From assembly GCA_946617675.1 (NCBI GenBank), contig CAMOKH010000115.1, positions 1 to 60,429 on the forward strand: 60,429 nucleotides of DNA. The letters run 5' to 3'. The notes beneath the pieces were generated by a model, which did not search any database, was not told where the DNA came from, and saw nothing but the letters and a program-made list of their open reading frames with translations. Origin of the DNA: an uncultured Prevotellaceae bacterium (GTDB lineage: Bacteria > Bacteroidota > Bacteroidia > Bacteroidales > Bacteroidaceae). Both the position numbers and the translations under genes were made by a program. Positions within the stretch are counted from its first letter, which is position 1; each line of letters starts with the position of its first letter. Positions 1 to 60,429 of the stretch are shown piece by piece.

Positions 1-156
1 GCTTCTGCCTTCGCCTGAAACTCCTTGCGCGATGGCGAACCCACAGGACCATACTTCTCCGTTAAGCGGTCATCAATTTGTGGCAACTTTACCCACTGTT
101 CTTCAATAATCCTCAAACTCCTTCGTATATGTTGCAGCTCTAATTCTGTAGTTCAT
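1..156 (-). pseudogene. N-terminal part of an XRE-type antitoxin gene, probably frameshifted at its start
   Basis: Reading the minus strand from 152 down to the window edge gives TTELELQHIRRSLRIIEEQW and then a segment containing LTEKYG and SPSRKEFQAKAE. This resembles the N-terminus of the XRE-family antitoxins that pair with RelE/HigB-like toxins in Bacteroidales. The HTH itself would lie outside the window. The natural start would be ATG-ACT-ACA, but the sequence reads ATGAACTACA: one extra A puts the ATG at 154-156 out of frame, and that reading stops after 17 codons. The gene is therefore either broken or starts at a weak non-ATG codon. A good promoter sits directly upstream, so the mRNA would be almost leaderless. 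Family assignment is from memory of the sequence type. Confidence 0.45.
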
Positions 157-160
157 GCCG

Positions 161-192
161 CAAAAGTAATATATTTATTCCGATTATCCAAA
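161..192 (-). promoter_or_regulatory. Bacteroidetes-type promoter for the antitoxin remnant
   Basis: On the minus strand TTTG (189-192) and TACTTTTG (161-168) are separated by exactly 20 bp, matching the TTTG/TAnnTTTG consensus. The expected transcription start falls at about 157, next to the ATG at 156, so the message would have almost no 5' leader. Confidence 0.6.
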
Positions 193-440
193 TATTTGGG
201 AGGAAAAACTCGCTTATTGGCCCTATTTTGCTTTTCGGCAATGAAAATCTCGTAGATTTGCCCCAAAGTATCAGATGAGAATACACCCTGAACTATAGCC
301 AAACTGACCAACAAAGGAACTTCAACAGTACAATGCCTCAAAAAAGACTTTAATCTATAGAGAGGGATAGGGACTAATGCTCCTATCTCCTTCATATTTG
401 TAGGAAGTGCTAATATTTGTTAAGTTTTGAAAGCTTGTGC

Positions 441-453
441 ACATTATTAGACA
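441..453. repeat. 13-bp direct repeat, left copy
   Basis: ACATTATTAGACA occurs here and again at 771-783, just before the start codon of the next gene. The two copies bracket 317 bp that contain a promoter-like -7 box and a strongly foldable segment. This could be the footprint of an insertion or a duplicated regulatory site. No gene is visible between the copies. Confidence 0.6.
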
Positions 454-462
454 AAGATTTAC

Positions 463-470
463 TATTTTTG
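463..470 (+). promoter_or_regulatory. -7 element (TATTTTTG)
   Basis: TATTTTTG fits the Bacteroidetes -7 consensus. The -33 region is not a clean TTTG; TTGTG at 435-439 is the nearest candidate. If used, transcription would start near 475, giving the gene at 783 a leader of about 300 nt that includes the structured element at 616-742. Confidence 0.35.
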
Positions 471-615
471 TAACGAGTTTCAAGTGCTCCTTAGAGTTGG
501 GGTGCGTTTTTAATGGCTCAATACTTAGTAGAAAAGAGTGATTGAATACTATTGATGTTTGAATCTGGACAATTCAACTATCTGTTTAATAGTAGACAAT
601 ATGCTCGCATCATTA

Positions 616-742
616 GGATTATTGTACCCATTGAGGGTATACTATATTCTAAGGTGTGGGCTATTGTTTGTTACAAACAGATAGGTAGTCCAGAACCTTA
701 ACATCGTAGTGAGCAATAGTCCCACACTCTAAACAATAATCC
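616..742 (+). ncRNA. Candidate structured RNA or leader element
   Basis: Nested complementary arms can be read directly. 616-624 (GGATTATTG) pairs with 734-742. TACCC 625-629 pairs with 635-639 around a 5-nt loop. GTGTGGGCTATTG 654-666 pairs with 714-727 with one bulged base. Two small hairpins fit inside the last helix (GTTTG/CAAAC near 666-678, AGGT/ACCT near 683-698). Together these make a closed multibranch fold of about 127 nt, 40 nt upstream of the secreted-protein gene. I do not recognise the family. It may be a cis-acting leader, a free small RNA or a DNA-level inverted-repeat element, and strand is assumed from the downstream gene. Confidence 0.45.
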
Positions 743-770
743 GCTTTCATCTTGGGAACTGGGAGCACAA

Positions 771-783
771 ACATTATTAGACA
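771..783. repeat. 13-bp direct repeat, right copy
   Basis: Second exact copy of ACATTATTAGACA (see 441-453). Its last base is the A of the following ATG. Confidence 0.6.
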
Positions 784-1319
784 TGAGAAGAATAGTATTA
801 TCTGGTTTATTTTCCTTGTCAAACATGTTATTGTTGGCGCAAGGGAATTACAATGTGAATGTTTATAGCAATCCCTATGAGGCTATGGGCGCAAAATACC
901 AACCTCTTGAGGTTCAAAGCACTACAAACCATTCTTCTAATATTGATAGAATACAACAACGTTGGATGGAAGAACAAAAATGGCATGACAATCTGATGAA
1001 GGATATAAGACAGAGAGCCGCAGACGGGAACACAATTATTTCAGATGATATAAGTACAGTTAGTGCAACTAATCTATCCAACAAATCGCTTTCTACATTA
1101 AGAGTAAGAACAGTTAGGAAGAAGAATGGTCGAATTGAAATTTCTTGTATTGGAATAAAAAAGGGTGAAACATGGCAACCATGTAATAAATCGATAATAT
1201 CATTACAGCAGATGTACGAGTCTGCAAAAACTGATGCAGAAAAGAGTGCTATTTTGGGGTTAATGGATTATGGTAATTTATTACTTGATACAGGAACAAA
1301 TGTCTTTGTGATAAGATAA
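783..1319 (+). CDS. Secreted protein of unknown function
   Basis: 178 residues. The N-terminus has a short basic start and a hydrophobic stretch ending in LLLAQG, a plausible signal peptide with cleavage near residue 20, so export to the periplasm or surface is likely. The mature part is hydrophilic. Residues ~55-75 are rich in Q, W and E, and one pair of cysteines lies near residues 121 and 133 (SCIGI and QPCNK). No known fold was recognised. It lies 12 bp before a second secreted protein and probably forms a two-gene operon with it. Its AT-rich composition differs from the GC-rich genes to the right and suggests recent acquisition. Confidence 0.65.
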   Translation: MRRIVLSGLFSLSNMLLLAQGNYNVNVYSNPYEAMGAKYQPLEVQSTTNHSSNIDRIQQRWMEEQKWHDNLMKDIRQRAADGNTIISDDISTVSATNLSNKSLSTLRVRTVRKKNGRIEISCIGIKKGETWQPCNKSIISLQQMYESAKTDAEKSAILGLMDYGNLLLDTGTNVFVIR

Positions 1320-1331
1320 AAAGAAAGGAAT

Positions 1332-1955
1332 ATGAAAAAAAATAACATGAGGCTTTATGTGCTTCTCATATTTTTCCTTATTGCGGGAACTAAAAATGTA
1401 TTCTCACAAATAACTTCACCTGACAGCTATAAAGCCTGTTACTATTATGACGGTTATTGGAGTGATTGGAAAAGTCAATATGATTGGGAAATAAAAGGTT
1501 CATATAATGGCTTTATTATATATGACAAATTTACTCATCCTTCAAACTACTTTTTTAAGTTTTATGTTGCAGGACGGATAGCCCCAGATAAAAAGGAGAT
1601 AAAACAACATTATAAGAGCAAAACTTGGTGGGAATATGGTGGAAGTGTTGAATATTATGTTTGTGATGTATATCCTACATTTAAAGACTGTATAAAAGAA
1701 CTTGGAAGGCCTTTAAAAAAAGAAGATTTAGAGACAACAGAATACCAAAATAAACTATCCATATTAAGGGCATCATATTTAAGCAAAGGAAATAGCTTTT
1801 CACCAACAGGGCTTACTAAAAAAAGTTCACCAGCTAAGATAAAAATTGCCCCATACCCAAAGAAATCAAAAGTTCCCCAAGTTTATAACATTTGGTTTGA
1901 TGGGGTTGGCTTAGGGTTTGATATGGGATGGAGATTTTTTGAAAACAGGCGGTAA
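1332..1955 (+). CDS. Secreted aromatic-rich protein of unknown function
   Basis: 207 residues beginning MKKNNMRLYVLL, with a clear signal peptide ending near SQ (residue ~25). The mature protein is rich in Tyr and Trp (for example YYYDGYWSDW), with a Lys/Pro-rich stretch at residues ~165-185 and a Gly-rich C-terminal GVGLGFDMGW. No domain was recognised. The gene follows the preceding secreted-protein gene by 12 bp and ends just before a 15-bp-stem terminator hairpin, so the two form one AT-rich unit. It could be an adhesin-like or effector-like exported protein, but nothing in the sequence decides this. Confidence 0.65.
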   Translation: MKKNNMRLYVLLIFFLIAGTKNVFSQITSPDSYKACYYYDGYWSDWKSQYDWEIKGSYNGFIIYDKFTHPSNYFFKFYVAGRIAPDKKEIKQHYKSKTWWEYGGSVEYYVCDVYPTFKDCIKELGRPLKKEDLETTEYQNKLSILRASYLSKGNSFSPTGLTKKSSPAKIKIAPYPKKSKVPQVYNIWFDGVGLGFDMGWRFFENRR

Positions 1956-1958
1956 TGG

Positions 1959-2137
1959 AATCAGGCGGGACGGTTCTTGCGATTATTTCTAACGCACCTT
2001 CAAAACGATGCCTATCGGTTGGTGTCCGGTGGGCATCGTTTTGAAGTGTATTTCATTTTTAGCATGACTAACTTTCAGCAAAGTGCTACGCTGTCGATGC
2101 CTTTCATGTCGAGCGAACACTGCACCCCAAGGGCTCG
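1959..2137. repeat. 179-bp direct repeat, copy 1
   Basis: Nearly identical, without gaps, to 3183-3361 (constant offset 1224 bp; a handful of substitutions such as TATC/TGCC in the hairpin loop). It contains a 15-bp-stem hairpin and the 3' end of a minus-strand XRE antitoxin gene. The two copies bracket the HigB/HigA pair, which suggests recombination-driven replacement or duplication of a toxin-antitoxin module. Confidence 0.9.
1998..2046 (+). terminator. Strong hairpin terminator
   Basis: CTTCAAAACGATGCC (1998-2012) pairs perfectly with 2032-2046 around a 19-nt loop. It is followed on the plus strand by TGTATTTCATTTTT, a T-rich tract. It lies between the end of the plus-strand secreted-protein gene and the end of the minus-strand antitoxin remnant, so it can serve the plus gene and possibly both. 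Confidence 0.75.
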
Positions 2138-2287
2138 GAATGCACGCATCATAGAACTGAGGGTGATGCTCTTTCCACTTTCTATCCTGCACACCTGTGA
2201 CCTTTGACCCCCCATCTTCTCTCCCAGTTCAGCTTGGGTGAGATTCTTTGCCTCTCGTGCCGAATCAGATGCGGTTCGACTGATCAT
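2075..2287 (-). pseudogene. 5'-truncated XRE-family antitoxin
   Basis: 70 residues. The segment NLTQAELGEKMGGQRSQVCR followed by IESGKSITLSSM is a classic Cro/C1-type helix-turn-helix, ending RALGVQCSLDM, typical of antitoxins of HigB/RelE-type pairs. Family members usually have a further ~30 residues before the HTH. Here the reading starts at MISRTASDSARE, so the 5' end and the partner toxin are missing. The last part lies inside the 179-bp direct repeat, and the same 3' end is present alone in the second copy at 3183-3361. Best read as a remnant left after module replacement, although a short functional DNA-binding protein cannot be excluded. Confidence 0.6.
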
Positions 2288-2353
2288 TTCTGAGTAACAC
2301 TTTCCAGACGGTGCCCACTGTTATATACCAGGAGCCGCCGTTGTCGTTCAACA

Positions 2354-2379
2354 GAAAGTTCACGAAAGAGTGAAGTTTC
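2354..2379. promoter_or_regulatory. Imperfect palindrome upstream of higBA, candidate operator
   Basis: GAAAGTTCAC (2354-2363) and GTGAAGTTTC (2370-2379) are inverted copies matching at 9 of 10 positions with a 6-bp spacer. They sit 11 bp upstream of the -33 box of the toxin-antitoxin promoter. HigA-type antitoxins autoregulate by binding such palindromes; binding here is inferred. Confidence 0.4.
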
Positions 2380-2390
2380 TTGTGGTTTCC

Positions 2391-2422
2391 TTTGGCGGTT
2401 TGCTAAGAAATGAGTACCTTTG
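2391..2422 (+). promoter_or_regulatory. Promoter of the higB-higA operon
   Basis: TTTG at 2391-2394 and TACCTTTG at 2415-2422 with exactly 20 bp between them match the Bacteroidetes consensus. The start codon of the toxin gene follows about 20 bp downstream. Confidence 0.7.
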
Positions 2423-2442
2423 CATCGTCAAATTAACAAATA

Positions 2443-2739
2443 ATGAAGATACTATTCCCTGAGAAGATAGAGGAGTTCGCTCATAATCATCCAGATGCAA
2501 AAGATGCGTTGGAACGATGGAGCCATATTCTGAGCCAATCAACGTGGCGGCATCATGCAGATTTGAAACAAGACTTCCCGTCAGCTGATTTTGTCGGCAA
2601 CAACCGATATGTATTCAACATCAAAGGGAATAATTACAGATGCGTGGTGCTGGTAGTCTTCTTCGCAGGTACGGCTGCCATCAGGTTTATAGGGACGCAT
2701 GCGGAATATGACAAGATAAAGGATATAAAAACCATATAA
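2443..2739 (+). CDS. higB: HigB-type mRNA interferase toxin
   Basis: 98 residues, the usual length of the HigB_toxin family (RelE/ParE superfold). Recognisable features are the helical N-terminus FAHNHPDAKDALERW, the SQSTWRHHADLKQDFPSADFV segment, the NRYVFNIKGNNYR strands and the C-terminal RFIGTHAEYDKI, all hallmarks of HigB. These proteins cleave mRNA on the ribosome and are neutralised by the HTH antitoxin HigA encoded downstream. The gene has its own promoter and is 8 bp from higA. Toxin-first order is typical of this family. The module lies between 179-bp direct repeats holding fragments of another antitoxin. Confidence 0.88.
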   Translation: MKILFPEKIEEFAHNHPDAKDALERWSHILSQSTWRHHADLKQDFPSADFVGNNRYVFNIKGNNYRCVVLVVFFAGTAAIRFIGTHAEYDKIKDIKTI

Positions 2740-2747
2740 AGAGTGTT

Positions 2748-3125
2748 ATGACGATTAAGAATGAGAAAGAGTATAAGGAGTATGAGGCTCGTATAGAAAG
2801 CCTTATCCAGCGGGGCACAGAATTGGGCGACATGGAATTGCTGAACGAAAATGAAAAGGCCGAATTTTCACAGTTAAGCATAGCCCTTGATGAATACGGC
2901 AAAGCTTATCATCCACTTCCCGGACAAATGAGCACGCTGCTGGCAGATGCCATTCTGTTTAAGGTGAAAGAAAAGGGTCTCAAGCAGAAGGACGCAGCTC
3001 GACTGATAGGCATCAGCCAGACTACATTTAGTGACCTTATTCACCGTCGCCGCCCATTAAGCTACGAGGTAGCCCGAAATCTTTATAAAGTTTTAGGGGT
3101 GCCTGCTGACGTCATTTTAGCATGA
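2748..3125 (+). CDS. higA: HigA-type HTH antitoxin
   Basis: 125 residues. The N-terminal ~70 residues are acidic and helical (the probable toxin-contacting part). The C-terminal half contains a Cro/C1 helix-turn-helix: KEKGLKQKDAARLIGISQTT followed by SDLIHRRRPLSYEVARNLYK. This layout fits the HigA antitoxin encoded after HigB, which both binds the toxin and represses the shared promoter. The gene follows higB by 8 bp. The reading frame is intact, so the pair is likely functional. Confidence 0.85.
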   Translation: MTIKNEKEYKEYEARIESLIQRGTELGDMELLNENEKAEFSQLSIALDEYGKAYHPLPGQMSTLLADAILFKVKEKGLKQKDAARLIGISQTTFSDLIHRRRPLSYEVARNLYKVLGVPADVILA

Positions 3126-3182
3126 GAATCGCCTGAGCAGCGGGAACTCCACTGATCAATTCCGAGCGTCCCAAGAAGCAGA

Positions 3183-3361
3183 AATCAGGCGGGACGGTTC
3201 TTGCGATCATTTCTAACGCACCTTCAAAACGATGCCTGCCGGTTTGTGTCCGGTGGGCATCGTTTTGAAGTGTATTTCATTTTTAGCATGACTAACTTTC
3301 AGCAAAGTATTACGCTGCCGATGCCTTTCATGTCGAGCGAGCACTGCACCCCAAGGGCTCG
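3183..3361. repeat. 179-bp direct repeat, copy 2
   Basis: Second copy of the 1959-2137 repeat, about 58 bp after the higA stop codon. It keeps the hairpin and only the last ~20 codons of the minus-strand antitoxin. Sequence identity ends abruptly at the GGGCTCG shared with copy 1, marking a recombination or deletion boundary. Confidence 0.9.
3222..3270 (+). terminator. Hairpin terminator after higA
   Basis: Exact second copy of the 15-bp stem (3222-3236 with 3256-3270), followed by the same T-rich tract. It would terminate the higB-higA transcript. Confidence 0.7.
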
Positions 3362-3498
3362 CGGATCAGGAGGGACTCCACTGATCATTCTGAGGAATCG
3401 TGGGAACTGTTCTTCGGCAAGCGAAGCGGCATAGCCGAACGCGCGTGATCTTTTTTCTCATCCCTACAGTCCTGACGATAGTCTCACGAATAAAGCGA

Positions 3499-3531
3499 TT
3501 CGCCAGCCTTCCACAACGGAGGGCTGGCGAA
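3499..3531. other. Stem-loop in the 3362-3998 intergenic region
   Basis: TTCGCCAGCC (3499-3508) pairs with GGCTGGCGAA (3522-3531), with TCC/GGA adding three inner pairs. There is no U-run on either side, so this is not a clear terminator. The 637-bp gap 3362-3998 holds no convincing gene, only this hairpin and the octamer element at 3582-3936. Confidence 0.5.
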
Positions 3532-3581
3532 ATGTATCGTGGACAGAGAAGGCCTGCTCCACCAATTCTGAGAGCATTTTT

Positions 3582-3936
3582 CCTGCACTTCCTGCACTGA
3601 CTACTGATTCTCAGATAGTTACAGGCTAAAACAGCCGTTAAAACCTGCACTGACAGCTAACGATTTCCTGCACTGGCCGTCGGGAAAGAGGGGGCGCGCC
3701 ATGAGCGGAAGGCGGCACCTGGCATTTTTTTCGCGCCATGAAAAAGAGTTTTTCATGGCCGGAAAATGTGTCAGTCACGCTAGGAAGACTAAGCTGACTG
3801 GCATCTTAACAAAAGTTAAAGCCACACCGCCACCGTCAGGAGGCAGTGCAGGAAAGAGAGGAAGCGCAGTGCAGGAAAAATATAGGTCTCAGCTGCGCAA
3901 CTGCCTGATTCTCAGTGTCAAGTGCAGGAGTGCAGG
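3582..3936. repeat. Octamer inverted-repeat element, copy A
   Basis: Four CCTGCACT octamers lie on the left (3582, 3591, 3644, 3667) and four inverse AGTGCAGG octamers on the right (3845, 3868, 3921, 3929). Between them is a perfect 11-bp palindrome GCCATGAAAAA-GAG-TTTTTCATGGC (3735-3759). CTGATTCTCAG also occurs on both sides (near 3604 and 3903). The same plan is seen at 28842-29109, with homologous sequence around the third octamer (TCAGATAGTTACAGGC versus TCAGGAGGTTACAGCC). No protein is convincingly encoded. Confidence 0.75.
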
Positions 3937-3998
3937 ATTTTTTTTCTTGCAAGGCTCGGAGAAAAGGTCACAACGCCGATGTTCAGAGGGCGTGCTCC

Positions 3999-4835
3999 TC
4001 AAATGCGGAAGAACGCGGTGAAGACGTCGGCAGGGAAGTGGGCTTCGAGCGCTACGGGGGTACGGAACAGGCCGAAGACGGCCGAGCCGCTGCCCGACAT
4101 GGCGGCATAGACGGCACCGAGGTCGTAGAGCTGCTGCTTGATGGCACCGATCTCCGGGTGCAGGGCGAAGACGCTCTGCTCGAAGTCGTTGGTCAGTTCG
4201 TCGCGCCAGGTCTCCACGGGCTGCATCACGATGTCGCGGCAGCACTTGGCGGGCTTCGTGGGCTTGATGAGCGAGAAAGCCTCGCGGGTGGAGACGGGGA
4301 TGTCGGGCCGCACGACGCCGATGTAGTAGCCGCTCAGGTCGAGGCTGATGGGCTGCAGCCGTTCGCCGATGCCCTCAGCGTAGGCCGGGCGGCTGATGAT
4401 GAAGAAGGGGCAGTCGGCACCGAGTCGTGCGGCGTACGCAATCATCTGCTCGTCGCTCAGCCCCAGGGTGAACATCTCGTTGAGCAGACGTATCATGTAG
4501 GCGCAGTCGCTCGACCCGCCGCCCATGCCGGCCTGCGTGGGAATGCCTTTCCACAGATGGGCATGTACGCGCGGCATCTGCGGAAAGTCCTGCTTCAGCA
4601 GTCGGTAGGCACGTACGACGAGGTTCTTCTGCTCGTCGCCCTCAATGCTGATGTTAGTCACTTTGATGTCGCAGTCGTCGGCTGAGGGGAACCGTGTGTT
4701 CATCATCGTCAGCTCCAGCGCATCGTTAATCTCTGTTACGGGGTAGAACACGGTCTCCAGATTGTGGTAGCCGTCAGTGCGGCGCTCCACGATGTTCAGC
4801 CCCAGGTTGATTTTTGCTATCGGGAATGTAATCAT
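3999..4835 (-). CDS. ispE: 4-diphosphocytidyl-2-C-methyl-D-erythritol kinase
   Basis: 278 residues, the normal IspE length. It phosphorylates CDP-methylerythritol in the cytosol, the fourth step of the MEP isoprenoid pathway. The GHMP-kinase signature is clear: the N-terminal AKINLGLNI, the ATP-binding glycine motif PTQAGMGGGSSDCAYMIRLL at residues ~100-119, the ADCPFF motif near residue 145 and the C-terminal AAMSGSGSAVFGLF. The start codon lies 13 bp downstream of the stop of the giant helicase gene and no separate promoter is visible in the gap. This essential enzyme may therefore depend on transcription through the helicase gene or on a promoter inside it. Confidence 0.96.
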   Translation of the reverse strand: MITFPIAKINLGLNIVERRTDGYHNLETVFYPVTEINDALELTMMNTRFPSADDCDIKVTNISIEGDEQKNLVVRAYRLLKQDFPQMPRVHAHLWKGIPTQAGMGGGSSDCAYMIRLLNEMFTLGLSDEQMIAYAARLGADCPFFIISRPAYAEGIGERLQPISLDLSGYYIGVVRPDIPVSTREAFSLIKPTKPAKCCRDIVMQPVETWRDELTNDFEQSVFALHPEIGAIKQQLYDLGAVYAAMSGSGSAVFGLFRTPVALEAHFPADVFTAFFRI

Positions 4836-4848
4836 GGCTCAAAGTAAA

Positions 4849-7800
4849 TCATTTCTCGCTCATCGTGACAAGACCGCCGCTGACCTTGACGTCGCCCCGC
4901 TGCTCGAGTTGCTCGAGGACGGTGTTGATGGCTGCGCAGATCTTGGCGCCGGAATTAGAGAATCCCAGCTTGCGTGCGGCAAGGCTGGCTATGCGTTCGC
5001 GGGGCAGCGAGAACTCCTCGTCGATGACCTCGCGGATGACATTCATGATCTCGCGGTCGGGAATCTCAGCGATGGTGCGCAGCGACGGTGAGCGGTAGGT
5101 GTCGTAGGCCTCGGCACTCTTCCGGTCGAGCCAGAGCGTAAAGCCGTTGCCGCCGGCGTTCGGTTCGGTGTAGAACTTCGGTGCTGCCAGTGCTACGGCC
5201 TTCTGAATGCTGGCGCCCGCGTGGCCGAAGCCGAAGAAGCGGGCCAGCCGCTTGCAGAGGTAGTTGTCGTTGACGGGCTGCTCGACGGCCAGTATGCGCT
5301 GTATGGTGCCGCGGTTGTAGGCTCGCTCGGGGTTGTACTTCTCCTTGTCGATGCCCGATGGCGGCAGCTTGGCTTCCTGGTAGTCGAGGCGGTGGCCGTC
5401 GCGTACGGCTTCGCTGACAATCTGCGAGCGCCGCGCCTTCTCGACCGAGAAGACGTAGTCGGGCTGCGGCTCCTCGTGCTTCACGGGGGCAGGCTTGCCG
5501 CTCTCGGCCAGCCGCAGCTCGTCGAGAATCTGGCTGACTACGCGCTGGCGGTTCTCGTACCAGTCGATGGAGTAGACGCGCATGGTGCGCCACTTGAGCA
5601 TCTCGAGCACGCTGGGCTGCACGATCTCGCGGTCGCGGGTTGTCTTGGTGGCATAGTAGCCCGAGCCGTCGCAGAGGATGCCCAGGAGGTAGCGGTGTGG
5701 GTCGTCCTTGGCCGAGACGGCGATGTCGATCTTGAAGTTCGAGCGGCCTACGCTGGTGGTGACGTCGTAGCCCTGCTGGCGGATGGCCTCGCTGATCTGG
5801 CTGACGAGCACGCTCCGCTCGGTGGCGGGGGCCTGGGTGCTGACGATGGGCAGCTGTCCGTTCTCGGCGTACTCGAGGAAGGCCTTCAGTCCCTCTACGC
5901 CTTTGGCATTCGAGCGCCTCAGGTCGATCTGTGCTGAGGTGAGGGTAGAGTAGACCACCATCTCGTAACGTGCACGCGATACGGCGACGTTCAGTCGGCG
6001 CTCGCCGCCGGCGTTGTTCAGTGGGCCGAAGTTCATGCTCACCTTGCCGAACTTGTCGGGGCCGTAGCCGACGGAGAAGAGAATGACGTCGCGCTCGTCG
6101 CCCTGGACGTTCTCCAGGTTCTTGACGAAGAGCGGCTCCTGTCCGCCCAGGGCCGTCTCCTTGAGGTCGGGCCGCCGGTCGAGCTCTTCGTAGAGGTAGT
6201 CCTCGATGAGGTTCTGCTGCACCTTGCTGAACGAGACGATGCCGATGCTGAACCGCCGCAGGACGTCGTCGGCCAGGCGGCGCATGACCTCGCCGACGAT
6301 GGCGCGTGCCTCGTCGGGATTGCTGCGCGTGCGCCCCTTGTCGTACTCGCCGTCGACCTTGACCAGCCGCACCTTGACGTCGCGGTCGTCGACCGACGGG
6401 AAGGTGAGCAGCTTGTTGTCGTAGTACTGCGAGTTGCTGAAGGCTATCAGGCTCTCGTGCTTGCTGCGGTAGTGCCAGCTGAGGTAGTACTCGCGCATGG
6501 ACAGCGTGCGGCAGTCGTCGAGGATGCTCTCCATGTCGTCGATGTCGGCTTCGTCTTCGTCGACCTGCGACGAGGTGAAGAAGCTGGTTGGCGGCATCTG
6601 CTTGCTGTCGCCCACGACGATGAGGGCCTTGCCTCGGGCTATGGCGCCGACGGCCTCGCTGGTGGGCATCTGGGATGCCTCGTCGAAGATGACGAGGTCG
6701 AACTTCTCGCTGTTGAGGTCGATGAACTGTGCCACCGAGAGCGGACTCATCAGCATGCACGGACACAGTCGTGGCAGCAGTGTGGGTATGCTGTCGATGA
6801 TGGCACGGATGGACGTGCCGCGCCCGCCGTTGGCGATGTTTCGCTTCAGGATGCTCACCTCTGAGCCGTCGGCCGAGGCGGTGGCTGCCGAGGGTATGCG
6901 CCCTGCGAGCCGGGCGTAGAGCTCGGCCTTGCTGAGTTCCTGGAAGCGGCGTGTGTCGGTCTTGTACTTCTCAATCTGTTTGCGGAAGAGCAGTCCGTTG
7001 AACTTGCGCAGCTGTGGGTTCTCGTCGATGGCGGTGACGATCATCTGGTGGTAGAGCCCCTTGACGTAGGCGTTGATGGCGGCCGTCGGCGACTTGCCGT
7101 CGGTCTCGATCATGGCGACGAGGGGCTGCAGTCCGAGGGCGTTCAGCTCGCGCTTCTTCTCTACCCAGTGGCACCAGTCTTTCACGGCGGTGTAGTTGGC
7201 CGACCAGCGCTCCACGTCGGGGGCCATAGCCTCGACGCTGAGTTGGGGCGCCGTCAGCTGGCCCAGTCGCCCGGCCAGCTGCTCCAGCTGCTGGTAGGTG
7301 CCGAGCAGGCTGCCGGCACCGTCGCTGAAGTCCTGACGGAAGGCCTTCCATCCGCCGTCCATGCTGCTGACGAAGCGCTGGCGGCAGTCGCTGAAGCGCT
7401 CGCCCCGCTGCTTGGCGTGGCTGGCCAGTAGCCCGTCGACGTCGTCGATGAGGGTGAAGAGCTGCTCGATGTTGCCGGCGTCGATGTTGCCGTACTGCCG
7501 CAGCTGCTTCAGGTAGCTGCGCTTGGCAAAGAAGCGGGGCAGGAACCACTTCGACTGAATCTCGTTCCAGCGTCGCCGCTCGCTGTCGACGTCGAGGGCC
7601 ATGGCGGCGTTGAGCGGGCAGTCGAGGGCCGTGCTACGGCTGATGCAGTCGGCTATCCGTCCGAGCCACTTGACGTCGTCCTCGGTGGTCAGCGTGAAGG
7701 GCGTGACGACCGATATTTGCTGCTTCTGCCGCTCGTACTGCGGCCACAGCTGGCCGAATTGGTCGAGCAGCCGGCGTATCTCGTCGAGGGTCGACGTCTT

Positions 7801-10371
7801 GTTGTCGATGGGCTCCAGTCCGGCCAGCGGGTGGCGCTGCGGGCTGCCCACCATGCCGACGACGGCCTCGGTGGTCACGGTCTGGGCCAGGCACTTGTCG
7901 ATGAAGCGGGCCGACAGCTGCTCGGCCGGGAAGGTGCAGCCCTCCGCCTGGTCGCCGTCGATGGAGAGGTAGGCCGAGATGCAGTCGTAGAGGCTCAGCC
8001 CGCTTTCGCCGCGCGTATGCAGGGCTTCCATGTAGGCTATCAGCTGCTGGCGCTCGGCGTAGAGCTCGTCCGACGAGCCCTGGTACTCAACGGGCGGCTT
8101 CAGCTTGCGGGCGTTGAGTACCATCTCCATCTGCTGCAGGAAGTGCTTCTTGGTCACCTTGTTAGAGTGGAGCTCAAGGCAGAAGGGCGCCAGTCCGATC
8201 TTCTCTAAGCGCGACTGCACCACCGACAGGGCCGCCATCTTCTCGGCCACGAAGAGCACGCGCTTGCCCTGGAACAGGGCGTTGGCTATCATGTTGGTAA
8301 TGGTCTGCGACTTTCCCGTTCCGGGAGGCCCGTGCAGGATGAACGACCGTCCGCGCCCCGACTCGACGACCGCCTCCATCTGCGACGAGTCGACATCCAG
8401 CGGAATGGCGAAGTCGGCGGGCTTGCTGCACTTGTCAATCTCGCGGGCATCGGCTTTGTCGGCTTCGGCGTCAGGCTCAGTGTGCTTGCCGGTGAGGGCG
8501 GCGATGACGGGGTTCTCGTCGAGCTTGTCGGCGTTCGAGTGGATGTCGTTCCACATGACGAACTTGTTGAACGAGAAGAGCCCCAGCATCGACTCCTCGA
8601 GCACGTCCCATCCCTTCTGCTCGATGACGGCGCGGCGGATGGCGGTGAAGATGAGCTTCACGTCGACGCCGCTCTTGTCCTTGGGCAGCTCCTTCAGGGC
8701 GTCGAGGCTGATGCTGAAGTTCTGCTTCAGCAACTCGGCCAGCGTGATGTTCAGCATGATGTCCTCGTCGCGCTTGCGTATGGTGTAGTGGTTGCCGGCG
8801 CGGCGAATGATGTCGACGGGCAGCAGCAGAATGGGCGCGAAGCGGGGTTGCTCGCTCTTTGCCGTCTCAAACCACTTCAGCATGCCCAGTGTGAGGAACA
8901 GGCTGTTGGCACCGTTCTCCTCGATCGACGTGCGGGCCGTACGGTAGATATATTTCAGGGCGTCCTGGAGCTCCTTCTCGGAGGAATATGACACAATCTT
9001 GTTCTCGCCGATCAGCTCGGTCACCAGACTCTGGTGCTGTATGGCCTGGTGGTGAGAGTCGTACATGCCGTTCTGGCTGGGCTCTATCTTCGTGCCCGGA
9101 CAGGGGGTTATCTGGAAGTCCTCGCCGTTCTGCAAGTGGTCTTCAAGGTTTTCAATGCTGAACGAGATGAACGGCACTACGCGCTTGCCGAGGCGCGTGT
9201 TCAGCAGGTTGTTGCGCAGCGAGAAGTCGAGCAGCTTGCGCTCCCAGAGCAGTTGCTTGGTCAGCCTCACCTTCGTGTCGTCGAGACGCAGGTCGTAGTG
9301 GTTCAGGCTGTTGACGTGACTGGTGGCGCACTCGTGCTCAACGCCCTGGCTCTCGAAGGTCCACGCGCCGTCCTTCTTGACGCGCTGGGCCAGCGGCCGG
9401 ATGTTGCCTAAGCGGCAGCGGTGGACGTCAACGAAGTGAATGAAGCTGCGCTCGTCGCGCAACCGGCGCGAAGCCGACTCGACGGCATCCTCGAAGGTGA
9501 CGGCCTCGGACGACGTGATGGCCGTCGTCTCAACCAGTACGACGTCGTTGTTGCCGTCGGCCATCTCCTTCAGCAGGTAGGCCGGGTCGTCGCACACCAT
9601 CTTGGGGTAGACAATCGGCGTAAGCCAGGCTCCCACCAGGGCGTGGCCGTCGAGGATGACGATGATGGGGTTGATGCCAATCTTCTCGAGGCACGATGCC
9701 ATGAGCAGCGTGGTGTCGATACAGGTGCCGAGTTTCTCGGCGAGCACCTGGTCGGCCAGCCGAATGCGCTGACCGAACTGCTCGAAGCTGGCCGGGGGCG
9801 CGGCGTAGACAATGCCCTCGCGGCGCAGGGCCTCATAGAGTGCCGCCACCTGCTGGCGCACGCGGTTGCGGTTCTGCGTCTGGTACTCGTCGAGTGCCGA
9901 CGACCCCGTGAGCCGCTCCAGTTCCTGGCCGGTCCTGACCAGCACGGGCGAGAGTGCCGGGTGGTTAGGCACGACGAACGACGCTATCAGCTCGGGCATG
10001 ACGTTCGTGCCGCACCACTGGTTGTAGGCCAGCAGAGCGATGGGGTAGTCCTGCTCTAAGAGCTGCCCCTGCTCGTCGGCAATGGTCAGAGTGAAGTTGG
10101 TTTCAATGGCCTCGGTGGTCTCGCTGAGCATGTCCACGTCGGGAGCAATCCCGACCGTCGTCAGCTGGATGGAGCTGCCCTTCTGCAGGGTGTCGATGTG
10201 GCTTGTGCTGGTCTTGATATACTTTCCGGCGAGCGTCACCACCACGTCGTGCCAGTCGCGCTCGTCGTTGTTTTCCAGTACGAACCTGCTGCAGCAACTC
10301 ACGCCGCAGGCCAGCATGGAATAGTTCACACAAGGCAAATAGTCAAACCTTAAATTCACGTTCTTCTCCAT
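4849..10371 (-). CDS. Giant DUF4011-type SF1 helicase with transglutaminase-like and Vsr-like nuclease regions
   Basis: About 1840 residues. The N-terminal part has β-rich sequence and, near residues 215-250, a transglutaminase-like Cys/His arrangement (GTCIDTTLL then GHALVGAW). A DUF4011-like block follows (LLWERKLLDFSLRNNLLNTR). The superfamily 1 helicase core has Walker A HGPPGTGKSQTITNMIANAL near residue 680 and DEASQMPTSEA near 1230, followed by GDSKQMPP and VSRAR motifs. At ~1530-1615 a Vsr/DUF559-like segment (GYDVTTSVG, KIDIAV, KTTRDR, RVYSIDWY) suggests a PD-(D/E)XK-fold nuclease, then a DUF3320-like C-terminus. Such proteins are often found near defence genes, so a nucleic-acid defence role is plausible but unproven. 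Start: ATG at 10371 lies 8 nt after a perfect AGGAGG; the in-frame GTG at 10380 overlaps that site and is less likely. Confidence 0.85.
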   Translation of the reverse strand: MEKNVNLRFDYLPCVNYSMLACGVSCCSRFVLENNDERDWHDVVVTLAGKYIKTSTSHIDTLQKGSSIQLTTVGIAPDVDMLSETTEAIETNFTLTIADEQGQLLEQDYPIALLAYNQWCGTNVMPELIASFVVPNHPALSPVLVRTGQELERLTGSSALDEYQTQNRNRVRQQVAALYEALRREGIVYAAPPASFEQFGQRIRLADQVLAEKLGTCIDTTLLMASCLEKIGINPIIVILDGHALVGAWLTPIVYPKMVCDDPAYLLKEMADGNNDVVLVETTAITSSEAVTFEDAVESASRRLRDERSFIHFVDVHRCRLGNIRPLAQRVKKDGAWTFESQGVEHECATSHVNSLNHYDLRLDDTKVRLTKQLLWERKLLDFSLRNNLLNTRLGKRVVPFISFSIENLEDHLQNGEDFQITPCPGTKIEPSQNGMYDSHHQAIQHQSLVTELIGENKIVSYSSEKELQDALKYIYRTARTSIEENGANSLFLTLGMLKWFETAKSEQPRFAPILLLPVDIIRRAGNHYTIRKRDEDIMLNITLAELLKQNFSISLDALKELPKDKSGVDVKLIFTAIRRAVIEQKGWDVLEESMLGLFSFNKFVMWNDIHSNADKLDENPVIAALTGKHTEPDAEADKADAREIDKCSKPADFAIPLDVDSSQMEAVVESGRGRSFILHGPPGTGKSQTITNMIANALFQGKRVLFVAEKMAALSVVQSRLEKIGLAPFCLELHSNKVTKKHFLQQMEMVLNARKLKPPVEYQGSSDELYAERQQLIAYMEALHTRGESGLSLYDCISAYLSIDGDQAEGCTFPAEQLSARFIDKCLAQTVTTEAVVGMVGSPQRHPLAGLEPIDNKTSTLDEIRRLLDQFGQLWPQYERQKQQISVVTPFTLTTEDDVKWLGRIADCISRSTALDCPLNAAMALDVDSERRRWNEIQSKWFLPRFFAKRSYLKQLRQYGNIDAGNIEQLFTLIDDVDGLLASHAKQRGERFSDCRQRFVSSMDGGWKAFRQDFSDGAGSLLGTYQQLEQLAGRLGQLTAPQLSVEAMAPDVERWSANYTAVKDWCHWVEKKRELNALGLQPLVAMIETDGKSPTAAINAYVKGLYHQMIVTAIDENPQLRKFNGLLFRKQIEKYKTDTRRFQELSKAELYARLAGRIPSAATASADGSEVSILKRNIANGGRGTSIRAIIDSIPTLLPRLCPCMLMSPLSVAQFIDLNSEKFDLVIFDEASQMPTSEAVGAIARGKALIVVGDSKQMPPTSFFTSSQVDEDEADIDDMESILDDCRTLSMREYYLSWHYRSKHESLIAFSNSQYYDNKLLTFPSVDDRDVKVRLVKVDGEYDKGRTRSNPDEARAIVGEVMRRLADDVLRRFSIGIVSFSKVQQNLIEDYLYEELDRRPDLKETALGGQEPLFVKNLENVQGDERDVILFSVGYGPDKFGKVSMNFGPLNNAGGERRLNVAVSRARYEMVVYSTLTSAQIDLRRSNAKGVEGLKAFLEYAENGQLPIVSTQAPATERSVLVSQISEAIRQQGYDVTTSVGRSNFKIDIAVSAKDDPHRYLLGILCDGSGYYATKTTRDREIVQPSVLEMLKWRTMRVYSIDWYENRQRVVSQILDELRLAESGKPAPVKHEEPQPDYVFSVEKARRSQIVSEAVRDGHRLDYQEAKLPPSGIDKEKYNPERAYNRGTIQRILAVEQPVNDNYLCKRLARFFGFGHAGASIQKAVALAAPKFYTEPNAGGNGFTLWLDRKSAEAYDTYRSPSLRTIAEIPDREIMNVIREVIDEEFSLPRERIASLAARKLGFSNSGAKICAAINTVLEQLEQRGDVKVSGGLVTMSEK

Positions 10372-10399
10372 CGTCGTCACCTCCTATTGTCAATTAACT

Positions 10400-10417
10400 C
10401 CTTTGCAAGTGCAAAGG
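10400..10417. promoter_or_regulatory. 18-bp palindrome over the helicase transcription start
   Basis: CCTTTGCA-AG-TGCAAAGG is a perfect 8-bp inverted repeat with a 2-bp centre. It overlaps the -7 box and the predicted start site of the helicase promoter, a position typical of a repressor operator. Part of the match is the -7 box itself (CAAAGG on the plus strand), so chance contributes. Confidence 0.4.
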
Positions 10418-10443
10418 TAATAAAATTGTTTGAATCAAGCAAA
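10412..10443 (-). promoter_or_regulatory. Promoter of the helicase-ispE operon
   Basis: Minus strand: TTTG (10440-10443), 20 bp, TACCTTTG (10412-10419), an exact consensus match. The predicted start is near 10407, giving a leader of about 36 nt before the AGGAGG-preceded ATG at 10371. Confidence 0.75.
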
Positions 10444-10499
10444 CTTTATGCCATATTTATATGTGTAGGCAACTTTCGTTATGGTTCATGATATACAAA

Positions 10500-10527
10500 G
10501 ACGAGCCCGCCAGTCGGCGAACTCGTC
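10500..10527 (-). terminator. Terminator at the end of the T6SS operon
   Basis: GACGAG (10500-10505) pairs with CTCGTC (10522-10527) and CGCC (10508-10511) with GGCG (10516-10519). On the minus strand the stem is followed by TTTGTATAT, a modest U-rich tract. It lies 49 bp past the PP2C stop codon, where a terminator for the long minus-strand operon would be expected. Confidence 0.55.
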
Positions 10528-10575
10528 AAGGTTATCTTGTGCGCGTGGCACTGTGGCCAGGTACATCAGCTATGG

Positions 10576-11472
10576 TTACCCTTGCCCTGTGTGAGAAGTT
10601 GGCAAACGAAACAGATTTCGGAGGCTGAATTTAGCCTTCGATTGGAGGATAGGAATCTCCTGCTGGTCGTCAATGAGTGAAGCCATGACGATGCAGATGT
10701 TATCATGGCCGCCGGCCTGCATGGCTAAACTGAATAGCTGGTCGCAGCATGCGGCAACATCATGATAGTTGGACTGTAGCACCTGCTCAATATCGCTGTC
10801 GGAGCAGTAGCCAGAGAGACCGTCGCTGCAGAGCATGAGCAGGTCGCCGGCACCTATGGGCTGGCTGACGACGTCAGGGACAGACATGGCATCGAAGTCG
10901 CCCAGCCCCCGTGTGATTAGATTGCTGTCTGGGTGGGTCAGAGCCTCTTGCTCGGTGATTTCACCCCTGTCGACGAGCTGTTGTACGTAGGAGTGGTCCT
11001 TGGTCAGCTGGCGTAGTCCGTTGGAGGGATTATAGAGGTAGCAGCGGCTGTCGCCGCACCATGCGACGTGGGCAGTGTCGGCGGTAATCCAGCAGATGAC
11101 GACTGTGGTGCCCATACCCGTGGTTGAGGGATCGTCCATCATGCGCAGTTTGATGGCCTTGTCGGCATCGCTGACGCACTTGCGCAGCAGCAGGGGAATG
11201 TCGTCAGAAGCTACACACTGGCTGACACGTTCGGCGGTAAGCGTCTCTTGGATGGCGGTGGTGGCCAGCGACGAGGCTACCTCGCCGGCGTTAGCACCGC
11301 CCATGCCGTCGGCAACGACGGCAACGGCTCCCAGTGGTCCTAACGGAATGTACGTCGGTGGCGTTGCTTGCAGCCACTCCTGACGGTTCATGTCGGGGCA
11401 GACGATGTAAGCATCCTCGTTGTTCTCACGTTCACGACCAATGTCGTTTACGGCTGATAATCTGATCTTCAT
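10576..11472 (-). CDS. PP2C-family Ser/Thr protein phosphatase (PppA-like)
   Basis: 298 residues. PP2C metal-binding motifs are intact: NNEDAY (Asp20), VVADGMGGANAGEVAS (Asp55-Gly56), GDSRCYLY, CSDGLSGY and GGHDNICIV. There is no signal peptide or membrane segment, so it acts in the cytosol. In many T6SS loci a PpkA kinase, a PppA phosphatase and an FHA protein form a threonine-phosphorylation switch controlling assembly. Here the kinase is two genes upstream and an FHA-like domain sits on the RING membrane protein. It is the last gene of the operon, 12 bp after the preceding gene and before a terminator hairpin. Confidence 0.92.
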   Translation of the reverse strand: MKIRLSAVNDIGRERENNEDAYIVCPDMNRQEWLQATPPTYIPLGPLGAVAVVADGMGGANAGEVASSLATTAIQETLTAERVSQCVASDDIPLLLRKCVSDADKAIKLRMMDDPSTTGMGTTVVICWITADTAHVAWCGDSRCYLYNPSNGLRQLTKDHSYVQQLVDRGEITEQEALTHPDSNLITRGLGDFDAMSVPDVVSQPIGAGDLLMLCSDGLSGYCSDSDIEQVLQSNYHDVAACCDQLFSLAMQAGGHDNICIVMASLIDDQQEIPILQSKAKFSLRNLFRLPTSHTGQG

Positions 11473-11484
11473 GGCGTATATAAT

Positions 11485-13281
11485 TCAGATTTCGAGTACA
11501 GGCTTTATTGGTGTCTCGTGTTTAGGCTTTGTCTTACCCTTGTCGTCAGATTTGGGTGTCGTTTTGGCAGGCCGCGGCTTTGACTTCTTCTCTACAGGTT
11601 TCTTATAGTTGGCACTGAAGCGGTGGAACAGTGGTGGGCAGCCTTGTTCTTCGACCTTGACTGTGATGGTGTTGTCCCCGTCGTAGAGATCGTTGACGAT
11701 GCCCCGATACTTTGTGTCGGATAATTGTTCTACATTCCATTGCAGACCGTCAGCCTGCAAGCTGACGTCGACGGGCGTCGGCTCTTCGCCAGGGACCGTG
11801 TCGGCAGTGACAGTAAAGAGAAACTGCAGCTGCCCGTCGGTGCTGACGGTGATGCTCTTCGGGTCTACGCTGATGGTATGATATTCTTCATGCAGTGCCT
11901 TGACCTTAACGTCGATGACAGGTGATAGCAGACCGTCGTAGCTGACAGAGAGTGGATAGCTGGTCTCGTTTTGACTGCCGTCGTCGTAGAACCTGTCGGT
12001 CAATGACTCGGGCATGTAGAGTAGCCCCTCATAGCGCAGTGTGCCGTCATCGCTGCGACTGACCGACCCCGGGTCGATATCGAGTCCGGCATCGCGTGGT
12101 ACGATGAGGCGGGCCTCGCCGACGGGGATACCTTCAGGCATGGCAACGGTGACGGTGGCGGACTGCGTACGGTGCCTGAAGGCAACTGGCTTGCCGTCAT
12201 TGATGCTGATATTGAAGCCGCCGTCACTGTAGGCCTTGATTGCGCCGTAGCGATTGTCCTGGCGTACGAAGGCGATGTCGGCGTAGCATGTGGTTACCTG
12301 GTCGAGCTGCGGTGGCAGTAGTTCTGTGGTGTCCCAGTAGAGTCCCATCTTACCGTCTTCGCGTAGCACGCGTAGAGGGGTGGCATAGCTGCGTTGGGCG
12401 TGCCCTGTCTTACTGTAGTGCTTCTGGCCGTCCTGTGTCTGTATTGACTTGGCGATGAGGCGGTTGTCGAACCAAATATATACATTGCCCGAAGTACCGC
12501 ATGAGGCCGTGAGAACCGTGGCGGTGTCGTTTTGGCGGACAAGGCACGTCGCCATGCTGCGGTCCAGGCGGGCTTGGTTGCGTAGGTCGGTCTCACTGCT
12601 GCGAGCGAGAACGGGGGTCAGCGTGCGGCTCTTTCCGCTGAAGCGGTAGAGTTTGCGTGCCGCCACAACGAAGCCTACACCCTCGTCATTGACCGAGGAT
12701 ATGAACTCCACTTCGTTGTCGCCGAAAGTCTTGCCGTTATACGACAGTGGCACCTCGTGGCCTTCTGCATCAAGCAATAGGTAATACGGGTCTTTCTGCT
12801 TCTCCAGGTTGCGGTAGGTGTAACAGGTGGCATAGCCATTGGAGTAGGGGTAGGCTACGACGTACTGTCCATTGAGCACATTTCCTTGGCGATTGACGTA
12901 GCGATAGTATTGCCCCTGTTTAACCAGTAGATATCCACTTGAGAAATAGGGGAAACCAAGAGCCGTAGTTAAGCCATCGGGAAGGGAGGTGAAGTGACCG
13001 TCAGTGTTGTAAAACCCGCTGATGCCGTTGGTGCCTTTGCGTATGGTTACCGCCATCTGTTCGCTGAAGGACGACAGCTGGTCGCTGGTGGCTGCCAACC
13101 GCTTTCCGTCCCACGACCAGAGTATGGTCATGTCGGCTGAGTCGGTAAGTAGGAAGTCGCCGCCGCTCATCTTGTGAATGGCCGAGTAGGCAGGCGGTAT
13201 GATCCAACGGGCCATCTGAGCCTTGGCGCCAGTGGCGGTCAGCGTGGCCGCCATGATAGTGATGATGGTTGCTCTTTTCAT
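11485..13281 (-). CDS. Exported WG-repeat-like protein with Ig-like region; TssR-like candidate
   Basis: 598 residues from the ATG at 13281, which opens MKRATIITIMAATLTATGAK and gives a clean signal peptide; a longer reading upstream would bury it. The mature N-terminal ~350 residues contain repeated Tyr/Gly-rich units of the WG type (YNTDGHFTSL, YYRYVNRQGNVL, YYLLLDAEGHEV), suggesting a β-propeller-like fold. An Ig-like β-rich region follows (~430-560), then a Lys/Pro-rich tail ending KPVLEI. It lies between the kinase and the PP2C gene. Subtype iii T6SS loci encode the large exported protein TssR, and this could be its counterpart, but I cannot confirm homology by eye. Confidence 0.6.
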   Translation of the reverse strand: MKRATIITIMAATLTATGAKAQMARWIIPPAYSAIHKMSGGDFLLTDSADMTILWSWDGKRLAATSDQLSSFSEQMAVTIRKGTNGISGFYNTDGHFTSLPDGLTTALGFPYFSSGYLLVKQGQYYRYVNRQGNVLNGQYVVAYPYSNGYATCYTYRNLEKQKDPYYLLLDAEGHEVPLSYNGKTFGDNEVEFISSVNDEGVGFVVAARKLYRFSGKSRTLTPVLARSSETDLRNQARLDRSMATCLVRQNDTATVLTASCGTSGNVYIWFDNRLIAKSIQTQDGQKHYSKTGHAQRSYATPLRVLREDGKMGLYWDTTELLPPQLDQVTTCYADIAFVRQDNRYGAIKAYSDGGFNISINDGKPVAFRHRTQSATVTVAMPEGIPVGEARLIVPRDAGLDIDPGSVSRSDDGTLRYEGLLYMPESLTDRFYDDGSQNETSYPLSVSYDGLLSPVIDVKVKALHEEYHTISVDPKSITVSTDGQLQFLFTVTADTVPGEEPTPVDVSLQADGLQWNVEQLSDTKYRGIVNDLYDGDNTITVKVEEQGCPPLFHRFSANYKKPVEKKSKPRPAKTTPKSDDKGKTKPKHETPIKPVLEI

Positions 13282-13294
13282 TTTCGTCGGTGTA

Positions 13295-14770
13295 TTATTT
13301 GAACGAGGCCAGACCACGTTCAATCTTGTTGAGTAGCTCACGGTCGCCGGCCATGGTGGCCCACTGGCGCGACTGTAGCAGGAACTGCTTGCCCTTTTCG
13401 TAGTTGGGCTTGTAGATGTTGTTTGTCATGACGTAGTAGCAGGCCAGCCGGTAGGCTGCCTGGGCATTGATGTCGGCATAGGTAGAGTCGTTGAGGCGGA
13501 CAATGCGTGTGAAGAGTGCTACGGCCTCGTTGCTGTGGCGGTCGGAGCGTGGCATGTACTGCTCGTCGATATCAATGCCGAGAAGACGCTTGCGGCGCAC
13601 AGAGACAGAGTCGGAGTACCAACCGTAGGTGAAGGCCATTTGGTAGATGGCGGGCACGTAGTTGGTGCTGCTTAAACTGTCCATCATCCTGATGCCGATC
13701 TTGAGTGAGTCGAGGTTGTTGCAGTCCATGCGGTGGAGTGCCGTCAGGTAGAGCTGTTCAACGGGAATCTTAGGCTCCTCCTCTGGGTCTGTCGATGTGC
13801 CCAACAGGAACGACAGCCCACCGACGAGCAGCATACCTAACAGAGCCAAAGTAATGTAGAATGCCTTGCGTGACTTGACCGGGTATTGTTTCTGACGGGC
13901 AGCGAGAGCCAGCTGTTGTGCTGTGGGACGGTCGTCTGGGTCTGGGGCAAGACAGGCGTGAATGAGACGCTGAATGTCAGCCGAGACGCCGGGTGCCGTT
14001 GGCATTGGCACGTGTTTCTCGGTCTGTGCGTAGCCGCCTTCCTCACCAAAAGGTACGCTGCCTGTCAGCAGTTCGTGAAGTGTAGCTCCAAAGGCCCAGA
14101 TATCACTCTGTGGCAACGGGTCGGCGTTTTCGTTGAATCGCTCCGGAGCCATGTAGGCCAGTGTTCCGTTGTTCTCGTCGTCGAAGTAATAGCCATGCTT
14201 GCCGTCTTTCTTTGAGCTGATGCCAAAGTCGGTGATGGCGTAGTTATAGATGTCGTCGATGAGCACGTTGCCGGGTTTGATGTCCTGGTGTACAATGGGT
14301 GGCGTCTGGGCGTGCAGATAGGCTAAGCCTGAGGCGACGTCCTCGATGTATTTCCAGATGTCGGCGTCTTTCTTCAGCTTACCGATGAGCTTCTCTGACG
14401 AACCTTGGCGGCAGTAGGGCAACACGAGGTAGGGCATCTCCTCGAAGATGCTGTAGTTGGTGGGGTGTAGCAGGTTTGTGTGGTTGCAGTTGAATACAAT
14501 CATGTACTCGTCGCGGAAGCGCTGCTCGCCTTCAATGTCGAGGGCGTTCTTCGGTCGGTAGATCTTGATGGCCACTACCAGCCCCAGCTCGTCAAGCTCC
14601 TGCGGTGTCATTGTGGGGACCTGGTCGAGTCGTGAGCGGTCCTTGACGGTCTTAGCGTCAAGGGCAAGCCAGACGTCGGCAGTGCCGCCGTCGGTGCTCA
14701 GCGGTCGGATCAGCTTGTAATGGTTGTCGAAGAGCTGGCCTGTTTTGGCAAATTTCTCAATGTCGAGCAT
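13295..14770 (-). CDS. Membrane Ser/Thr protein kinase (PpkA-like)
   Basis: 491 residues. The N-terminal Hanks-type kinase domain (~18-290) has the ATP-site lysine in VVAIKIY (Lys69), the catalytic loop VHQDIKPGNVL (Asp163), DFG at 181-183 and APERF at 209-213, so it should be active. A single membrane span at ~304-325 (FYITLALLGMLLVGGLSFLL) is followed by a ~165-residue outside region resembling TPR/Sel1 helices (YMPRSDRHSNEAVALFTRIV). Topology is kinase inside, sensor outside, as in T6SS PpkA. Likely substrates are proteins recognised by the FHA-like domain of the RING protein, with the PP2C reversing the reaction; this is inferred from context. Confidence 0.9.
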   Translation of the reverse strand: MLDIEKFAKTGQLFDNHYKLIRPLSTDGGTADVWLALDAKTVKDRSRLDQVPTMTPQELDELGLVVAIKIYRPKNALDIEGEQRFRDEYMIVFNCNHTNLLHPTNYSIFEEMPYLVLPYCRQGSSEKLIGKLKKDADIWKYIEDVASGLAYLHAQTPPIVHQDIKPGNVLIDDIYNYAITDFGISSKKDGKHGYYFDDENNGTLAYMAPERFNENADPLPQSDIWAFGATLHELLTGSVPFGEEGGYAQTEKHVPMPTAPGVSADIQRLIHACLAPDPDDRPTAQQLALAARQKQYPVKSRKAFYITLALLGMLLVGGLSFLLGTSTDPEEEPKIPVEQLYLTALHRMDCNNLDSLKIGIRMMDSLSSTNYVPAIYQMAFTYGWYSDSVSVRRKRLLGIDIDEQYMPRSDRHSNEAVALFTRIVRLNDSTYADINAQAAYRLACYYVMTNNIYKPNYEKGKQFLLQSRQWATMAGDRELLNKIERGLASFK

Positions 14771-14821
14771 AGTGATAATTATGATTTACTGTATTGTAGA
14801 TTTACAACTATCTTTCTTTTA

Positions 14822-15799
14822 CTACTTTAGCTTTATCTTAGTACCCTCCTTGAGGGTGGTGAAGATGTCGGTGTCGTTCATCTTGGCAAGGCTTGAGAGG
14901 CGGATGCCGAACTGCTGTGCAATGTCGTAGAGGGTGTCACCACTTTTGACGCGGTAGAAGTCCTGGGCTCCGGTGAACTTCTTTTTTTTCTTGTCAAGAT
15001 AGACGATGTCGCCCTCGCTGAGGCTGTTTTCGGAGGTGATTTCGTTGAAGTCGAGCAAATCCTGTTTAGGGATGTCATACTTCATGGCAATGGACGAGAG
15101 CGTCATGCCGGGGTAGAGCACGGTGCAGCGTACATCATTGATGTCGACCACCCAGCGGCGGACAGCACGGGTGACAGTCTGCTGCTCCTCAGACTCCTCG
15201 TCGTCGGCCTGCACACAGGCGGCATCGAACGTCGGCTTACTGCCCTGCCTGGCAGTGCGTGTGATGACAACGGTGCTACCGGCGCGTAGCTTCACTCCGC
15301 CGTTGATGGCATACAGCCTATATGAGTCGATAAAGCCAATGAGTGCTGAGGCGTAGTTCTTGGCTGTGGCATAGCCCGCCTTTTGCAGGCCGATAGCCCA
15401 ACCGCGATAATCGTAAACGCTTTTTGAGAAAAGACTGCGGTAACGTCCGTTGTTGCGCAGGAAGAGCGAGTGGTCGCGGAACGATTCGGCAGCATTACTG
15501 TAGACGCGGAAGCGGCTCTTCTGAGGCTCGTCGTCCCAGGCGTGGTAGACGGCACCGTTCCAGCCGCCCATAGCCTTGATGCCGAAGTGGTTGTTTGAGT
15601 TGCGCGTCAGTCCGCTGCGCCCGGCGCCGCTCTCAAGGATGCCTTGCGCAAGCGTGATGCTGGCCGGCACACCGTACTGCCGTTCTTGGTCGAGGGCTAT
15701 CATCTTGTATTTCTCGATGTAGGCCAGAATGTCGCCCGACGACTGGCTCCAGGCTATAGTCGGGACGATGATGGTCAATAGCAGCAGGAGGTACTTCAT
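14822..15799 (-). CDS. GH73 glucosaminidase with two LysM domains
   Basis: 325 residues. Signal peptide MKYLLLLLTIIVPTIAWS. The GH73/FlgJ-type catalytic domain (~25-170) has the acid ITLAQGILESGAGRSGL (Glu56) and the NNHFGIKAMGGWNG and YRGWAIGLQKAGYAT motifs. Two LysM repeats follow at ~217-262 and ~275-323 (YRVKSGDTLYDIAQQFGI). It should cut peptidoglycan in the periplasm. Inside a T6SS operon it most likely opens the producer's own wall for the trans-envelope complex, as shown for some other T6SS-linked hydrolases; an effector role is less likely given its own Sec signal. It sits 3 bp from tssF, confirming operon membership. Confidence 0.9.
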   Translation of the reverse strand: MKYLLLLLTIIVPTIAWSQSSGDILAYIEKYKMIALDQERQYGVPASITLAQGILESGAGRSGLTRNSNNHFGIKAMGGWNGAVYHAWDDEPQKSRFRVYSNAAESFRDHSLFLRNNGRYRSLFSKSVYDYRGWAIGLQKAGYATAKNYASALIGFIDSYRLYAINGGVKLRAGSTVVITRTARQGSKPTFDAACVQADDEESEEQQTVTRAVRRWVVDINDVRCTVLYPGMTLSSIAMKYDIPKQDLLDFNEITSENSLSEGDIVYLDKKKKKFTGAQDFYRVKSGDTLYDIAQQFGIRLSSLAKMNDTDIFTTLKEGTKIKLK

Positions 15800-15802
15800 G
15801 GT

Positions 15803-17593
15803 CTATTCGTCGAGATTCTTGAGCGTGACGATGATGGGCATTGAGATGCATGAGCGATTACTGATACGCTGCTCCATAAGTCGGTCGTAGGCTACAGAGC
15901 GAGCGTACTCGTAGTTTTTGCTGTCACGGAACTCTATGTCAATGTAGAGACCACGCCGGAGCGACGGCTCACCGCCTGAACCTTGAACCGACATCTTGAT
16001 GAAGATGCGGTGGAACTCGTCCTTTCCGAACTCGGCAAGCAGTTCCTTACGCAGGAAGGCGTCTATATCCATTCGTGTATATAGTCGGTCGTTTGTTAAG
16101 CTGTAGTAGCGAAGCTGCTCGTAACGCTCATCGGCTGTAGCCTTGTCGGCACCGCCCATGGCCTGAGCCACGACTGTGGCTTTCTGTGCCAATGCCGGGT
16201 GCTTACGGTTTTCCATGGCCTGACCTGTGTATGGGGCATTGGCTATCTTACCCATGGTAGTCAGGTAGCTGACCTTGACGGTAGAACTTGGCGTGCTTTG
16301 ATTCATGTTTTTCATGACGTAGGTGCCGGTGTCGAACTTGAATTTCTGGTTCTGCACGCCCACGCTCTTGCCCAGCCGGTTAATTGCCTCGCGCAGCTGG
16401 CGCAGCACCTCACCGTCCTTGATGCCGTTGTACTCGATGAAGGCATAATAATCGTCGATGAAGCGGTTGTAGAGTCGACGAACGTCGCGGTAGAGGTCTC
16501 CGTTGTCATAGCATTTGGCTTCGAAGTCGCGTATAATGATGTCGTCGCTTCTTTTGTTGAAGCCCTGCCTGTTTGAGGCCGTACTGGTCTCCAGAATTTG
16601 TAGGAAGTAGCTCTCGTCTTGTTTCTGCAACTTGGCTATGGGTTGGGTCTGGGTAAGCGTGACCGAGCAGACGTCGACATTGGTGACGGGTAGGACGTTG
16701 AGCGTCACGCGGCAGTCGTCAGGCACGGTGTATCCTTTCGGAAAGTCGAGGCGCAGCCAAATAGTGGCGGGTTGGAAGCGGTCGAGCACTTCACTTTCAA
16801 GCCATTGTTGTAACATCCGTGGATAGGCCCTGGGCTTGAAGGTATCACGATCCTGACGCTCGTCGGTAATGTAGAGGAGTGCAGCATCCGTCATGTTCAG
16901 CAGGTTCTCTTTCCAATTCTGTACAAACGAGAAGAACTCGCCTGAGGCTTGCTGTGCATCGAAGGGCTCAACCATCTCAATATTCTCCATCTCGTACATG
17001 GTAGCAAAGTCGATTTCCTCGTTGCCGACGGCGGCATAGATGTGTTCCGGCGTAATACCGCCCGTGCCTGTAATGAGTATGGAGAGCCCGAGCATGGAAT
17101 TGATTTCTGTGTCGCTCTTGATGCCCACCCACAACTGGTTGGCTCCTTCCATGTTGATGCTGATGGATGTATCGCCGTCGCGCAGCATGTGGTAGTTCAG
17201 CAGATAGAGTCCCGAGTGGGGTATCAGTGAAGTGCTGAACACGGGAATGTAGTTGAGTGGCTGTTTCAAGCCCTCAATCTTATAGGCAAACTGGGCGTCG
17301 CCAGTAATACTGACCAGGCTGCCTGCATCGTTGACTTTCAACTCTGGGCGGAGCAGACAGATGGCGGGCATGGCGTCAACCTTCTGGCGGGGAATGAAGT
17401 CAGTGCAGAACCGCTCCACCAGGCGCTGACTGGCGTCGTCAACATAGTCGAGTACCTTCTGAATCTCGCCGACCATAGCCACGAGCATCATCTTGGCAAT
17501 GGGATCCATTTCGTGGAAGTTGATGGGTTCTGCTGACAATTGCTGCAGCACCTCTACGGCCTCTTTGATTCTTTTTTCTAATTCTATGTCCAT
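15803..17593 (-). CDS. tssF: T6SS baseplate protein TssF
   Basis: 596 residues, the usual TssF size, soluble. Diagnostic features are the N-terminal helical region with DYVDDASQRLVERFCTDFIP, the MPAICLLRPEL segment, the central SFVQNWKENLL, and the C-terminal RRGLYIDIEFRD with RISNRSCISMPIIV. TssF with TssG, TssE and TssK forms the baseplate wedge docked at the inner membrane. The genes tssG, tssK, tssE and tssF are contiguous here with gaps of 10-14 bp or overlaps, and the family assignment leans on this context as well as on sequence. Confidence 0.82.
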   Translation of the reverse strand: MDIELEKRIKEAVEVLQQLSAEPINFHEMDPIAKMMLVAMVGEIQKVLDYVDDASQRLVERFCTDFIPRQKVDAMPAICLLRPELKVNDAGSLVSITGDAQFAYKIEGLKQPLNYIPVFSTSLIPHSGLYLLNYHMLRDGDTSISINMEGANQLWVGIKSDTEINSMLGLSILITGTGGITPEHIYAAVGNEEIDFATMYEMENIEMVEPFDAQQASGEFFSFVQNWKENLLNMTDAALLYITDERQDRDTFKPRAYPRMLQQWLESEVLDRFQPATIWLRLDFPKGYTVPDDCRVTLNVLPVTNVDVCSVTLTQTQPIAKLQKQDESYFLQILETSTASNRQGFNKRSDDIIIRDFEAKCYDNGDLYRDVRRLYNRFIDDYYAFIEYNGIKDGEVLRQLREAINRLGKSVGVQNQKFKFDTGTYVMKNMNQSTPSSTVKVSYLTTMGKIANAPYTGQAMENRKHPALAQKATVVAQAMGGADKATADERYEQLRYYSLTNDRLYTRMDIDAFLRKELLAEFGKDEFHRIFIKMSVQGSGGEPSLRRGLYIDIEFRDSKNYEYARSVAYDRLMEQRISNRSCISMPIIVTLKNLDE

Positions 17594-17606
17594 GGCAGTC
17601 TCTGTT

Positions 17607-18101
17607 CTATCTGTATCGTTTTACGGTAGGTTCAACGAGGAACACCACATTCTTGCGGTAAGGCTGAAGTGTGCCAAGACCGTCGTCAAGTTGTCCCTCC
17701 ACGACGACGTTCACCTCGTATTTTGATGCCGTCTTCTTACGTTGCAGCGGCCTGTTCCCGGCAGTGTTCAGGACGATGGAGACAGCGACGTTCTTCAGCA
17801 TCGGTTCGTAGGTGGCCAGACTTGTACGGATGCTGTCTTCACACTCCTTCTTGGTGACCTCGTTCTGTAGCCCTTTGGCCAGGTGCCCCAATTGGCTGTT
17901 GTTGAATTCGCGGTAGTGAACGTTTGAGTATTCGTGGTTCCAGTACTCAAAGCCGAAGTCGGGGTCGGCCGTCATGCTGCCACGCGGGGTGAATACAATC
18001 AGCTCCACCAGGTTGTCGAGCATGGTGATGCGGTCGTTGACATCGCGGAGTATGGATGCCCCTGAGTGCAGGAAGACAAGTGGTGTGCTGATGAAACTCA
18101 T
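17607..18101 (-). CDS. tssE: T6SS baseplate protein TssE (gp25-like)
   Basis: 164 residues with the GPW/gp25 lysozyme-like fold pattern: DVNDRITMLDNLVELIVFTP, then PRGSMTADPDFGFEYWNHEY, then the helical segment EDSIRTSLATYEPML and the β-strand VAVSIVLN. TssE is the phage gp25 homologue that links baseplate wedges to the sheath. Its ATG overlaps the stop of tssK by 4 nt (ATGA, 18098-18101), showing translational coupling. Confidence 0.86.
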   Translation of the reverse strand: MSFISTPLVFLHSGASILRDVNDRITMLDNLVELIVFTPRGSMTADPDFGFEYWNHEYSNVHYREFNNSQLGHLAKGLQNEVTKKECEDSIRTSLATYEPMLKNVAVSIVLNTAGNRPLQRKKTASKYEVNVVVEGQLDDGLGTLQPYRKNVVFLVEPTVKRYR

Positions 18102-19069
18102 ATGCTCTTGCCGTCCCAGATTTTACGCGTGTCAGGCTTGGGCTTCGGTGGCTCGGGCTTCGGCGGCTCTGGCTGCTGAAGCATGCTGAACTTGTCTATC
18201 TTCTCACTGATGGCGTAGCACATGCCCAGCCCCTGCTTGATGCGCAGATAGGCTACTTTATAGTTGAAAGGTACGCGCGAAAAGTTGTTGAAGGTCTCGG
18301 CGTCCTCTAATGTCAGTGCATCGTCTATCTCGCAGCCTATGGTGAACGCCGCCACCACCTGCTGAACACAGGCGAGTAGTCGAGCGGGCGTCATAGCGTC
18401 GTGCTCAGTGTTGGCCGTAATGAGCATCTGCCTGACAACAGGCCAGTAGACGGCGATGGCCTTCTGCGCTCCGCCGGTGGCCTGGTGGCGGGTCTTCTCG
18501 TCAATGTCGTGAAGCAGACTTAGGAAATGGTCGTGTAATTCCTCGAACTTGGGGTGTGACGACAGGTAGAGACAAGGTGGTACGAAGTTGACGTTATCTT
18601 CGCGCCAGCCGTCATCGCAGACAATGCGGGCTATGGGCATGGCATCGCCGGGGATGGCACTCTTGGCGCCGACAAGTGCAAATTCTATTAAGGGTATCTT
18701 ATAGCCTTCGCCACTCTCGCTCCATTTGCCGTCTGTCCGGCTTACTGTCAAGTAGAGTTCCTGGTCTTCGGTCTGGGTCGGAATCTGTACGCGCGTCTCA
18801 TAGCTATTGGTCAGCTTAGTATCGAATTCCACGTCGATAATCTGACCGCTCCTGGTGATGGCCAGGCACGAAAGAGCCTCGACATCGACAAAGCCTTTCA
18901 TGATTGTAAGTGAAAGACGAAATGGGCGGACCGAGGGTATAAGACCGAAACGACCGGCAGCAGCCAACAGTAGCGCACGGCCAATGGCTTCGTCGGTACA
19001 GCGGTCTGAGGCCGTCAGGACGTCGTCGGTCAGTCGCATCCCTTTTTTCCAGTTGATTCTTTTCTGCAT
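18098..19069 (-). CDS. tssK: Short TssK-like baseplate adaptor
   Basis: 323 residues. The start INWKKGMRLTDDVLTASDRC fits the TssK N-terminus (W-x-x-GM followed by a Phe/Leu-helix), and the first ~180 residues alternate strands as in the TssK shoulder domain. Proteobacterial TssK has ~440-450 residues, so the C-terminal part is reduced. It ends in a Pro/Lys-rich tail (PEPPKPEPPKPKPDTRK) finishing WDGKSI. TssK couples the baseplate to the membrane complex through its C-terminal domain, so a reduced, tailed C-terminus fits a non-standard membrane partner. Assigned by N-terminal motif and by position between tssG and tssE. Confidence 0.72.
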   Translation of the reverse strand: MQKRINWKKGMRLTDDVLTASDRCTDEAIGRALLLAAAGRFGLIPSVRPFRLSLTIMKGFVDVEALSCLAITRSGQIIDVEFDTKLTNSYETRVQIPTQTEDQELYLTVSRTDGKWSESGEGYKIPLIEFALVGAKSAIPGDAMPIARIVCDDGWREDNVNFVPPCLYLSSHPKFEELHDHFLSLLHDIDEKTRHQATGGAQKAIAVYWPVVRQMLITANTEHDAMTPARLLACVQQVVAAFTIGCEIDDALTLEDAETFNNFSRVPFNYKVAYLRIKQGLGMCYAISEKIDKFSMLQQPEPPKPEPPKPKPDTRKIWDGKSI

Positions 19070-19078
19070 GTTGTACTC

Positions 19079-19963
19079 TTATAGGTTCGTATTATAGTTC
19101 AGGTAATTGTAAAAGATGTCATCGCCGAGGCGAAGCGGGGGCTCGTCGTGGCTGATGATAAACTTCAGTTCCTCCTCAACGGAGAGGAAGTAATCGGTCA
19201 GGAACAGTCGCAGGTCGTCTACCTCGCGGATGAACTGCAGGAATTCAGGACCGCACTCATCGTCACTCCAATAGTGGATGGTGTAGGTCGTGACGGTATC
19301 GCAGTAGGAGTTGCCGACATAGCCTCTGCCCAGTTCCATATCGAGTCGTTCGTCGTAGCGCGGACTGTCGTCGGTCAGTGTTATCGACTCACGACCGACG
19401 CTGATTCTCAGTCCCTCCTCCATGAACACCTTGCGCAGGAGCAGCGTCAGCAGTGTCCTATTGCCGCGTATGGTCTTGCAGTGGGGCAGCAGAGGCACGA
19501 TCTGGCGGATAAACCTGTTGGCTCGTTGCTCATCGGTCAGTTCATCGCCCAGTATCTGTTGCATGATGATGTCCGTTCCAGCGTATTGCTCTATGCGCTG
19601 CCTGACTTCAGAGCGCAGCCAGATGAGCAGCGTGTCGATGGGGGCAAAGAATCGGTAGGCGTCCTCTATCTCTTGCTGCTGCTGTTCAAGCTGTTCCTCG
19701 AAGCGCTCCTTCTCCTCGTGCTTTGGCAGGTTGTCAAAGCGGTCAATGGGGTGGAACATATACTCAGGCAGCGCATTGTAGAGACTGTTGCGACCCACGG
19801 TCAGCAGAAAGCTGTTGTCACTGTGCTCGGTAGTCTCGATGACATCCTGGTAGGTGTTGCGCTTGTGCAGGCCTTTCAGGCGGACCTTGCACGTGCCCAA
19901 GGGATAGTATGCCAGAAGCACTTCGGCGTTGATGTCGCCGGGTAGTAGTTGCGGTGGAATCAT
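19079..19963 (-). CDS. tssG: T6SS baseplate protein TssG
   Basis: 294 residues, soluble. TssG-like features are residues ~130-200 (QILGDELTDEQRANRFIRQI followed by PLLPHCKTIRGNRTLLTLLL), matching the region where TssG lists its membrane-distal helices, and the C-terminal DIFYNYLNYNTNL, comparable to the LG-x-N-T-x-L ending of TssG. A Gln/Glu-rich helix lies at ~80-100. It is the first of four contiguous baseplate genes and follows the E1-like gene by 10 bp. Confidence 0.75.
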   Translation of the reverse strand: MIPPQLLPGDINAEVLLAYYPLGTCKVRLKGLHKRNTYQDVIETTEHSDNSFLLTVGRNSLYNALPEYMFHPIDRFDNLPKHEEKERFEEQLEQQQQEIEDAYRFFAPIDTLLIWLRSEVRQRIEQYAGTDIIMQQILGDELTDEQRANRFIRQIVPLLPHCKTIRGNRTLLTLLLRKVFMEEGLRISVGRESITLTDDSPRYDERLDMELGRGYVGNSYCDTVTTYTIHYWSDDECGPEFLQFIREVDDLRLFLTDYFLSVEEELKFIISHDEPPLRLGDDIFYNYLNYNTNL

Positions 19964-19973
19964 GGTCGTCAGC

Positions 19974-21173
19974 CTATTCGTAGAGGGCGGCGTCAGCTGT
20001 CAGCTCGAGGTGGAAGACACCTTTGTCAGTTGAAACCTCGATGACGTCGAACGGCGGTATGCCTATCTGCTGGAGCGTCAGTTCCTGATAGGGGAAGCGG
20101 TCGTCAATGTTTTCGAAGAAGTGCTTATGGATGAGCGTGCGGTAGCTGAGCTGGCGCAGGTCCTTATCGGCCTTGATGCAGGCGTCGAGTTGCGACTCGG
20201 GCGTCATGACCCGGAACTCCCGCTCAGGGCGGTCGGAAACGACGACGTCGATAAACTTGTTGTTGCGCATGTTAATCTCGACAAAGTCGCAGTCGAACTT
20301 CTGACGCAGCAGTTGCAGGACACTGCCCACAGTCATCTGTGCCGACAGCTCAGGACACTCATTGACGTCGTCCCACTGTTCGTGGGCGGGGCACGTGTTC
20401 TTCCATGAGGCGAAACGGTAGATGCTCGTCGTGCAAGTCATGCCCTCGTACCGCAGCATCTTGCCCTGTAGCGTCTTGAAGGGTGCTGCCTCGTCGGGTG
20501 TCAGGTGGATGATTTTCATAGCCTCCTGTACCTGCAGCGCACCGACGATGGAGGCACTGATAGGCGTAGTAGCCACGCGCCCCGCCTCGCCCTGGTTGCG
20601 CACGACGTCGGCACAGCCAGTGCGGAGCATGATATGGTTGAACTCCTCCCGCGATAGTCCACATTCATAGCAACTTACGCCTGGCGAATAAACCTTCACT
20701 GCGCCCGTCAGGTTCTCTATGCTGCCGTCTATCCAGCTCTTCCCGGCGCGCAGGGCGAGGCGGTTCAGCTGGTAGCGGGCGATACGACTGTCTAAGCAGC
20801 CGATGACGACGTCAGCCCGGCGGTAGAGTCCGAAGCCCACCTCCGAGAACAGATTGCCCACGATGGGTGTCACCCGTATTTGTGGATTGATCTCCATGGC
20901 CCGCTTGGCCACGATGTCGGCCTTATAGGCATGATTGTAGGCATCCTCCTCACGAAAGAGTACCGATCGCGTCAAGTTGGAGAGTTCTATGCGGTCGAAG
21001 TCGACCACGACAATGTTTCCAACGCCGAAGAGAGCCAGATTCTTTACCACTTCGTTGCCCAGTGCACCGGCACCTGCCACGAGGACGCGGGCGTTCTTCA
21101 CCCGATCTTTCTTGAACCATGAGAGCAGCGTATAGACGCCTTCGCCCCATTCGTATTGCTGTCTGTTTTCCAT
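19974..21173 (-). CDS. E1-like ubiquitin-activating enzyme with C-terminal β-grasp-like extension
   Basis: 399 residues, cytosolic. The ThiF/E1 adenylation domain is complete: GAGALG (34-39), VVVDFDRIELSNLTRS (Asp58, Asp60, Asn66, Arg69), Lys84, and CLDSR with Asp128. A zinc site is suggested by CYEC (168-171) and TCPAH (261-264). Cys187 in RTGCADV is the best candidate for the transthiolation cysteine. Residues ~280-395 form an extra domain ending LTLQQIGIPPFDVIEV, a β-grasp signature, in the position where eukaryotic E1s carry the ubiquitin-fold domain that binds E2. It would adenylate the C-terminal Gly of the 108-residue Ubl of this operon and pass it to the E2. A ThiF/MoeB housekeeping role is unlikely because Ubl, E2, RING and JAMM genes are beside it. 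Confidence 0.9.
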   Translation of the reverse strand: MENRQQYEWGEGVYTLLSWFKKDRVKNARVLVAGAGALGNEVVKNLALFGVGNIVVVDFDRIELSNLTRSVLFREEDAYNHAYKADIVAKRAMEINPQIRVTPIVGNLFSEVGFGLYRRADVVIGCLDSRIARYQLNRLALRAGKSWIDGSIENLTGAVKVYSPGVSCYECGLSREEFNHIMLRTGCADVVRNQGEAGRVATTPISASIVGALQVQEAMKIIHLTPDEAAPFKTLQGKMLRYEGMTCTTSIYRFASWKNTCPAHEQWDDVNECPELSAQMTVGSVLQLLRQKFDCDFVEINMRNNKFIDVVVSDRPEREFRVMTPESQLDACIKADKDLRQLSYRTLIHKHFFENIDDRFPYQELTLQQIGIPPFDVIEVSTDKGVFHLELTADAALYE

Positions 21174-21177
21174 TCGG

Positions 21178-23559
21178 CTATTGTTCTACGTATTCGAACA
21201 CGGTGTCGCCCACCTTGAAGGTGTCGTTGTTAGAGAGGACTACGGGCTTGCCCGCTGGCAGGTCGGTCCTGACGTTGTAGATGACGTTGGCAGCCAGCGG
21301 CTTCAGCATGGGCAGCGACCGGGCGTGGTCGATGTAGAGCTGTACGTGCTGCTTGGCCACCTTGTTGCTCTTCTCCCAGTTCATCTGGATTTCACACTCG
21401 CCGGTCATACCGATGTGTACGACATTGCCGCCTCCGGTAGCGTTCATCCATTTATGGATAGGAATACGCTGTCCGGCCTTCACGCCGTTCTTGATGACCA
21501 GGAAATAACGCTCAGCCAGTGCGCGCACGGTGACGAGCGAGGCTCCAAGACCACCGCCGTAGATGATGAAGTCGAGCAGCATGTTCATCCAGCCGGCACT
21601 GCCGCTGAGAGCCGAGCCGACATAGAGTACAAAGAAGCCGATGATAGCCGAGCAGAGTCCGCCCAGGAGGGCGCTCTTCATGGGGATTGATGACTTGACG
21701 GTGAGGCTCAGAGCCGTGCATACCGAGAAGAGAATGTAGGCAGGCAGCGAGCAATACCAGGGGATGTAGGTGGTGCCCACCATCGCCAGCAACAGGCAGA
21801 AGATGATTCCGCCGACAGCGAAGGCCAGCATACCGACCAATCCTGAGAAGAGTGACAGTCCGATGATTTTCAGCCAGACTTTAGCGTCCTTCTTGCGGTA
21901 CTCGTCGTTATAGCGGAAAGCCAGTGAGAGGAAGAATCCCAGCAGCAAGCCGACGGTAAGAAAGGCCGACACCTTGCCGGCGCAGTCCTCCATGAGGTTG
22001 GCTGCCTGCTCCTTATTATAGAAGAATGTGTTGGCGATAGCTCTTCCCAGGCTGGGGAAAAGGCCGCGTCCCGTCAGTTCGAAGATGACCCAGCTGACGA
22101 GACCTGCCACGATGCCTGAAATGGTCTGGAAACTGTCGCGCAGCGATGTCTTGGTGAACATCTCTTTCCAGTCGACGTGGTCTTGAATGCCCTCCTTACA
22201 GTTCTGGCCGTACTCCACGCACTTGTAGCCGTTCTGTTGCCAACAGCCTACGTGGATGATGTGTTTGCAGCGGGAGACCACCTTCTGTCCGGGCATGATG
22301 TCCTGACGACAGTAGGTGCAGATGCGGCGCTGCACGTTCTCCTCGGGCACGTAGCTCTTGTAATACTTTGACTCGAAACGCTTCGAGTTGACCAGCGGGA
22401 TAAGTACCTTTGAGATGACGAAGAAGACCAGGAACGTGAGCAGGGCCACAATAAGGGCTACGATCAGCTTGACCAGCGTACTGCCGGCACTCTCGGCTTT
22501 CACGGGCCAAGGTGTCTCGGCCGTGCCAATGGAGTAGTCGCCCGTGCCGGCCTCCATGCCCTTCCACTCGGCTACGTATGTGACCTTGCCGGTGTAGGCT
22601 TTGTCGTCGGTAGCCTTATAGGTGAAGGCGAAGTCGTACATGGCGTCCTTCACGGCTTGCTGGAAGTTGCTCAGCACGTTGCTCAGGTCGGCCGACGGCT
22701 TGTAGGAACCCTGGCGGTCGGGGAGCACACGGCCAGTGCTGTCACGCGGTGCCGAGACTCCTTTCAGCGTCAGCTCAACGTTCTCATCGACACCGTCGCC
22801 TGTATAATAGAAGGCGTAGACTCGCGGCACCATATTGCTCGTGTCGGCCTGGTAGTCGGTCACCTCGACGAACGAGATGGCCTCGTCGCTGGCACGCTGA
22901 TTGCCGTCGATGAAGACGAAGAGAATATTCTTGTCCTTGGCCTTTTGGGCGCGGCGGCTTATAGTCTCATTGCGGGTGTAGCCAGCCTTCGTCGTGACCG
23001 ATCCTTCCAGGGCGGCCTCGCGGCTGCTGAACTCAGCCAGCTTCGAGTAGAGGGCGCCGTAGAAGAACTTGTTCTCTGACTGTGCGTTGAAGCGCGGCTC
23101 GAAGTCGGGCAGGTTCTTCTTCGTCACCAGCTGTGAGGCTGTCACCTCGTCGCCGAAGAATGAGAGGAAGACGCAACTGTCAGGAGCACTCTCGACCAAT
23201 TGGCCGAAGGCTTTGAAGATTTGCCCTTTTCCCTCTTCTGGTATGCTCAGGTCGACCAGCACCGAGAACGTGTAGTCGGCTGGAATACGCTGGCCCGAAC
23301 TCAGCGAAGTAATCTTTCGCCGGTCAGGGGAGATGAGCGCGCCCTCCTCGTTGATGACAAGATACTTTTCGAGGTCGCCTACGGTAATGTCGCTGCAGGG
23401 CTGACCCTGACTATCGATTACCTTCAGGAAAAGGGTGATGCTGTCCTTGCCTAAGTCGTAGTCATACTGCTTGTCGCAGAATTGTATCTGCGACACGTCC
23501 TGTGCGCCCAGGGTGAGCAGCCATGCCAGCATGACACAGGCCGTCGAAATACGTTTCAT
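21178..23559 (-). CDS. Polytopic membrane protein with vWA-like, RING-like and FHA-like domains; candidate E3
   Basis: 793 residues from the ATG at 23559, which forms an ATGA overlap with the upstream JAMM gene and starts a signal peptide; a reading 21 bp longer is possible. Layout: exported vWA-like domain (~90-310, degenerate MIDAS DLSIP); membrane span ~362-388; RING-like finger with Cys414, Cys417, Cys431, His433, His436, Cys439, Cys447, Cys454, following C-x2-C...C-x-H-x2-H-x2-C...C-x6-C (RING-H2 spacing except the last pair); about six further spans (~480-685); C-terminal FHA-like domain (~690-793: VVHIGMTGECEIQM, VAKQHVQLYI, NDTFKVGDTVFEYVE). The finger would face the cytosol. Beside E1, E2, Ubl and JAMM genes it is the natural E3 candidate; ligase activity is inferred. 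Confidence 0.82.
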   Translation of the reverse strand: MKRISTACVMLAWLLTLGAQDVSQIQFCDKQYDYDLGKDSITLFLKVIDSQGQPCSDITVGDLEKYLVINEEGALISPDRRKITSLSSGQRIPADYTFSVLVDLSIPEEGKGQIFKAFGQLVESAPDSCVFLSFFGDEVTASQLVTKKNLPDFEPRFNAQSENKFFYGALYSKLAEFSSREAALEGSVTTKAGYTRNETISRRAQKAKDKNILFVFIDGNQRASDEAISFVEVTDYQADTSNMVPRVYAFYYTGDGVDENVELTLKGVSAPRDSTGRVLPDRQGSYKPSADLSNVLSNFQQAVKDAMYDFAFTYKATDDKAYTGKVTYVAEWKGMEAGTGDYSIGTAETPWPVKAESAGSTLVKLIVALIVALLTFLVFFVISKVLIPLVNSKRFESKYYKSYVPEENVQRRICTYCRQDIMPGQKVVSRCKHIIHVGCWQQNGYKCVEYGQNCKEGIQDHVDWKEMFTKTSLRDSFQTISGIVAGLVSWVIFELTGRGLFPSLGRAIANTFFYNKEQAANLMEDCAGKVSAFLTVGLLLGFFLSLAFRYNDEYRKKDAKVWLKIIGLSLFSGLVGMLAFAVGGIIFCLLLAMVGTTYIPWYCSLPAYILFSVCTALSLTVKSSIPMKSALLGGLCSAIIGFFVLYVGSALSGSAGWMNMLLDFIIYGGGLGASLVTVRALAERYFLVIKNGVKAGQRIPIHKWMNATGGGNVVHIGMTGECEIQMNWEKSNKVAKQHVQLYIDHARSLPMLKPLAANVIYNVRTDLPAGKPVVLSNNDTFKVGDTVFEYVEQ

Positions 23560-25349
23560 GATCTGCTTCTTTTTGTCCATTGTTTCAAGTCCTCAAGTTT
23601 GTGTTCTCCGTAGTAGTGAATATCCGTGCATAGGTCGTTGTCTATGACGGGAATAGAAGTCAGCAGCCCATCGGCCGGTGTGTAGACGAGCACGAAGTGA
23701 ATCTGGCTGAGACTGTCTTCGACGAACTTCCGCACACTTGGTATGCTGCAGTGTTGGGTTACTACAAAGCTGCCAATCAGCGGATGGATGGCTTGTTGCT
23801 CATTCTCCACCAGCTGTTCGGCCAGGTAGACTGTCTTAGTGCCCTGTCGGACTTCCTTTCCATGTACGTGTCCGATGATGCCACTGCTCTGTCCTGTCAG
23901 TGCCATACAGATGTCTACGACCATATTGTTGCTCAACTCAATGCCGGCGCATTCATCAGCGTGCGTTGAGGCGTTGGTCAGCGTGCTGAAATAGTCGTCA
24001 CGGTTGAATGTCGCATCAGCACTTACGGGCGTTGATGACTTCGAAAGACTTTCCCTTGCCCAGCCGTACCACTCCTCAAGCGAGTAGAGTTGCTTCAGGT
24101 CGTTCTTGGTGTTGATGGTGGTGTCGCGGTGGAAGGTGAAGATACCCAGCTGCATGCCTGGCGTAAGCGTGTCGACAACGATGGCGGTGAGGAAGTTTGG
24201 GTGAGTGGGGTGCTTCAGCTGCATCTGCACGCTGCTGTCTGAGTTGCTGAAGAATATGCCCAGGCCGGGGTGGGAGTGTACCCAGCACGTCAGGTCGTAC
24301 TGCAGGTTGGTCTCGCGGCGCAGCCGTCGCAGTTCCTCAAGTACCTTCAGCTTAATCTTGCCGCCGAAGTTCAGCTCGTACTCCTCGAAGCGGGCGTCGT
24401 CACCAGGCAGCACGATGTGCTCCAGCGACACGTAGTACTCGTTGCTCTCAGCATCGTGTACCCAGCGGCCCAGCACCATGCAGCCGTACTCCCGGGCATC
24501 GTCGGGTGCTTCTTTGTCGTGGGCGTACATATTATACATCTCCTCGACGCATGTGTTTTTGATGTAGATTCGTCTGACGGCTGAATCGTAGCAGAAGTCC
24601 TCGACGTCGACCTTCATGTAGTCAGGGTTGTCGATGACGCCCTCCAGACTCTGTTTCTTCAGAATGGTGGCCGTCTTGCGGCGCACGACAATGCCACTCT
24701 CGGCAGCATTGCCGTTGCCGCCACCGTTCTGGCCCGCAGCAGTGCGGTAGTCGCTCACCACGGGGGAGTCCTTCTTCCTGGCCGACCGGCTGATGGCGGC
24801 AATGATGAGCCCGAGTAGCAGGATGCCGGCGCAGATGCCGATGATGAGCAGAGCCTGGTTGCTGAGCAACGGCTGCTCCTCCTTGACGTTCAACTCGCGG
24901 TCGAGCAGGTTCAGACTGGTCTCACAGGGGCCAAGCTTATCGTTCAGCAGGGCTTGCATCTGATCCATGCAGGCGGCACGGTCGGCCAATTCCTGGCCAC
25001 CATAGTTGTCAAGGAAGTCTTCTATCAGCATGGCCGCCTTGCCCTTGTAGCGGTCAAGGGAGTCGCGCTGGTTGGCTATCAGGAAGCGCAGGTCGTGCAT
25101 GGTGATGTAGGCCTCGCGGTCGGTGGAGTTTTTCAGACAGCTGATGTGGTTGTCCATCTCTCGGTTGCGTGAGGCCATCGCCGTCTCGTTGAGGTAGGGT
25201 ATGGTCTCGACGTACTGCGCGAAGTCACTGACGACGGCGTCGGTGGTCAGCGGCCCTGCCGTACGGCGGTTTTTGATGGCTGACAGCGGTAGACTCGCCA
25301 TTAGCAGCGCGAGTACTATCGTGAATAGGTGTGCTTGATGTTTTTTCAT
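23556..25349 (-). CDS. Membrane-anchored JAB/JAMM metalloprotease (deubiquitinase-like)
   Basis: 597 residues. Signal peptide (~1-24), an exported helical region (~30-160), one membrane span (~165-187, ALLIIGICAGILLLGLIIAA), a Gly/Asn-rich linker, then a cytosolic JAB domain (~235-430). The JAMM motif is complete: Glu287 in EYGCMVLG, HSH at 358-360, and SNSD with Ser368 and Asp371, seven residues after the second His. It should remove or process the Ubl. The remaining C-terminal ~160 residues (VVTQHCSIPSVRKFVEDSLS then FVLVY) could be a degenerate second MPN domain, but this is weak. Its stop overlaps the RING gene start, so protease and putative E3 are translationally coupled. Confidence 0.92.
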   Translation of the reverse strand: MKKHQAHLFTIVLALLMASLPLSAIKNRRTAGPLTTDAVVSDFAQYVETIPYLNETAMASRNREMDNHISCLKNSTDREAYITMHDLRFLIANQRDSLDRYKGKAAMLIEDFLDNYGGQELADRAACMDQMQALLNDKLGPCETSLNLLDRELNVKEEQPLLSNQALLIIGICAGILLLGLIIAAISRSARKKDSPVVSDYRTAAGQNGGGNGNAAESGIVVRRKTATILKKQSLEGVIDNPDYMKVDVEDFCYDSAVRRIYIKNTCVEEMYNMYAHDKEAPDDAREYGCMVLGRWVHDAESNEYYVSLEHIVLPGDDARFEEYELNFGGKIKLKVLEELRRLRRETNLQYDLTCWVHSHPGLGIFFSNSDSSVQMQLKHPTHPNFLTAIVVDTLTPGMQLGIFTFHRDTTINTKNDLKQLYSLEEWYGWARESLSKSSTPVSADATFNRDDYFSTLTNASTHADECAGIELSNNMVVDICMALTGQSSGIIGHVHGKEVRQGTKTVYLAEQLVENEQQAIHPLIGSFVVTQHCSIPSVRKFVEDSLSQIHFVLVYTPADGLLTSIPVIDNDLCTDIHYYGEHKLEDLKQWTKRSRS

Positions 25350-25355
25350 AGCGTC

Positions 25356-26699
25356 TCAAATTGATACGTTGTTGTTGGGTGACTGCCCTGGCTTGCGCCA
25401 GCGCTTGTATTTAGCGGGAATCTGGTCGTTCAGCGAGGGACGCTTTGGCTGAGGTTCTGCGGGCTTGGCTGCCTCGGGCTTGTTCTTCATCTGCTGCAGC
25501 CGTTTCATGGCGGCCTCGCCCTCCTTGCTGAGTGCCCGTCGGGCCTTGCCGCTGACGGCCTGCTCGGCCTGCTTCATGCCGGGAATGTCGGCGAAGGGGT
25601 TGTTGGCATTCATGTTCGACATGCCGCCGGCGGCCATCTTAGTGATGCCTTCCATCATCTGCTTCTGGGCCTTCTGCAACTGGCTGTTCTTGATGGCCTG
25701 ATAGACCTGCTTGCCGCCGAAGACAAGCAGGGCCAGACCACCGAGACCGCCGACGAGCCACATGATTTCCTTCTTGTCCTTGGCGGCCTGAAGGGCCGAT
25801 GCTGCCGACAGCGAGTCGGTCAGGGCTTTGGCGCTCTGGGCCTGCTGCGCCGCCTGGGCGGCAGCGGCAGCCTCGGCCGACTCAGCCTGCGCCTCGAGTT
25901 GTTGCTTCTTGTCGTCATAGGCCTGCAGCGTCTGTGCTATCTGGCGGCTGACGTCCTCGTCGGTCACCTTGAAGCGTAGTTCGCGCAGCATCGCGGCCTC
26001 GTGGGTCAGTTCCTCTGAGAAGGGTAGCTTCGTGGCCTTGTCGAGCATAGACATCACTGAACTGATGCGGATGGCTGCCTCGTCGGCGGGCGACAGACCC
26101 TCGTCAGACAGCTCCTCGGTGGTGATGGTCTCCGTCCCGCCGTCGCCCTGCATGGCCATAGTACCACTGCCGCCATTGCCGCCGCTGCGTGCTGCCGAGG
26201 CCTTCGGCTTGAGCTGCAGCGTGCCGCACTGGCCGAACAGCTTGTAGTGGCGCTTGCCCTCGTAGTGGGCCAGGTAGAGCGGTATGGAGAGCTGGGCCTC
26301 CTCGCCCTGGCTGACACCGAAGCTGAGCACAGGATTGTCCTGCAACAGGTAGTAGCCGTCCTGCGAGGGGGTGTAGCTGACGCCCGACGGCACCATGAAA
26401 GCGTTGGGCGTCTGGCCGTCGAAGCGCAGGTCTCGGTAGTTGCCGGTGCGGTCGAAGATGACCACGGCCACCTCGTCGAGCTTCTTGTACTTCTCCTGAG
26501 TGCGCTGGCCGAGCTTTTTCAGCACGGTGTTGAACTTGACGGTCACCTGTCCGTTGTTCTGCGTCATGGAGTAGTCGATAATCACACGGTCACCGCTCGG
26601 CGAGTAGAGTGTGTCCTTCACCTCCTTGGCCAAGCCCGTGACGGTCCACGCCAGGGTCATGACAATGCACCAGAGGTGCCGATGAATGCAGTTCATCAT
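25356..26699 (-). CDS. Exported/membrane protein with β-domain, Ala/Gln coiled coil and cytosolic tail
   Basis: 447 residues. Signal peptide (~1-24), a β-rich domain (~30-165), an acidic low-complexity linker, a helical Ala/Gln/Glu-rich coiled coil (~225-310), one membrane span (~314-333, IMWLVGGLGGLALLVFGG) and a basic cytosolic tail ending NNNVSI. The β-domain resembles that of the next upstream protein: IPLYLAHYEGKRHYKLFG here, LPIYIAKFKGKKKLILLE there. The start overlaps the stop of that gene by 4 nt. Topology (periplasmic domain, coiled-coil stalk, short cytosolic tail) suits part of a trans-envelope complex. No known T6SS subunit was recognised. Confidence 0.75.
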   Translation of the reverse strand: MMNCIHRHLWCIVMTLAWTVTGLAKEVKDTLYSPSGDRVIIDYSMTQNNGQVTVKFNTVLKKLGQRTQEKYKKLDEVAVVIFDRTGNYRDLRFDGQTPNAFMVPSGVSYTPSQDGYYLLQDNPVLSFGVSQGEEAQLSIPLYLAHYEGKRHYKLFGQCGTLQLKPKASAARSGGNGGSGTMAMQGDGGTETITTEELSDEGLSPADEAAIRISSVMSMLDKATKLPFSEELTHEAAMLRELRFKVTDEDVSRQIAQTLQAYDDKKQQLEAQAESAEAAAAAQAAQQAQSAKALTDSLSAASALQAAKDKKEIMWLVGGLGGLALLVFGGKQVYQAIKNSQLQKAQKQMMEGITKMAAGGMSNMNANNPFADIPGMKQAEQAVSGKARRALSKEGEAAMKRLQQMKNKPEAAKPAEPQPKRPSLNDQIPAKYKRWRKPGQSPNNNVSI

Positions 26700-27751
26700 A
26701 GGTTCTTGATGCGGTTGTAGCGTTCTACGATCTTGCTCTTATAGTCGCCGCCCTTCTTCCAGGCCGAGGCGTGCTTGCTGCACGAGGCGTCGGTGCAGCA
26801 CTGATAAAGGGCGTTCACCAGGCCCATGACGCTTGCCTTCGTCTCCTTGCGGTTACTGCTGCTGTAAATCTTCTTGTAGCAGTCGTCAAGCCGGTGGTAG
26901 ATTTGCTGGAGCGACAGGTTGCAGTAGCTGCACGAGTGGCCGCTGCGCCCGCCGCCGCCGTGCTTGCCGCAGTCACCTTCACGCGGCTCTGCCTTGTCAA
27001 TCCGTTCCTTAAGCGCTGTGTAGCGCTTGTAGCCGCCGTCGCCCTCGGTCCAGCCGTGGGCAGTAATGGCGGCGTCGATTCGCTGCTTCAGTGCGTCCGT
27101 TTTCTTTTCGAAAGCATCGCGCTGGCGGCTGGCTGACGTCTTGTGCTTCGGGTTGGTACAAATGATGCTCCGCCTGAGTTCCTGCTCCAGCTTATCGACG
27201 TCTTGGCTTAGGCTGAGAAACTCCTTGCTGGGCTTCAGTTCAGCCTCGATGTCGAGTTCGATCACCTGCTTCTCAAGCAGGATGAGCTTCTTCTTGCCTT
27301 TGAACTTGGCAATGTAGATGGGCAGACGGCACTTTGCAGGCTCGTCGTTGCCGACGGCGAACGTCGGCAGTGCCAGCTTGTCGGAAGGCTTGAAGAGCAT
27401 CACCTGGTTCATTGGCTGGTTGTAGGGGTCAATGACGCGCTTGTTCTTTGTCCCCCCGAACTTGCTGTCGAAGCGAATGGAGGTGGGCAATTTCTTGATG
27501 CTCTTCTCAGAGTATGCCTCGTCGAAGAGTATCAGCACGTTGGTCTCGTCAAGGTTCTCCAGTTCGATGGTCACCCCGGCATTGCTTTCGCCCTCAGAGG
27601 CGTCGAGTGTGGCAAAGATGTTACAATAGCCCAGACTCACGGTCTCTTTCTGGTGCTCGTTGCTTAGGCTGATTTTCTTTTGCTCGTCGGCCTGTGACGT
27701 AATGCACAACAGACAGAGACCGAGTGTAAGGAATAAATATTTTCTGATCAT
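26696..27751 (-). CDS. Exported Cys/His-rich protein, partner of the preceding β-domain protein
   Basis: 351 residues. Signal peptide (~1-21), a β-rich domain (~25-170) paralogous to that of the 447-residue protein, a coiled coil (~175-260), and a Cys/His-rich C-terminus (CGKHGGGGRSGHSCSYCNLS; QCCTDASCSKHASAW) with about ten cysteines, which may bind metal or form disulphides in the periplasm. There is no second membrane span. It lies 15 bp downstream of the E2 gene and overlaps its paralogue by 4 nt. The two proteins probably work together in the envelope; function unknown. Confidence 0.72.
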   Translation of the reverse strand: MIRKYLFLTLGLCLLCITSQADEQKKISLSNEHQKETVSLGYCNIFATLDASEGESNAGVTIELENLDETNVLILFDEAYSEKSIKKLPTSIRFDSKFGGTKNKRVIDPYNQPMNQVMLFKPSDKLALPTFAVGNDEPAKCRLPIYIAKFKGKKKLILLEKQVIELDIEAELKPSKEFLSLSQDVDKLEQELRRSIICTNPKHKTSASRQRDAFEKKTDALKQRIDAAITAHGWTEGDGGYKRYTALKERIDKAEPREGDCGKHGGGGRSGHSCSYCNLSLQQIYHRLDDCYKKIYSSSNRKETKASVMGLVNALYQCCTDASCSKHASAWKKGGDYKSKIVERYNRIKNL

Positions 27752-27766
27752 ACGTTATTACAAAGG

Positions 27767-28426
27767 TTATATGCTCAACGATATTTTCTTCTTAGGCTTA
27801 TCCTCGTCGCCCGACGGGGTCGGCGACTCTGGCTTTGGGGCTGGCTCGGGGCTGTCCTGGGCAAACTTTACCCATCCGTTAGGTTCGCCCTCCTCGCGCA
27901 CCCATTCGGCTACGCCCTGATCCTCAGGGTAGGGGTAGGTGTTCTGGGCGTGGTACATCTGGTACTTTAAGTAGCGCTCTACGCGCAGCACCAAATCCTT
28001 GATTGAGGCAAGCACGCCCATCTCCTTGATAGTCAGGCAGACATGGCCTTTAAACGAGCCACTGCTGCGGATGTTCGGATGCCAGATGTCGGTGAGGAAC
28101 GTAAAAACGGGATTGCCGTCGGCCGACGGGTAGTTGTTGGGCAGTACCACGCTCATCTTGTGCAGGTCGCCGAAGATGGGCTTGCGAGGCGGTTGGGTGT
28201 CCTCAACGCCGACTATCGACTTGCAGCGGTACCATATCTCGAACTCTGTAGGCAGGCCCACGGCGTTCTTGCGGCGGATGATGTACGACAGCGACGGCTT
28301 GAACGGGTTGGGGCTGTTGGCCTTACGCTTGCTGCAGACGGCGTCGAGCTCCTTCCACTCCTGGAACAGGCGGGCGTCGCGCCCCTTCAGTTCCTTTAGG
28401 TTGAAGTTATTTATAGCTGGGTTCAT
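27767..28426 (-). CDS. E2 ubiquitin-conjugating enzyme-like protein
   Basis: 219 residues, cytosolic. The UBC fold signature is unmistakable: VVLPNNYPSADGNPVFTFLT, then WHPNI with the HPN tripeptide at 116-118, and GHVCLTI with the catalytic cysteine at 130, twelve residues after HPN, close to the spacing in eukaryotic E2s. A helical region and NGWVKFAQ follow. The last ~30 residues are Pro/Lys-rich and end KKISLSI. It should accept the Ubl from the E1 as a thioester. The Ubl gene is 39 bp upstream. The start codon is directly preceded by tandem ACTTCTT heptamers (AAGAAGT on the coding strand) instead of a Shine-Dalgarno site. Confidence 0.94.
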   Translation of the reverse strand: MNPAINNFNLKELKGRDARLFQEWKELDAVCSKRKANSPNPFKPSLSYIIRRKNAVGLPTEFEIWYRCKSIVGVEDTQPPRKPIFGDLHKMSVVLPNNYPSADGNPVFTFLTDIWHPNIRSSGSFKGHVCLTIKEMGVLASIKDLVLRVERYLKYQMYHAQNTYPYPEDQGVAEWVREEGEPNGWVKFAQDSPEPAPKPESPTPSGDEDKPKKKISLSI

Positions 28427-28448
28427 ACTTCTTACTTCTTAACTTCTT
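28427..28448 (-). repeat. Heptamer repeat abutting the E2 start codon
   Basis: Two exact ACTTCTT units (28427-28440) and an imperfect third touch the E2 ATG. On the coding strand this is an A/G-rich AAGAAGT array, so its length sets the sequence seen by initiating ribosomes. Similar but different heptamer arrays precede vgrG and tssC. Confidence 0.65.
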
Positions 28449-28465
28449 AACTTCAAACTTCTCAC

Positions 28466-28792
28466 TTATCCCGCGATGGGTACCGAGATGAGATGCAGAT
28501 GATCCATGGGTTGGATGTCATAGTCGACGAGGGCCATCTCGCGGCCACTCTCATCCTCAAACTCCAGGATGACCGGCTCCTCGTCGTCCTCCATCAGCTT
28601 GCCGAGCAAGTACTGGATGGGATTGCCGCCGTTGTCCATCTTAGGCAGTTCAAACACCTGGACAATACTGTTAATCTGGTCGCGTATTGTCTTGTTCGGG
28701 TCGGTGACCTTCACTTCAATCTCGTCATACGAAGTACCGTCGATGGTCAGCATGACGATAAACTCTTCTTGATAGAATTCCTGGTCTGTCAT
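28466..28792 (-). CDS. Ubiquitin-like (β-grasp) protein ending in glycine
   Basis: 108 residues, cytosolic, acidic. The β-grasp pattern is seen: first hairpin EEFIVMLTIDGTSYDEIEVK, then the helix IRDQINSIVQVFELP, PIQYLLGKLM, EPVILEFE and the terminal strand MDHLHLISVPIAG. It ends in a single exposed Gly directly after the last strand, as needed for adenylation by an E1 without prior trimming. YukD of type VII secretion is a known precedent for a Ubl in a secretion locus, but YukD has no E1/E2 partners. Here E2, E1, RING and JAMM genes follow on the same strand, so conjugation is likely. The upstream gap of 457 bp holds repeats, so an extra promoter could lie there. Confidence 0.85.
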   Translation of the reverse strand: MTDQEFYQEEFIVMLTIDGTSYDEIEVKVTDPNKTIRDQINSIVQVFELPKMDNGGNPIQYLLGKLMEDDEEPVILEFEDESGREMALVDYDIQPMDHLHLISVPIAG

Positions 28793-28841
28793 AATCGTAG
28801 TATTTTATTGTTGTTCTTAATAGGTTTAAATCTGAAATAAG

Positions 28842-29109
28842 CTGCACTACCTGCACTGACCATTGACAATCAGGAGGTTACAGCCCAAAATCGTTATAAT
28901 ATCCTGCACTGGATCCTGCATCCGTTCCTGCACTGACAAAACCCGCCGCCTTTTGCTCGAAACCCGCCGCCTTTCGCCTAAATTCTCTCGAGAATTGCAG
29001 TGCATCAAAGGTGCTTTCAAGTTCTCAAGTGCAGGTTTCAGTGCAGGAAAACCAGCTGCAATGGTCGTGTAACTTGCTGATTTCCAGTAGTCAGTGCAGG
29101 AAGTGCAGG
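28842..29109. repeat. Octamer inverted-repeat element, copy B
   Basis: Left side: CTGCACT at 28842 and CCTGCACT at 28850, 28903 and 28927. Right side: AGTGCAGG at 29028, 29040, 29093 and 29102. Between them is the palindrome AATTCTC-TC-GAGAATT (28981-28996). AACCCGCCGCCTTT occurs twice (near 28939 and 28961). It shares plan and partial sequence with 3582-3936. It occupies most of the 457-bp gap 28793-29249 inside the T6SS operon, between the Ubl and PAAR genes. A 94-codon reading across it is judged non-coding. Confidence 0.75.
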
Positions 29110-29140
29110 TTTTCTTACAGCTTATAGCCATGTATCCATT

Positions 29141-29228
29141 CGTTTGAAGCCTCCATTCAGGTCGTTTGGCGCCTCCATTCAGGTTGTTTAGAGCCGCTAT
29201 TCGGGTTGTTTGGAGCCGCTATTCGTAA
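29141..29228. repeat. Four tandem 22-bp repeats
   Basis: Units at 29141, 29163, 29185 and 29207 follow the pattern YGTTTRRMGCCKCYATTCRGGT. Units 1-2 and units 3-4 form the two closest pairs. There are no spacers, so this is not a CRISPR array. It lies 21 bp past the stop of the PAAR-like gene, a likely recombination or mRNA-processing site inside the operon. Confidence 0.85.
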
Positions 29229-29249
29229 TCCCTTATTTCCACGGTTAAG

Positions 29250-31418
29250 TCAGTCCTGTTCTTGCAGAATCTTCATTTCCTCCTCCGTCAGTCCATATCC
29301 GCCTCTTTTGTTGAAAGTGTTCCTTTGCTCTTCTTCGGTGTTGTGGGCGTTGCTGACTGCTGGCTTGACAATATTATTGGTAACAGCATAGCCAGCGGCG
29401 GCATTCGAAATCTTGCTGTCTATGTCGGCGTCATGTTGGATATCAGCAGCTGTGTCAGCAAGACGGTGCTGCTTTTGCTGTTCTTTCTCAGCCTGCTTCA
29501 GGGCAGTTCCTGTACGTGTTATCTCCGTATTGTCAGTAGCGGCATTTTGCAATTTGGGTAATTCGGCTTCCAGACCAGTTACCAATTCGGCGTTTTCGTC
29601 AGCGGTACGTCTTAGGTCAGCGGCCACGTCGTTCATGCCGTCAACAGTGTCAACGCCGTATTCCGCCTTCACGCTGTTCCTGGTGTCAAGCAGCGTGTCA
29701 GTGGCATTGTCAAGCGATTTCTTTGTGCTCTGTACATCGACGTTGGCTGTAAACAGCTTTAGCTTTTCTGACGCTATCCTGCTCTGTATGTTTTTGTATT
29801 CTTTTGATTTCGGGTCTAACCTTGCTGCTTGTTCAGTCAGACGGTCTATGTCCCTCTGTATGTCATCCGATTTTAGCAGGGCTTTTGAGTATGCCTCAAT
29901 GGCATCGTCAGCATTCTTAGTGACCTTCTGCAGCTCTTCAGCAGCTTTTTGCGCTTCCTTGGCAGCATGCTCGCTTGCTTCGGCCTGCTTTCTTGCGATA
30001 TTGATGGCATCATTAGTGGGCTGAATAGCCTGTCCTGCTCCTTTTTGCGTAGCTTTGGCACTGTCGTTAGCTTTCTTGGCAGCTGCAGCAGTGTTATCGG
30101 CCGTGGTATATGGCTTTGATGCTTTAATAAGCTGTTCGAGGTCGGCTTTCTTCATCTTGGAGAGATCGCCATAGATTTCCGGGTTCTTCCTGATGACCGT
30201 GGCGATGAAGTCAGCATCGGTACCCTGAGCCAGCATTTTGTCCAGCTGCTTCTGCATACTTGGGTCAAGCGTGTTGCGGAAGGCATTGGTCAGCTGCTGG
30301 GTGTTCTTTGCACCTTTGGCTGTTCTGGCCATATCGACACCAGTGAAGCCCATCCCTATAGTTCCTCCGCCGATGTTAAGCAGTCCCGACGTGATGTCGC
30401 CTTCAGAGATGTAGCCGATGCCGTCAGCTATGGTAATCACATTGCTGGCTATATCGCCTGCCTTTCCAACCTTTGCTGCGACGTTAGCCACTTTCATGGC
30501 GTTGGCAGCCTTGGCAGCCAATGCAGCGGCGCGCGCTGCTTGGCTGGCTTCGGCTGCTGCCGCCACGGCTTGGGCACCCTTAGCTGCTGCCGCTGCTTTT
30601 GCTGCGTTAGCCACCAACGCACCTCCGCCACTTAAGACAGTGCCTGCGATGTTGGCTGCAAGCGGTAGGACAAGATGCCAGTTGACAGTGCCGTCGGTAT
30701 TAGTGAGCCTGATGGGCGTTGCGTCAAGTCCCTGTCCACAGTGTGTAATGGTGATAAAGCCCAGTCCCCAGCAGTTGCAAAGGCTTTTGTCTACCAGGAC
30801 GGGTTTCTTTCTGATCATTATCATTTCGCCCAGGATAGGCAACCACGGTGACGGCATCATGGTAGCCAGACAGGGCATGGGGGTGAGTACGAACGTGCCT
30901 GCGGCAATGGATGCAGCCAGCGTGGCGGCAGCGACAGCCGGGTTAAGAATGTTCCAGCAGGCCCCGAAGCCATCGAAGTTCAGGCCCGGCACGCAGTCGG
31001 TGACGACGGCGCAGCGGTTTTTGATGGTTGTGCCTATGGCCGAGCCTCTGAGGGGGTCCATGACATGGAGTTTGGAGCATACCGACCCCATGGCACACTG
31101 TACGATGGCGTTCTCCGTACACAGATTCATCGACCCTTGCAGGGCTGAGTGGAACCCATCCCTGGCGGGAAACATCGACTGGTCGACTCTGTTCAGGTGA
31201 GCCGTCGACTGTTTCTGAATCTTCTCGTAGTCAAAATTGTCGGTAAACAGCGAGCGGTTGGCCTCCTCGTGCGTACCCTGATAGTTGGCATCGTTATAGA
31301 GTCCAGTGTCGGACTTCCACCAGCCTTCTCCTATCATTTTGGCTACCGTCCCCACTTGTTCGCCAAAGCTCTGTTCTTGGGTGTTCCCTGTGTTGCCGCT
31401 TTTCGTACTGTCTGCCAT
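29250..31418 (-). CDS. PAAR-like (DUF4280-type) T6SS spike/cargo protein with coiled-coil C-terminus
   Basis: 722 residues. Residues ~95-245 form a PAAR-like domain: ENAIVQCAMGSVCSKLHV, IKNRCAVVTDCVPGLNF, MPCLATMMPSPWLP and LCNCWGLGFITITHCGQG, with Cys/His ligands typical of DUF4280 tips that cap VgrG. An Ala/Gly-rich hydrophobic region (~255-370) follows, which may insert into membranes. Residues ~430-640 are a long Ala/Lys/Glu coiled coil. The C-terminal ~60 residues match no toxin I know. It lies 22 bp downstream of vgrG, so it is likely loaded on that spike. It may be a structural tip, a toxin of unknown type or a carrier; no immunity gene is apparent next to it. Confidence 0.78.
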   Translation of the reverse strand: MADSTKSGNTGNTQEQSFGEQVGTVAKMIGEGWWKSDTGLYNDANYQGTHEEANRSLFTDNFDYEKIQKQSTAHLNRVDQSMFPARDGFHSALQGSMNLCTENAIVQCAMGSVCSKLHVMDPLRGSAIGTTIKNRCAVVTDCVPGLNFDGFGACWNILNPAVAAATLAASIAAGTFVLTPMPCLATMMPSPWLPILGEMIMIRKKPVLVDKSLCNCWGLGFITITHCGQGLDATPIRLTNTDGTVNWHLVLPLAANIAGTVLSGGGALVANAAKAAAAAKGAQAVAAAAEASQAARAAALAAKAANAMKVANVAAKVGKAGDIASNVITIADGIGYISEGDITSGLLNIGGGTIGMGFTGVDMARTAKGAKNTQQLTNAFRNTLDPSMQKQLDKMLAQGTDADFIATVIRKNPEIYGDLSKMKKADLEQLIKASKPYTTADNTAAAAKKANDSAKATQKGAGQAIQPTNDAINIARKQAEASEHAAKEAQKAAEELQKVTKNADDAIEAYSKALLKSDDIQRDIDRLTEQAARLDPKSKEYKNIQSRIASEKLKLFTANVDVQSTKKSLDNATDTLLDTRNSVKAEYGVDTVDGMNDVAADLRRTADENAELVTGLEAELPKLQNAATDNTEITRTGTALKQAEKEQQKQHRLADTAADIQHDADIDSKISNAAAGYAVTNNIVKPAVSNAHNTEEEQRNTFNKRGGYGLTEEEMKILQEQD

Positions 31419-31440
31419 AATTACATATAAAAGTGGGGTG

Positions 31441-33549
31441 TCAGTTCATCAGGATGGTCATGGCTCCCATGTTTACGGTGCCCATGGCCGATATTGTCAT
31501 GTCGGTTGTAGCCTGCAGGAAGAGTTCGGCTCCAGCCGAGAGCGAGGCATTGCTGCCCGCCATCTCCAAGGATGAGCTGCCGTTGGTCAGTTTATAGTGT
31601 ACATTTGCCGTATGCAGCAGTTCCTTCGTCTTGATATCTATAAAATCGTCAACCTCTTCGGTCACCTGTTTGGTCTTCATCAGCATTTGCCCACTGGCCA
31701 GGTCGAGTTGGAACATAGCCGGTACTGAAGTGGGAGCTGGTGGTGCGCTGCACACTTGGTCTTCGTATGAGGACATGATTGGCTCTGGAGCTGGTATCTG
31801 GTAACTGGGTACCACTTCCATATGGAAACTTTGGCCAACGATGTTTGTCATACTTGATCCGGTCGTTATTTTGAAGTTTTGGCCCGCATTCATGGTGATG
31901 TCCTTTTCCGCATTCAGACTAATATTTCCAGAGGCTTGTATGCTGACAGAAGCACTGTCGGTGGACATGGTGATGGAGTACTTGTTTTTGTCCTTGTCGT
32001 AGATACGTATGTATCCTCCTTTTCCTTTGTCGTGAAACTCTATGGTGTGGCCGTTCTTGGTACGGATAGCCTTGACCTCGTTTTCGCCTGGCAACCACTT
32101 CACGTCAGGCGAGTCAACACCATTGAAATAGGTGCCCATGATATAAGGCCGTTCGGCATTGTCACCCTCAAAGCCAACCATCACCTCCTCGTCAATCTCA
32201 GGAATGAACAAGAATCCCTTGTCCTTGCCGCCGTAGGGCTGGGTGATGCGCAGCCAGGGCGTCATCATGCTCTCGTCCTGCTGCTTCTGCCAGTCGAACT
32301 GCACGCGGATGCGGCCGAGGGTCTCGGGGTCTTCGTTGTCCATGACGATGGCGCGGCTGGGCATGCACTTGGGGAACGTGTTGGGATTGTAGGTGGGCGG
32401 ATAGTCGCAGCCGGCGGGCAGGCCCTTGAAGGTGTTCTTGTAATGCTCTTCGACGTCAAACTCATGAATGAGTTCGGTGATGAGGATTTCGTCCTGCTGA
32501 ACGTCACTCTTGCTGTTGGAGTCGTCGCTGGTGATGTAGTTGTCTTTGATGACGAGCTTGCTGCCGAGTTTGAGGTTAGAGCAGTAGGTGACGCCCGTGT
32601 ACTCCAGCATCTGGGCACGGTTGCTGCGTGCCTGTGATTTCGCCGCAATGTCGAGCATCTTCTCCCGGCTGTCCTCACCGGCAATGCCGCCCATGTTGAG
32701 CTGTTCGAGTGTGGGCTTGACGAAGTTGTTGACAGAAGCTTCATAGACACTGTCGTTGAGCGTATTCATCTCTTTCTCCGACTCGTCCTTGCCCTCCTTG
32801 ACGGAACTGTCAAAGGCATGGTAAGAGCTGGCCACCTGCTTGAAATCCACATGGCGCATCTTCATCTTCACGCTGTATTCAGGCACGTCCTTGCTGGGAT
32901 AGCCTAAGACGACAGGCTCTGGTTCGCCGATCTGCCCAAAGAGCAGAATGGTGCCGTCGTTGAAGAACCACTCGCCGTAGCGGCGTGCCAGCCGCTTCAA
33001 GAAGTCGTAGTTGTTTTCGTTGTACTGCACGGTGTACTCAATCTCGTCGCTGTGGCGGGTTGCAACGATTGAGCCGAGGTTGGGCACTCCGTCGAGCACG
33101 TCCTGGACGATGTCCGTGAGGGTCTTCTTCTCATACGACTTACAGTTGGGGTGGTCCTGCAGCAGGGCATCCCACGTCTTAGCTTCGACATGCACCACGT
33201 ACTGGCTGCTGTCGCGGGTAGCGGATGCACCGGTGACAAGTCCGTCGAACTCGAGGTCGGCCACCTGTGCCCCCTGTGCCCACTTGGCTATCTCCGTCTC
33301 AATGGAGTCGGTCTGCAAGTTGAGTATCACGGGTTTGCCGATGATGTCGGCACAGACGGTGAACTGCGGTTCGCTGATGTCTTCCTCTGGATTTTTAACG
33401 AGGTCGAAGGTCAGCACGTTTGGCTCGTCAAGCCGCTGAACCAGCTTGAAGTTGTTCAAGTTATACTGCGCACCGCTGAGCTCAATCTTGAATTTTCTCG
33501 ACTGCGTGCCGTTGATGCTGAGTGTGAGGTTTTTTACGGATATTGACAT
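31441..33549 (-). CDS. tssI: T6SS spike protein VgrG
   Basis: 702 residues. The gp27-like part spans ~1-380 (SGAQYNLNNFKLVQRLDEPN, NNYDFLKRLARRYGEWFFND). The gp5-like OB domain is at ~390-480 (GRIRVQFDWQKQQDESMMTP, WLRITQPYGG, FLFIPEIDEEVMVGFEGDN). The C-terminal repetitive β-helix needle follows (NISLNAEKDITMNAGQNFKI). No extra effector domain is visible at the end. VgrG forms the trimeric spike capped by the PAAR-like protein encoded downstream. The gene is preceded by five TTCACTT-type heptamers just upstream of its start. Confidence 0.95.
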   Translation of the reverse strand: MSISVKNLTLSINGTQSRKFKIELSGAQYNLNNFKLVQRLDEPNVLTFDLVKNPEEDISEPQFTVCADIIGKPVILNLQTDSIETEIAKWAQGAQVADLEFDGLVTGASATRDSSQYVVHVEAKTWDALLQDHPNCKSYEKKTLTDIVQDVLDGVPNLGSIVATRHSDEIEYTVQYNENNYDFLKRLARRYGEWFFNDGTILLFGQIGEPEPVVLGYPSKDVPEYSVKMKMRHVDFKQVASSYHAFDSSVKEGKDESEKEMNTLNDSVYEASVNNFVKPTLEQLNMGGIAGEDSREKMLDIAAKSQARSNRAQMLEYTGVTYCSNLKLGSKLVIKDNYITSDDSNSKSDVQQDEILITELIHEFDVEEHYKNTFKGLPAGCDYPPTYNPNTFPKCMPSRAIVMDNEDPETLGRIRVQFDWQKQQDESMMTPWLRITQPYGGKDKGFLFIPEIDEEVMVGFEGDNAERPYIMGTYFNGVDSPDVKWLPGENEVKAIRTKNGHTIEFHDKGKGGYIRIYDKDKNKYSITMSTDSASVSIQASGNISLNAEKDITMNAGQNFKITTGSSMTNIVGQSFHMEVVPSYQIPAPEPIMSSYEDQVCSAPPAPTSVPAMFQLDLASGQMLMKTKQVTEEVDDFIDIKTKELLHTANVHYKLTNGSSSLEMAGSNASLSAGAELFLQATTDMTISAMGTVNMGAMTILMN

Positions 33550-33560
33550 AGGGCTACCAC

Positions 33561-33595
33561 TTCACTTTTCACTCTTCACTTTTCACTTTTCACTT
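33561..33595 (-). repeat. Heptamer repeat upstream of the vgrG start
   Basis: Five tandem units of TTCACTT (one is TTCACTC), AAGTGAA on the coding strand, begin 11 bp before the vgrG ATG. They fill the gap to the preceding tssD-fusion gene. Slippage here would shift the distance to the start codon. Confidence 0.8.
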
Positions 33596-33598
33596 CAT

Positions 33599-35212
33599 TC
33601 AGCTCCACTCGTTGTTGAACTCGGCAATGTCGTTGGAGCCAACCTGTATGATTTCGGCCGCGATGGTCACCTCGGTGTACATCAGCTTGCTGTCCTTGTC
33701 GTTGAAATAGTCCTGCAGTTTGACGCAGTAGGCGTTCTCGAAGGATACGGTCTTGTAGTTGCGCTTGTTGTTGCTCGAATAGACGACGAACTTGAAGAAT
33801 CCCGACTCTACCTCGGTCTTGCTGAACATCCACTTGTAGAAGAACACGTTGTCGTCGCTCAGCGATGGTGTCTTGAAGGTGATGTTGCCGCCCCGGGGCC
33901 TTGACGAGGGCTTGCCCGTGCTGTCCTGCGTTTGATGAAACTCGTATGTACACTCCACGACGGCGTACTTCTGTCCGCCCACCTTCACGTAGCCGTAGAA
34001 CGGGAAGTTATCGTCGCTTTCGGCAGGGCCGCTGCTCAGCGCGTTCATTATTGGTGCCTGTATCTTGTCGGCTGAGAGGGCCGACAGGTCGGGAACTTTG
34101 GGCTTCAGTCCCGACGTGATGTCGTTGCTCCAGTTGCCCAACGAGGCAACAGCCTCCGAAGGGTTGTCGGCCAGATTCTTCAGCGTCTCCTTGCCCTTGG
34201 CCTTAAGGTTGCCAAGTTTCTCTTTGGCGGCTTCTTTCAGGTCGTTGAGCACCTCCTTGGCTTTCTCCTTGCCTTTTTCCAGTATCTCTTTGCCCTTTTC
34301 CTTTACAGCCTCCTTGATTTTCTCCTTGCCCTCGTCGATGAGTTTCTTTCCCGTCTCCTTCAGTTTTTCGAGGGTTTTCTCCTTGAGCTGGTTCAGCTTG
34401 TCCTTAGCCTCGTCCTTCAGCTCATTCAGCTTCTCCTTAGCCTGGTTCTTCAGGTCGTCAAGTTTCTCCTTGGCCTGTTCTTTCAGGTTGTTAATCTCCT
34501 CTTTCGCCTCATTCTTCAGTTCGTTGAGGTCGTCCTTAACGTTGTCAATAGCCTGTTTGCCCTCCTCTATGAGGTTGTCTATCTCTTGCTTAGCCTCATC
34601 GATGGCGTCGTCGACCATTTCCTTCGCCTGGTCGTAGACTTCCTTGCCTTGTTGCTCCAGCTCGTTGGCTATCTTCTCTGCCTCTTGTCTGGCGTCGTTG
34701 CCTAACTGCTCGGCCTGGCCCTTGAACTGGTCGTAAGCAGCATCGACGTCAGGCATGGCGTCACCGATGATGTCGTCGAGTTGCTTCATGCCGTTGTCCA
34801 CAGCCTCCTTCAGCATCTGGTCGGCTCCTGCTGCAGCATTCTCGGCCATTTTCTCAAGACCGGAGACGGTATCGCCGATTTTCGACTTTGCCCCGTCAAT
34901 GGCACTTCCGGCCTGTTTGCCGGCTTCCTTCGCCATGTCAGTGGCAGCCTTTTCTATCTTGCTGCCCTCCTTCTTGGCTTCTTTGACGCCGGCTTCAACT
35001 TTCTTTTCCAGCTCGTTTGTCGCTTTTGAAACTTGGCTGCCTACCTTCTTCGTCGCATCGGCGACGGCACTGTCTAATTTCGTCTTTGTCTCGGCCACGG
35101 CACTGTCAATCTTGGCAGCTGCACCCTTTGCTTGTTTCGTGCCTTCGGCTGCCACTTTGCCTGCTGCGCTGGTAGCGCTGTCGACAATCGACTCGAACTC
35201 TGGAAATTTCAT
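33599..35212 (-). CDS. tssD: TssD/Hcp domain fused to a long N-terminal coiled coil
   Basis: 537 residues. Residues ~405-537 are a complete TssD/Hcp domain (FPFYGYVKVGGQKYAVVECT, RGGNITFKTPS, FFYKWMFSKTE), homologous to the separate TssD upstream (RGGKIHFKVKS, LLEWMCD). The first ~370 residues are highly charged and helical, with Lys/Glu-rich repeats such as AKEKLNELKDEAKDKLNQLK, preceded by an Ala-rich part. Extended Hcp proteins usually deliver a C-terminal toxin; here the extension is N-terminal and shows no catalytic signature. It could be a tube-end adaptor, a cargo carrier or an effector that works by membrane interaction. A hairpin between tssD and this gene suggests it is expressed at a lower level than tssD. 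Confidence 0.85.
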   Translation of the reverse strand: MKFPEFESIVDSATSAAGKVAAEGTKQAKGAAAKIDSAVAETKTKLDSAVADATKKVGSQVSKATNELEKKVEAGVKEAKKEGSKIEKAATDMAKEAGKQAGSAIDGAKSKIGDTVSGLEKMAENAAAGADQMLKEAVDNGMKQLDDIIGDAMPDVDAAYDQFKGQAEQLGNDARQEAEKIANELEQQGKEVYDQAKEMVDDAIDEAKQEIDNLIEEGKQAIDNVKDDLNELKNEAKEEINNLKEQAKEKLDDLKNQAKEKLNELKDEAKDKLNQLKEKTLEKLKETGKKLIDEGKEKIKEAVKEKGKEILEKGKEKAKEVLNDLKEAAKEKLGNLKAKGKETLKNLADNPSEAVASLGNWSNDITSGLKPKVPDLSALSADKIQAPIMNALSSGPAESDDNFPFYGYVKVGGQKYAVVECTYEFHQTQDSTGKPSSRPRGGNITFKTPSLSDDNVFFYKWMFSKTEVESGFFKFVVYSSNNKRNYKTVSFENAYCVKLQDYFNDKDSKLMYTEVTIAAEIIQVGSNDIAEFNNEWS

Positions 35213-35248
35213 GTTGCTTGCGGTTTTAGGTTTTAATGGGAAAAAGTA

Positions 35249-35284
35249 AGGTTTGAGACTTGAGCGGGGTCAAGCCTCAAACCT
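35249..35284 (-). terminator. Intra-operon hairpin after tssD (partial terminator/attenuator)
   Basis: AGGTTTGAG (35249-35257) pairs with CTCAAACCT (35276-35284). After one mismatch CTTGA (35259-35263) pairs with TCAAG (35270-35274) around a 6-nt loop. On the transcribed minus strand the stem lies 12 nt past the tssD stop and is followed by TTACTTTTT, so it looks like an intrinsic terminator. Since ~19 operon genes lie downstream, read-through must occur. Confidence 0.65.
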
Positions 35285-35296
35285 GTTGAAGGGTGA

Positions 35297-35704
35297 TTAG
35301 TTGTCAATCGTCCAGCGGTTGTTGTGGACGGCGTTGCCGATGGCAATCTCTTTGGCCGAGATGGTGAACTCCTCGAACTGCTGGACCTCGTTCTTGTTGT
35401 CATAGGTCTCAGCATACTCCACCATGTAGCCTTCCTTGAAGTCGAGGTGCTTCATTTCGCCACCCTGACGGTTGGGCCAGGAGATGGTGCCGCTCTTCGA
35501 CATGTAGGTGTCGCACATCCACTCGAGCAAGTCGGTGTTACCGTCGTCGTTCGACTTCACCTTGAAGTGAATCTTGCCGCCACGGGTGGTTCCTGTGGGC
35601 TGACCTTCGACGTCGGTCTGCTGGTTCAGTTCGTAACGAACGTACATAATCTCGCGCTCAGCGATGCCGTCGGCATTGAGCGTAACAACTCTTTGTGCTG
35701 CCAT
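35297..35704 (-). CDS. tssD: T6SS tube protein TssD (Hcp)
   Basis: 135 residues from the ATG at 35704 (MAAQRVVTLNADGIAEREIM); an upstream extension of the frame runs into the tssC intergenic region and is not used. Bacteroidetes-type Hcp pattern: IMYVRYELNQQTDVEGQPTG, TTRGGKIHFKVKS, LLEWMCDTYM, GYMVEYAETYD and FTISAKEIAIGN. It stacks as hexameric rings inside the TssBC sheath and is secreted. Its leader (CCAAAACAATTATGGC) nearly equals that of tssB, and a terminator-like hairpin follows, both fitting high expression of the most abundant subunit. Confidence 0.93.
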   Translation of the reverse strand: MAAQRVVTLNADGIAEREIMYVRYELNQQTDVEGQPTGTTRGGKIHFKVKSNDDGNTDLLEWMCDTYMSKSGTISWPNRQGGEMKHLDFKEGYMVEYAETYDNKNEVQQFEEFTISAKEIAIGNAVHNNRWTIDN

Positions 35705-35756
35705 AATTGTTTTGGTTTTTGGGTTAATAAATAATGTTATGAATGAAAGAAGCTTT

Positions 35757-37139
35757 TTACTGAACGTTCTGATCCCATTCAACACCAGCCGTACCATTGT
35801 GTCCTGTCAGTTCGATGAAGAAGTTCTTTGCGGCAAAGAAGGGCTTCAGCTCGACCTCGATCTTGATGTCCTTCGTCTTGGGGTCCTGGTTGATGCTCTT
35901 AAGGTTGTAGTTCTCGATGAGCTTGCCTGGGCCTTTGTAGTCACTCAGGAAGTCGTGGACGGCCTGCTGTAACTCGGCCTTGACGGCGGAGTTCCAGTTG
36001 ATGAAGGCCTCGTCGTTGAAGAAGTTCTGGAACACCTTGCCTATCCAGTCGAACGTGCGCACGATGGGGTACTCCTGCAGTCCGAGCGTGGCGCCGTTGT
36101 AGAGCGAGCGGTTCGAGAAAGCCATGGTGCGGCCCTCCTCCTCGACCATGGGAATGACGCCCTGGTCGATGAGTGCAGCTATCTCTGACTTGCGCAAGTC
36201 GAGGCGCGAGCCTTTGACGTTGCTCAGCGTACCGTACTTCTTGCCGGCACAGCCTTGAGCGATGACGGTCTCCTCGGTGTTGGTCATGCGGCCGGCCAGT
36301 GCTGCTGAGCCGGGAATGTAGAGGTCGTCGTCCTCGTCGGCGAGTTCTGACTTCTTGCGGCCCAGCAGGTAGTTGCAGGTCATGACGACGTTGGCCATCT
36401 TGGCCTCTTGACCCATCATGTTGGCGTCGTCGAGCTCGTCCTTCAGCATCTCGAAGCTCATGGAGTCCTTGAAGTCGGTAAGCATGATGACCTTGTTACG
36501 GTATGCAGTATCGGCCCACATACGGATAGTGTTGGCGTCGCCTAAGTAGCCGGGCACGATAAGCAAAGAGTAGTTGTTCTTCAGGCTCAGACGGTCGTAG
36601 TAGCGTTCCAGCTCGTCGCGGATGGCCAGAGTGTCTTCTGAGTCGTGGTACTCCAACTCTTCCTTGTTGACGTTCATCAGCGTCAGACAGTCAATCTTGC
36701 CCTGTCCGGCGTTGGCGAAGAATGAGTCGAGCGAGCGATAGGTTACCTCCAGTTTCTTAATCTCGTCGTGAATGCTGAAGAGGTTGTTCTTCAGGTTGGT
36801 CTCAGCCTTGTCGCGCTTGGCGGAACACTGCTCGATGATGCTCATGGGGTCAGTGCCTCCCTCGCTGAGTATGCTGACCCACAGTTCCAACTCATTCTTC
36901 AGCTTCTTGCGGGCCTCCTTGTAGGCGGAGTCCGAGAGGAAGATGTTCTTAACGGCCTTGCGGCGCGGGTCCATATTCTCTACGCCTTTGATGAGGCCTT
37001 TCACCATCTGGAAACCACCAAACTTGTTCAGACCGTCAAGGCTCTGCTGCAACAGCGCTGCGGGGTTTTCCACCTTTTCTCTCTCGCGCAGTTCTACGGG
37101 CTGGCCTTCTTCTTGTTTTTTCAGTTCTTCTGCTGCCAT
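35757..37139 (-). CDS. tssC: T6SS sheath large subunit TssC
   Basis: 460 residues. The TssC (VipB-type) region is recognisable: MDPRRKAVKNIFLSDSAYKE, LVIVPGYLGD-like LLIVPGYLGDANTIRMW, the ARMTNTEETVIAQGCAGKKY stretch, FSNRSLYNGATLGLQEYPIV and the C-terminal AKNFFIELTGHNGTAGVEWD. With TssB it forms the contractile sheath around TssD, later disassembled by ClpV. The start codon lies 15 bp from a nine-unit heptamer array that fills the gap to tssB. Confidence 0.92.
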   Translation of the reverse strand: MAAEELKKQEEGQPVELREREKVENPAALLQQSLDGLNKFGGFQMVKGLIKGVENMDPRRKAVKNIFLSDSAYKEARKKLKNELELWVSILSEGGTDPMSIIEQCSAKRDKAETNLKNNLFSIHDEIKKLEVTYRSLDSFFANAGQGKIDCLTLMNVNKEELEYHDSEDTLAIRDELERYYDRLSLKNNYSLLIVPGYLGDANTIRMWADTAYRNKVIMLTDFKDSMSFEMLKDELDDANMMGQEAKMANVVMTCNYLLGRKKSELADEDDDLYIPGSAALAGRMTNTEETVIAQGCAGKKYGTLSNVKGSRLDLRKSEIAALIDQGVIPMVEEEGRTMAFSNRSLYNGATLGLQEYPIVRTFDWIGKVFQNFFNDEAFINWNSAVKAELQQAVHDFLSDYKGPGKLIENYNLKSINQDPKTKDIKIEVELKPFFAAKNFFIELTGHNGTAGVEWDQNVQ

Positions 37140-37154
37140 AGTTTTCTGTTATTT

Positions 37155-37217
37155 CAATTCTCAATTCTCAATTCTCAATTCTCAATTGTCAATTCTCAAT
37201 TGTCAATTCTCAATTCT
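37155..37217 (-). repeat. Nine tandem heptamers between tssB and tssC
   Basis: Nine units of CAATTCT (two read CAATTGT) run from 37155 to 37217, AGAATTG on the coding strand. The last base overlaps the tssB stop codon. The array ends 15 bp before the tssC ATG. Such arrays are prone to slipped-strand changes in unit number. Confidence 0.92.
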
Positions 37218-37672
37218 TACTCCGCCTCTTCCAGTTCTGCAAGCAGGGCCTTCAGGGCGTCCTTCAGATTACCGCGTGCGGCCTCGTCTTTCAGGGCGTT
37301 GCGCAGACTCTTGTTCTTCTCCAACTGGCGGATGACCGAGTTGTAGGCGTCAATCTTGTCTTTAGCGGCACCTAACAGTGCGCTCTGGTCGATGAGCTGT
37401 TCGTCCTCGAAGTCTTTAATTGACTTGAAGTCGAAGTCCTCGTAGACAGCACCTCCCTCCTCATTCTCTAAGGCGATGCCCTTCTTGCTGGGCTGGAAAT
37501 GCTCGAACACATCCTTCATACTCTTTGCCTTGAAACCCTCGCGGTCTTCGTCGCTCTGGGGGGCTTCGTCGGTAAACTGGTCGGCATACAAGGCACGGTT
37601 CTGCGGGAACTCAATGATGCCGTCTTGTGCTTCTACATCGAGCACTTTACTGATAACGGTTTTTCTTGCCAT
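37217..37672 (-). CDS. tssB: T6SS sheath small subunit TssB
   Basis: 151 residues. Begins MARKTVISKVLDVEAQDGII, followed by SMKDVFEHFQPSKKGIALEN, DFDFKSIKDFEDEQLIDQSA and a C-terminal helical region (LRNALKDEAARGNLKDALKA). Family length and composition fit the Bacteroidetes TssB (VipA-type) partner of TssC. It lies between clpV and tssC on the same strand. The leader shares CCAAAACRATTATGGC with tssD. Confidence 0.85.
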   Translation of the reverse strand: MARKTVISKVLDVEAQDGIIEFPQNRALYADQFTDEAPQSDEDREGFKAKSMKDVFEHFQPSKKGIALENEEGGAVYEDFDFKSIKDFEDEQLIDQSALLGAAKDKIDAYNSVIRQLEKNKSLRNALKDEAARGNLKDALKALLAELEEAE

Positions 37673-37709
37673 AATCGTTTTGGTTTTGTTTATTGATAAA
37701 TATTAACTG

Positions 37710-39992
37710 TTAGTTCTCGTCGGGAGTGTCAATGTCCCAGAGTATCTGCTTCTGAGCCTCGTCGTAGCGCATGGTGACGGTGTCGCCGGGAACCACGTCG
37801 CCGGCGATGATGAGTTTCGACAGCGGACGGCGTATCTCCTTGCGGATGATGCCCAGAATAGGTCGTGCGCCGTAGTGGGCGTTGAAGCCTACGCTGGTGA
37901 CGTACTTGCGTGCTGACTCGTCGATTTGAAGTTTGATATTCTGCTCGCTGAGTGTCTTCAGCAGGTTCTTGATATGGATGTCGAAGATACGGTTGATCAT
38001 CTCGGACGTGATAGGCGAGAAAGGCACAATCTCTGTCAGGCGGGCCAGGAACTCGGGGCGGAACTGGCCTTGCATCACCTCCAGCAGCTGGTCGTGTGAA
38101 GGCACGCGGCCTTCGCCGAACGACTTGAAGATGTACTCGGAACCGATGTTCGACGTGAAGATGATGAGCGCGTTCGAGAAGTCGCCCACACGGCCCAGTC
38201 GGTCGTGCAGTTTACCCTCGTCGAGAATCTGCAGGAATAAGTCGAACACCGACTTGTGGGCTTTCTCAATCTCGTCGAACAGTACGACGGAGTAGGGGTG
38301 CTGGCGTATCTGGTTTACCAGCAGGCCGCCCTCCTCGTAACCGACGTAGCCCGGAGGTGCACCGTAGAGCAGGGCCACGGAGTGCTCTTCCTTATACTCC
38401 GACATGTCGAAACGCAGCATGGCAGTCTCGTCGTCGAAGAGGAAATTAGCCAGCGACTTGGCCAATTCGGTCTTACCAGTACCCGTCGGGCCGAGGAAGA
38501 AGAACGAACCCATGGGCTGCCCCTTCTTGTTTAGGCCAGAGCGGCTTTCGAAGATGGCATCGAGGATACTCTTGATGGCGTGGTTCTGGCCTACAACACG
38601 GCGGTGCAAAATCTCCTCGGCATTGCCCAGCTTCTCGCGCTCCTCGCTCTGGATGTTACCCATTGGTATGCCTGTCATCTTGGCCACGACGTCGCGGACG
38701 GCCTCCTTCTCAAGGGTGATATCCGTTTGAGTTGTTTCGGGTGTGGGAGCCTCGGCGTTGAGGGCTGCCAGTTCAGCGGCAATCTTCTGTGAGGCCATGG
38801 CGCGGTCGAGTAGGTCGAGGGCGGACGACGGCAGACGGCGGTCTGGCATGTAGCGCTTGGCCAACCTGACAATCTCGGCGGGTACATCGTCGCCGATGGT
38901 CATCTTGTGAAACGTCTCGTAGCCTTGGCGCTTGGCTTGGATAATGGCAACGGCCTGTTCCTCGTTTGGCTCCTCAACGGTAATTTTCTCAAAGAATGAC
39001 GTCAACTCCTTGTCCTTCTCAATATCCTTCGTGTAGCCGTCGACAGTCGAGGTGATGACTACCTGGAGCTGGTTTTTCGAAAGCAGACGCTTCAGTCCGG
39101 GCAGGATGCCGTTGAGCATGGACTGCTTTTCCTCAACGCGATGGAAATTCTCGATGACCAGCAGCGGCTGGGTCAGCTGTGCCAGATTCTCGGTTACTTG
39201 TTTGAAGCGGTCTTCAATCTCGCCTTTGTAGCTGACGCCCTGGCTAAGGGCTATAAGGTCGAGCTCGTATGGCTGTAGGGCTTCGAGCGAAGCGGGCACC
39301 TTCTTGTCGCGAACGCGCTGGAGTATACTGTAGATGAGGCTGCTCTTACCTACGCCAGTCTCACCTACAATGAGCAGGTTGGCACGGTCCTTACGGGCCA
39401 GCACCTCCGTAATGGAGAGTACTTCGCCGTCGAAGCCGATGATGTCGGCCTCGGGTAGTTCGTGCAACATGTCGGTGCAGTAGTCGTCAGCGGGCGCACC
39501 GCTGCCCGACACCTTATTATATATAGAGGGGGCTGAGGCTGGCTTCGCTGGTGCACCCGACTGTATTTGACTGAGAATCTTGTCGGCCTGCAGCGGCAGG
39601 GTCTTTAATTGTTCGTAGCTGAAGCCAATGCCCGGTGTGACGAGAGAGGCCAGCAGGCAGGGAGCCGTAATCTCTGTCAGGCCGCATTTCTCGCTGATGT
39701 CCTGTGCCTCCTTGACCACCTGCTCGGCGTCATGCGACAGTTCTATACCTTTCATCGGGTAGGGCGACTTGTCGCACTGTTTCATGCGCATATCGGTCCA
39801 GTCAACCAGGTAGTAGTAATCCTCGTCGAGTGTGTCCTCAATGTAGTTCACCAGCCCTGCACTCTTGTGCAGCAGGGCGCGCAGAAGGTGTGCAGGCTCA
39901 ATCTTGGGCGACTTGTTGTCGTTGGCAAATGACTGTGCGATGTGTAGCACGTCGAATGGTAGGTTTTCTAATAGTTTCGCGTATTTGTCCAT
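37710..39992 (-). CDS. clpV: T6SS AAA+ sheath-recycling ATPase ClpV (TssH)
   Basis: 760 residues. A Clp_N-type domain (~1-150), NBD1 with Walker A GETGVGKSSLI near residue 210, NBD2 with Walker A GPTGTGKTELAK near 500, Walker B VVLFDEIEKAH and a C-terminal ClpB D2-small domain (FNAHYGARPILGIIRKEIRR). NBD1's Walker B reads LLVIENFHRV, without the usual acidic pair (DE), so hydrolysis in this ring may be weakened. ClpV pulls apart contracted TssBC sheaths. ClpB/ClpC chaperones differ by having a long middle domain and an intact NBD1. It is the second gene of the operon. Confidence 0.93.
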   Translation of the reverse strand: MDKYAKLLENLPFDVLHIAQSFANDNKSPKIEPAHLLRALLHKSAGLVNYIEDTLDEDYYYLVDWTDMRMKQCDKSPYPMKGIELSHDAEQVVKEAQDISEKCGLTEITAPCLLASLVTPGIGFSYEQLKTLPLQADKILSQIQSGAPAKPASAPSIYNKVSGSGAPADDYCTDMLHELPEADIIGFDGEVLSITEVLARKDRANLLIVGETGVGKSSLIYSILQRVRDKKVPASLEALQPYELDLIALSQGVSYKGEIEDRFKQVTENLAQLTQPLLVIENFHRVEEKQSMLNGILPGLKRLLSKNQLQVVITSTVDGYTKDIEKDKELTSFFEKITVEEPNEEQAVAIIQAKRQGYETFHKMTIGDDVPAEIVRLAKRYMPDRRLPSSALDLLDRAMASQKIAAELAALNAEAPTPETTQTDITLEKEAVRDVVAKMTGIPMGNIQSEEREKLGNAEEILHRRVVGQNHAIKSILDAIFESRSGLNKKGQPMGSFFFLGPTGTGKTELAKSLANFLFDDETAMLRFDMSEYKEEHSVALLYGAPPGYVGYEEGGLLVNQIRQHPYSVVLFDEIEKAHKSVFDLFLQILDEGKLHDRLGRVGDFSNALIIFTSNIGSEYIFKSFGEGRVPSHDQLLEVMQGQFRPEFLARLTEIVPFSPITSEMINRIFDIHIKNLLKTLSEQNIKLQIDESARKYVTSVGFNAHYGARPILGIIRKEIRRPLSKLIIAGDVVPGDTVTMRYDEAQKQILWDIDTPDEN

Positions 39993-40028
39993 AATCCTAT
40001 ATAGTTATTGGTTGTTAAGGTACTTATT

Positions 40029-40586
40029 TTATAAAGCCATCAGGCTCTGCTTGGGCACATAGGCGATTGCCACGGCAGCCACGCCGTCAATCTGAACCAC
40101 TACGTGCTTATTGTTCTTAATACGCTTGATAACGCCCTCTACGCCGGCAAAGTAGCCTTCGGTGACACGGACGCGGCATCCGGGCTTGGCTAAGAAACTG
40201 CTATATTTGAGGAAATGAATCAGCTTATGGTCGGCACTGGCCACCCTGATGAAATTCTCCATCTGGCAGTCGGGCACACGCATGATTTCCTTTCCTTGCC
40301 CGTCGCTGGCGGTTTTCATGATGTAGCGCATTGGTTCCAGACTGCGGCGAGTCATCTTCAGCATCGTGATTGTCTCCTGTGTGGAGTGAACGAATATCAG
40401 GTTGTGAATGGCTGGCACCAGTTCGTATTTGCGATGGTCGCCTGTGCCCGTCACCTCATACTGCATCGGTAAGAAGTTTTCAATGCCCAGTTCGTCAAGC
40501 TGGTCCTTGATCTTCAATTCCCGTTTGTAGGTTACCCTCATAGGGAACCATTCTCTCGGTCCGTTAGCTAAGTTGTTTAGTTTCAA
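40029..40586 (-). CDS. UpxY/RfaH-like NusG paralogue, probable T6SS-operon antiterminator
   Basis: 185 residues. An N-terminal NGN domain (REWFPMRVTYKRELKIKDQL, FLPMQYEV, LVPAIHNLIFVHST) and a C-terminal KOW domain (PGCRVRVTEGYFAGVEGVIK, HVVVQIDGVAAVAIAYVPK). This is the architecture of UpxY regulators that open Bacteroides capsule operons, and of RfaH and LoaP, which let RNA polymerase pass terminators in very long operons. As first gene of a 30-kb operon that contains an internal terminator-like hairpin, an antitermination role is likely. No ATG is in frame before the essential Trp; TTG at 40586 is the only good start, which would keep its level low. It is not the housekeeping NusG. Confidence 0.85.
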   Translation of the reverse strand: MKLNNLANGPREWFPMRVTYKRELKIKDQLDELGIENFLPMQYEVTGTGDHRKYELVPAIHNLIFVHSTQETITMLKMTRRSLEPMRYIMKTASDGQGKEIMRVPDCQMENFIRVASADHKLIHFLKYSSFLAKPGCRVRVTEGYFAGVEGVIKRIKNNKHVVVQIDGVAAVAIAYVPKQSLMAL

Positions 40587-40617
40587 TTGGTCAGTGTTTT
40601 CGAGTAAAGAAGAGGGT

Positions 40618-40643
40618 CGCTACAATTTAGTCAATTTGTAGCG
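40618..40643 (-). promoter_or_regulatory. Hairpin in the T6SS operon leader
   Basis: CGCTACAA (40618-40625) pairs with TTGTAGCG (40636-40643) around a 10-nt AT-rich loop. It lies in the 5' leader, 32-57 nt before the antiterminator's start codon. With no U-run it is not a terminator. It could be a polymerase pausing or antiterminator loading site, or an operator. Confidence 0.45.
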
Positions 40644-40752
40644 GCGGCGTAGTAATATACGTTTCCTTTTCACTTCTTCTGCACTGATTCCCAGTAGCAT
40701 TGCAATGAATAATTGTTACGCGAACTTATGGTTAGGTTGCGTTATTCAGTTG

Positions 40753-40784
40753 CAAAGATAATTAAAAAAAGCGGAACTGGCAAA
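40753..40784 (-). promoter_or_regulatory. Main promoter of the T6SS operon
   Basis: Minus strand: TTTG (40781-40784), 20 bp, TATCTTTG (40753-40760), an exact Bacteroidetes consensus. Transcription would start near 40749, leaving a leader of ~160 nt before the first gene. The region 40587-40854 otherwise holds the leader hairpin, a CATTGCAATG palindrome (40698-40707) and the divergent dnaB promoter. Confidence 0.75.
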
Positions 40785-40825
40785 TTTTTTGTCCTAAAAA
40801 TCTTCGTAAGCGGCATTTTTTTTCG

Positions 40826-40833
40826 TAACTTTG
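40826..40833 (+). promoter_or_regulatory. -7 box of dnaB (TAACTTTG)
   Basis: TAACTTTG lies about 21 bp before the dnaB ATG at 40855. No clean -33 TTTG at the expected distance. Its position shows that the in-frame TTG at 40831 is promoter sequence, not a start codon. Confidence 0.5.
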
Positions 40834-40854
40834 CAGCCCCAAAACAATAGAAGT

Positions 40855-42420
40855 ATGCCTGACAACAGTAATAACAGCAACAGACGACCACCGCGGCACA
40901 CACCGCAACCAGTAGACAATACCTATGGGCACCTGCAACCGCAGGCCCTCGAGGTAGAGAAGACCGTGCTCGGCGCACTGATGATCGACAAGGACGCCTA
41001 TTCGGTGGTGTGCGAAATCCTTCATCCCGAGAGTTTCTATGAACCCCGCAACCAGAAGGTGTATGCCGCCATTCGCGACCTGGCAATGGCCGAGAAGCCT
41101 GTAGACATCGTCACCGTGACCGACCAACTGGCGAAGTCGGGCACGCTCGAGGACGTGGGCGGACCGGTGTATATTGCCGAACTGTCGGGGCGTGTGGCGT
41201 CGTCGGCCAATATCGAGTATCATGCCAATATCATTGCCCAGAAGTATCTTGCACGCCAGCTGATACAGTTTGCCAGCGATGTTGAGACGAAAGCCTTCGA
41301 CGAGACGATTGACGTGGACGAACTGATGCAGCACGCCGAGGGAGCGCTGTTCGAACTGTCGCAGAAGAACATGAAGAAGGACTACACCCAGATAGACCCC
41401 GTAATCAAGAATGCGATGGACGTTATCAATAAGGCGGCGCAGAACAAGGACGGACTGACGGGTGTGCCCACGGGCTACCACGCACTCGACGACAAGACCA
41501 GCGGCTGGCAGGCCAGCGACCTGGTGATTATAGCCGGGCGCCCGGCCATGGGTAAGACGTCGTTCGCGCTGTCGATGGCCAAGAATATTGCTGCCGACTA
41601 CAAGGTGCCGCTGGCTTTCTTCTCGCTCGAAATGTCGAATGTCCAGCTGGTGAACCGTCTCATCTCGAATGCCTGTGAGATTGAAGGTAAGAAGATTCTG
41701 AACGGCCAGTTGCGCCCCGACGAGTGGGAACGCTTAGACAAGCGCGTGAACACACTGCTCGGTGCACCGCTTTATGTGGACGATACGCCCGGACTGTCGG
41801 TATTCGAGCTGCGAACGAAGGCGCGCCGCCTGGTTCGTGAGCACGGCGTGAAGATTATCATGATTGACTACCTTCAGCTGATGAATGCCAACGGCATGAG
41901 GTTCTCAAGCCGCCAGGAGGAGGTGTCGACCATTTCGCGCTCGCTGAAAGGTCTGGCCAAGGAACTGGACATTCCGATTCTGGCCCTGTCGCAGCTGAAC
42001 CGTGGCGTTGAGAGCCGCGAGGGTGCAGAGGGTAAGCGTCCGCAACTGAGCGACCTGCGCGAGTCGGGTGCTATTGAGCAGGATGCCGACATGGTGGTGT
42101 TTGTTCACCGTCCGGAGTACTACCATATTTATCAGGACGAAAACGGACAGGACTTGCACGGTAAGGCTCAGATTATCATAGCCAAGCACCGTAAGGGTGC
42201 TACCGGCGACGTGACGCTGACGTTCCGCGGTGAATTTACGCGCTTTGAGAATCCAGAGGATTCGCGTATCGGTTCGCGGAAATCATCGGGCGGCGAGGGC
42301 GAGATCAGAGGCTCCATCATGAATGGTGACGACGTGGGCGGACCGTTCATACCCGGCCAGACCGACCCCTTTGCAGGCGGACCGATACCATCGCCGGAGA
42401 ATGGCGAAGTGCCATTCTGA
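40855..42420 (+). CDS. dnaB: Replicative DNA helicase DnaB
   Basis: 521 residues from ATG 40855. An N-terminal collar domain (~35-140, EVEKTVLGALMIDKDAYSVV), a linker, and a RecA-like core with Walker A AGRPAMGKTSFALSMA, the IIMIDYLQLM Walker B and the LSQLNRGVESR and SGAIEQDADMVVFVHRPEYY motifs typical of DnaB. It is the hexameric helicase that unwinds the replication fork. It is transcribed divergently from the T6SS operon with a 268-bp gap. Length and motifs are standard, with no intein. Confidence 0.97.
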   Translation: MPDNSNNSNRRPPRHTPQPVDNTYGHLQPQALEVEKTVLGALMIDKDAYSVVCEILHPESFYEPRNQKVYAAIRDLAMAEKPVDIVTVTDQLAKSGTLEDVGGPVYIAELSGRVASSANIEYHANIIAQKYLARQLIQFASDVETKAFDETIDVDELMQHAEGALFELSQKNMKKDYTQIDPVIKNAMDVINKAAQNKDGLTGVPTGYHALDDKTSGWQASDLVIIAGRPAMGKTSFALSMAKNIAADYKVPLAFFSLEMSNVQLVNRLISNACEIEGKKILNGQLRPDEWERLDKRVNTLLGAPLYVDDTPGLSVFELRTKARRLVREHGVKIIMIDYLQLMNANGMRFSSRQEEVSTISRSLKGLAKELDIPILALSQLNRGVESREGAEGKRPQLSDLRESGAIEQDADMVVFVHRPEYYHIYQDENGQDLHGKAQIIIAKHRKGATGDVTLTFRGEFTRFENPEDSRIGSRKSSGGEGEIRGSIMNGDDVGGPFIPGQTDPFAGGPIPSPENGEVPF

Positions 42421-42429
42421 CCGACCGTG

Positions 42430-44106
42430 TCATTCAGAGTATTTAGCTATCAGCCCGTCGGCTTGGGTATCGCCCAGCTCACGGGCTTTTTGCAGGTTCT
42501 TGATGCCTTCAGCCTTCAGGCCTTTCACGCACTGGGCCACGCCAAGGAACAGGTAGCCGTCGCTGTAGTCGGGGGCTATCTTGATGCACTCCTGGGCCGT
42601 GGCAATCGCTTCGTCGGTCATGCCTACACGTACCTGTAGCGAGGCCTTCTCGGCGTAGTAGAGCTCGTTCTTGGGTGCCATCTGTATAGCGCGGTCAATG
42701 TCGTTGAGGGCTTGCTGGAAGAGTCGCCCGCCGACCTCGGCCTGGAAGCGCAGGTAGTAGAACCGGTCGTTGACTGAGGTAGCCATCAGCTTCTCATACT
42801 CGTTCAGGTCGCTCACAGCCTTGCGATTCTGTTTGGCGTCCATCAGCACCTGTGCACGGGCCAGCAGATAGGGTGCCGCCTCTTTGAGGTAAGGCTGGCT
42901 GAACATGGCTACACAGCTGTCCAGAAGTGCTATCTGGCTGGTGGTGTCGTTGAGCGCAGCCTTGCAGCGCGAAGCCTCGTAGAAGACGTCGGGCGAGCGT
43001 AGGTCGCTGTTGAAGAGCGTGGCGTAGACGTCGGAAGCCTCGGCGTACTTCTTCTGGGCGTAGAGGATGGTGGCCACCTGGTGGCGGTAGATGGCTTGTG
43101 GATTGATTTTGTCGGCCTCGCGGGCCTCGTTCAGAGCCATGTCGAGCGACCAAGGCTCGTAAGGCATCTGGCTCATGTAGATTTCCTTCTGGTAGATGAG
43201 CTTCGAGTAGTTAAAGTGAGCCTCGTCCTTCTTCTCGGCTACCCGGATGGCCTGCTCCATGTCGCGGGCGGCATCGTCGAAGTCCTTGTCGATGAGTTTC
43301 GTTTGGGCGCGGTAGGTGTAGCCGTCGGGGGCACTGGGGAATCGCGTGATGAAATCGTCGATGAGTTGAACGTATTCGGCCGAGTCTAACGAGGCCTGGC
43401 CGATGTAGAGCGCAAGCACGGCCTGGTTGAAATCAGTGGGCAGGTCTTTCTTGATCTTGGTGCTGCGCAGGGTGGCGTCGTTGATACTCAGTCCGCTGAT
43501 GGTGAGCGAGTCGGCAAAGCGTGCGCTGACGGCGTAGCTCAGCGTGTCGGCCGTATTCTGCCTGTAGGGCTGCTGCATGAGTCCTACGACTTCGCCAGCC
43601 TCGTTGATCAGCGGGCAGTTGGCCGTGCCTTCGGGCATGGTCAGGGCCACGGTATAGTAGGCATGGCCGGTGGCAGTGGTCTCGGTCTTGCGGATGGTGC
43701 CGGCGACGGGCTGTCGCGTCTCGTGGTAGGGCAGCAGCCACACGGACGCCCCCTCGGCAGCCGAGGTATTGGCTACGGTGAGTGGCACAGTCTTCTTGGC
43801 CGACACGCGGAACTTGGCGATATCGTAGGTGTCGTTGGCTCCGAGCATGCACTCGACGGGCAACTCCTTGCCCTGAGCATCGATGACGACAGCCGACGAG
43901 GCGCCCTTGAAGGGGGCGAAACTGCTGACGGCCTCACCCTGTTCGCCTGTAAAGAAGCCGTTCGAGCTGCCTATGAGTGTGCCGTCGGCATCGAATGTCT
44001 TCAGCGTGAATACCGACTTGGCTGCCTTCTTCGTCCAGCCAGGCTGGGCGGTGGCAATTGAAAGTGGCAGTAAAAGTGAGAAGGCTAAAACCAGTATTTT
44101 CTTCAT
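42430..44106 (-). CDS. Exported trypsin-like-fold and TPR protein
   Basis: 558 residues. Signal peptide MKKILVLAFSLLLPLSIATA. Residues ~25-210 resemble a trypsin/HtrA-type β-barrel (AAKSVFTLKTFDADGTLIGS, SNGFFTGEQGEAVSSFAPFK, LINEAGEVVGLM), but the expected catalytic His (GFF-T-x-x-G-x-AVSSFAPFK has Ser/Phe instead of AAH) and the GDSG-like Ser (here NCPLINEAGEV) appear to be missing, so it is probably inactive. Residues ~260-550 are TPR repeats (FNYSKLIYQKEIYMSQMPYE; AKYSE end). It acts in the periplasm, probably as a scaffold. It converges on dnaB with a 9-bp gap and lies 4 bp after recN on the same strand. Confidence 0.75.
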   Translation of the reverse strand: MKKILVLAFSLLLPLSIATAQPGWTKKAAKSVFTLKTFDADGTLIGSSNGFFTGEQGEAVSSFAPFKGASSAVVIDAQGKELPVECMLGANDTYDIAKFRVSAKKTVPLTVANTSAAEGASVWLLPYHETRQPVAGTIRKTETTATGHAYYTVALTMPEGTANCPLINEAGEVVGLMQQPYRQNTADTLSYAVSARFADSLTISGLSINDATLRSTKIKKDLPTDFNQAVLALYIGQASLDSAEYVQLIDDFITRFPSAPDGYTYRAQTKLIDKDFDDAARDMEQAIRVAEKKDEAHFNYSKLIYQKEIYMSQMPYEPWSLDMALNEAREADKINPQAIYRHQVATILYAQKKYAEASDVYATLFNSDLRSPDVFYEASRCKAALNDTTSQIALLDSCVAMFSQPYLKEAAPYLLARAQVLMDAKQNRKAVSDLNEYEKLMATSVNDRFYYLRFQAEVGGRLFQQALNDIDRAIQMAPKNELYYAEKASLQVRVGMTDEAIATAQECIKIAPDYSDGYLFLGVAQCVKGLKAEGIKNLQKARELGDTQADGLIAKYSE

Positions 44107-44110
44107 TTTT

Positions 44111-45769
44111 TCAGTGCTTTAATAGTTCTTTTGCGTGCGCAATGGCGGCGGCGGTAACGTCGGAGCCGCTGAGCATCTGGGCAATTTCGTTGATGCGCTC
44201 GTCGGCGCCGAGCTCCTTCATGGTGCTCGTCGTGCCGTCGGGGGTGTCGGTCTTCGTCACCTTGTAGTGACTGGTGCCGAGGGCGGCAATCTGAGGCAGG
44301 TGGGTGATGCTGATGACCTGACGGTCAGCCAGTCCCATCTCCTGCATCATTCTGGCCATCTGCTCGGCTACGCGGCCGCTGACGCCGGTGTCAATCTCGT
44401 CGAAGATGATGGTGGGCAGTTTCACGGCACCGCTGATCATGGCTTTCAGGGCGAGCATGACGCGTGCCACTTCACCGCCGGAAGCCACCTGCGAGACGGG
44501 CTGGAGTGGGGTGGAGGTGTTGGCCGAGAAGAGGAACTGCACCTTGTCCTGGCCGTGAATGCTCAGCTCAGTCGGCTCCACGGCGATGGCAAAGCGGACG
44601 TTAGGCATGCCTAAGGGAATCAGCCGCTCCTGCAGTTCGCGCTCTACCTGGCGGGCTGCCTTTGTGCGCAGCTTGGTGAGCTGGTCGGCCTGCTTCTGGC
44701 AGTGTGCCTTCAGCTGCGTACACCGAGCTTTCAGTTCGTCTAAGGCATCGTCGCTATTCTCGATGGCCGACAGCTTCTTCTGTAGTTCTGTCTGCAGGGC
44801 TATCAGTCCGGCTACGCTGTCAGTGTGGTATTTCTTCTGCAGGTCGTAGATACGGTCGAGCCGGGCATTGACGGCATCCAGTTCCGAGGGGTCGAAGTCG
44901 ATGTTGTCGAGATTGGCATTAACCTCTTGTGCAATGTCCTTCATCTCGATGTAAACGGAGTCCATCCTTGTGGCCAGCTCGGCGGCGGCAGGAAACACGT
45001 GGCCAATACCTTTCAGGGCGTTCATGGCGTTTCGAAGCTGCCCGACAGTTCCCGTCTCGTCGCCCGACAGGGCGTTGTCGGCCTCGTAGAGGGCGCTCTT
45101 GATGTCCTCGGCGTGAGTCATGGTCTCGCTCTTCTGCTCAAGTTCCTCTTGTTCGCCTTCGGTGAGCCTGGCATCGGCGAGTTCGTCGTGCTGGAACTTC
45201 AGGAAATCAGCGTTTTGGCGGTTCTGCTCAATCTCTGACTCCAGTACCTCCAATTGGCGGCAGGCCTCGTGATAGTCAGCGAAAGCCTGCTTGTAGACCT
45301 TCTTCTGGGCTTCGTCGGAGGCAATGATGTCGAGGACCGAGAGCTGGAAGTCCTGCTGGCGGAGCAGCAGGTTCTTGTGTTGTGAATGGATATCGACCAG
45401 CTGCTCGCCCAGTTCCTTGAGTGTCTGTAGCTGTACGGGGGTGTCGTTGATGAAGGCGCGGCTCTTGCCGGCGGCAGTCAGTTCGCGGCGAATGATGGTG
45501 TCGTCAGGGTCGTACTCAATGTCGTTGTCGGTGAAGAATGGCTCCATGTCGTAGCGCGACAGGTCGAAGCGGGCTTCGATGACGCACTTGTCGGTGCCGT
45601 GTTTCAGAGCCTTTGAGTCGGCCCTCTGTCCTAAGAGAATTCCGATGGCTCCGAGGATGATGCTCTTGCCCGCCCCGGTCTCGCCAGTGATGACTGAGAA
45701 TCCCGGGTGCAGTTGTATGTCGAGCGTATCAATGAGTGTGAAGTTCCTGATATGTAGCTGTCTGAGCAT
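44111..45769 (-). CDS. recN: DNA repair protein RecN
   Basis: 552 residues. SMC-like ATPase: N-terminal LRQLHIRNFTLIDTLDIQLH with Walker A VITGETGAGKSIILGAIGIL, a long coiled coil (~150-360) and a C-terminal half with the signature VASGGEVARVMLALK, Walker B PTIIFDEIDTGVSG and ISITHLPQIAALG. It supports double-strand break repair by holding broken ends together. Length and motifs are standard. It sits in a minus-strand run with the DUF4835, exonuclease and dnaN genes upstream. Confidence 0.97.
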   Translation of the reverse strand: MLRQLHIRNFTLIDTLDIQLHPGFSVITGETGAGKSIILGAIGILLGQRADSKALKHGTDKCVIEARFDLSRYDMEPFFTDNDIEYDPDDTIIRRELTAAGKSRAFINDTPVQLQTLKELGEQLVDIHSQHKNLLLRQQDFQLSVLDIIASDEAQKKVYKQAFADYHEACRQLEVLESEIEQNRQNADFLKFQHDELADARLTEGEQEELEQKSETMTHAEDIKSALYEADNALSGDETGTVGQLRNAMNALKGIGHVFPAAAELATRMDSVYIEMKDIAQEVNANLDNIDFDPSELDAVNARLDRIYDLQKKYHTDSVAGLIALQTELQKKLSAIENSDDALDELKARCTQLKAHCQKQADQLTKLRTKAARQVERELQERLIPLGMPNVRFAIAVEPTELSIHGQDKVQFLFSANTSTPLQPVSQVASGGEVARVMLALKAMISGAVKLPTIIFDEIDTGVSGRVAEQMARMMQEMGLADRQVISITHLPQIAALGTSHYKVTKTDTPDGTTSTMKELGADERINEIAQMLSGSDVTAAAIAHAKELLKH

Positions 45770-45773
45770 AATA

Positions 45774-46679
45774 CTATTGCTTGATTTTCTCCCACGAGTT
45801 GTTCTGTGAGGCGTTGATGGAGAAGAGGATGTCGTAGACCGACTCCTTCTCCTTCTGTGTACCCTTACCTTTATATATATTGGCCAACTCGTCCTTCTTG
45901 TAGTCAGTCCATATCTGCGGCAGCAGACTTAGGGGCTTGTCTTCGTGGGCTTTCTTAAGACCGGTCTCCAGGGCGGTGGTCACCTCGGTACGGCCGCGCT
46001 CCACGTTGTTGGCCATCTCGTCGAGTCCTTTGCGGTAGTAGTCGTACTGCAACTGGCGGAAGGGGCGCATGGCTTCGTCAAGATAGTCGTTGATGATGGC
46101 AAAGCGGTTGCGCGAGTCTTCGAACGACTTCCATCCGGGGAAACCCAGGTCCTGGGCATTGTTCACCAGATACATGCAGCGTTGCAGCACGTCAGTGCCC
46201 CCCATAGGCGAGAAGGTGTCGAGGTCGAGGCCTATGATGAGGTAGGCATAATAGGCGAAGAGTGCCGTCAGCTGATTGTCTACCGACTCGTCGTTGAAGT
46301 TCAGCTGGTCGAACTGTGCGAACGTGAACTGGAAACTCTTGTCGGTGTTATTGTAGATCGTGGTGGCGTAGGCAGAGTTGAAGACGGGGCGGTTAGCCTG
46401 GATGGTGGCTGTACACTCGAAACGGTTCTCGGCCTGCACATACTTGTCGACAGTGATGTTGAAGTTGCACGTTATGCGCTCGTTCTTTTGGAATTGCAGG
46501 GCCGTCCACTGCCGCTCGTTGACAAACTGCTCGAGCGTCTGTTTCAGGTTCTCGAATATCGAGGCGTCGGTGCCTTGAACCTTTGAGTGGTTGATGTTAA
46601 TCTTAGCCTCCAACTCCTGACTGCAAAGGTCAAGGGCTGGCAACAGCAGTGACGCTATGGCTATGAGCACTCTTTTCAT
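45774..46679 (-). CDS. Exported DUF4835-family protein
   Basis: 301 residues from the ATG at 46679 (MKRVLIAIASLLLPALDLCS), which starts a signal peptide and overlaps the exonuclease stop by 4 nt; the longer upstream frame is rejected. Features such as NERQWTALQFQKNERITCNF, PVFNSAYATTIYNNTDKSFQ and YYAYLIIGLDLDTFSPMGGT are typical of the Bacteroidetes DUF4835 family, conserved next to recN and dnaN-type repair genes. Function unknown; periplasmic or outer-membrane location expected. Confidence 0.88.
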   Translation of the reverse strand: MKRVLIAIASLLLPALDLCSQELEAKININHSKVQGTDASIFENLKQTLEQFVNERQWTALQFQKNERITCNFNITVDKYVQAENRFECTATIQANRPVFNSAYATTIYNNTDKSFQFTFAQFDQLNFNDESVDNQLTALFAYYAYLIIGLDLDTFSPMGGTDVLQRCMYLVNNAQDLGFPGWKSFEDSRNRFAIINDYLDEAMRPFRQLQYDYYRKGLDEMANNVERGRTEVTTALETGLKKAHEDKPLSLLPQIWTDYKKDELANIYKGKGTQKEKESVYDILFSINASQNNSWEKIKQ

Positions 46680-47494
46680 CTGTTGGAAGTCGCTTCGCGC
46701 AGTCTGATGCGAGTAAGCACCTGCTTGGTGTTGTAGGTGAAGTCGCCGCCGAGAATCCAACTGTAATAGCCGGGGTCGAAGCGCAGGACGTCGGAAACGG
46801 GCTTGCCCTTGTGCTTACCGAAGTTGAAGACCTCGGTGCGCTGGCCGTTGACCTCCTGCCAGACGATGCGCCCGGCGAAGTCGACGTTGTCGTTCATCTT
46901 GGAGAACTCTGCCAGACTGTCCATGTTGTTCTCGAGTACCTTTTCGGGGTCCTCGTTGGCGCCGGGGGCATATTTGTCGAGCTCGCCCATCAGTACGCGG
47001 TAGGTGGCCTCTGTGTCCTGGTCAGCGCGGTGAGCCTCGAAGTCGTCCTCCATGTTGCGCCCACAATAGAACTTGTAGGCGGCAGCCAGATTGCGGCGCT
47101 CCATCTTGTGGAAGATGGTCTGCGCGTCAATCAGACGGCATTTGGAGAAGTCGAAGTCAATGCCTGCCCGCAGGAACTCCTCGGCCAGCAGTGGCACGTC
47201 GAAGTGGTTGGAGTTAAAGCCGGCAATATCGCTGCCCGTAAACACGTTGCATAGCTTGGCGCTAAGTTGCTTGAAAGTGGGCTTGTCTTTGACATCCTCG
47301 TCCGAGATGCCCGTCAACTGTGTGATGGCGGGGTCGATGGGACGCTCAGGGTTGATAATCTCGTTACCTCGCTCCTCGCGGCCGTCGGGGTACACCTTAA
47401 TATATGATAGCTGAATGACCCGATCCTTCACCAGGTCAAGTCCTGTGGTCTCTAAGTCGAAGACGACCAGGGGTTTTGTAAGATTCAGTTTCAT
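46676..47494 (-). CDS. DnaQ-like 3'-5' exonuclease (DEDDh)
   Basis: 272 residues. Exo I VFDLETTGLD (Asp/Glu), Exo II GFNSNHFDVPLLAEEF (Asp) and Exo III HRADQDTEATYRVL (His, Asp) give a complete DEDDh site like the epsilon proofreading subunit. The C-terminal ~75 residues contain FNFGKHKGKPVSDVLRFDPG followed by YYSWIL, an extra module often attached to such exonucleases in Bacteroidetes. It lies directly after dnaN (10 bp) and likely works in proofreading or repair with the clamp. Confidence 0.93.
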   Translation of the reverse strand: MKLNLTKPLVVFDLETTGLDLVKDRVIQLSYIKVYPDGREERGNEIINPERPIDPAITQLTGISDEDVKDKPTFKQLSAKLCNVFTGSDIAGFNSNHFDVPLLAEEFLRAGIDFDFSKCRLIDAQTIFHKMERRNLAAAYKFYCGRNMEDDFEAHRADQDTEATYRVLMGELDKYAPGANEDPEKVLENNMDSLAEFSKMNDNVDFAGRIVWQEVNGQRTEVFNFGKHKGKPVSDVLRFDPGYYSWILGGDFTYNTKQVLTRIRLREATSNR

Positions 47495-47504
47495 TTCCTT
47501 AGGC

Positions 47505-48629
47505 TTAATCGTTGATCAGCATGGGCATCATCAGCATCAGCACGTCCTGATTCTCAGGCTGCTCAGAAGGCAGGACCAGACCGGCTCGGCTGGGGTCGGC
47601 CAGGCGGATGATGACCTCGGGGCAGTCGAAGTTACTGAGCACCTCGATGAACGAAGAGCCCTTGAAGCCGATGCTGATAGTCTGACCGTTGTAGTCGCAG
47701 GTCATTCGCTCGGTAGCCGTCTTCGAGAAGTCGTAGTCCTCGGCGTCGAGCTGCAGGGTGCTGCCTTCGACGTGGAAGCGGATGAGATTGCTTGAGTCGT
47801 TGGCAAACGGCTGAACGCGGCGCAGTGCTGCCAGCAGTCCGTTACGGTCGACGCGCAGCTCGTTGGGGTTGTTCTGGGGAATGACAGAGTTGTAGTTGGG
47901 ATAGCGGCCTTCGATGAGGCGGCACAGGATCGTACCGTCGCCATAGTTGATTTCGGCGTTACGCTCGTCATATCTGATGGTAACGTCGCTGCCGTCCTTG
48001 CCGAGTAGGTTCTTCAGCAGCGAGGCGGGCTTCTTCGGCAGGATGAACGAGGCGGGCTGGTCGCTCTTAATGGTAAAGATCTTGTTGCGCACAAGCTTGT
48101 GGCCGTCGGAGGCTACTACAGCCAGGCAGTCGGGAGTCAGGTCAAAGTAAATGCCGTTCATCACGGGGCGCAGCTCGTCCTGAGCTGTCGCAAAGATGCA
48201 GCGGTTGATGTTCTCGCCGAGCAGCTGGTTGCTGATGACGATGGTAGTGGCGTTGTCGCCAACCGTTTGGGTCGTCGGGTATTCGTCGGCATTCTCAATA
48301 GGAAGCGAGAAGAGTCCGTTTTGATAGCTAATCTTGACGATGTTCGTCTGCTGGTTCACGTCGAAGGTGATGGGCTGCTCGGAGATGCCCTTCACGGCCT
48401 CTAACAGGTCGTGGTTGCCAATGGCGAAACGGCATTCTCCCTCACATTCAGCCAGCTCGACGCTGGTCTGCATCGTGTTCTCGCTGTCCGATGCCGTCAG
48501 GTTGAGGGTCAGCCCACTAATGTCAAAAACGAAGTCGCCGAGAATAGGCAGGGCGTTTTTACTGTTAATCACTCTTGAGAGTGCGATGAGCTTGGTGCTC
48601 AGTGCTGTGCTTGAAAGTGTAAACCTCAT
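47505..48629 (-). CDS. dnaN: DNA polymerase III sliding clamp (β subunit)
   Basis: 374 residues from ATG 48629 (MRFTLSSTALSTKLIALSRV), the normal N-terminus; a 14-codon extension reaches into the promoter region and is rejected. Three clamp domains are recognisable: NALPILGDFVFDISGLTLNL, the central NRCIFATAQDELRPVMNGIY and RYPNYNSVIPQNNP, and the C-terminal PVLMLMMPMLI-type ending (QDVLMLMMPMLIND). It tethers DNA polymerase to DNA. A -7 box TATCTTTG lies upstream. Confidence 0.97.
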   Translation of the reverse strand: MRFTLSSTALSTKLIALSRVINSKNALPILGDFVFDISGLTLNLTASDSENTMQTSVELAECEGECRFAIGNHDLLEAVKGISEQPITFDVNQQTNIVKISYQNGLFSLPIENADEYPTTQTVGDNATTIVISNQLLGENINRCIFATAQDELRPVMNGIYFDLTPDCLAVVASDGHKLVRNKIFTIKSDQPASFILPKKPASLLKNLLGKDGSDVTIRYDERNAEINYGDGTILCRLIEGRYPNYNSVIPQNNPNELRVDRNGLLAALRRVQPFANDSSNLIRFHVEGSTLQLDAEDYDFSKTATERMTCDYNGQTISIGFKGSSFIEVLSNFDCPEVIIRLADPSRAGLVLPSEQPENQDVLMLMMPMLIND

Positions 48630-48668
48630 AATGTATATTTGTTTTTGATTTTCCTTCAAAATGGAGTA

Positions 48669-48676
48669 CAAAGATA
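48669..48676 (-). promoter_or_regulatory. -7 box of dnaN (TATCTTTG)
   Basis: Minus strand TATCTTTG 40 bp before the dnaN ATG. The -33 position reads TTTT, one mismatch from TTTG. A divergent TACTTTCG at 48739-48746 probably serves the DUF3127 gene. Confidence 0.55.
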
Positions 48677-48790
48677 CGAATTTTTGTCATATTAGAAAAA
48701 TTTATGCTTAAAAATTATGGCTTTCAAACAATTTTTTGTACTTTCGCAGGCGCAAATCGCAAAAAACAACAATTTTAATACATTATATTT

Positions 48791-49204
48791 ATGGATTTAA
48801 CAGGTAGAATCATTGCTGTATTGCCAGCACAAAGTGGCGTCTCGGCGCGCACAGGTAACTCATGGATGTCGCAGGACTATGTCATTGAAGTCCCGGGGCA
48901 GTATCCCAAGCGCTGCGTTTTCCGTATCTTCGGCGAAGACCGTATCAAGCAGCACAATGTCCAGCTGAATGAGGATGTCACCGTTCAGTTCGATATTGAT
49001 GCCCATGAGTATCAGGGCCGTTGGTTTAACGATATACGTGCATTTAATATCATTCGCGGACAGGCTGCCCCTGCTGCTGCCGACCCCTCGGCCGCTGCTC
49101 CGTTCCCGCCGGCTCAGCCCGCCGCTGCGGCCCCGACGGCTGCTCCGTTCCCTCCTGCTCAGGAGTCATCAGCCGACGGTTCTACCGACGACCTGCCCTT
49201 CTAA
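48791..49204 (+). CDS. DUF3127 protein with SSB-like acidic tip
   Basis: 137 residues, cytosolic. The first ~95 residues are a compact β-rich domain (MDLTGRIIAVLPAQSGVSAR, SWMSQDYVIEVPGQYPKRCV, HEYQGRWFNDIRAFNI), the DUF3127 family of Bacteroidetes. An Ala/Pro linker then leads to the tip DDLPF, the same kind of ending used by single-stranded DNA-binding protein (D-D-I/L-P-F) to recruit partners. An OB-fold, SSB-like role in replication or repair is therefore plausible, and dnaN is divergently encoded beside it. The 160-bp gap 48630-48790 carries the two promoters. Confidence 0.88.
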   Translation: MDLTGRIIAVLPAQSGVSARTGNSWMSQDYVIEVPGQYPKRCVFRIFGEDRIKQHNVQLNEDVTVQFDIDAHEYQGRWFNDIRAFNIIRGQAAPAAADPSAAAPFPPAQPAAAAPTAAPFPPAQESSADGSTDDLPF

Positions 49205-49215
49205 AACTGTCTCGT

Positions 49216-49244
49216 AAAGCCTGTCCTCAGCCAGGGCAGGCTTT
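49216..49244 (+). terminator. Hairpin terminator after the DUF3127 gene
   Basis: AAAGCCTG (49216-49223) pairs with CAGGCTTT (49237-49244), extended inward by four more pairs around a 5-nt loop. It lies 11 bp past the stop codon; no long U-run follows. Confidence 0.6.
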
Positions 49245-49294
49245 ATGAATTACAGTAATCCGAAATCGGTTACGGAAGATTTTTCCATTCTTTA

Positions 49295-49326
49295 TTTGGT
49301 GGTATAAAAAAAACATTGTATCTTTG
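49295..49326 (+). promoter_or_regulatory. Promoter of kdgK-kdgA
   Basis: TTTG (49295-49298), 20 bp, TATCTTTG (49319-49326): exact consensus, about 43 bp before the kdgK start codon. Confidence 0.75.
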
Positions 49327-49368
49327 TGCCACAAATCGAAAACTAATTCAAAAAACAAGTATTGAAAA

Positions 49369-50391
49369 ATGGCAAAGATTGTAACATTGGGCGAGATTAT
49401 GCTCCGCCTTTCCCCGCAGGGAAACGACCGTTTCATCCAGAGTGAATCATTCCGCATCATCCCCGGTGGTGGTGAGGCTAACGTCGCTATTTCGGTGGCC
49501 AATTATGGTCACGAGGCTTACTTCGTCTCTAAGTTGCCGAAGCACGAGATAGGACAGATTGCCGTCAACGCCCTGCGCCGTTACGGCGTGAACACCGAGT
49601 TCGTGGCTCGTGGCGGCGATCGTGTGGGTCTGTACTATGCTGAGACTGGTGCCTCGATGCGCCCCTCGAAGGTTATCTACGACCGTGCTCACTCTTCAAT
49701 TGCCGAGGCCAGTCCCGAGGACTTCGACTTTGACAAGATCATGGAGGGAGCCGCATGGTTCCATTGGAGTGGCATTACGCCGGCTATCAGCGACAAGGCT
49801 GCCGAGCTGACGCGGTTGGCCTGCGAGGCTGCCAAGCGCCACGGCGTGACGGTGTCGGTAGACCTGAACTTCCGCAAGAAGTTGTGGACCAGCGAGAAGG
49901 CTATCAGCATCATGCGCCCGTTGATGAAATATGTCGATGTCTGCATCGGCAATGAGGAGGACGCAGAACTCTGTCTCGGCTTCAAGCCCGACGCTGACGT
50001 CGAGGGCGGCCAGACCGACGCCGCTGGCTACGAAGGCATCTTCAAGCAGATGATGAAGGAGTTCGGCTTCAAGTATGTCGTCTCTACGCTTCGCGAGAGT
50101 TACAGTGCAACGTTCAACGGCTGGAAGGCACTCATCTACGATGGAAAGGAGTTCTACCAGTCGAAGCGTTACGAGATTAACCCGATTATCGACCGTGTCG
50201 GCGGTGGCGACTCGTTCTCTGGCGGTCTGATTCATGGCCTGCTGACCAAGGAGACACAGGGCGAGGCTCTTGAGTTTGCCGTGGCTGCTTCAGCCCTGAA
50301 GCATACCATCAACGGTGACTTTAACCTGGTGAGTGTTGACGAAGTGGAGTCTTTGGCCGGTGGCAATGCCAACGGACGTGTGCAGCGCTAA
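49369..50391 (+). CDS. kdgK: 2-dehydro-3-deoxygluconokinase (PfkB family)
   Basis: 340 residues. PfkB sugar kinase: N-terminal IVTLGEIMLRLSPQGNDRFI, IIPGGGEANVAISVANYGHE (substrate and dimer region), and the C-terminal anion-hole motif DRVGGGDSFSGGLIHGLL with the catalytic Asp. It phosphorylates 2-keto-3-deoxygluconate to KDPG in the cytosol. The KDPG aldolase gene follows 45 bp downstream, so together they convert uronic-acid-derived KDG to pyruvate and glyceraldehyde-3-phosphate, fitting a pectin-using gut or rumen bacterium. Confidence 0.94.
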   Translation: MAKIVTLGEIMLRLSPQGNDRFIQSESFRIIPGGGEANVAISVANYGHEAYFVSKLPKHEIGQIAVNALRRYGVNTEFVARGGDRVGLYYAETGASMRPSKVIYDRAHSSIAEASPEDFDFDKIMEGAAWFHWSGITPAISDKAAELTRLACEAAKRHGVTVSVDLNFRKKLWTSEKAISIMRPLMKYVDVCIGNEEDAELCLGFKPDADVEGGQTDAAGYEGIFKQMMKEFGFKYVVSTLRESYSATFNGWKALIYDGKEFYQSKRYEINPIIDRVGGGDSFSGGLIHGLLTKETQGEALEFAVAASALKHTINGDFNLVSVDEVESLAGGNANGRVQR

Positions 50392-50436
50392 TTAGGACAG
50401 CCTTATATCGCAATATTGTAATAAAGGAAAGAGAAA

Positions 50437-51105
50437 ATGGCTAAATTCGATAAGATTGCCGTACTGAAGAAAATCGGCGACACGGGCATGGTTCCCGTTT
50501 TCTACAACAAAGACCTTGAGACCTGCAAGAATGTGGTTAAGGCCTGTTATGAGGGCGGTGTTCGCGCCTTCGAGTTTACTAATCGCGGCGACTTTGCGCA
50601 GGAGGTTTTCGGCGAGCTGGTGAAGTGGGCCGACAAGGAGTGCCCCGAGCTGGCTCTGGGAATTGGCTCTGTGGTCGATGCCCCAACGGCTGCAATGTAT
50701 CTGCAACTGGGTGCCTGCTTCGTGGTAGGACCGCTGTTCAACCCCGATATTGCTCCCGTCTGCAACCGCCGACTGGTGCCTTACTGCCCGGGTTGCATGA
50801 CCGTTTCGGAGATTGGCAAGGCTCAGGAATTGGGCTGCGACCTGACGAAAGTGTTCCCTGGCGATGTCGTCGGACCTAATATGGTGAAGGGCCTGAAGGC
50901 ACCTATGCCTTGGTCGAAGATCATGGTTACCGGTGGCGTGTCGCCCGACGAGGAGAATCTGACGAAGTGGTTCAAGGCCGGCGTGTTCTGCGTGGGCATG
51001 GGCTCTAAGTTGTTCCCCTCTGACAAGGTGAAGGCCGGTGACTGGCAGTATGTGACCGACAAGTGCAAGGAGGCACTTGGGTATGTGGCTAAGGCGCGCG
51101 CTTAA
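50437..51105 (+). CDS. kdgA: KDPG aldolase
   Basis: 222 residues, class I aldolase TIM barrel of the Eda family. [34 protein letters not shown] (usual Glu-x-T-x-R motif), [20 protein letters not shown], and [11 protein letters not shown] (substrate loop), then [20 protein letters not shown] with the Schiff-base lysine region and [12 protein letters not shown]. It cleaves KDPG to pyruvate and glyceraldehyde-3-phosphate. The 3' end overlaps the start of the sensor kinase gene by 23 bp. Confidence 0.94.
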
Positions 51106-54100
51106 GCTGCTCCTTGTCACGAGTATAATAACAGCTTGTTCACCCTCTGATAGGCAGATGGTGGACAAGCTGAATTCTCTTTCGTATGCCTATCATTATC
51201 GCTCAATCGACTCTACCGCTCACTACGCGGCTCTGGCTGAGCAGGCTGCCGACGACTGCGGTTATCATGACGGGCTGGCTGAAGCCCTGAATAACAAGGC
51301 CTTCGTCAGTATAGTACACATGGACTATGACGGGGCGGAACAGACGCTGGACGCCATCCCCGGAATCACCGACAATCAGCTGGAACTGCTCGTCAGCTAT
51401 GTTCAGCAGATGAGGCTCTGCCAGCGTCAGTCGCGCAACAGGGATTTCTATGACTACCGTGAGCGGGCTCACAACAGCATGCTCCGCATTGAAGAGGAGC
51501 GCGATATGCTGACCGATCGCCAGTGGCGGCGACTGATCTACGCCGAGACGGAGTTTGCCATTGTCAATTCCACCTATTATTATTATATGGGCCTCGAGCA
51601 ACAGTCAATCGACGCTCTGTCCGATGTGGATGTTGACGAGGTGAAGCAGGATACGACCCAGTTTCTGAACTATCTGTATAACATCGGCGCTGGCGGCATC
51701 TTGACAGAGGGGTCTGATACTGACATCTACCAGCAGGAGGTCGATTACCTGCTACGCTGTTTCCAGATAGCCAGTCGTGATGGCTATCCCTATTTTACCG
51801 CCAACTCACTGGAGGCTATTGCCGAGCACCTGATTGCGACGCCTGCCGATATGCCTCAGGAACAGAGCCTTACACTCGTCAATCCTGATAATTTGCCCGC
51901 CGAACAGTTGGCGGTGGCGCTGGCTGAACAGTCTTTGCTGATTTTCCAGGATTATGGCGATATCTACCAGATAGCTGGGGCATACCGCACACTGGCTTCC
52001 TGCCACCGCGCTTTCGGTAATAATGAGAAAGCTCTCGAGAACCTGGAACAGGCCTTGGCTGACTCTACTATTCTGCAGGCTCCCGACCTTGTAGCCAGTA
52101 TTCGCGAACAGCTCAGCGTAGCTTACGCCGCCATCGACGATAAGGCTGCCAGTGACTATAATCGTAACCGATATCTCGACCTGCAGGAGCAGACCAGGCA
52201 AGACCGTCAGCTCGAAGCACGCGCCGGACAGCTCGACCGTGTAGTCAGCCAGCTCAACATGATTCTCGTCGCCGTCGTGGCTGCCATCGTGTTGCTGGTC
52301 TTTCTCCTCTGGCTTTTCCGCTATCTGAACAGAAGGCAGAAAACCGACAGCCCCCTTGACGAATTGATAGAAGAGCGCAACGAGCAACTGGCTGTCAGCC
52401 GTCTGCACTTGGAAGAGGGGAAACGACGACATCTCCAGCAGAGAGCCAAGATGTCTTTGGTGAACAGCCTGCTGCCGCTCATCGACCGTATGGTCTATAC
52501 CGTCAATCGTCAGGGCGACAAGGAATATGTCTGCGAATTGATTGACAAAATCAACGCCGACAACGAGGTGCTCACACACTGGATCCAGCTGCATCAGGGG
52601 CAACTCGACCTGCATATTGAGAGCTTCCAGCTCCAGCCATTGTTTGATATCATAGCCCGCAGCCGGAAGAGCTTCCAGATGAAGGGCCTGGCTCTCGACG
52701 TGAAGCCTACCGAGGCAATAGTAAAGGCCGACCGTATACTGACCCTTTTCATGCTTAACACATTGGCCGACAATGCCCGCAAGTTTACGAACGAGGGTGG
52801 GGTCACCATCAGTGCCGAGGAGATGCCTGCCTACGTCGAGGTCTCGGTAGCTGACACGGGTATCGGCATGGATGCTGAGCAGTTGGCACACGTGTTCGAC
52901 CACAAGCTGACGACTCATGGCTTCGGTCTGCTGAACTGTAAGGGCATTATTGAAAAGTATCGTAAGTTGAGTCAGCTCTTCAGCGTCTGTACGCTGCAGG
53001 CTGAGAGCAAGCCGGGACAGGGAAGCCGCTTCTTCTTCCGCCTGCCAAAGGGTAGGGTTGTGGGCATCGTGGCGGCATTAGTAAGTCTGATGAGCAGTGC
53101 CGCGATGGCGCAACAGAGCCCTACGCCCTTGGCTCGCGCTGCCGTGTTTGCCGATTCGGCCTATTTCTCGAATATCAATGCGACATACGAGCGTACACTC
53201 GTCTTTGCCGACTCGTGCATAGCCTGTTTGAACCGCCACTACCGCAGCCAGCTGCCTCATGGGGAAGTATTCATGCTCATAGAGGGTGACATGTCAGTCG
53301 TGCCCCCCGAGATTCAGTGGCTACACGACTCGCTGCAGACGAACTATAACCTGATTCTCGATATTCGCAACGAGAGCGCCGTGGCTGCACTGGCGCTTCA
53401 CCAGTGGCAGCGTTATGCCTATAATAACCGCATCTACACCCTGCTGTTTAAGGAATTGTCGGCCGATAACACACTGGCAGACTACTGCCGGGCCATGCAA
53501 CAGACCAAGACCAACCGAACGATTGCCGTCGTGCTGCTCTCACTCGTCTTGCTGGCTATTCTGCCTACCTACTATTTCTATTACCTGCGTCCCCGCCTTA
53601 ATGCCCGGTTCAAGGCCGAGCGCATGCGACGTGACGACCTGGAACTCCTGGAAGGTGAACAGCGTCGGGTGGAAATGGAACTGGCAAACTATCATGTGTC
53701 GAACTCCGTGCTCGACAATTGCCTGTCAGCCCTGAAGCACGAGACGATGTACTATCCTTCGCGCATTCGCCAGTTGATTGACCAAAATGACATGGAGTCG
53801 GTGGGCGATGTCGTCGGCTATTACCGTGAACTCTATAACCTGCTTAGCCAGCAGGCGATGTCGCAGGTTGAGCGTGTCAAGCTCAGTCTCAGTCAGCTTG
53901 ACTATGGCATCCTTGGCGACCAGGTTCTCATTGATTATCTCTTTAATATTCTGAAGAAGGAATTCAGTCCGGCAAAGCTGGATATAGAAAGCCGGCACCT
54001 CAACGAAAAGTATGTCGAAATAGATGTTCATACTCACAGACAGCCGTCGGGAGTCGACTTCTTTAATCCTTCGATTGAGAACATCCCTTATTTGCTCTGT

Positions 54101-54235
54101 CGCCAGATTGTACGTGACCATGGAGAGGCAACAAACCGTAGGGCGTGCAGTATCAGGACAGAAACACGCGATAACGAAACCATTATCATTATAATTCTTC
54201 CTGCTTATGGAAAAGTTCAAAGTAATCATAGTTGA
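51083..54235 (+). CDS. Lipoprotein-type hybrid sensor with TPRs, a HATPase module and a second DUF5113-like module
   Basis: About 1050 residues. Starting at ATG 51083 gives [20 protein letters not shown], a signal with lipobox ITAC; a TTG six bases earlier is possible. Layout: TPR-like periplasmic region (~20-380), membrane span (~393-418), HATPase_c with [10 protein letters not shown] (N box), DTGIGM (G1) and [10 protein letters not shown] (G2) but no recognisable H box before it; a second hydrophobic segment near ~665, another extracytoplasmic part, a span (~820-840) and a C-terminal module with [12 protein letters not shown], an H-box-like motif. The gene overlaps the response regulator by 29 bp. 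Family DUF5112/DUF5113 of Bacteroidales. The signal sensed is unknown; the kdg operon upstream hints at sugar acids. Confidence 0.8.
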
Positions 54236-54932
54236 AGACGTACCTTTGGAGCTGAAGGGTACGCTGGGTATTATACGCAACGATATACCCGAAGCTGAGG
54301 TGATCGGTACGGCCACTAACGAGGCTGAGTATTGGAAGGTCCTGAAACAAGGACTGCCAGACTTGTTGCTGCTTGACCTGGGGTTAGGTGGTTCGACCAC
54401 GATCGGTGTCGAGATTTGCCGTTCGACTAAGGAAATGCACCCAGACGTGAAGATTCTTATCTTTACGGGCGAGATCCTGAACGAAAAGCTTTGGGTTGAC
54501 GTGCTCGATGCCGGCGCTGACGGTATCATCCTGAAAACGGGTGAACTCTTGACGCGTCACGACGTGCAGAGCGTCATGGATGGCAAGCAGTTGGTTTTCA
54601 ACGAACCGATTCTGCGCAAGATTGTCGAGCGGTTCAAGCGTGCCGTAGGGGCACAGCTGGCCAAGCAGGAGGCACTCATTAACTATGAGGTCGACGAATA
54701 CGACGAGCGTTTCCTGCGTCATCTTGCCCTTGGCTATACGAAGGAACAGATTACCGGCCTGCGAGGCATGCCTTTCGGCGTGAAAAGTTTGGAGAAGCGA
54801 CAGGCCGAACTCATGAAGAAACTCTTTCCCGACGGCAATGGCGGCATGGGCATAAATGCTACGCGTCTTGTGGTCAGGGCCTTGGAGCTGCAGATTCTTG
54901 ACATCGACAATCTTGAGCCAGACGAGTGCTGA
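54207..54932 (+). CDS. Response regulator with LuxR-like output domain
   Basis: 241 residues. Receiver domain (~1-125): acidic pair in IIVEDVPLE, phospho-acceptor in PDLLLLDLGLGG, Thr in ILIFTGE and Lys in GIILKTGE. The C-terminal part (~160-225) has DERFLRHLALGYTKEQITGL followed by GVKSLEKRQAELMKKLF, which fits a LuxR/FixJ-type helix-turn-helix with altered spacing. Overlap with the sensor gene shows they are one two-component system. Targets unknown. Confidence 0.88.
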   Translation: MEKFKVIIVEDVPLELKGTLGIIRNDIPEAEVIGTATNEAEYWKVLKQGLPDLLLLDLGLGGSTTIGVEICRSTKEMHPDVKILIFTGEILNEKLWVDVLDAGADGIILKTGELLTRHDVQSVMDGKQLVFNEPILRKIVERFKRAVGAQLAKQEALINYEVDEYDERFLRHLALGYTKEQITGLRGMPFGVKSLEKRQAELMKKLFPDGNGGMGINATRLVVRALELQILDIDNLEPDEC

Positions 54933-54956
54933 GTGTTCTTTAATGGATAGTCACAA

Positions 54957-55550
54957 TTGAAGAAGTTCCTGTCATACCTCGTTTTCGTGCTGGCGCTGTC
55001 TGAGGTGGTGTTGGTGCTGGCGTCGTGGCTGCTGTCGGCCACGATGGCAGGCAATGTGCGGTCGTTACTGTCGTCTGAGGGAGTAAGATGGTTCTTCGGC
55101 AGCTTCTCGTCCATGTTGGCTTCGCCGTGGCTGGTCTGGCTGATCCTCTTGGCAATGGCCTACGGTTGTCTCAGACAGAGTGGCATGCTTCAGATAGGCC
55201 TGCCGTTGTCGTCGCTCCATTACCGTCAGCGGGTGGCTTTGCGCACGGCTATTGCGCTGATGGTTCTCTACGTGGCTGCTGTCATGGCGCTGACGCTCGT
55301 ACCCCACGCCGTCCTGTTGTCTGCCACGGGACGGCTGTTCCCTTCGCCCTTTAGCCGGGCCATAGTGCCTATAGTGTCGTTCGGATGCCTGTTAATGTCG
55401 GTTGCCTACGGATGGGCATCAGGCCGATTCCGTTCACTCACAGGGGTCATTTCGTCAATGTCGGCTGGCGTCGCTTCTGCAGCGCCGCTCTTCATCCTCT
55501 ACATTGTCTTCGTACAATTATACAAGTCGTTACGCTTCGTTTTCTTCTGA
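54957..55550 (+). CDS. AbgT-like membrane protein (short)
   Basis: 197 residues with five to six hydrophobic spans. LVFVLALSEVVLVLASWLLS, RSLLSSEGVRWFFGSFSSML and MAYGCLRQSGML match the N-terminal region of AbgT-family transporters, which normally have ~500 residues, so this is a reduced relative rather than a full transporter. Start is TTG at 54957; the nearest ATG (54943) reads only five codons. It follows the response regulator by 24 bp and converges on pyrI with a 6-bp gap. Confidence 0.7.
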   Translation: MKKFLSYLVFVLALSEVVLVLASWLLSATMAGNVRSLLSSEGVRWFFGSFSSMLASPWLVWLILLAMAYGCLRQSGMLQIGLPLSSLHYRQRVALRTAIALMVLYVAAVMALTLVPHAVLLSATGRLFPSPFSRAIVPIVSFGCLLMSVAYGWASGRFRSLTGVISSMSAGVASAAPLFILYIVFVQLYKSLRFVFF

Positions 55551-55556
55551 GGGGGG

Positions 55557-56003
55557 TCAGACGAGCTCCACTTTGCTGATGTCCTGCTCCTTCTCGCAGT
55601 AGTGGCAGGTGAGCGTGCTGCCTTCTACGTGGAAGTGGGTCTTCATCGGCTCGTTGTTTGTGATGCACTTGGGGTTGTTACACTTCACGATTCCCCTTAT
55701 CTCGTCGGGCGTCTCAACCGTCTTCTTCTCCACGACTTCGTAGTCGCGGATGATGTTCAGTATAACCTTGGGGGCTACGACTGAGAGACGCGAAATCTCG
55801 TCGTCGGTGAAGAACTTGTTGCTGACCTTGATAATACCTTTATTCCCTACTTTTTGCGACGGGTAGTTGAAACCTATGGTGACGGGAGTGGTCAGGTCGA
55901 ATAGTCCCAACAGACTGGCTACCTGATAGGTCTTGCTGGCTGGTATATGGTCAATCACAGTGCCATGCTCTATGGCCGCTACTAAGCGCTCTTTCTTGTT
56001 CAT
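55557..56003 (-). CDS. pyrI: Aspartate carbamoyltransferase regulatory subunit
   Basis: 148 residues from ATG 56003 ([20 protein letters not shown]), the usual PyrI start; a 15-codon extension overlapping pyrB is possible but atypical. The nucleotide-binding part contains [15 protein letters not shown] and [17 protein letters not shown]. The zinc domain has CNNPKC and CHYCEKE (four cysteines). It gives the PyrB holoenzyme allosteric control by CTP/ATP in pyrimidine synthesis. Confidence 0.95.
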
Positions 56004-56044
56004 AATCTGTCCAATCGTAAATGGTGAATCCGTGAAATCGTAAA

Positions 56045-56992
56045 TCAAATGATGGTCTTGTCGTTCTTGACGTCGTCAAGGCTGATGCCTAACACGTCGC
56101 AGAAGATGGCTTCACGGGCGAATAGTCCGTTGCCGGCCTGTTGGATATAGTAGGCGTGGGGGTTGTCGTCTACTTCGTATGCTATCTCGTTGACGCGGGG
56201 TAGGGGGTGCAGAATCTTCATGTTTGGCTTCGCCAGACGCAGCAGGTCGTTGTTTAGGATATAGACGTTTTTCACCCTTTCGTACTCCATCAGGTCCGAG
56301 AAGCGCTCCTTTTGGACACGTGTCATATATAAAATATCTGCATCCTGGATGATCTTCTCGTTGAAGGCGGTGTGCTCTTGGTACTTTATGCCGTGCTGAT
56401 CGCAGTATATCTTATACTCTTTGGGCATGGCCAGCTCCTTGGGCGCAACGAAGTGGAACGTCGGGTTGAAGTGGCGCATGGCCATCAGCAACGAGTGGAC
56501 TGTCCGCCCATATTTCAAATCGCCTACCATGTAGATGTTAAGGTTGTCGAGCGTTCCCTGGGTCTTGTAGATGCTGAAGAGGTCGAGCATACACTGGGAA
56601 GGGTGCTGATGGGCACCATCGCCGGCGTTGACGATGGGCACGGGCGATACCTCGGAGGCATATTGTGCAGCTCCCTCTATGAAGTGGCGCATGACGATGA
56701 CGTCGGCATAGTTGGCTACCATGAGGATGGTGTCTTTCAGTGTCTCGCCTTTTGTCCCACTGGTAATCTTGGGGTCGGCAAATCCGATGACTCGTGCACC
56801 GAGGCGGTTGGCGGCCGTTTCAAACGAAAGTCGGGTTCGGGTAGAGGGCTCAAAGAAAAGTGTGGCGACGACTTTACCTTTCAGCAACTCCCGGTTAGGG
56901 TGCTTCTCAAACTCTTCTGCCATCTTAATCATGTAAAGGATTTTATCCCTTGTAAGGTCGGCAATAGTGACAAAATTATGCTTTTCCATCAT
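56045..56992 (-). CDS. pyrB: Aspartate carbamoyltransferase catalytic subunit
   Basis: 315 residues from ATG 56992 ([20 protein letters not shown]). Carbamoyl-phosphate site [20 protein letters not shown] region, [17 protein letters not shown], and the C-terminal [20 protein letters not shown] aspartate site are intact. Catalyses the first committed step of pyrimidine synthesis. pyrI follows with a 41-bp gap. The divergent PBP gene shares the 97-bp upstream region, where TAATTTTG (57014-57021, minus) is a possible -7 box. Confidence 0.96.
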
Positions 56993-57064
56993 TGATTTTG
57001 GTAATTGATGGGGCAAAATTACATATTATTTCTCTATTTCGTGTGATTATTTCAGATATTTTTG

Positions 57065-57072
57065 TATTTTTG
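57065..57072 (+). promoter_or_regulatory. -7 box of the PBP1A-tatAC genes (TATTTTTG)
   Basis: TATTTTTG lies 17 bp before the start codon. The -33 region is not a clear TTTG, so the call rests on the -7 box and position. Confidence 0.45.
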
Positions 57073-57089
57073 CAGGCAAAAACAGGAAT

Positions 57090-59405
57090 ATGAGAAAAAT
57101 TTTCGTCCGTTTCTTGTGGATATTACTCGCTACTGGAGTGGTTATGACTACACTCGCATTCTTTGCTATCAGCGAAGGGTGGCTGGGGTATATGCCACCT
57201 GTCGAAGACTTGCAGAACCCGATTAGCAGGTACGCCACACAGGTCTACTCTTCCGACGGGAAGATCATGGGTACATGGAACTATAACAAGGAGAATCGGG
57301 TCATGGTCGACTATAACAAGCTCTCGCCTTCATTGGTACAAGCGTTGGTAGCCACCGAGGATATTCGTTTCTACGAGCATTCAGGAATCGACTTCTATGC
57401 CTTGGGGCGCGCAATCGTGAAGCGTGGTATTATGGGGCAGAAGTCGGCCGGCGGCGGCTCAACCATTACCCAGCAGCTGGCTAAGTTGCTCTTCACGGAG
57501 AAGCCTGCGCACACTACTCTCGAGCGTGTCCTGCAGAAGCCCATTGAGTGGGTCATTGCTGTGAAGCTGGAACGAAACTATACGAAAGATGAAATCCTGA
57601 CCTTGTATCTTAATAAGTTCGACTTCCTGCATAATGCCGTCGGCATCAAGGTGGCCTCTAATACCTATTTTAATAAAGAGCCTCTTGACCTGACGACTGT
57701 TGAGGCTGCCACGCTCGTGGGCCTCTGTAAGAATCCTTCGTATTTCAACCCCGTCAGGTTTCCCGAGCGGAGTCGTGACCGCCGTAATGTCGTGCTGGAG
57801 CAAATGAGGAAGGCTGGCTTCATTACTCAGGAGCAGATGACTAAGTTCCAGGCCGAGCCGCTGAAGCTGAATTTCCATGTAGCTGACCATAAGGATGGCG
57901 TCGCCGTTTATTTCCGCGATTTCCTTCGTCGCTATATGATGGCTAAGAAGCCCGTGCGTTCTGATTATCCATCATGGTCGGGGGTGAAGTTCCATATTGA
58001 CAGTATTAACTGGCAGAACGACCCCTTGTTTGGCTGGTGCCATAAGAATAAGAAGAAAGACGGTAGTTACTATAATGTCTATACGGATGGTCTGAAGGTA
58101 TATACCACCATCGACTCCCGTATGCAGGCTTATGCAGAGGCGGCCTGTTACGAACATGTGGTGAAGTTCCTGCAGCCTGCCTTCAACAGCGAGAACCGTC
58201 GGAAACCTTCTGCTCCGTTCTCCAACAAGCTGTCATCGGCTGAGGTCAATAAGATCTTAATGCGCTCCGTCAGACAGAGCGAGCGCTATCGGGCATTAAA
58301 GGCTGGAGGCGCTTCGGAGTCAGAGATCAACAAGTCGTTCAGGACCAAGACTCCGATGTCGGTGTTCACTTATCATGGCGAGGTCGACACGGTGATGACG
58401 CCACTCGACTCTATTCGCTACTTGAAGTCGTTCCTGCGGACGGGCTTCGTCAGCATGGATCCTCATAACGGTCACGTCAAAGCCTATGTCGGTGGTCTCG
58501 ACTTTACTCATTTCGCCTATGATATGGTGATGGACGGCCGCCGACAGGTTGGCTCGACCATCAAGCCTTTCCTTTATTCGCTTGCTATGGTGAATGGTTT
58601 TTCGCCCTGCGATGTCGCCCCCAACGTGCAGCAGACCTACATGGTCGGCGGAAAACCGTGGACTCCACGTAACGGCAGCTATTCGCGCTACGGCCAGATG
58701 GTTACGCTAAAATGGGGACTTCAGCAGTCGAACAACTGGATTTCGGCCTACCTCATGAGTAAGTTAAATCCGGCCGCCTTCGTCCAGCTGTTGCATGAGT
58801 ATGGCATCAACAACCCCGAGATTCATGCCTCTATGGCCCTTTGTCTCGGTCCTTGTGAAATTACCGTTGGCGAGATGGTCAGCGCTTATACGGCTTTTGT
58901 GAATCATGGTATTCGTGCGGCTCAGATGTTCGTTACAAAGATTGAAGATAACGAGGGAAATGTGGTCGCCCAGTTCCAACCCCGCATGAACGAGGTCATT
59001 AGCGAGGAGGCAGCCTATAAGATGCTGTATATGCTGAAGGCCGTTGTCGACGGAGGTACGGCCAGCCGACTGCGCAACAGGTATAACCTGATGGGCGAGA
59101 TGGCCGGTAAGACCGGTACGACCAACAACAATAGCGATGCTTGGTTTATGGGCATCACACCCTCGTTAGTGTCGGGATGCTGGGTCGGCGGCGACGACCG
59201 CGATATTCATTTCGACACCATGAAATATGGCCAGGGAGCGGCAATGGCATTGCCCGTCTTCGCACTCTATATGAAGAAAGTCTATGCCGATAAGCAGCTT
59301 GGCTACGACGAAAGCGAAGTCTTCGATTTCGACGAGGGCTACAACCCATGCTCTTACGAGGATGATATGGAAGAGTTAAACGATATAGAAGAGGTCTATG
59401 AATAG
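57090..59405 (+). CDS. Class A penicillin-binding protein (PBP1A-type)
   Basis: 771 residues. N-terminal membrane anchor (~5-27). Glycosyltransferase domain (~55-230): [20 protein letters not shown] with catalytic Glu, [17 protein letters not shown], and [13 protein letters not shown]. Transpeptidase domain (~430-700): [16 protein letters not shown] with the SxxK serine, [10 protein letters not shown] (SxN) and [16 protein letters not shown] (KTG). Makes and crosslinks peptidoglycan in the periplasm. It ends in an acidic tail and overlaps tatA by 8 bp. Confidence 0.96.
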
Positions 59406-59580
59406 TGTTCTTATGTTAGGACTTGGAATGCAGGAGGTGCTTGTCATCGCGCTGATTATCCTTCTGCTTTTCGGTGGAGCTAAGATTCCCGAACTGATGA
59501 AAGGTCTCGGTAAGGGTGTCAAGAGCTTCAAAGAGGGAATGAAAGAAATCGACGACGACACTTCGACAGACAAAAACTGA
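59398..59580 (+). CDS. tatA: Twin-arginine translocase subunit TatA
   Basis: 60 residues. One membrane helix ([15 protein letters not shown]), the hinge GGAKIPELM and an amphipathic helix ([14 protein letters not shown]) with an acidic tail, the standard TatA/E layout. TatA oligomers form the pore for folded proteins. The start overlaps the PBP stop; an internal ATG at codon 6 is an alternative. tatC follows with a 1-nt overlap. Confidence 0.95.
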
Positions 59581-60332
59581 TGAGCCAGTCTTCGGGGTAT
59601 GCGTCTTTTTGGGACCATTTGGATGAGTTGCGGTCGCGGATTATCCGAATGGTGGTGATGCTTGCCGTCTTCACGGCTGTGGCATTTATGCTGAAAGACC
59701 AGCTCTTCAGTATCGTCCTGGCTCCACGCAGCAGTGATTTCGTGACCTATCGCTTGATGGGTGTCCCCGCTTTTTCTATCCAGTTAATCAATACTGGCTT
59801 GACCGAGCAGTTTATGGTTCACATGCGTACAGCCCTGTTCTCAGGCCTGCTCGTTTCTTCACCTTATATTATATATGAGTTGTTCCGTTTCATATCCCCC
59901 GGACTGTATGACAACGAAAGGCGATATGCGGTTTGGCTGGTTGGCTCGGCTTACCTGATGTTCCTCCTGGGCCTGCTGCTGAATTATTTCCTTATATTCC
60001 CGCTGACGTTACGCTTCCTCGGAACTTATCAGGTCAGTGCCGATGTCGCCAATATGCTGACCTTGCAGTCCTACATCGACACCCTTATAGGCATGAGTTT
60101 TATGATGGGGGTGCTGTTCGAGCTGCCCGTAGTCAGTTGGCTCATGGCACGCATGAAAATCATCAGTGCCCGGCTGATGGCGTCTTACCGGCGGCATGCC
60201 ATTGTGGCTATTCTCGTATTAGCTGCAATCGTTACTCCGACAACAGACGTGTTCACGCTTTTTGTGGTGGCTTTACCTATATGGATGCTCTATGAATTCA
60301 GTATTTTCGTCGTAAAAGCGTCTGGAATGTAA
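59580..60332 (+). CDS. tatC: Twin-arginine translocase subunit TatC
   Basis: 250 residues, six membrane spans. N-terminal FWDHLDELRSRIIRMVVMLA (conserved cytosolic helix), then TEQFMVHMRTALFSGLLVSS, PYIIYELFRFISPGLYDNER and VTPTTDVFTLF, all standard TatC motifs. It recognises twin-arginine signal peptides. The start shares one base with the tatA stop. tatB is not present, as usual in Bacteroidetes. Confidence 0.97.
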   Translation: MSQSSGYASFWDHLDELRSRIIRMVVMLAVFTAVAFMLKDQLFSIVLAPRSSDFVTYRLMGVPAFSIQLINTGLTEQFMVHMRTALFSGLLVSSPYIIYELFRFISPGLYDNERRYAVWLVGSAYLMFLLGLLLNYFLIFPLTLRFLGTYQVSADVANMLTLQSYIDTLIGMSFMMGVLFELPVVSWLMARMKIISARLMASYRRHAIVAILVLAAIVTPTTDVFTLFVVALPIWMLYEFSIFVVKASGM

Positions 60333-60379
60333 ACAATCTCGAAAACTTTTAGGTTTTCTGAAAAATAATTGCCGAAAAA

Positions 60380-60411
60380 TTTGGAGGGTATCAGAAAAAC
60401 CCGTACCTTTG
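60380..60411 (+). promoter_or_regulatory. Promoter of the next gene beyond the window
   Basis: TTTG (60380-60383), 20 bp, TACCTTTG (60404-60411): exact consensus, pointing out of the right edge. The downstream gene is not in view. Confidence 0.7.
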
Positions 60412-60429
60412 CATCCGCTTTCGCTAAAA

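What the first reader, a model, noticed from the sequence alone, without database searches (positions are those of the whole stretch)
10576..40586. A type VI secretion operon that also encodes a complete ubiquitin-like conjugation pathway
Seen: 23 same-strand genes with tiny gaps or ATGA overlaps include ClpV, TssB, TssC, two TssD, VgrG, PAAR-like, TssG/K/E/F, and between the spike genes and the baseplate genes a Ubl, an E2, an E1, a RING-like membrane protein and a JAMM protease. Established: Ubl-E1-E2-JAB cassettes exist in bacteria (catalogued by Iyer, Burroughs and Aravind; Bil and Bub defence systems), and YukD is a Ubl of type VII secretion. Inference: the Ubl pathway modifies a T6SS component or effector at the inner membrane, controlling assembly, loading or sheath turnover. 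I do not recall a described T6SS with this full set, but I cannot check the literature.
Basis: partly seen in the sequence, partly recalled or inferred. Interest (0 to 1): 0.95.

Follow-up and report, generated by a model that had tools for sequence, protein, structure and literature searches.

The report
Injection machine with built-in ubiquitin-like tagging
In rumen and gut Bacteroidota, one operon carries both a protein-injecting harpoon (a type VI secretion system) and a full ubiquitin-style tagging pathway whose catalytic residues are conserved; the tag is likely attached to a part of the harpoon to control its assembly, which would be a new way to run such a weapon.

Summary
Window 10576-40586 (minus strand) is one tight operon that encodes T6SS genes and, between spike and baseplate genes, a Ubl, E2, membrane JAMM protease, membrane RING protein and E1. 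It is not a local accident: of 79 loci fetched by E2 homology, 77 carry T6SS genes and 73 hold Ubl+E2+RING+E1. The Ubl has a beta-grasp fold and ends exactly in Gly in 77 of 80 copies; E2 Cys, RING ligands, JAMM motif and E1 motifs are invariant. The T6SS lies outside the canonical T6SSiii clade, and TssN is over its cut-off in 0 of 8 Ubl-type genomes. Within the window's own type, E1, RING, E2 and Ubl co-diverge with sheath and baseplate proteins but not with VgrG. TssK, E2 and a membrane protein share a C-terminal Ile tail. I conclude that the Ubl is likely conjugated at the membrane-baseplate junction; the substrate is untested. Against: one T6SS of the same clade lacks the cassette (G293), one layout lacks JAMM, and cassette relatives occur outside T6SS, some beside eCIS genes. 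No paper listed in my searches describes it.

The parts
40029..40586 (-). NusG/KOW-type antiterminator-like gene, head of operon
   Evidence: PF02357 2e-9
37710..39992 (-). TssH/ClpV-type AAA+ ATPase
   Evidence: AAA_2, ClpB_D2-small; TIGR03345 1.4e-135, below cut-off
37217..37672 (-). TssB (sheath)
   Evidence: homologous to the gene before TssC in the canonical locus of G016, 1.7e-20; PF05591 0.047 only
35757..37139 (-). TssC (sheath)
   Evidence: PF17541 435 bits
35297..35797 (-). TssD/Hcp
   Evidence: PF17642 2e-31
33599..35212 (-). second TssD with about 400-residue amphipathic N-terminal extension
   Evidence: PF17642 1.5e-29 at residues 408-536
31441..33549 (-). TssI/VgrG
   Evidence: PF04717, PF05954
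29250..31418 (-). PAAR-like (DUF4280) protein with long C-terminal part, probable cargo
   Evidence: PF14107 3.7e-11; slot is variable between relatives
28847..29131 (-). 94-aa gene of unknown role, possibly immunity
   Evidence: open frame only; a homologue at the same place in L077
28466..28792 (-). Ubl, 108 aa, ends in Gly
   Evidence: AF2 model pLDDT 89, beta-grasp; Gly at the end in 77 of 80
27767..28426 (-). E2, HPN motif 116-118, Cys130; C-terminal Ile tail
   Evidence: UQ_con 1.1e-6; UBE2K-type chains with the profile
26696..27751 (-). envelope protein u351, signal peptide by eye
   Evidence: conserved in place in w-type loci
25356..26699 (-). envelope protein u447, signal peptide by eye, one predicted TM, C-terminal Ile tail
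23556..25349 (-). membrane JAMM protease (E287, H358, H360, S368, D371)
   Evidence: Prok-JAB 0.0064, below cut-off; motif invariant in 71 of 71; hydropathy
21178..23580 (-). membrane RING protein: predicted periplasmic vWA, TM, RING-H2 (421-461), TM bundle, FHA
   Evidence: ligands invariant in 76 of 76; AF2 and Foldseek; VWA and FHA Pfam hits in the relative L149
19974..21173 (-). E1-like ThiF enzyme with C-terminal extension
   Evidence: ThiF 7e-47; best PDB kin include UBA7, MoeB and UBA6
19079..19963 (-). TssG (baseplate)
   Evidence: matches a gene next to TssN in the canonical locus of G016, 4.2e-7; follows E1 directly in 64 of 71 loci
18098..19069 (-). TssK (baseplate), Pro-rich tail ending in Ile
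   Evidence: PF05936 5e-4 and TIGR03353 1.6e-8, both below cut-off; tail
17607..18101 (-). TssE (baseplate)
   Evidence: PF04965 1.2e-4, below cut-off
15803..17593 (-). TssF (baseplate), by position
   Evidence: no library hit; homologues in r-type loci and G293
14822..15799 (-). LysM glucosaminidase
   Evidence: PF01832, PF01476
13295..14770 (-). Ser/Thr kinase with one predicted TM
   Evidence: PF00069 9e-39; TM 306-324
11485..13341 (-). WG-repeat protein
   Evidence: PF14903 9.6e-6
10576..11472 (-). PP2C phosphatase
   Evidence: PF00481 1.2e-15

Best explanation
This operon encodes a type VI secretion system that lies outside the canonical Bacteroidota clade, together with a Ubl, E1, E2, membrane RING protein and JAMM protease with conserved catalytic residues, and this pathway likely attaches the Ubl covalently to a T6SS component at the membrane-baseplate junction as a reversible assembly switch. 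Steps: E1 would adenylate the C-terminal Gly of the Ubl and pass it to Cys130 of the E2 (inferred from conserved motifs). The RING-vWA-FHA protein would act as a membrane-bound E3, gated by the kinase and phosphatase of the same operon through its FHA domain (inferred). The substrate is most likely TssK or another baseplate protein, or one of the envelope proteins u447 and u351 (inferred). JAMM would remove the tag, and trim tailed Ubls, where it is present (inferred). Canonical T6SSiii docks its baseplate through TssN, which has a built-in Ubl-like domain (PMC10781749); here TssN was not found, so a conjugated Ubl may serve the docking step (speculative).
For: Linkage: 77 of 79 loci. In the 393-genome order sample 5 of 18 TssC genomes have the E2, all five on the TssC contig, and none of the 11 genomes with a canonical-scoring TssC (626-770 bits) does. 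Catalytic residues: E2 Cys 80/80, RING ligands 76/76, JAMM 71/71, E1 motifs 74/74, Ubl final Gly 77/80, the other three with 2-4 extra residues (HPN 80/80 is partly built in by the search pattern). In 41 diverse Ubls only two columns are invariant, one of them this Gly. Core, not cargo: within w-type loci E1 and RING distances track TssC, TssK and TssG (rho 0.73-0.87), E2 and Ubl less (0.60-0.81), all with 0 of 200 permutations as high, and none tracks VgrG (-0.14 to 0.11). Baseplate hint: E1 is directly followed by TssG in 64 of 71 loci, also in r-type genomes. In the 79 loci TssK ends in Ile in 27 of 28 complete copies, w-type E2 in 54 of 56, w-type u447 in 33 of 53, r-type u293 in 6 of 6; background 45 of 526 frames. 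TssK of G293 and of canonical G016 do not. TssN: 0 of 8 Ubl-type genomes over cut-off, against 9 of 13 canonical. The RING protein carries an FHA fold, with kinase and PP2C in the operon.
Against: No conjugate was or could be shown. G293 has a T6SS nested in this clade with no Ubl cassette and no TssN, so the pathway is not needed in every such machine and need not replace TssN. The r-type layout has no JAMM match in 9 of 9 genomes, so reversal is not general. The E2 tail is absent in r-type (0 of 6) and in the more divergent loci L081-L101 (0 of 16), and the TssK and E2 of G081, a genome with the cassette, do not end in Ile. L064 and G051 carry the cassette without T6SS genes nearby and without TssC in the genome. 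Over all loci, both layouts together, VgrG does correlate with the cassette (0.57-0.65, 0 of 200), only less than TssC, TssK and TssG (0.81-0.94); a shared species history would also give co-divergence. The window's own genome is 56% complete, so absences there weigh little.
Confidence: 0.5

Rival explanations
1. The pathway modifies effectors, Hcp or the VgrG/PAAR spike, so that Ubl marks cargo for loading.
For: In w-type loci the Ubl gene stands right after the variable VgrG-PAAR-effector slot; in G491, G585, G933 and G905 a related cassette stands beside eCIS_core cargo and PAAR genes; over all loci VgrG correlates with the cassette at 0.57-0.65.
Against: VgrG does not co-diverge with E1, E2, RING or Ubl within w-type loci (rho -0.14 to 0.11); in r-type loci Ubl-E2 follow TssF instead.
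Confidence: 0.18
2. The Ubl tags contracted sheath (TssB/TssC) for ClpV or a protease, controlling turnover.
For: ClpV is in the operon; TssC-E1 and TssC-RING distances correlate most strongly (0.87 in w-type).
Against: ClpV recycles sheaths in T6SSs without any Ubl (recalled); G293 keeps ClpV without the cassette; no Pfam match to a Ubl-binding part in ClpV among the 25 of 47 families shown.
Confidence: 0.12
3. The Ubl works non-covalently as a scaffold, like YukD/EccD or the Ubl-like domain of TssN.
Confidence: 0.12
4. It is an anti-phage Ubl system (Bil, Bub or CBASS type) that shares the transcript by accident.
For: The E1 weakly matches PADLOC E1-E2 models (best 8.7e-15); a PADLOC candidate helicase (PDC-S37) lies 195 bp downstream.
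Against: Ubl, E2, JAB and RING have no PADLOC match at 0.01; 77 of 79 loci hold T6SS genes; co-divergence with TssC, TssK and TssG.
Confidence: 0.04

Closest known systems
Canonical T6SSiii of Bacteroidota with the TssNQOPR membrane complex (PMC10781749; sections 11 and 16 and passages read)
   Same: TssB, C, D, E, F (by position), G, H, I, K and a PAAR-like protein; vWA in an envelope protein (TssR there, RING protein here)
   Different: TssC lies outside the 30-row canonical clade; TssN over cut-off in 0 of 8 Ubl-type genomes; no phmmer hit to TssN, O, P, Q or R of G016 in the Ubl-type loci searched; Ubl cascade present. The paper calls T6SSiii the only type in the phylum.
Bacterial YukD-like Ubl / E1 / E2 / RING / JAB operons catalogued by Burroughs, Iyer and Aravind 2011 (recalled; not held) and Iyer 2006 (PMC1779556, passages read)
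   Same: Same enzyme set; the relative L149 Ubl matches YukD (1.3e-5, just below cut-off); E2 with HPN and Cys
   Different: Stable place inside a T6SS operon; the 2006 paper does not contain the term 'type VI'; whether the 2011 paper noted a T6SS neighbour could not be checked
Bil and Bub antiviral systems; CBASS Cap2 (recalled; the window E1 matches BubCD chains at 8.5e-9)
   Same: E1-E2-Ubl-JAB logic; a bacterial Ubl-deubiquitinase complex (8tyx) is among the fold hits of the Ubl
   Different: RING protein with vWA, TM and FHA; no PADLOC hits for Ubl, E2, JAB, RING; linked to T6SS
Threonine-phosphorylation control of T6SS (PpkA-Fha-PppA, recalled)
   Same: Transmembrane Ser/Thr kinase, PP2C and an FHA domain in the operon
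   Different: The FHA domain sits on the RING protein

Membership tests
Type VI secretion system | Sheath, tube, spike, baseplate and ClpV genes together | tested here: met
   TssF by position only
Type VI secretion system | Membrane complex TssJLM (type i) or TssNQOPR (type iii) | tested here: inconclusive
   TssN over cut-off in 0 of 8 Ubl-type genomes against 9 of 13 canonical; G020 has a match below cut-off (19.6 of 30.3 bits) on another contig. TssR_VWA over cut-off in 1 of 8 (G277, a partial match on another contig) against 6 of 13. No phmmer hit to TssN/O/P/Q/R of G016. No TssJLM family among the listed Pfam hits of the 24 window genes (ClpV list cut at 25). Divergent homologues are not excluded.
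T6SSiii as defined in PMC10781749 | At least part of TssNQOPR present | tested here: inconclusive
   as above; not filed as a canonical member
Ubl conjugation pathway | Beta-grasp Ubl ending in, or processable to, a C-terminal Gly | tested here: met
Ubl conjugation pathway | E1 with ATP-binding motifs and conserved Cys | tested here: met
   74 of 74 at the nine motif residues tested; Cys126, 168, 171, 187 and 261 invariant; which Cys is catalytic is not tested
Ubl conjugation pathway | E2 with catalytic Cys | tested here: met
   Cys130 80 of 80
Ubl conjugation pathway | Covalent transfer to a substrate | not testable with these tools
   needs biochemistry
RING E3 ligase | Eight zinc ligands (C-C-C-H-H-C-C-C) | tested here: met
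   76 of 76; Pfam RING hit below cut-off
RING E3 ligase | Ligase activity with the cognate E2 | not testable with these tools
   no assay
JAMM protease | E...HxHPx6SxxD | tested here: met
   71 of 71 of the copies aligned; no match over this part in 9 of 9 r-type genomes
Bil/Bub/CBASS defence | Match to defence-family models | tested here: inconclusive
   only the E1 matches, weakly
YukD of type VII secretion | Link to WXG100 proteins and an FtsK-type ATPase | tested here: not met
   none among the listed Pfam hits of the 24 operon genes

The most novel reading that the evidence does not exclude
A ubiquitin-run secretion machine: a TssN-free T6SS class in Bacteroidota in which a Ubl conjugated by a membrane RING/FHA ligase replaces the fused Ubl-like hub of TssN and clicks the baseplate onto the membrane, with phosphorylation as trigger and C-terminal Ile tails on TssK, E2 and u447 as shared docking tails; relatives of the same cassette run eCIS, so Ubl control of contractile injection is a general principle.
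Probability: 0.25. Interest if true: 0.97.

Novelty: new variant of a known kind. Interest (0 to 1): 0.9.

Why it matters
A Ubl cascade tied to a contact weapon would give bacterial Ubl conjugation a role outside antiviral defence, and T6SS a covalent control layer. It also questions the statement that one T6SS type with one membrane complex serves all Bacteroidota (PMC10781749). Named isolates that carry it (Xylanibacter muris PMUR, Palleniella intestinalis PINT, Barnesiella sp. An22, Parabacteroides distasonis An863) make it directly testable.

Tried and rejected
Effector-tag reading: lowered because VgrG does not co-diverge with the cassette within w-type loci; over all loci it does (0.57-0.65), less than the core. 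Second, truncated or fused Ubl copies upstream of the Ubl (L060, L063, L066, L075) were first taken as Ubl-tagged effectors. They lack the final Gly and lie in the exchangeable slot, so recombination scars are likelier. The L082 long frame looks, by eye, like an upstream extension of the Ubl frame.

A search for a conserved acceptor lysine was considered but not run; in the TssK tails printed no lysine is kept throughout.

Strict replacement of TssN by Ubl: weakened by G293 (no Ubl, no TssN over cut-off).

Defence reading: weak E1 hits only.

TssC tree (67 rows, 34 of them Ubl-type): L147 is the same G293 gene as L115 and was mislabelled 'canon' in the script, so the printed group changes are inflated; L148 is a very long branch. 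Long branches (L087, G277) make deep placement unsure, the root is at the midpoint, and the branch that holds most Ubl-type rows has support 85/65 (96/87 without L087). G081, which carries the cassette, branches alone between the two sides, so Ubl-type TssC is not shown to be one clade. TssC was complete enough in only part of the 79 loci.

Samples: one search kept the best 80 of 187 stretches (79 loci), so the linkage fraction holds for those. Its two patterns include WHPNI, so HPN conservation is partly circular. Some loci are near copies.

Foldseek gave no TssN- or EccD-like match for the RING protein's membrane part in the 50 rows shown; this says nothing firm.

In one other family (E2 in 10 of 120 genomes) I read what was fetched around all 10; one contig (G848) is only 3.5 kb long. 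eCIS_core or PAAR genes were seen in 4 (G491, G585, G933, G905), T6SS genes TssK, TssB and TssC in 1 (G936), neither in the other 5. In G920, one of those 5, a frame matches TssP of G016 (1e-18), perhaps only through PKD domains. eCIS structural genes were checked only in G491 (six Pfam families).

Papers: the listings show no T6SS with a Ubl conjugation pathway. Several lists were cut (for example 20 of 74), and bioRxiv and most subscription papers are not held. PMC4714493 does not contain 'ubiquitin' (passages). PMC3482391, PMC11354881 and PMC1949818: passages only.


Full report
WHAT IS THERE. The operon runs on the minus strand from 40586 to 10576: 24 genes, gaps -47 to +118 bp. The order is NusG-like, ClpV, TssB, TssC, TssD, long TssD, VgrG, PAAR-like, a 94-aa gene, Ubl, E2, u351, u447, JAMM, RING, E1, TssG, TssK, TssE, TssF, LysM glucosaminidase, Ser/Thr kinase, WG protein, PP2C. 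Firm library hits support ClpV-type AAA, TssC, both TssD, VgrG, the PAAR-like domain, E2, E1, kinase, PP2C and glucosaminidase. TssB, TssK, TssE, JAB and RING score below curated cut-offs and rest on homologues and motif conservation; TssF rests on position. The window is contig C115 of a genome that is 56% complete.

THE Ubl PATHWAY LOOKS INTACT. The Ubl has no Pfam hit; its AlphaFold2 model (pLDDT 89) is a beta-grasp. Matches include archaeal ubiquitin 6fnn, ubiquitin variants, a bacterial Ubl-deubiquitinase complex and EccD Ubl domains. In 41 diverse copies only two columns are invariant, one being this Gly. Of 80 copies 77 end exactly in Gly; the three others carry 2-4 residues more (L027, L090, L100), all in loci that encode JAMM. 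In nine genomes with the r-type layout the JAMM profile has no match over its catalytic part. Two matches under 25 bits, one in r-type G940 and one in G293, lie at profile positions 135-279 and 97-216. Nine r-type Ubls (six, three) end exactly in Gly. E2 Cys130 is kept in 80 of 80, RING ligands in 76 of 76, the JAMM residues in 71 of 71, and nine E1 motif residues and five Cys in 74 of 74. The E2 HPN motif, 80 of 80, is partly built in by the search pattern. The RING protein is modelled as an N-terminal domain, TM helix, RING, TM bundle and C-terminal domain; Foldseek matches the ends to vWA proteins and FHA domains (6hc1, target TM-score 0.80). A relative carries Pfam VWA and FHA over cut-off.

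THE LINKAGE IS REAL. The genome scan found 187 E2 relatives and kept 79 loci. 77 carry T6SS genes, 74 a sheath, baseplate or ClpV gene, 73 Ubl+E2+RING+E1; E1 is followed directly by TssG in 64 of 71 loci with room to see it. There are two layouts: w-type as in the window, and r-type (E1-TssG-K-E-F-Ubl-E2-u386-u293-RING, no JAMM). The exceptions are L064 (no TssC in its 2.0 Mb genome) and L100, the same cassette as in G051 (no TssC). In 60 relatives, own genome included, the E2 occurs in the own genome and four others (one search counts 5 of 60). Three of those four and the own genome have a divergent TssC on the same contig; three genomes with a canonical-scoring TssC have no E2. In 393 order genomes TssC occurs in 18: five with E2 (G000, G423, G081, G213, G277), eleven with canonical scores and no E2, G293 without E2, and one fragment at a contig end (G308); E2 without TssC occurs in G051 only. 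In 395 phylum genomes TssC occurs in 25 and E2 in 3: own, G491 and G585, the last two without TssC.

OUTSIDE THE CANONICAL CLADE. In the TssC tree 30 canonical rows form one supported group (96/84). Most Ubl-type rows lie on the other side; G081 branches alone between the two and its place is unresolved. G293, which lacks the cassette, is nested among Ubl-type rows, which suggests a loss (one G293 duplicate was mislabelled there; root at the midpoint). TssN is over cut-off in 9 of 13 canonical and 0 of 8 Ubl-type genomes; G020 has a sub-cut-off match on another contig. TssR_VWA is over cut-off in 6 of 13 and 1 of 8, the latter a partial match on another contig. No phmmer hit to TssN, O, P, Q or R of G016 appears in the Ubl-type loci searched. 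PMC10781749 (sections 11 and 16 read) states that T6SSiii is the only type in the phylum and always has at least part of this complex.

CORE RATHER THAN CARGO. Pairwise distances of E1 and RING track TssC, TssK and TssG within w-type loci (rho 0.73-0.87), E2 and Ubl less strongly (0.60-0.81), all with 0 of 200 permutations as high. This is as close as TssC with TssK (0.77, n=13). None tracks VgrG there (-0.14 to 0.11). Over both layouts together VgrG correlates too (0.57-0.65), below the core (0.81-0.94). So within the window's type the cassette, though it touches the exchangeable effector slot, is inherited with the machine. This does not name a substrate.

A SHARED TAIL. In the 79 loci TssK ends in Ile in 27 of 28 complete copies (w 21 of 22, r 6 of 6), E2 in 54 of 56 w-type, 0 of 6 r-type and 0 of 16 more divergent copies, u447 in 33 of 53, u293 in 6 of 6, against 45 of 526 other long frames; TssG also often ends in Ile (34 of 48 w-type). 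The TssK of G293 and of canonical G016 lack it, but so does that of G081, which has the cassette. I read it, as inference, as a common docking tail that brings baseplate, membrane protein and, in w-type, E2 to one place. The window Ubl is strongly acidic (net -19, pI 4.1; 71 copies range from -23 to +5, median -19) and the E2 tails are mildly basic (median +2), which would fit Ubl as receptor but does not show it.

RELATIVES OUTSIDE T6SS. In another family E2 relatives occur in 10 of 120 genomes. Neighbours were eCIS_core or PAAR cargo genes in 4, T6SS genes in 1 (G936), neither seen in 5; in G491 six eCIS structural families lie within about 30 kb. So a related cassette also stands beside a second kind of contractile injection system, but not always.

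MECHANISM. Shown: gene content, linkage, conserved catalytic residues, predicted fold of the Ubl, co-divergence. Inferred: conjugation itself, RING as E3, kinase-FHA gating, the baseplate-membrane substrate, JAMM reversal. The most telling result against a strict role is G293. Burroughs, Iyer and Aravind 2011 (recalled, not held) very likely described this enzyme class; what appears new is its place in a T6SS, and I could not check whether that paper saw it.

Noticed in passing
L149, L156 (G491) and L150, L158 (G585): A related nSTAND-E1-Ubl-E2-JAB-RING cassette beside PAAR and eCIS_core cargo; G491 has six eCIS structural families within about 30 kb.
   Followed up: partly
L060, L063, L066, L075, just upstream of the Ubl: Second Ubl-domain frames without the final Gly, fused to other sequence; probably scars of effector-immunity exchange.
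   Followed up: partly
window 4849-10380: DUF4011 helicase with MTES_1575 nuclease domain (PADLOC candidate PDC-S37) directly downstream of the operon.
   Followed up: no
window 33599-35212: Hcp/TssD with a roughly 400-residue amphipathic coiled N-terminal extension, possibly a cargo-carrying Hcp.
   Followed up: no
L021, L022, L160 (G051): Ubl cassette without T6SS genes, with Ubl paralogues (one frame seems to hold two Ubl copies), a second JAB-domain frame and a frame with a subtilisin-like motif by eye.
   Followed up: partly
L114, L115 (G293): T6SS of the same TssC clade without Ubl cassette but with frames that look like stand-alone FHA proteins, several kinase hits and a PP2C.
   Followed up: partly
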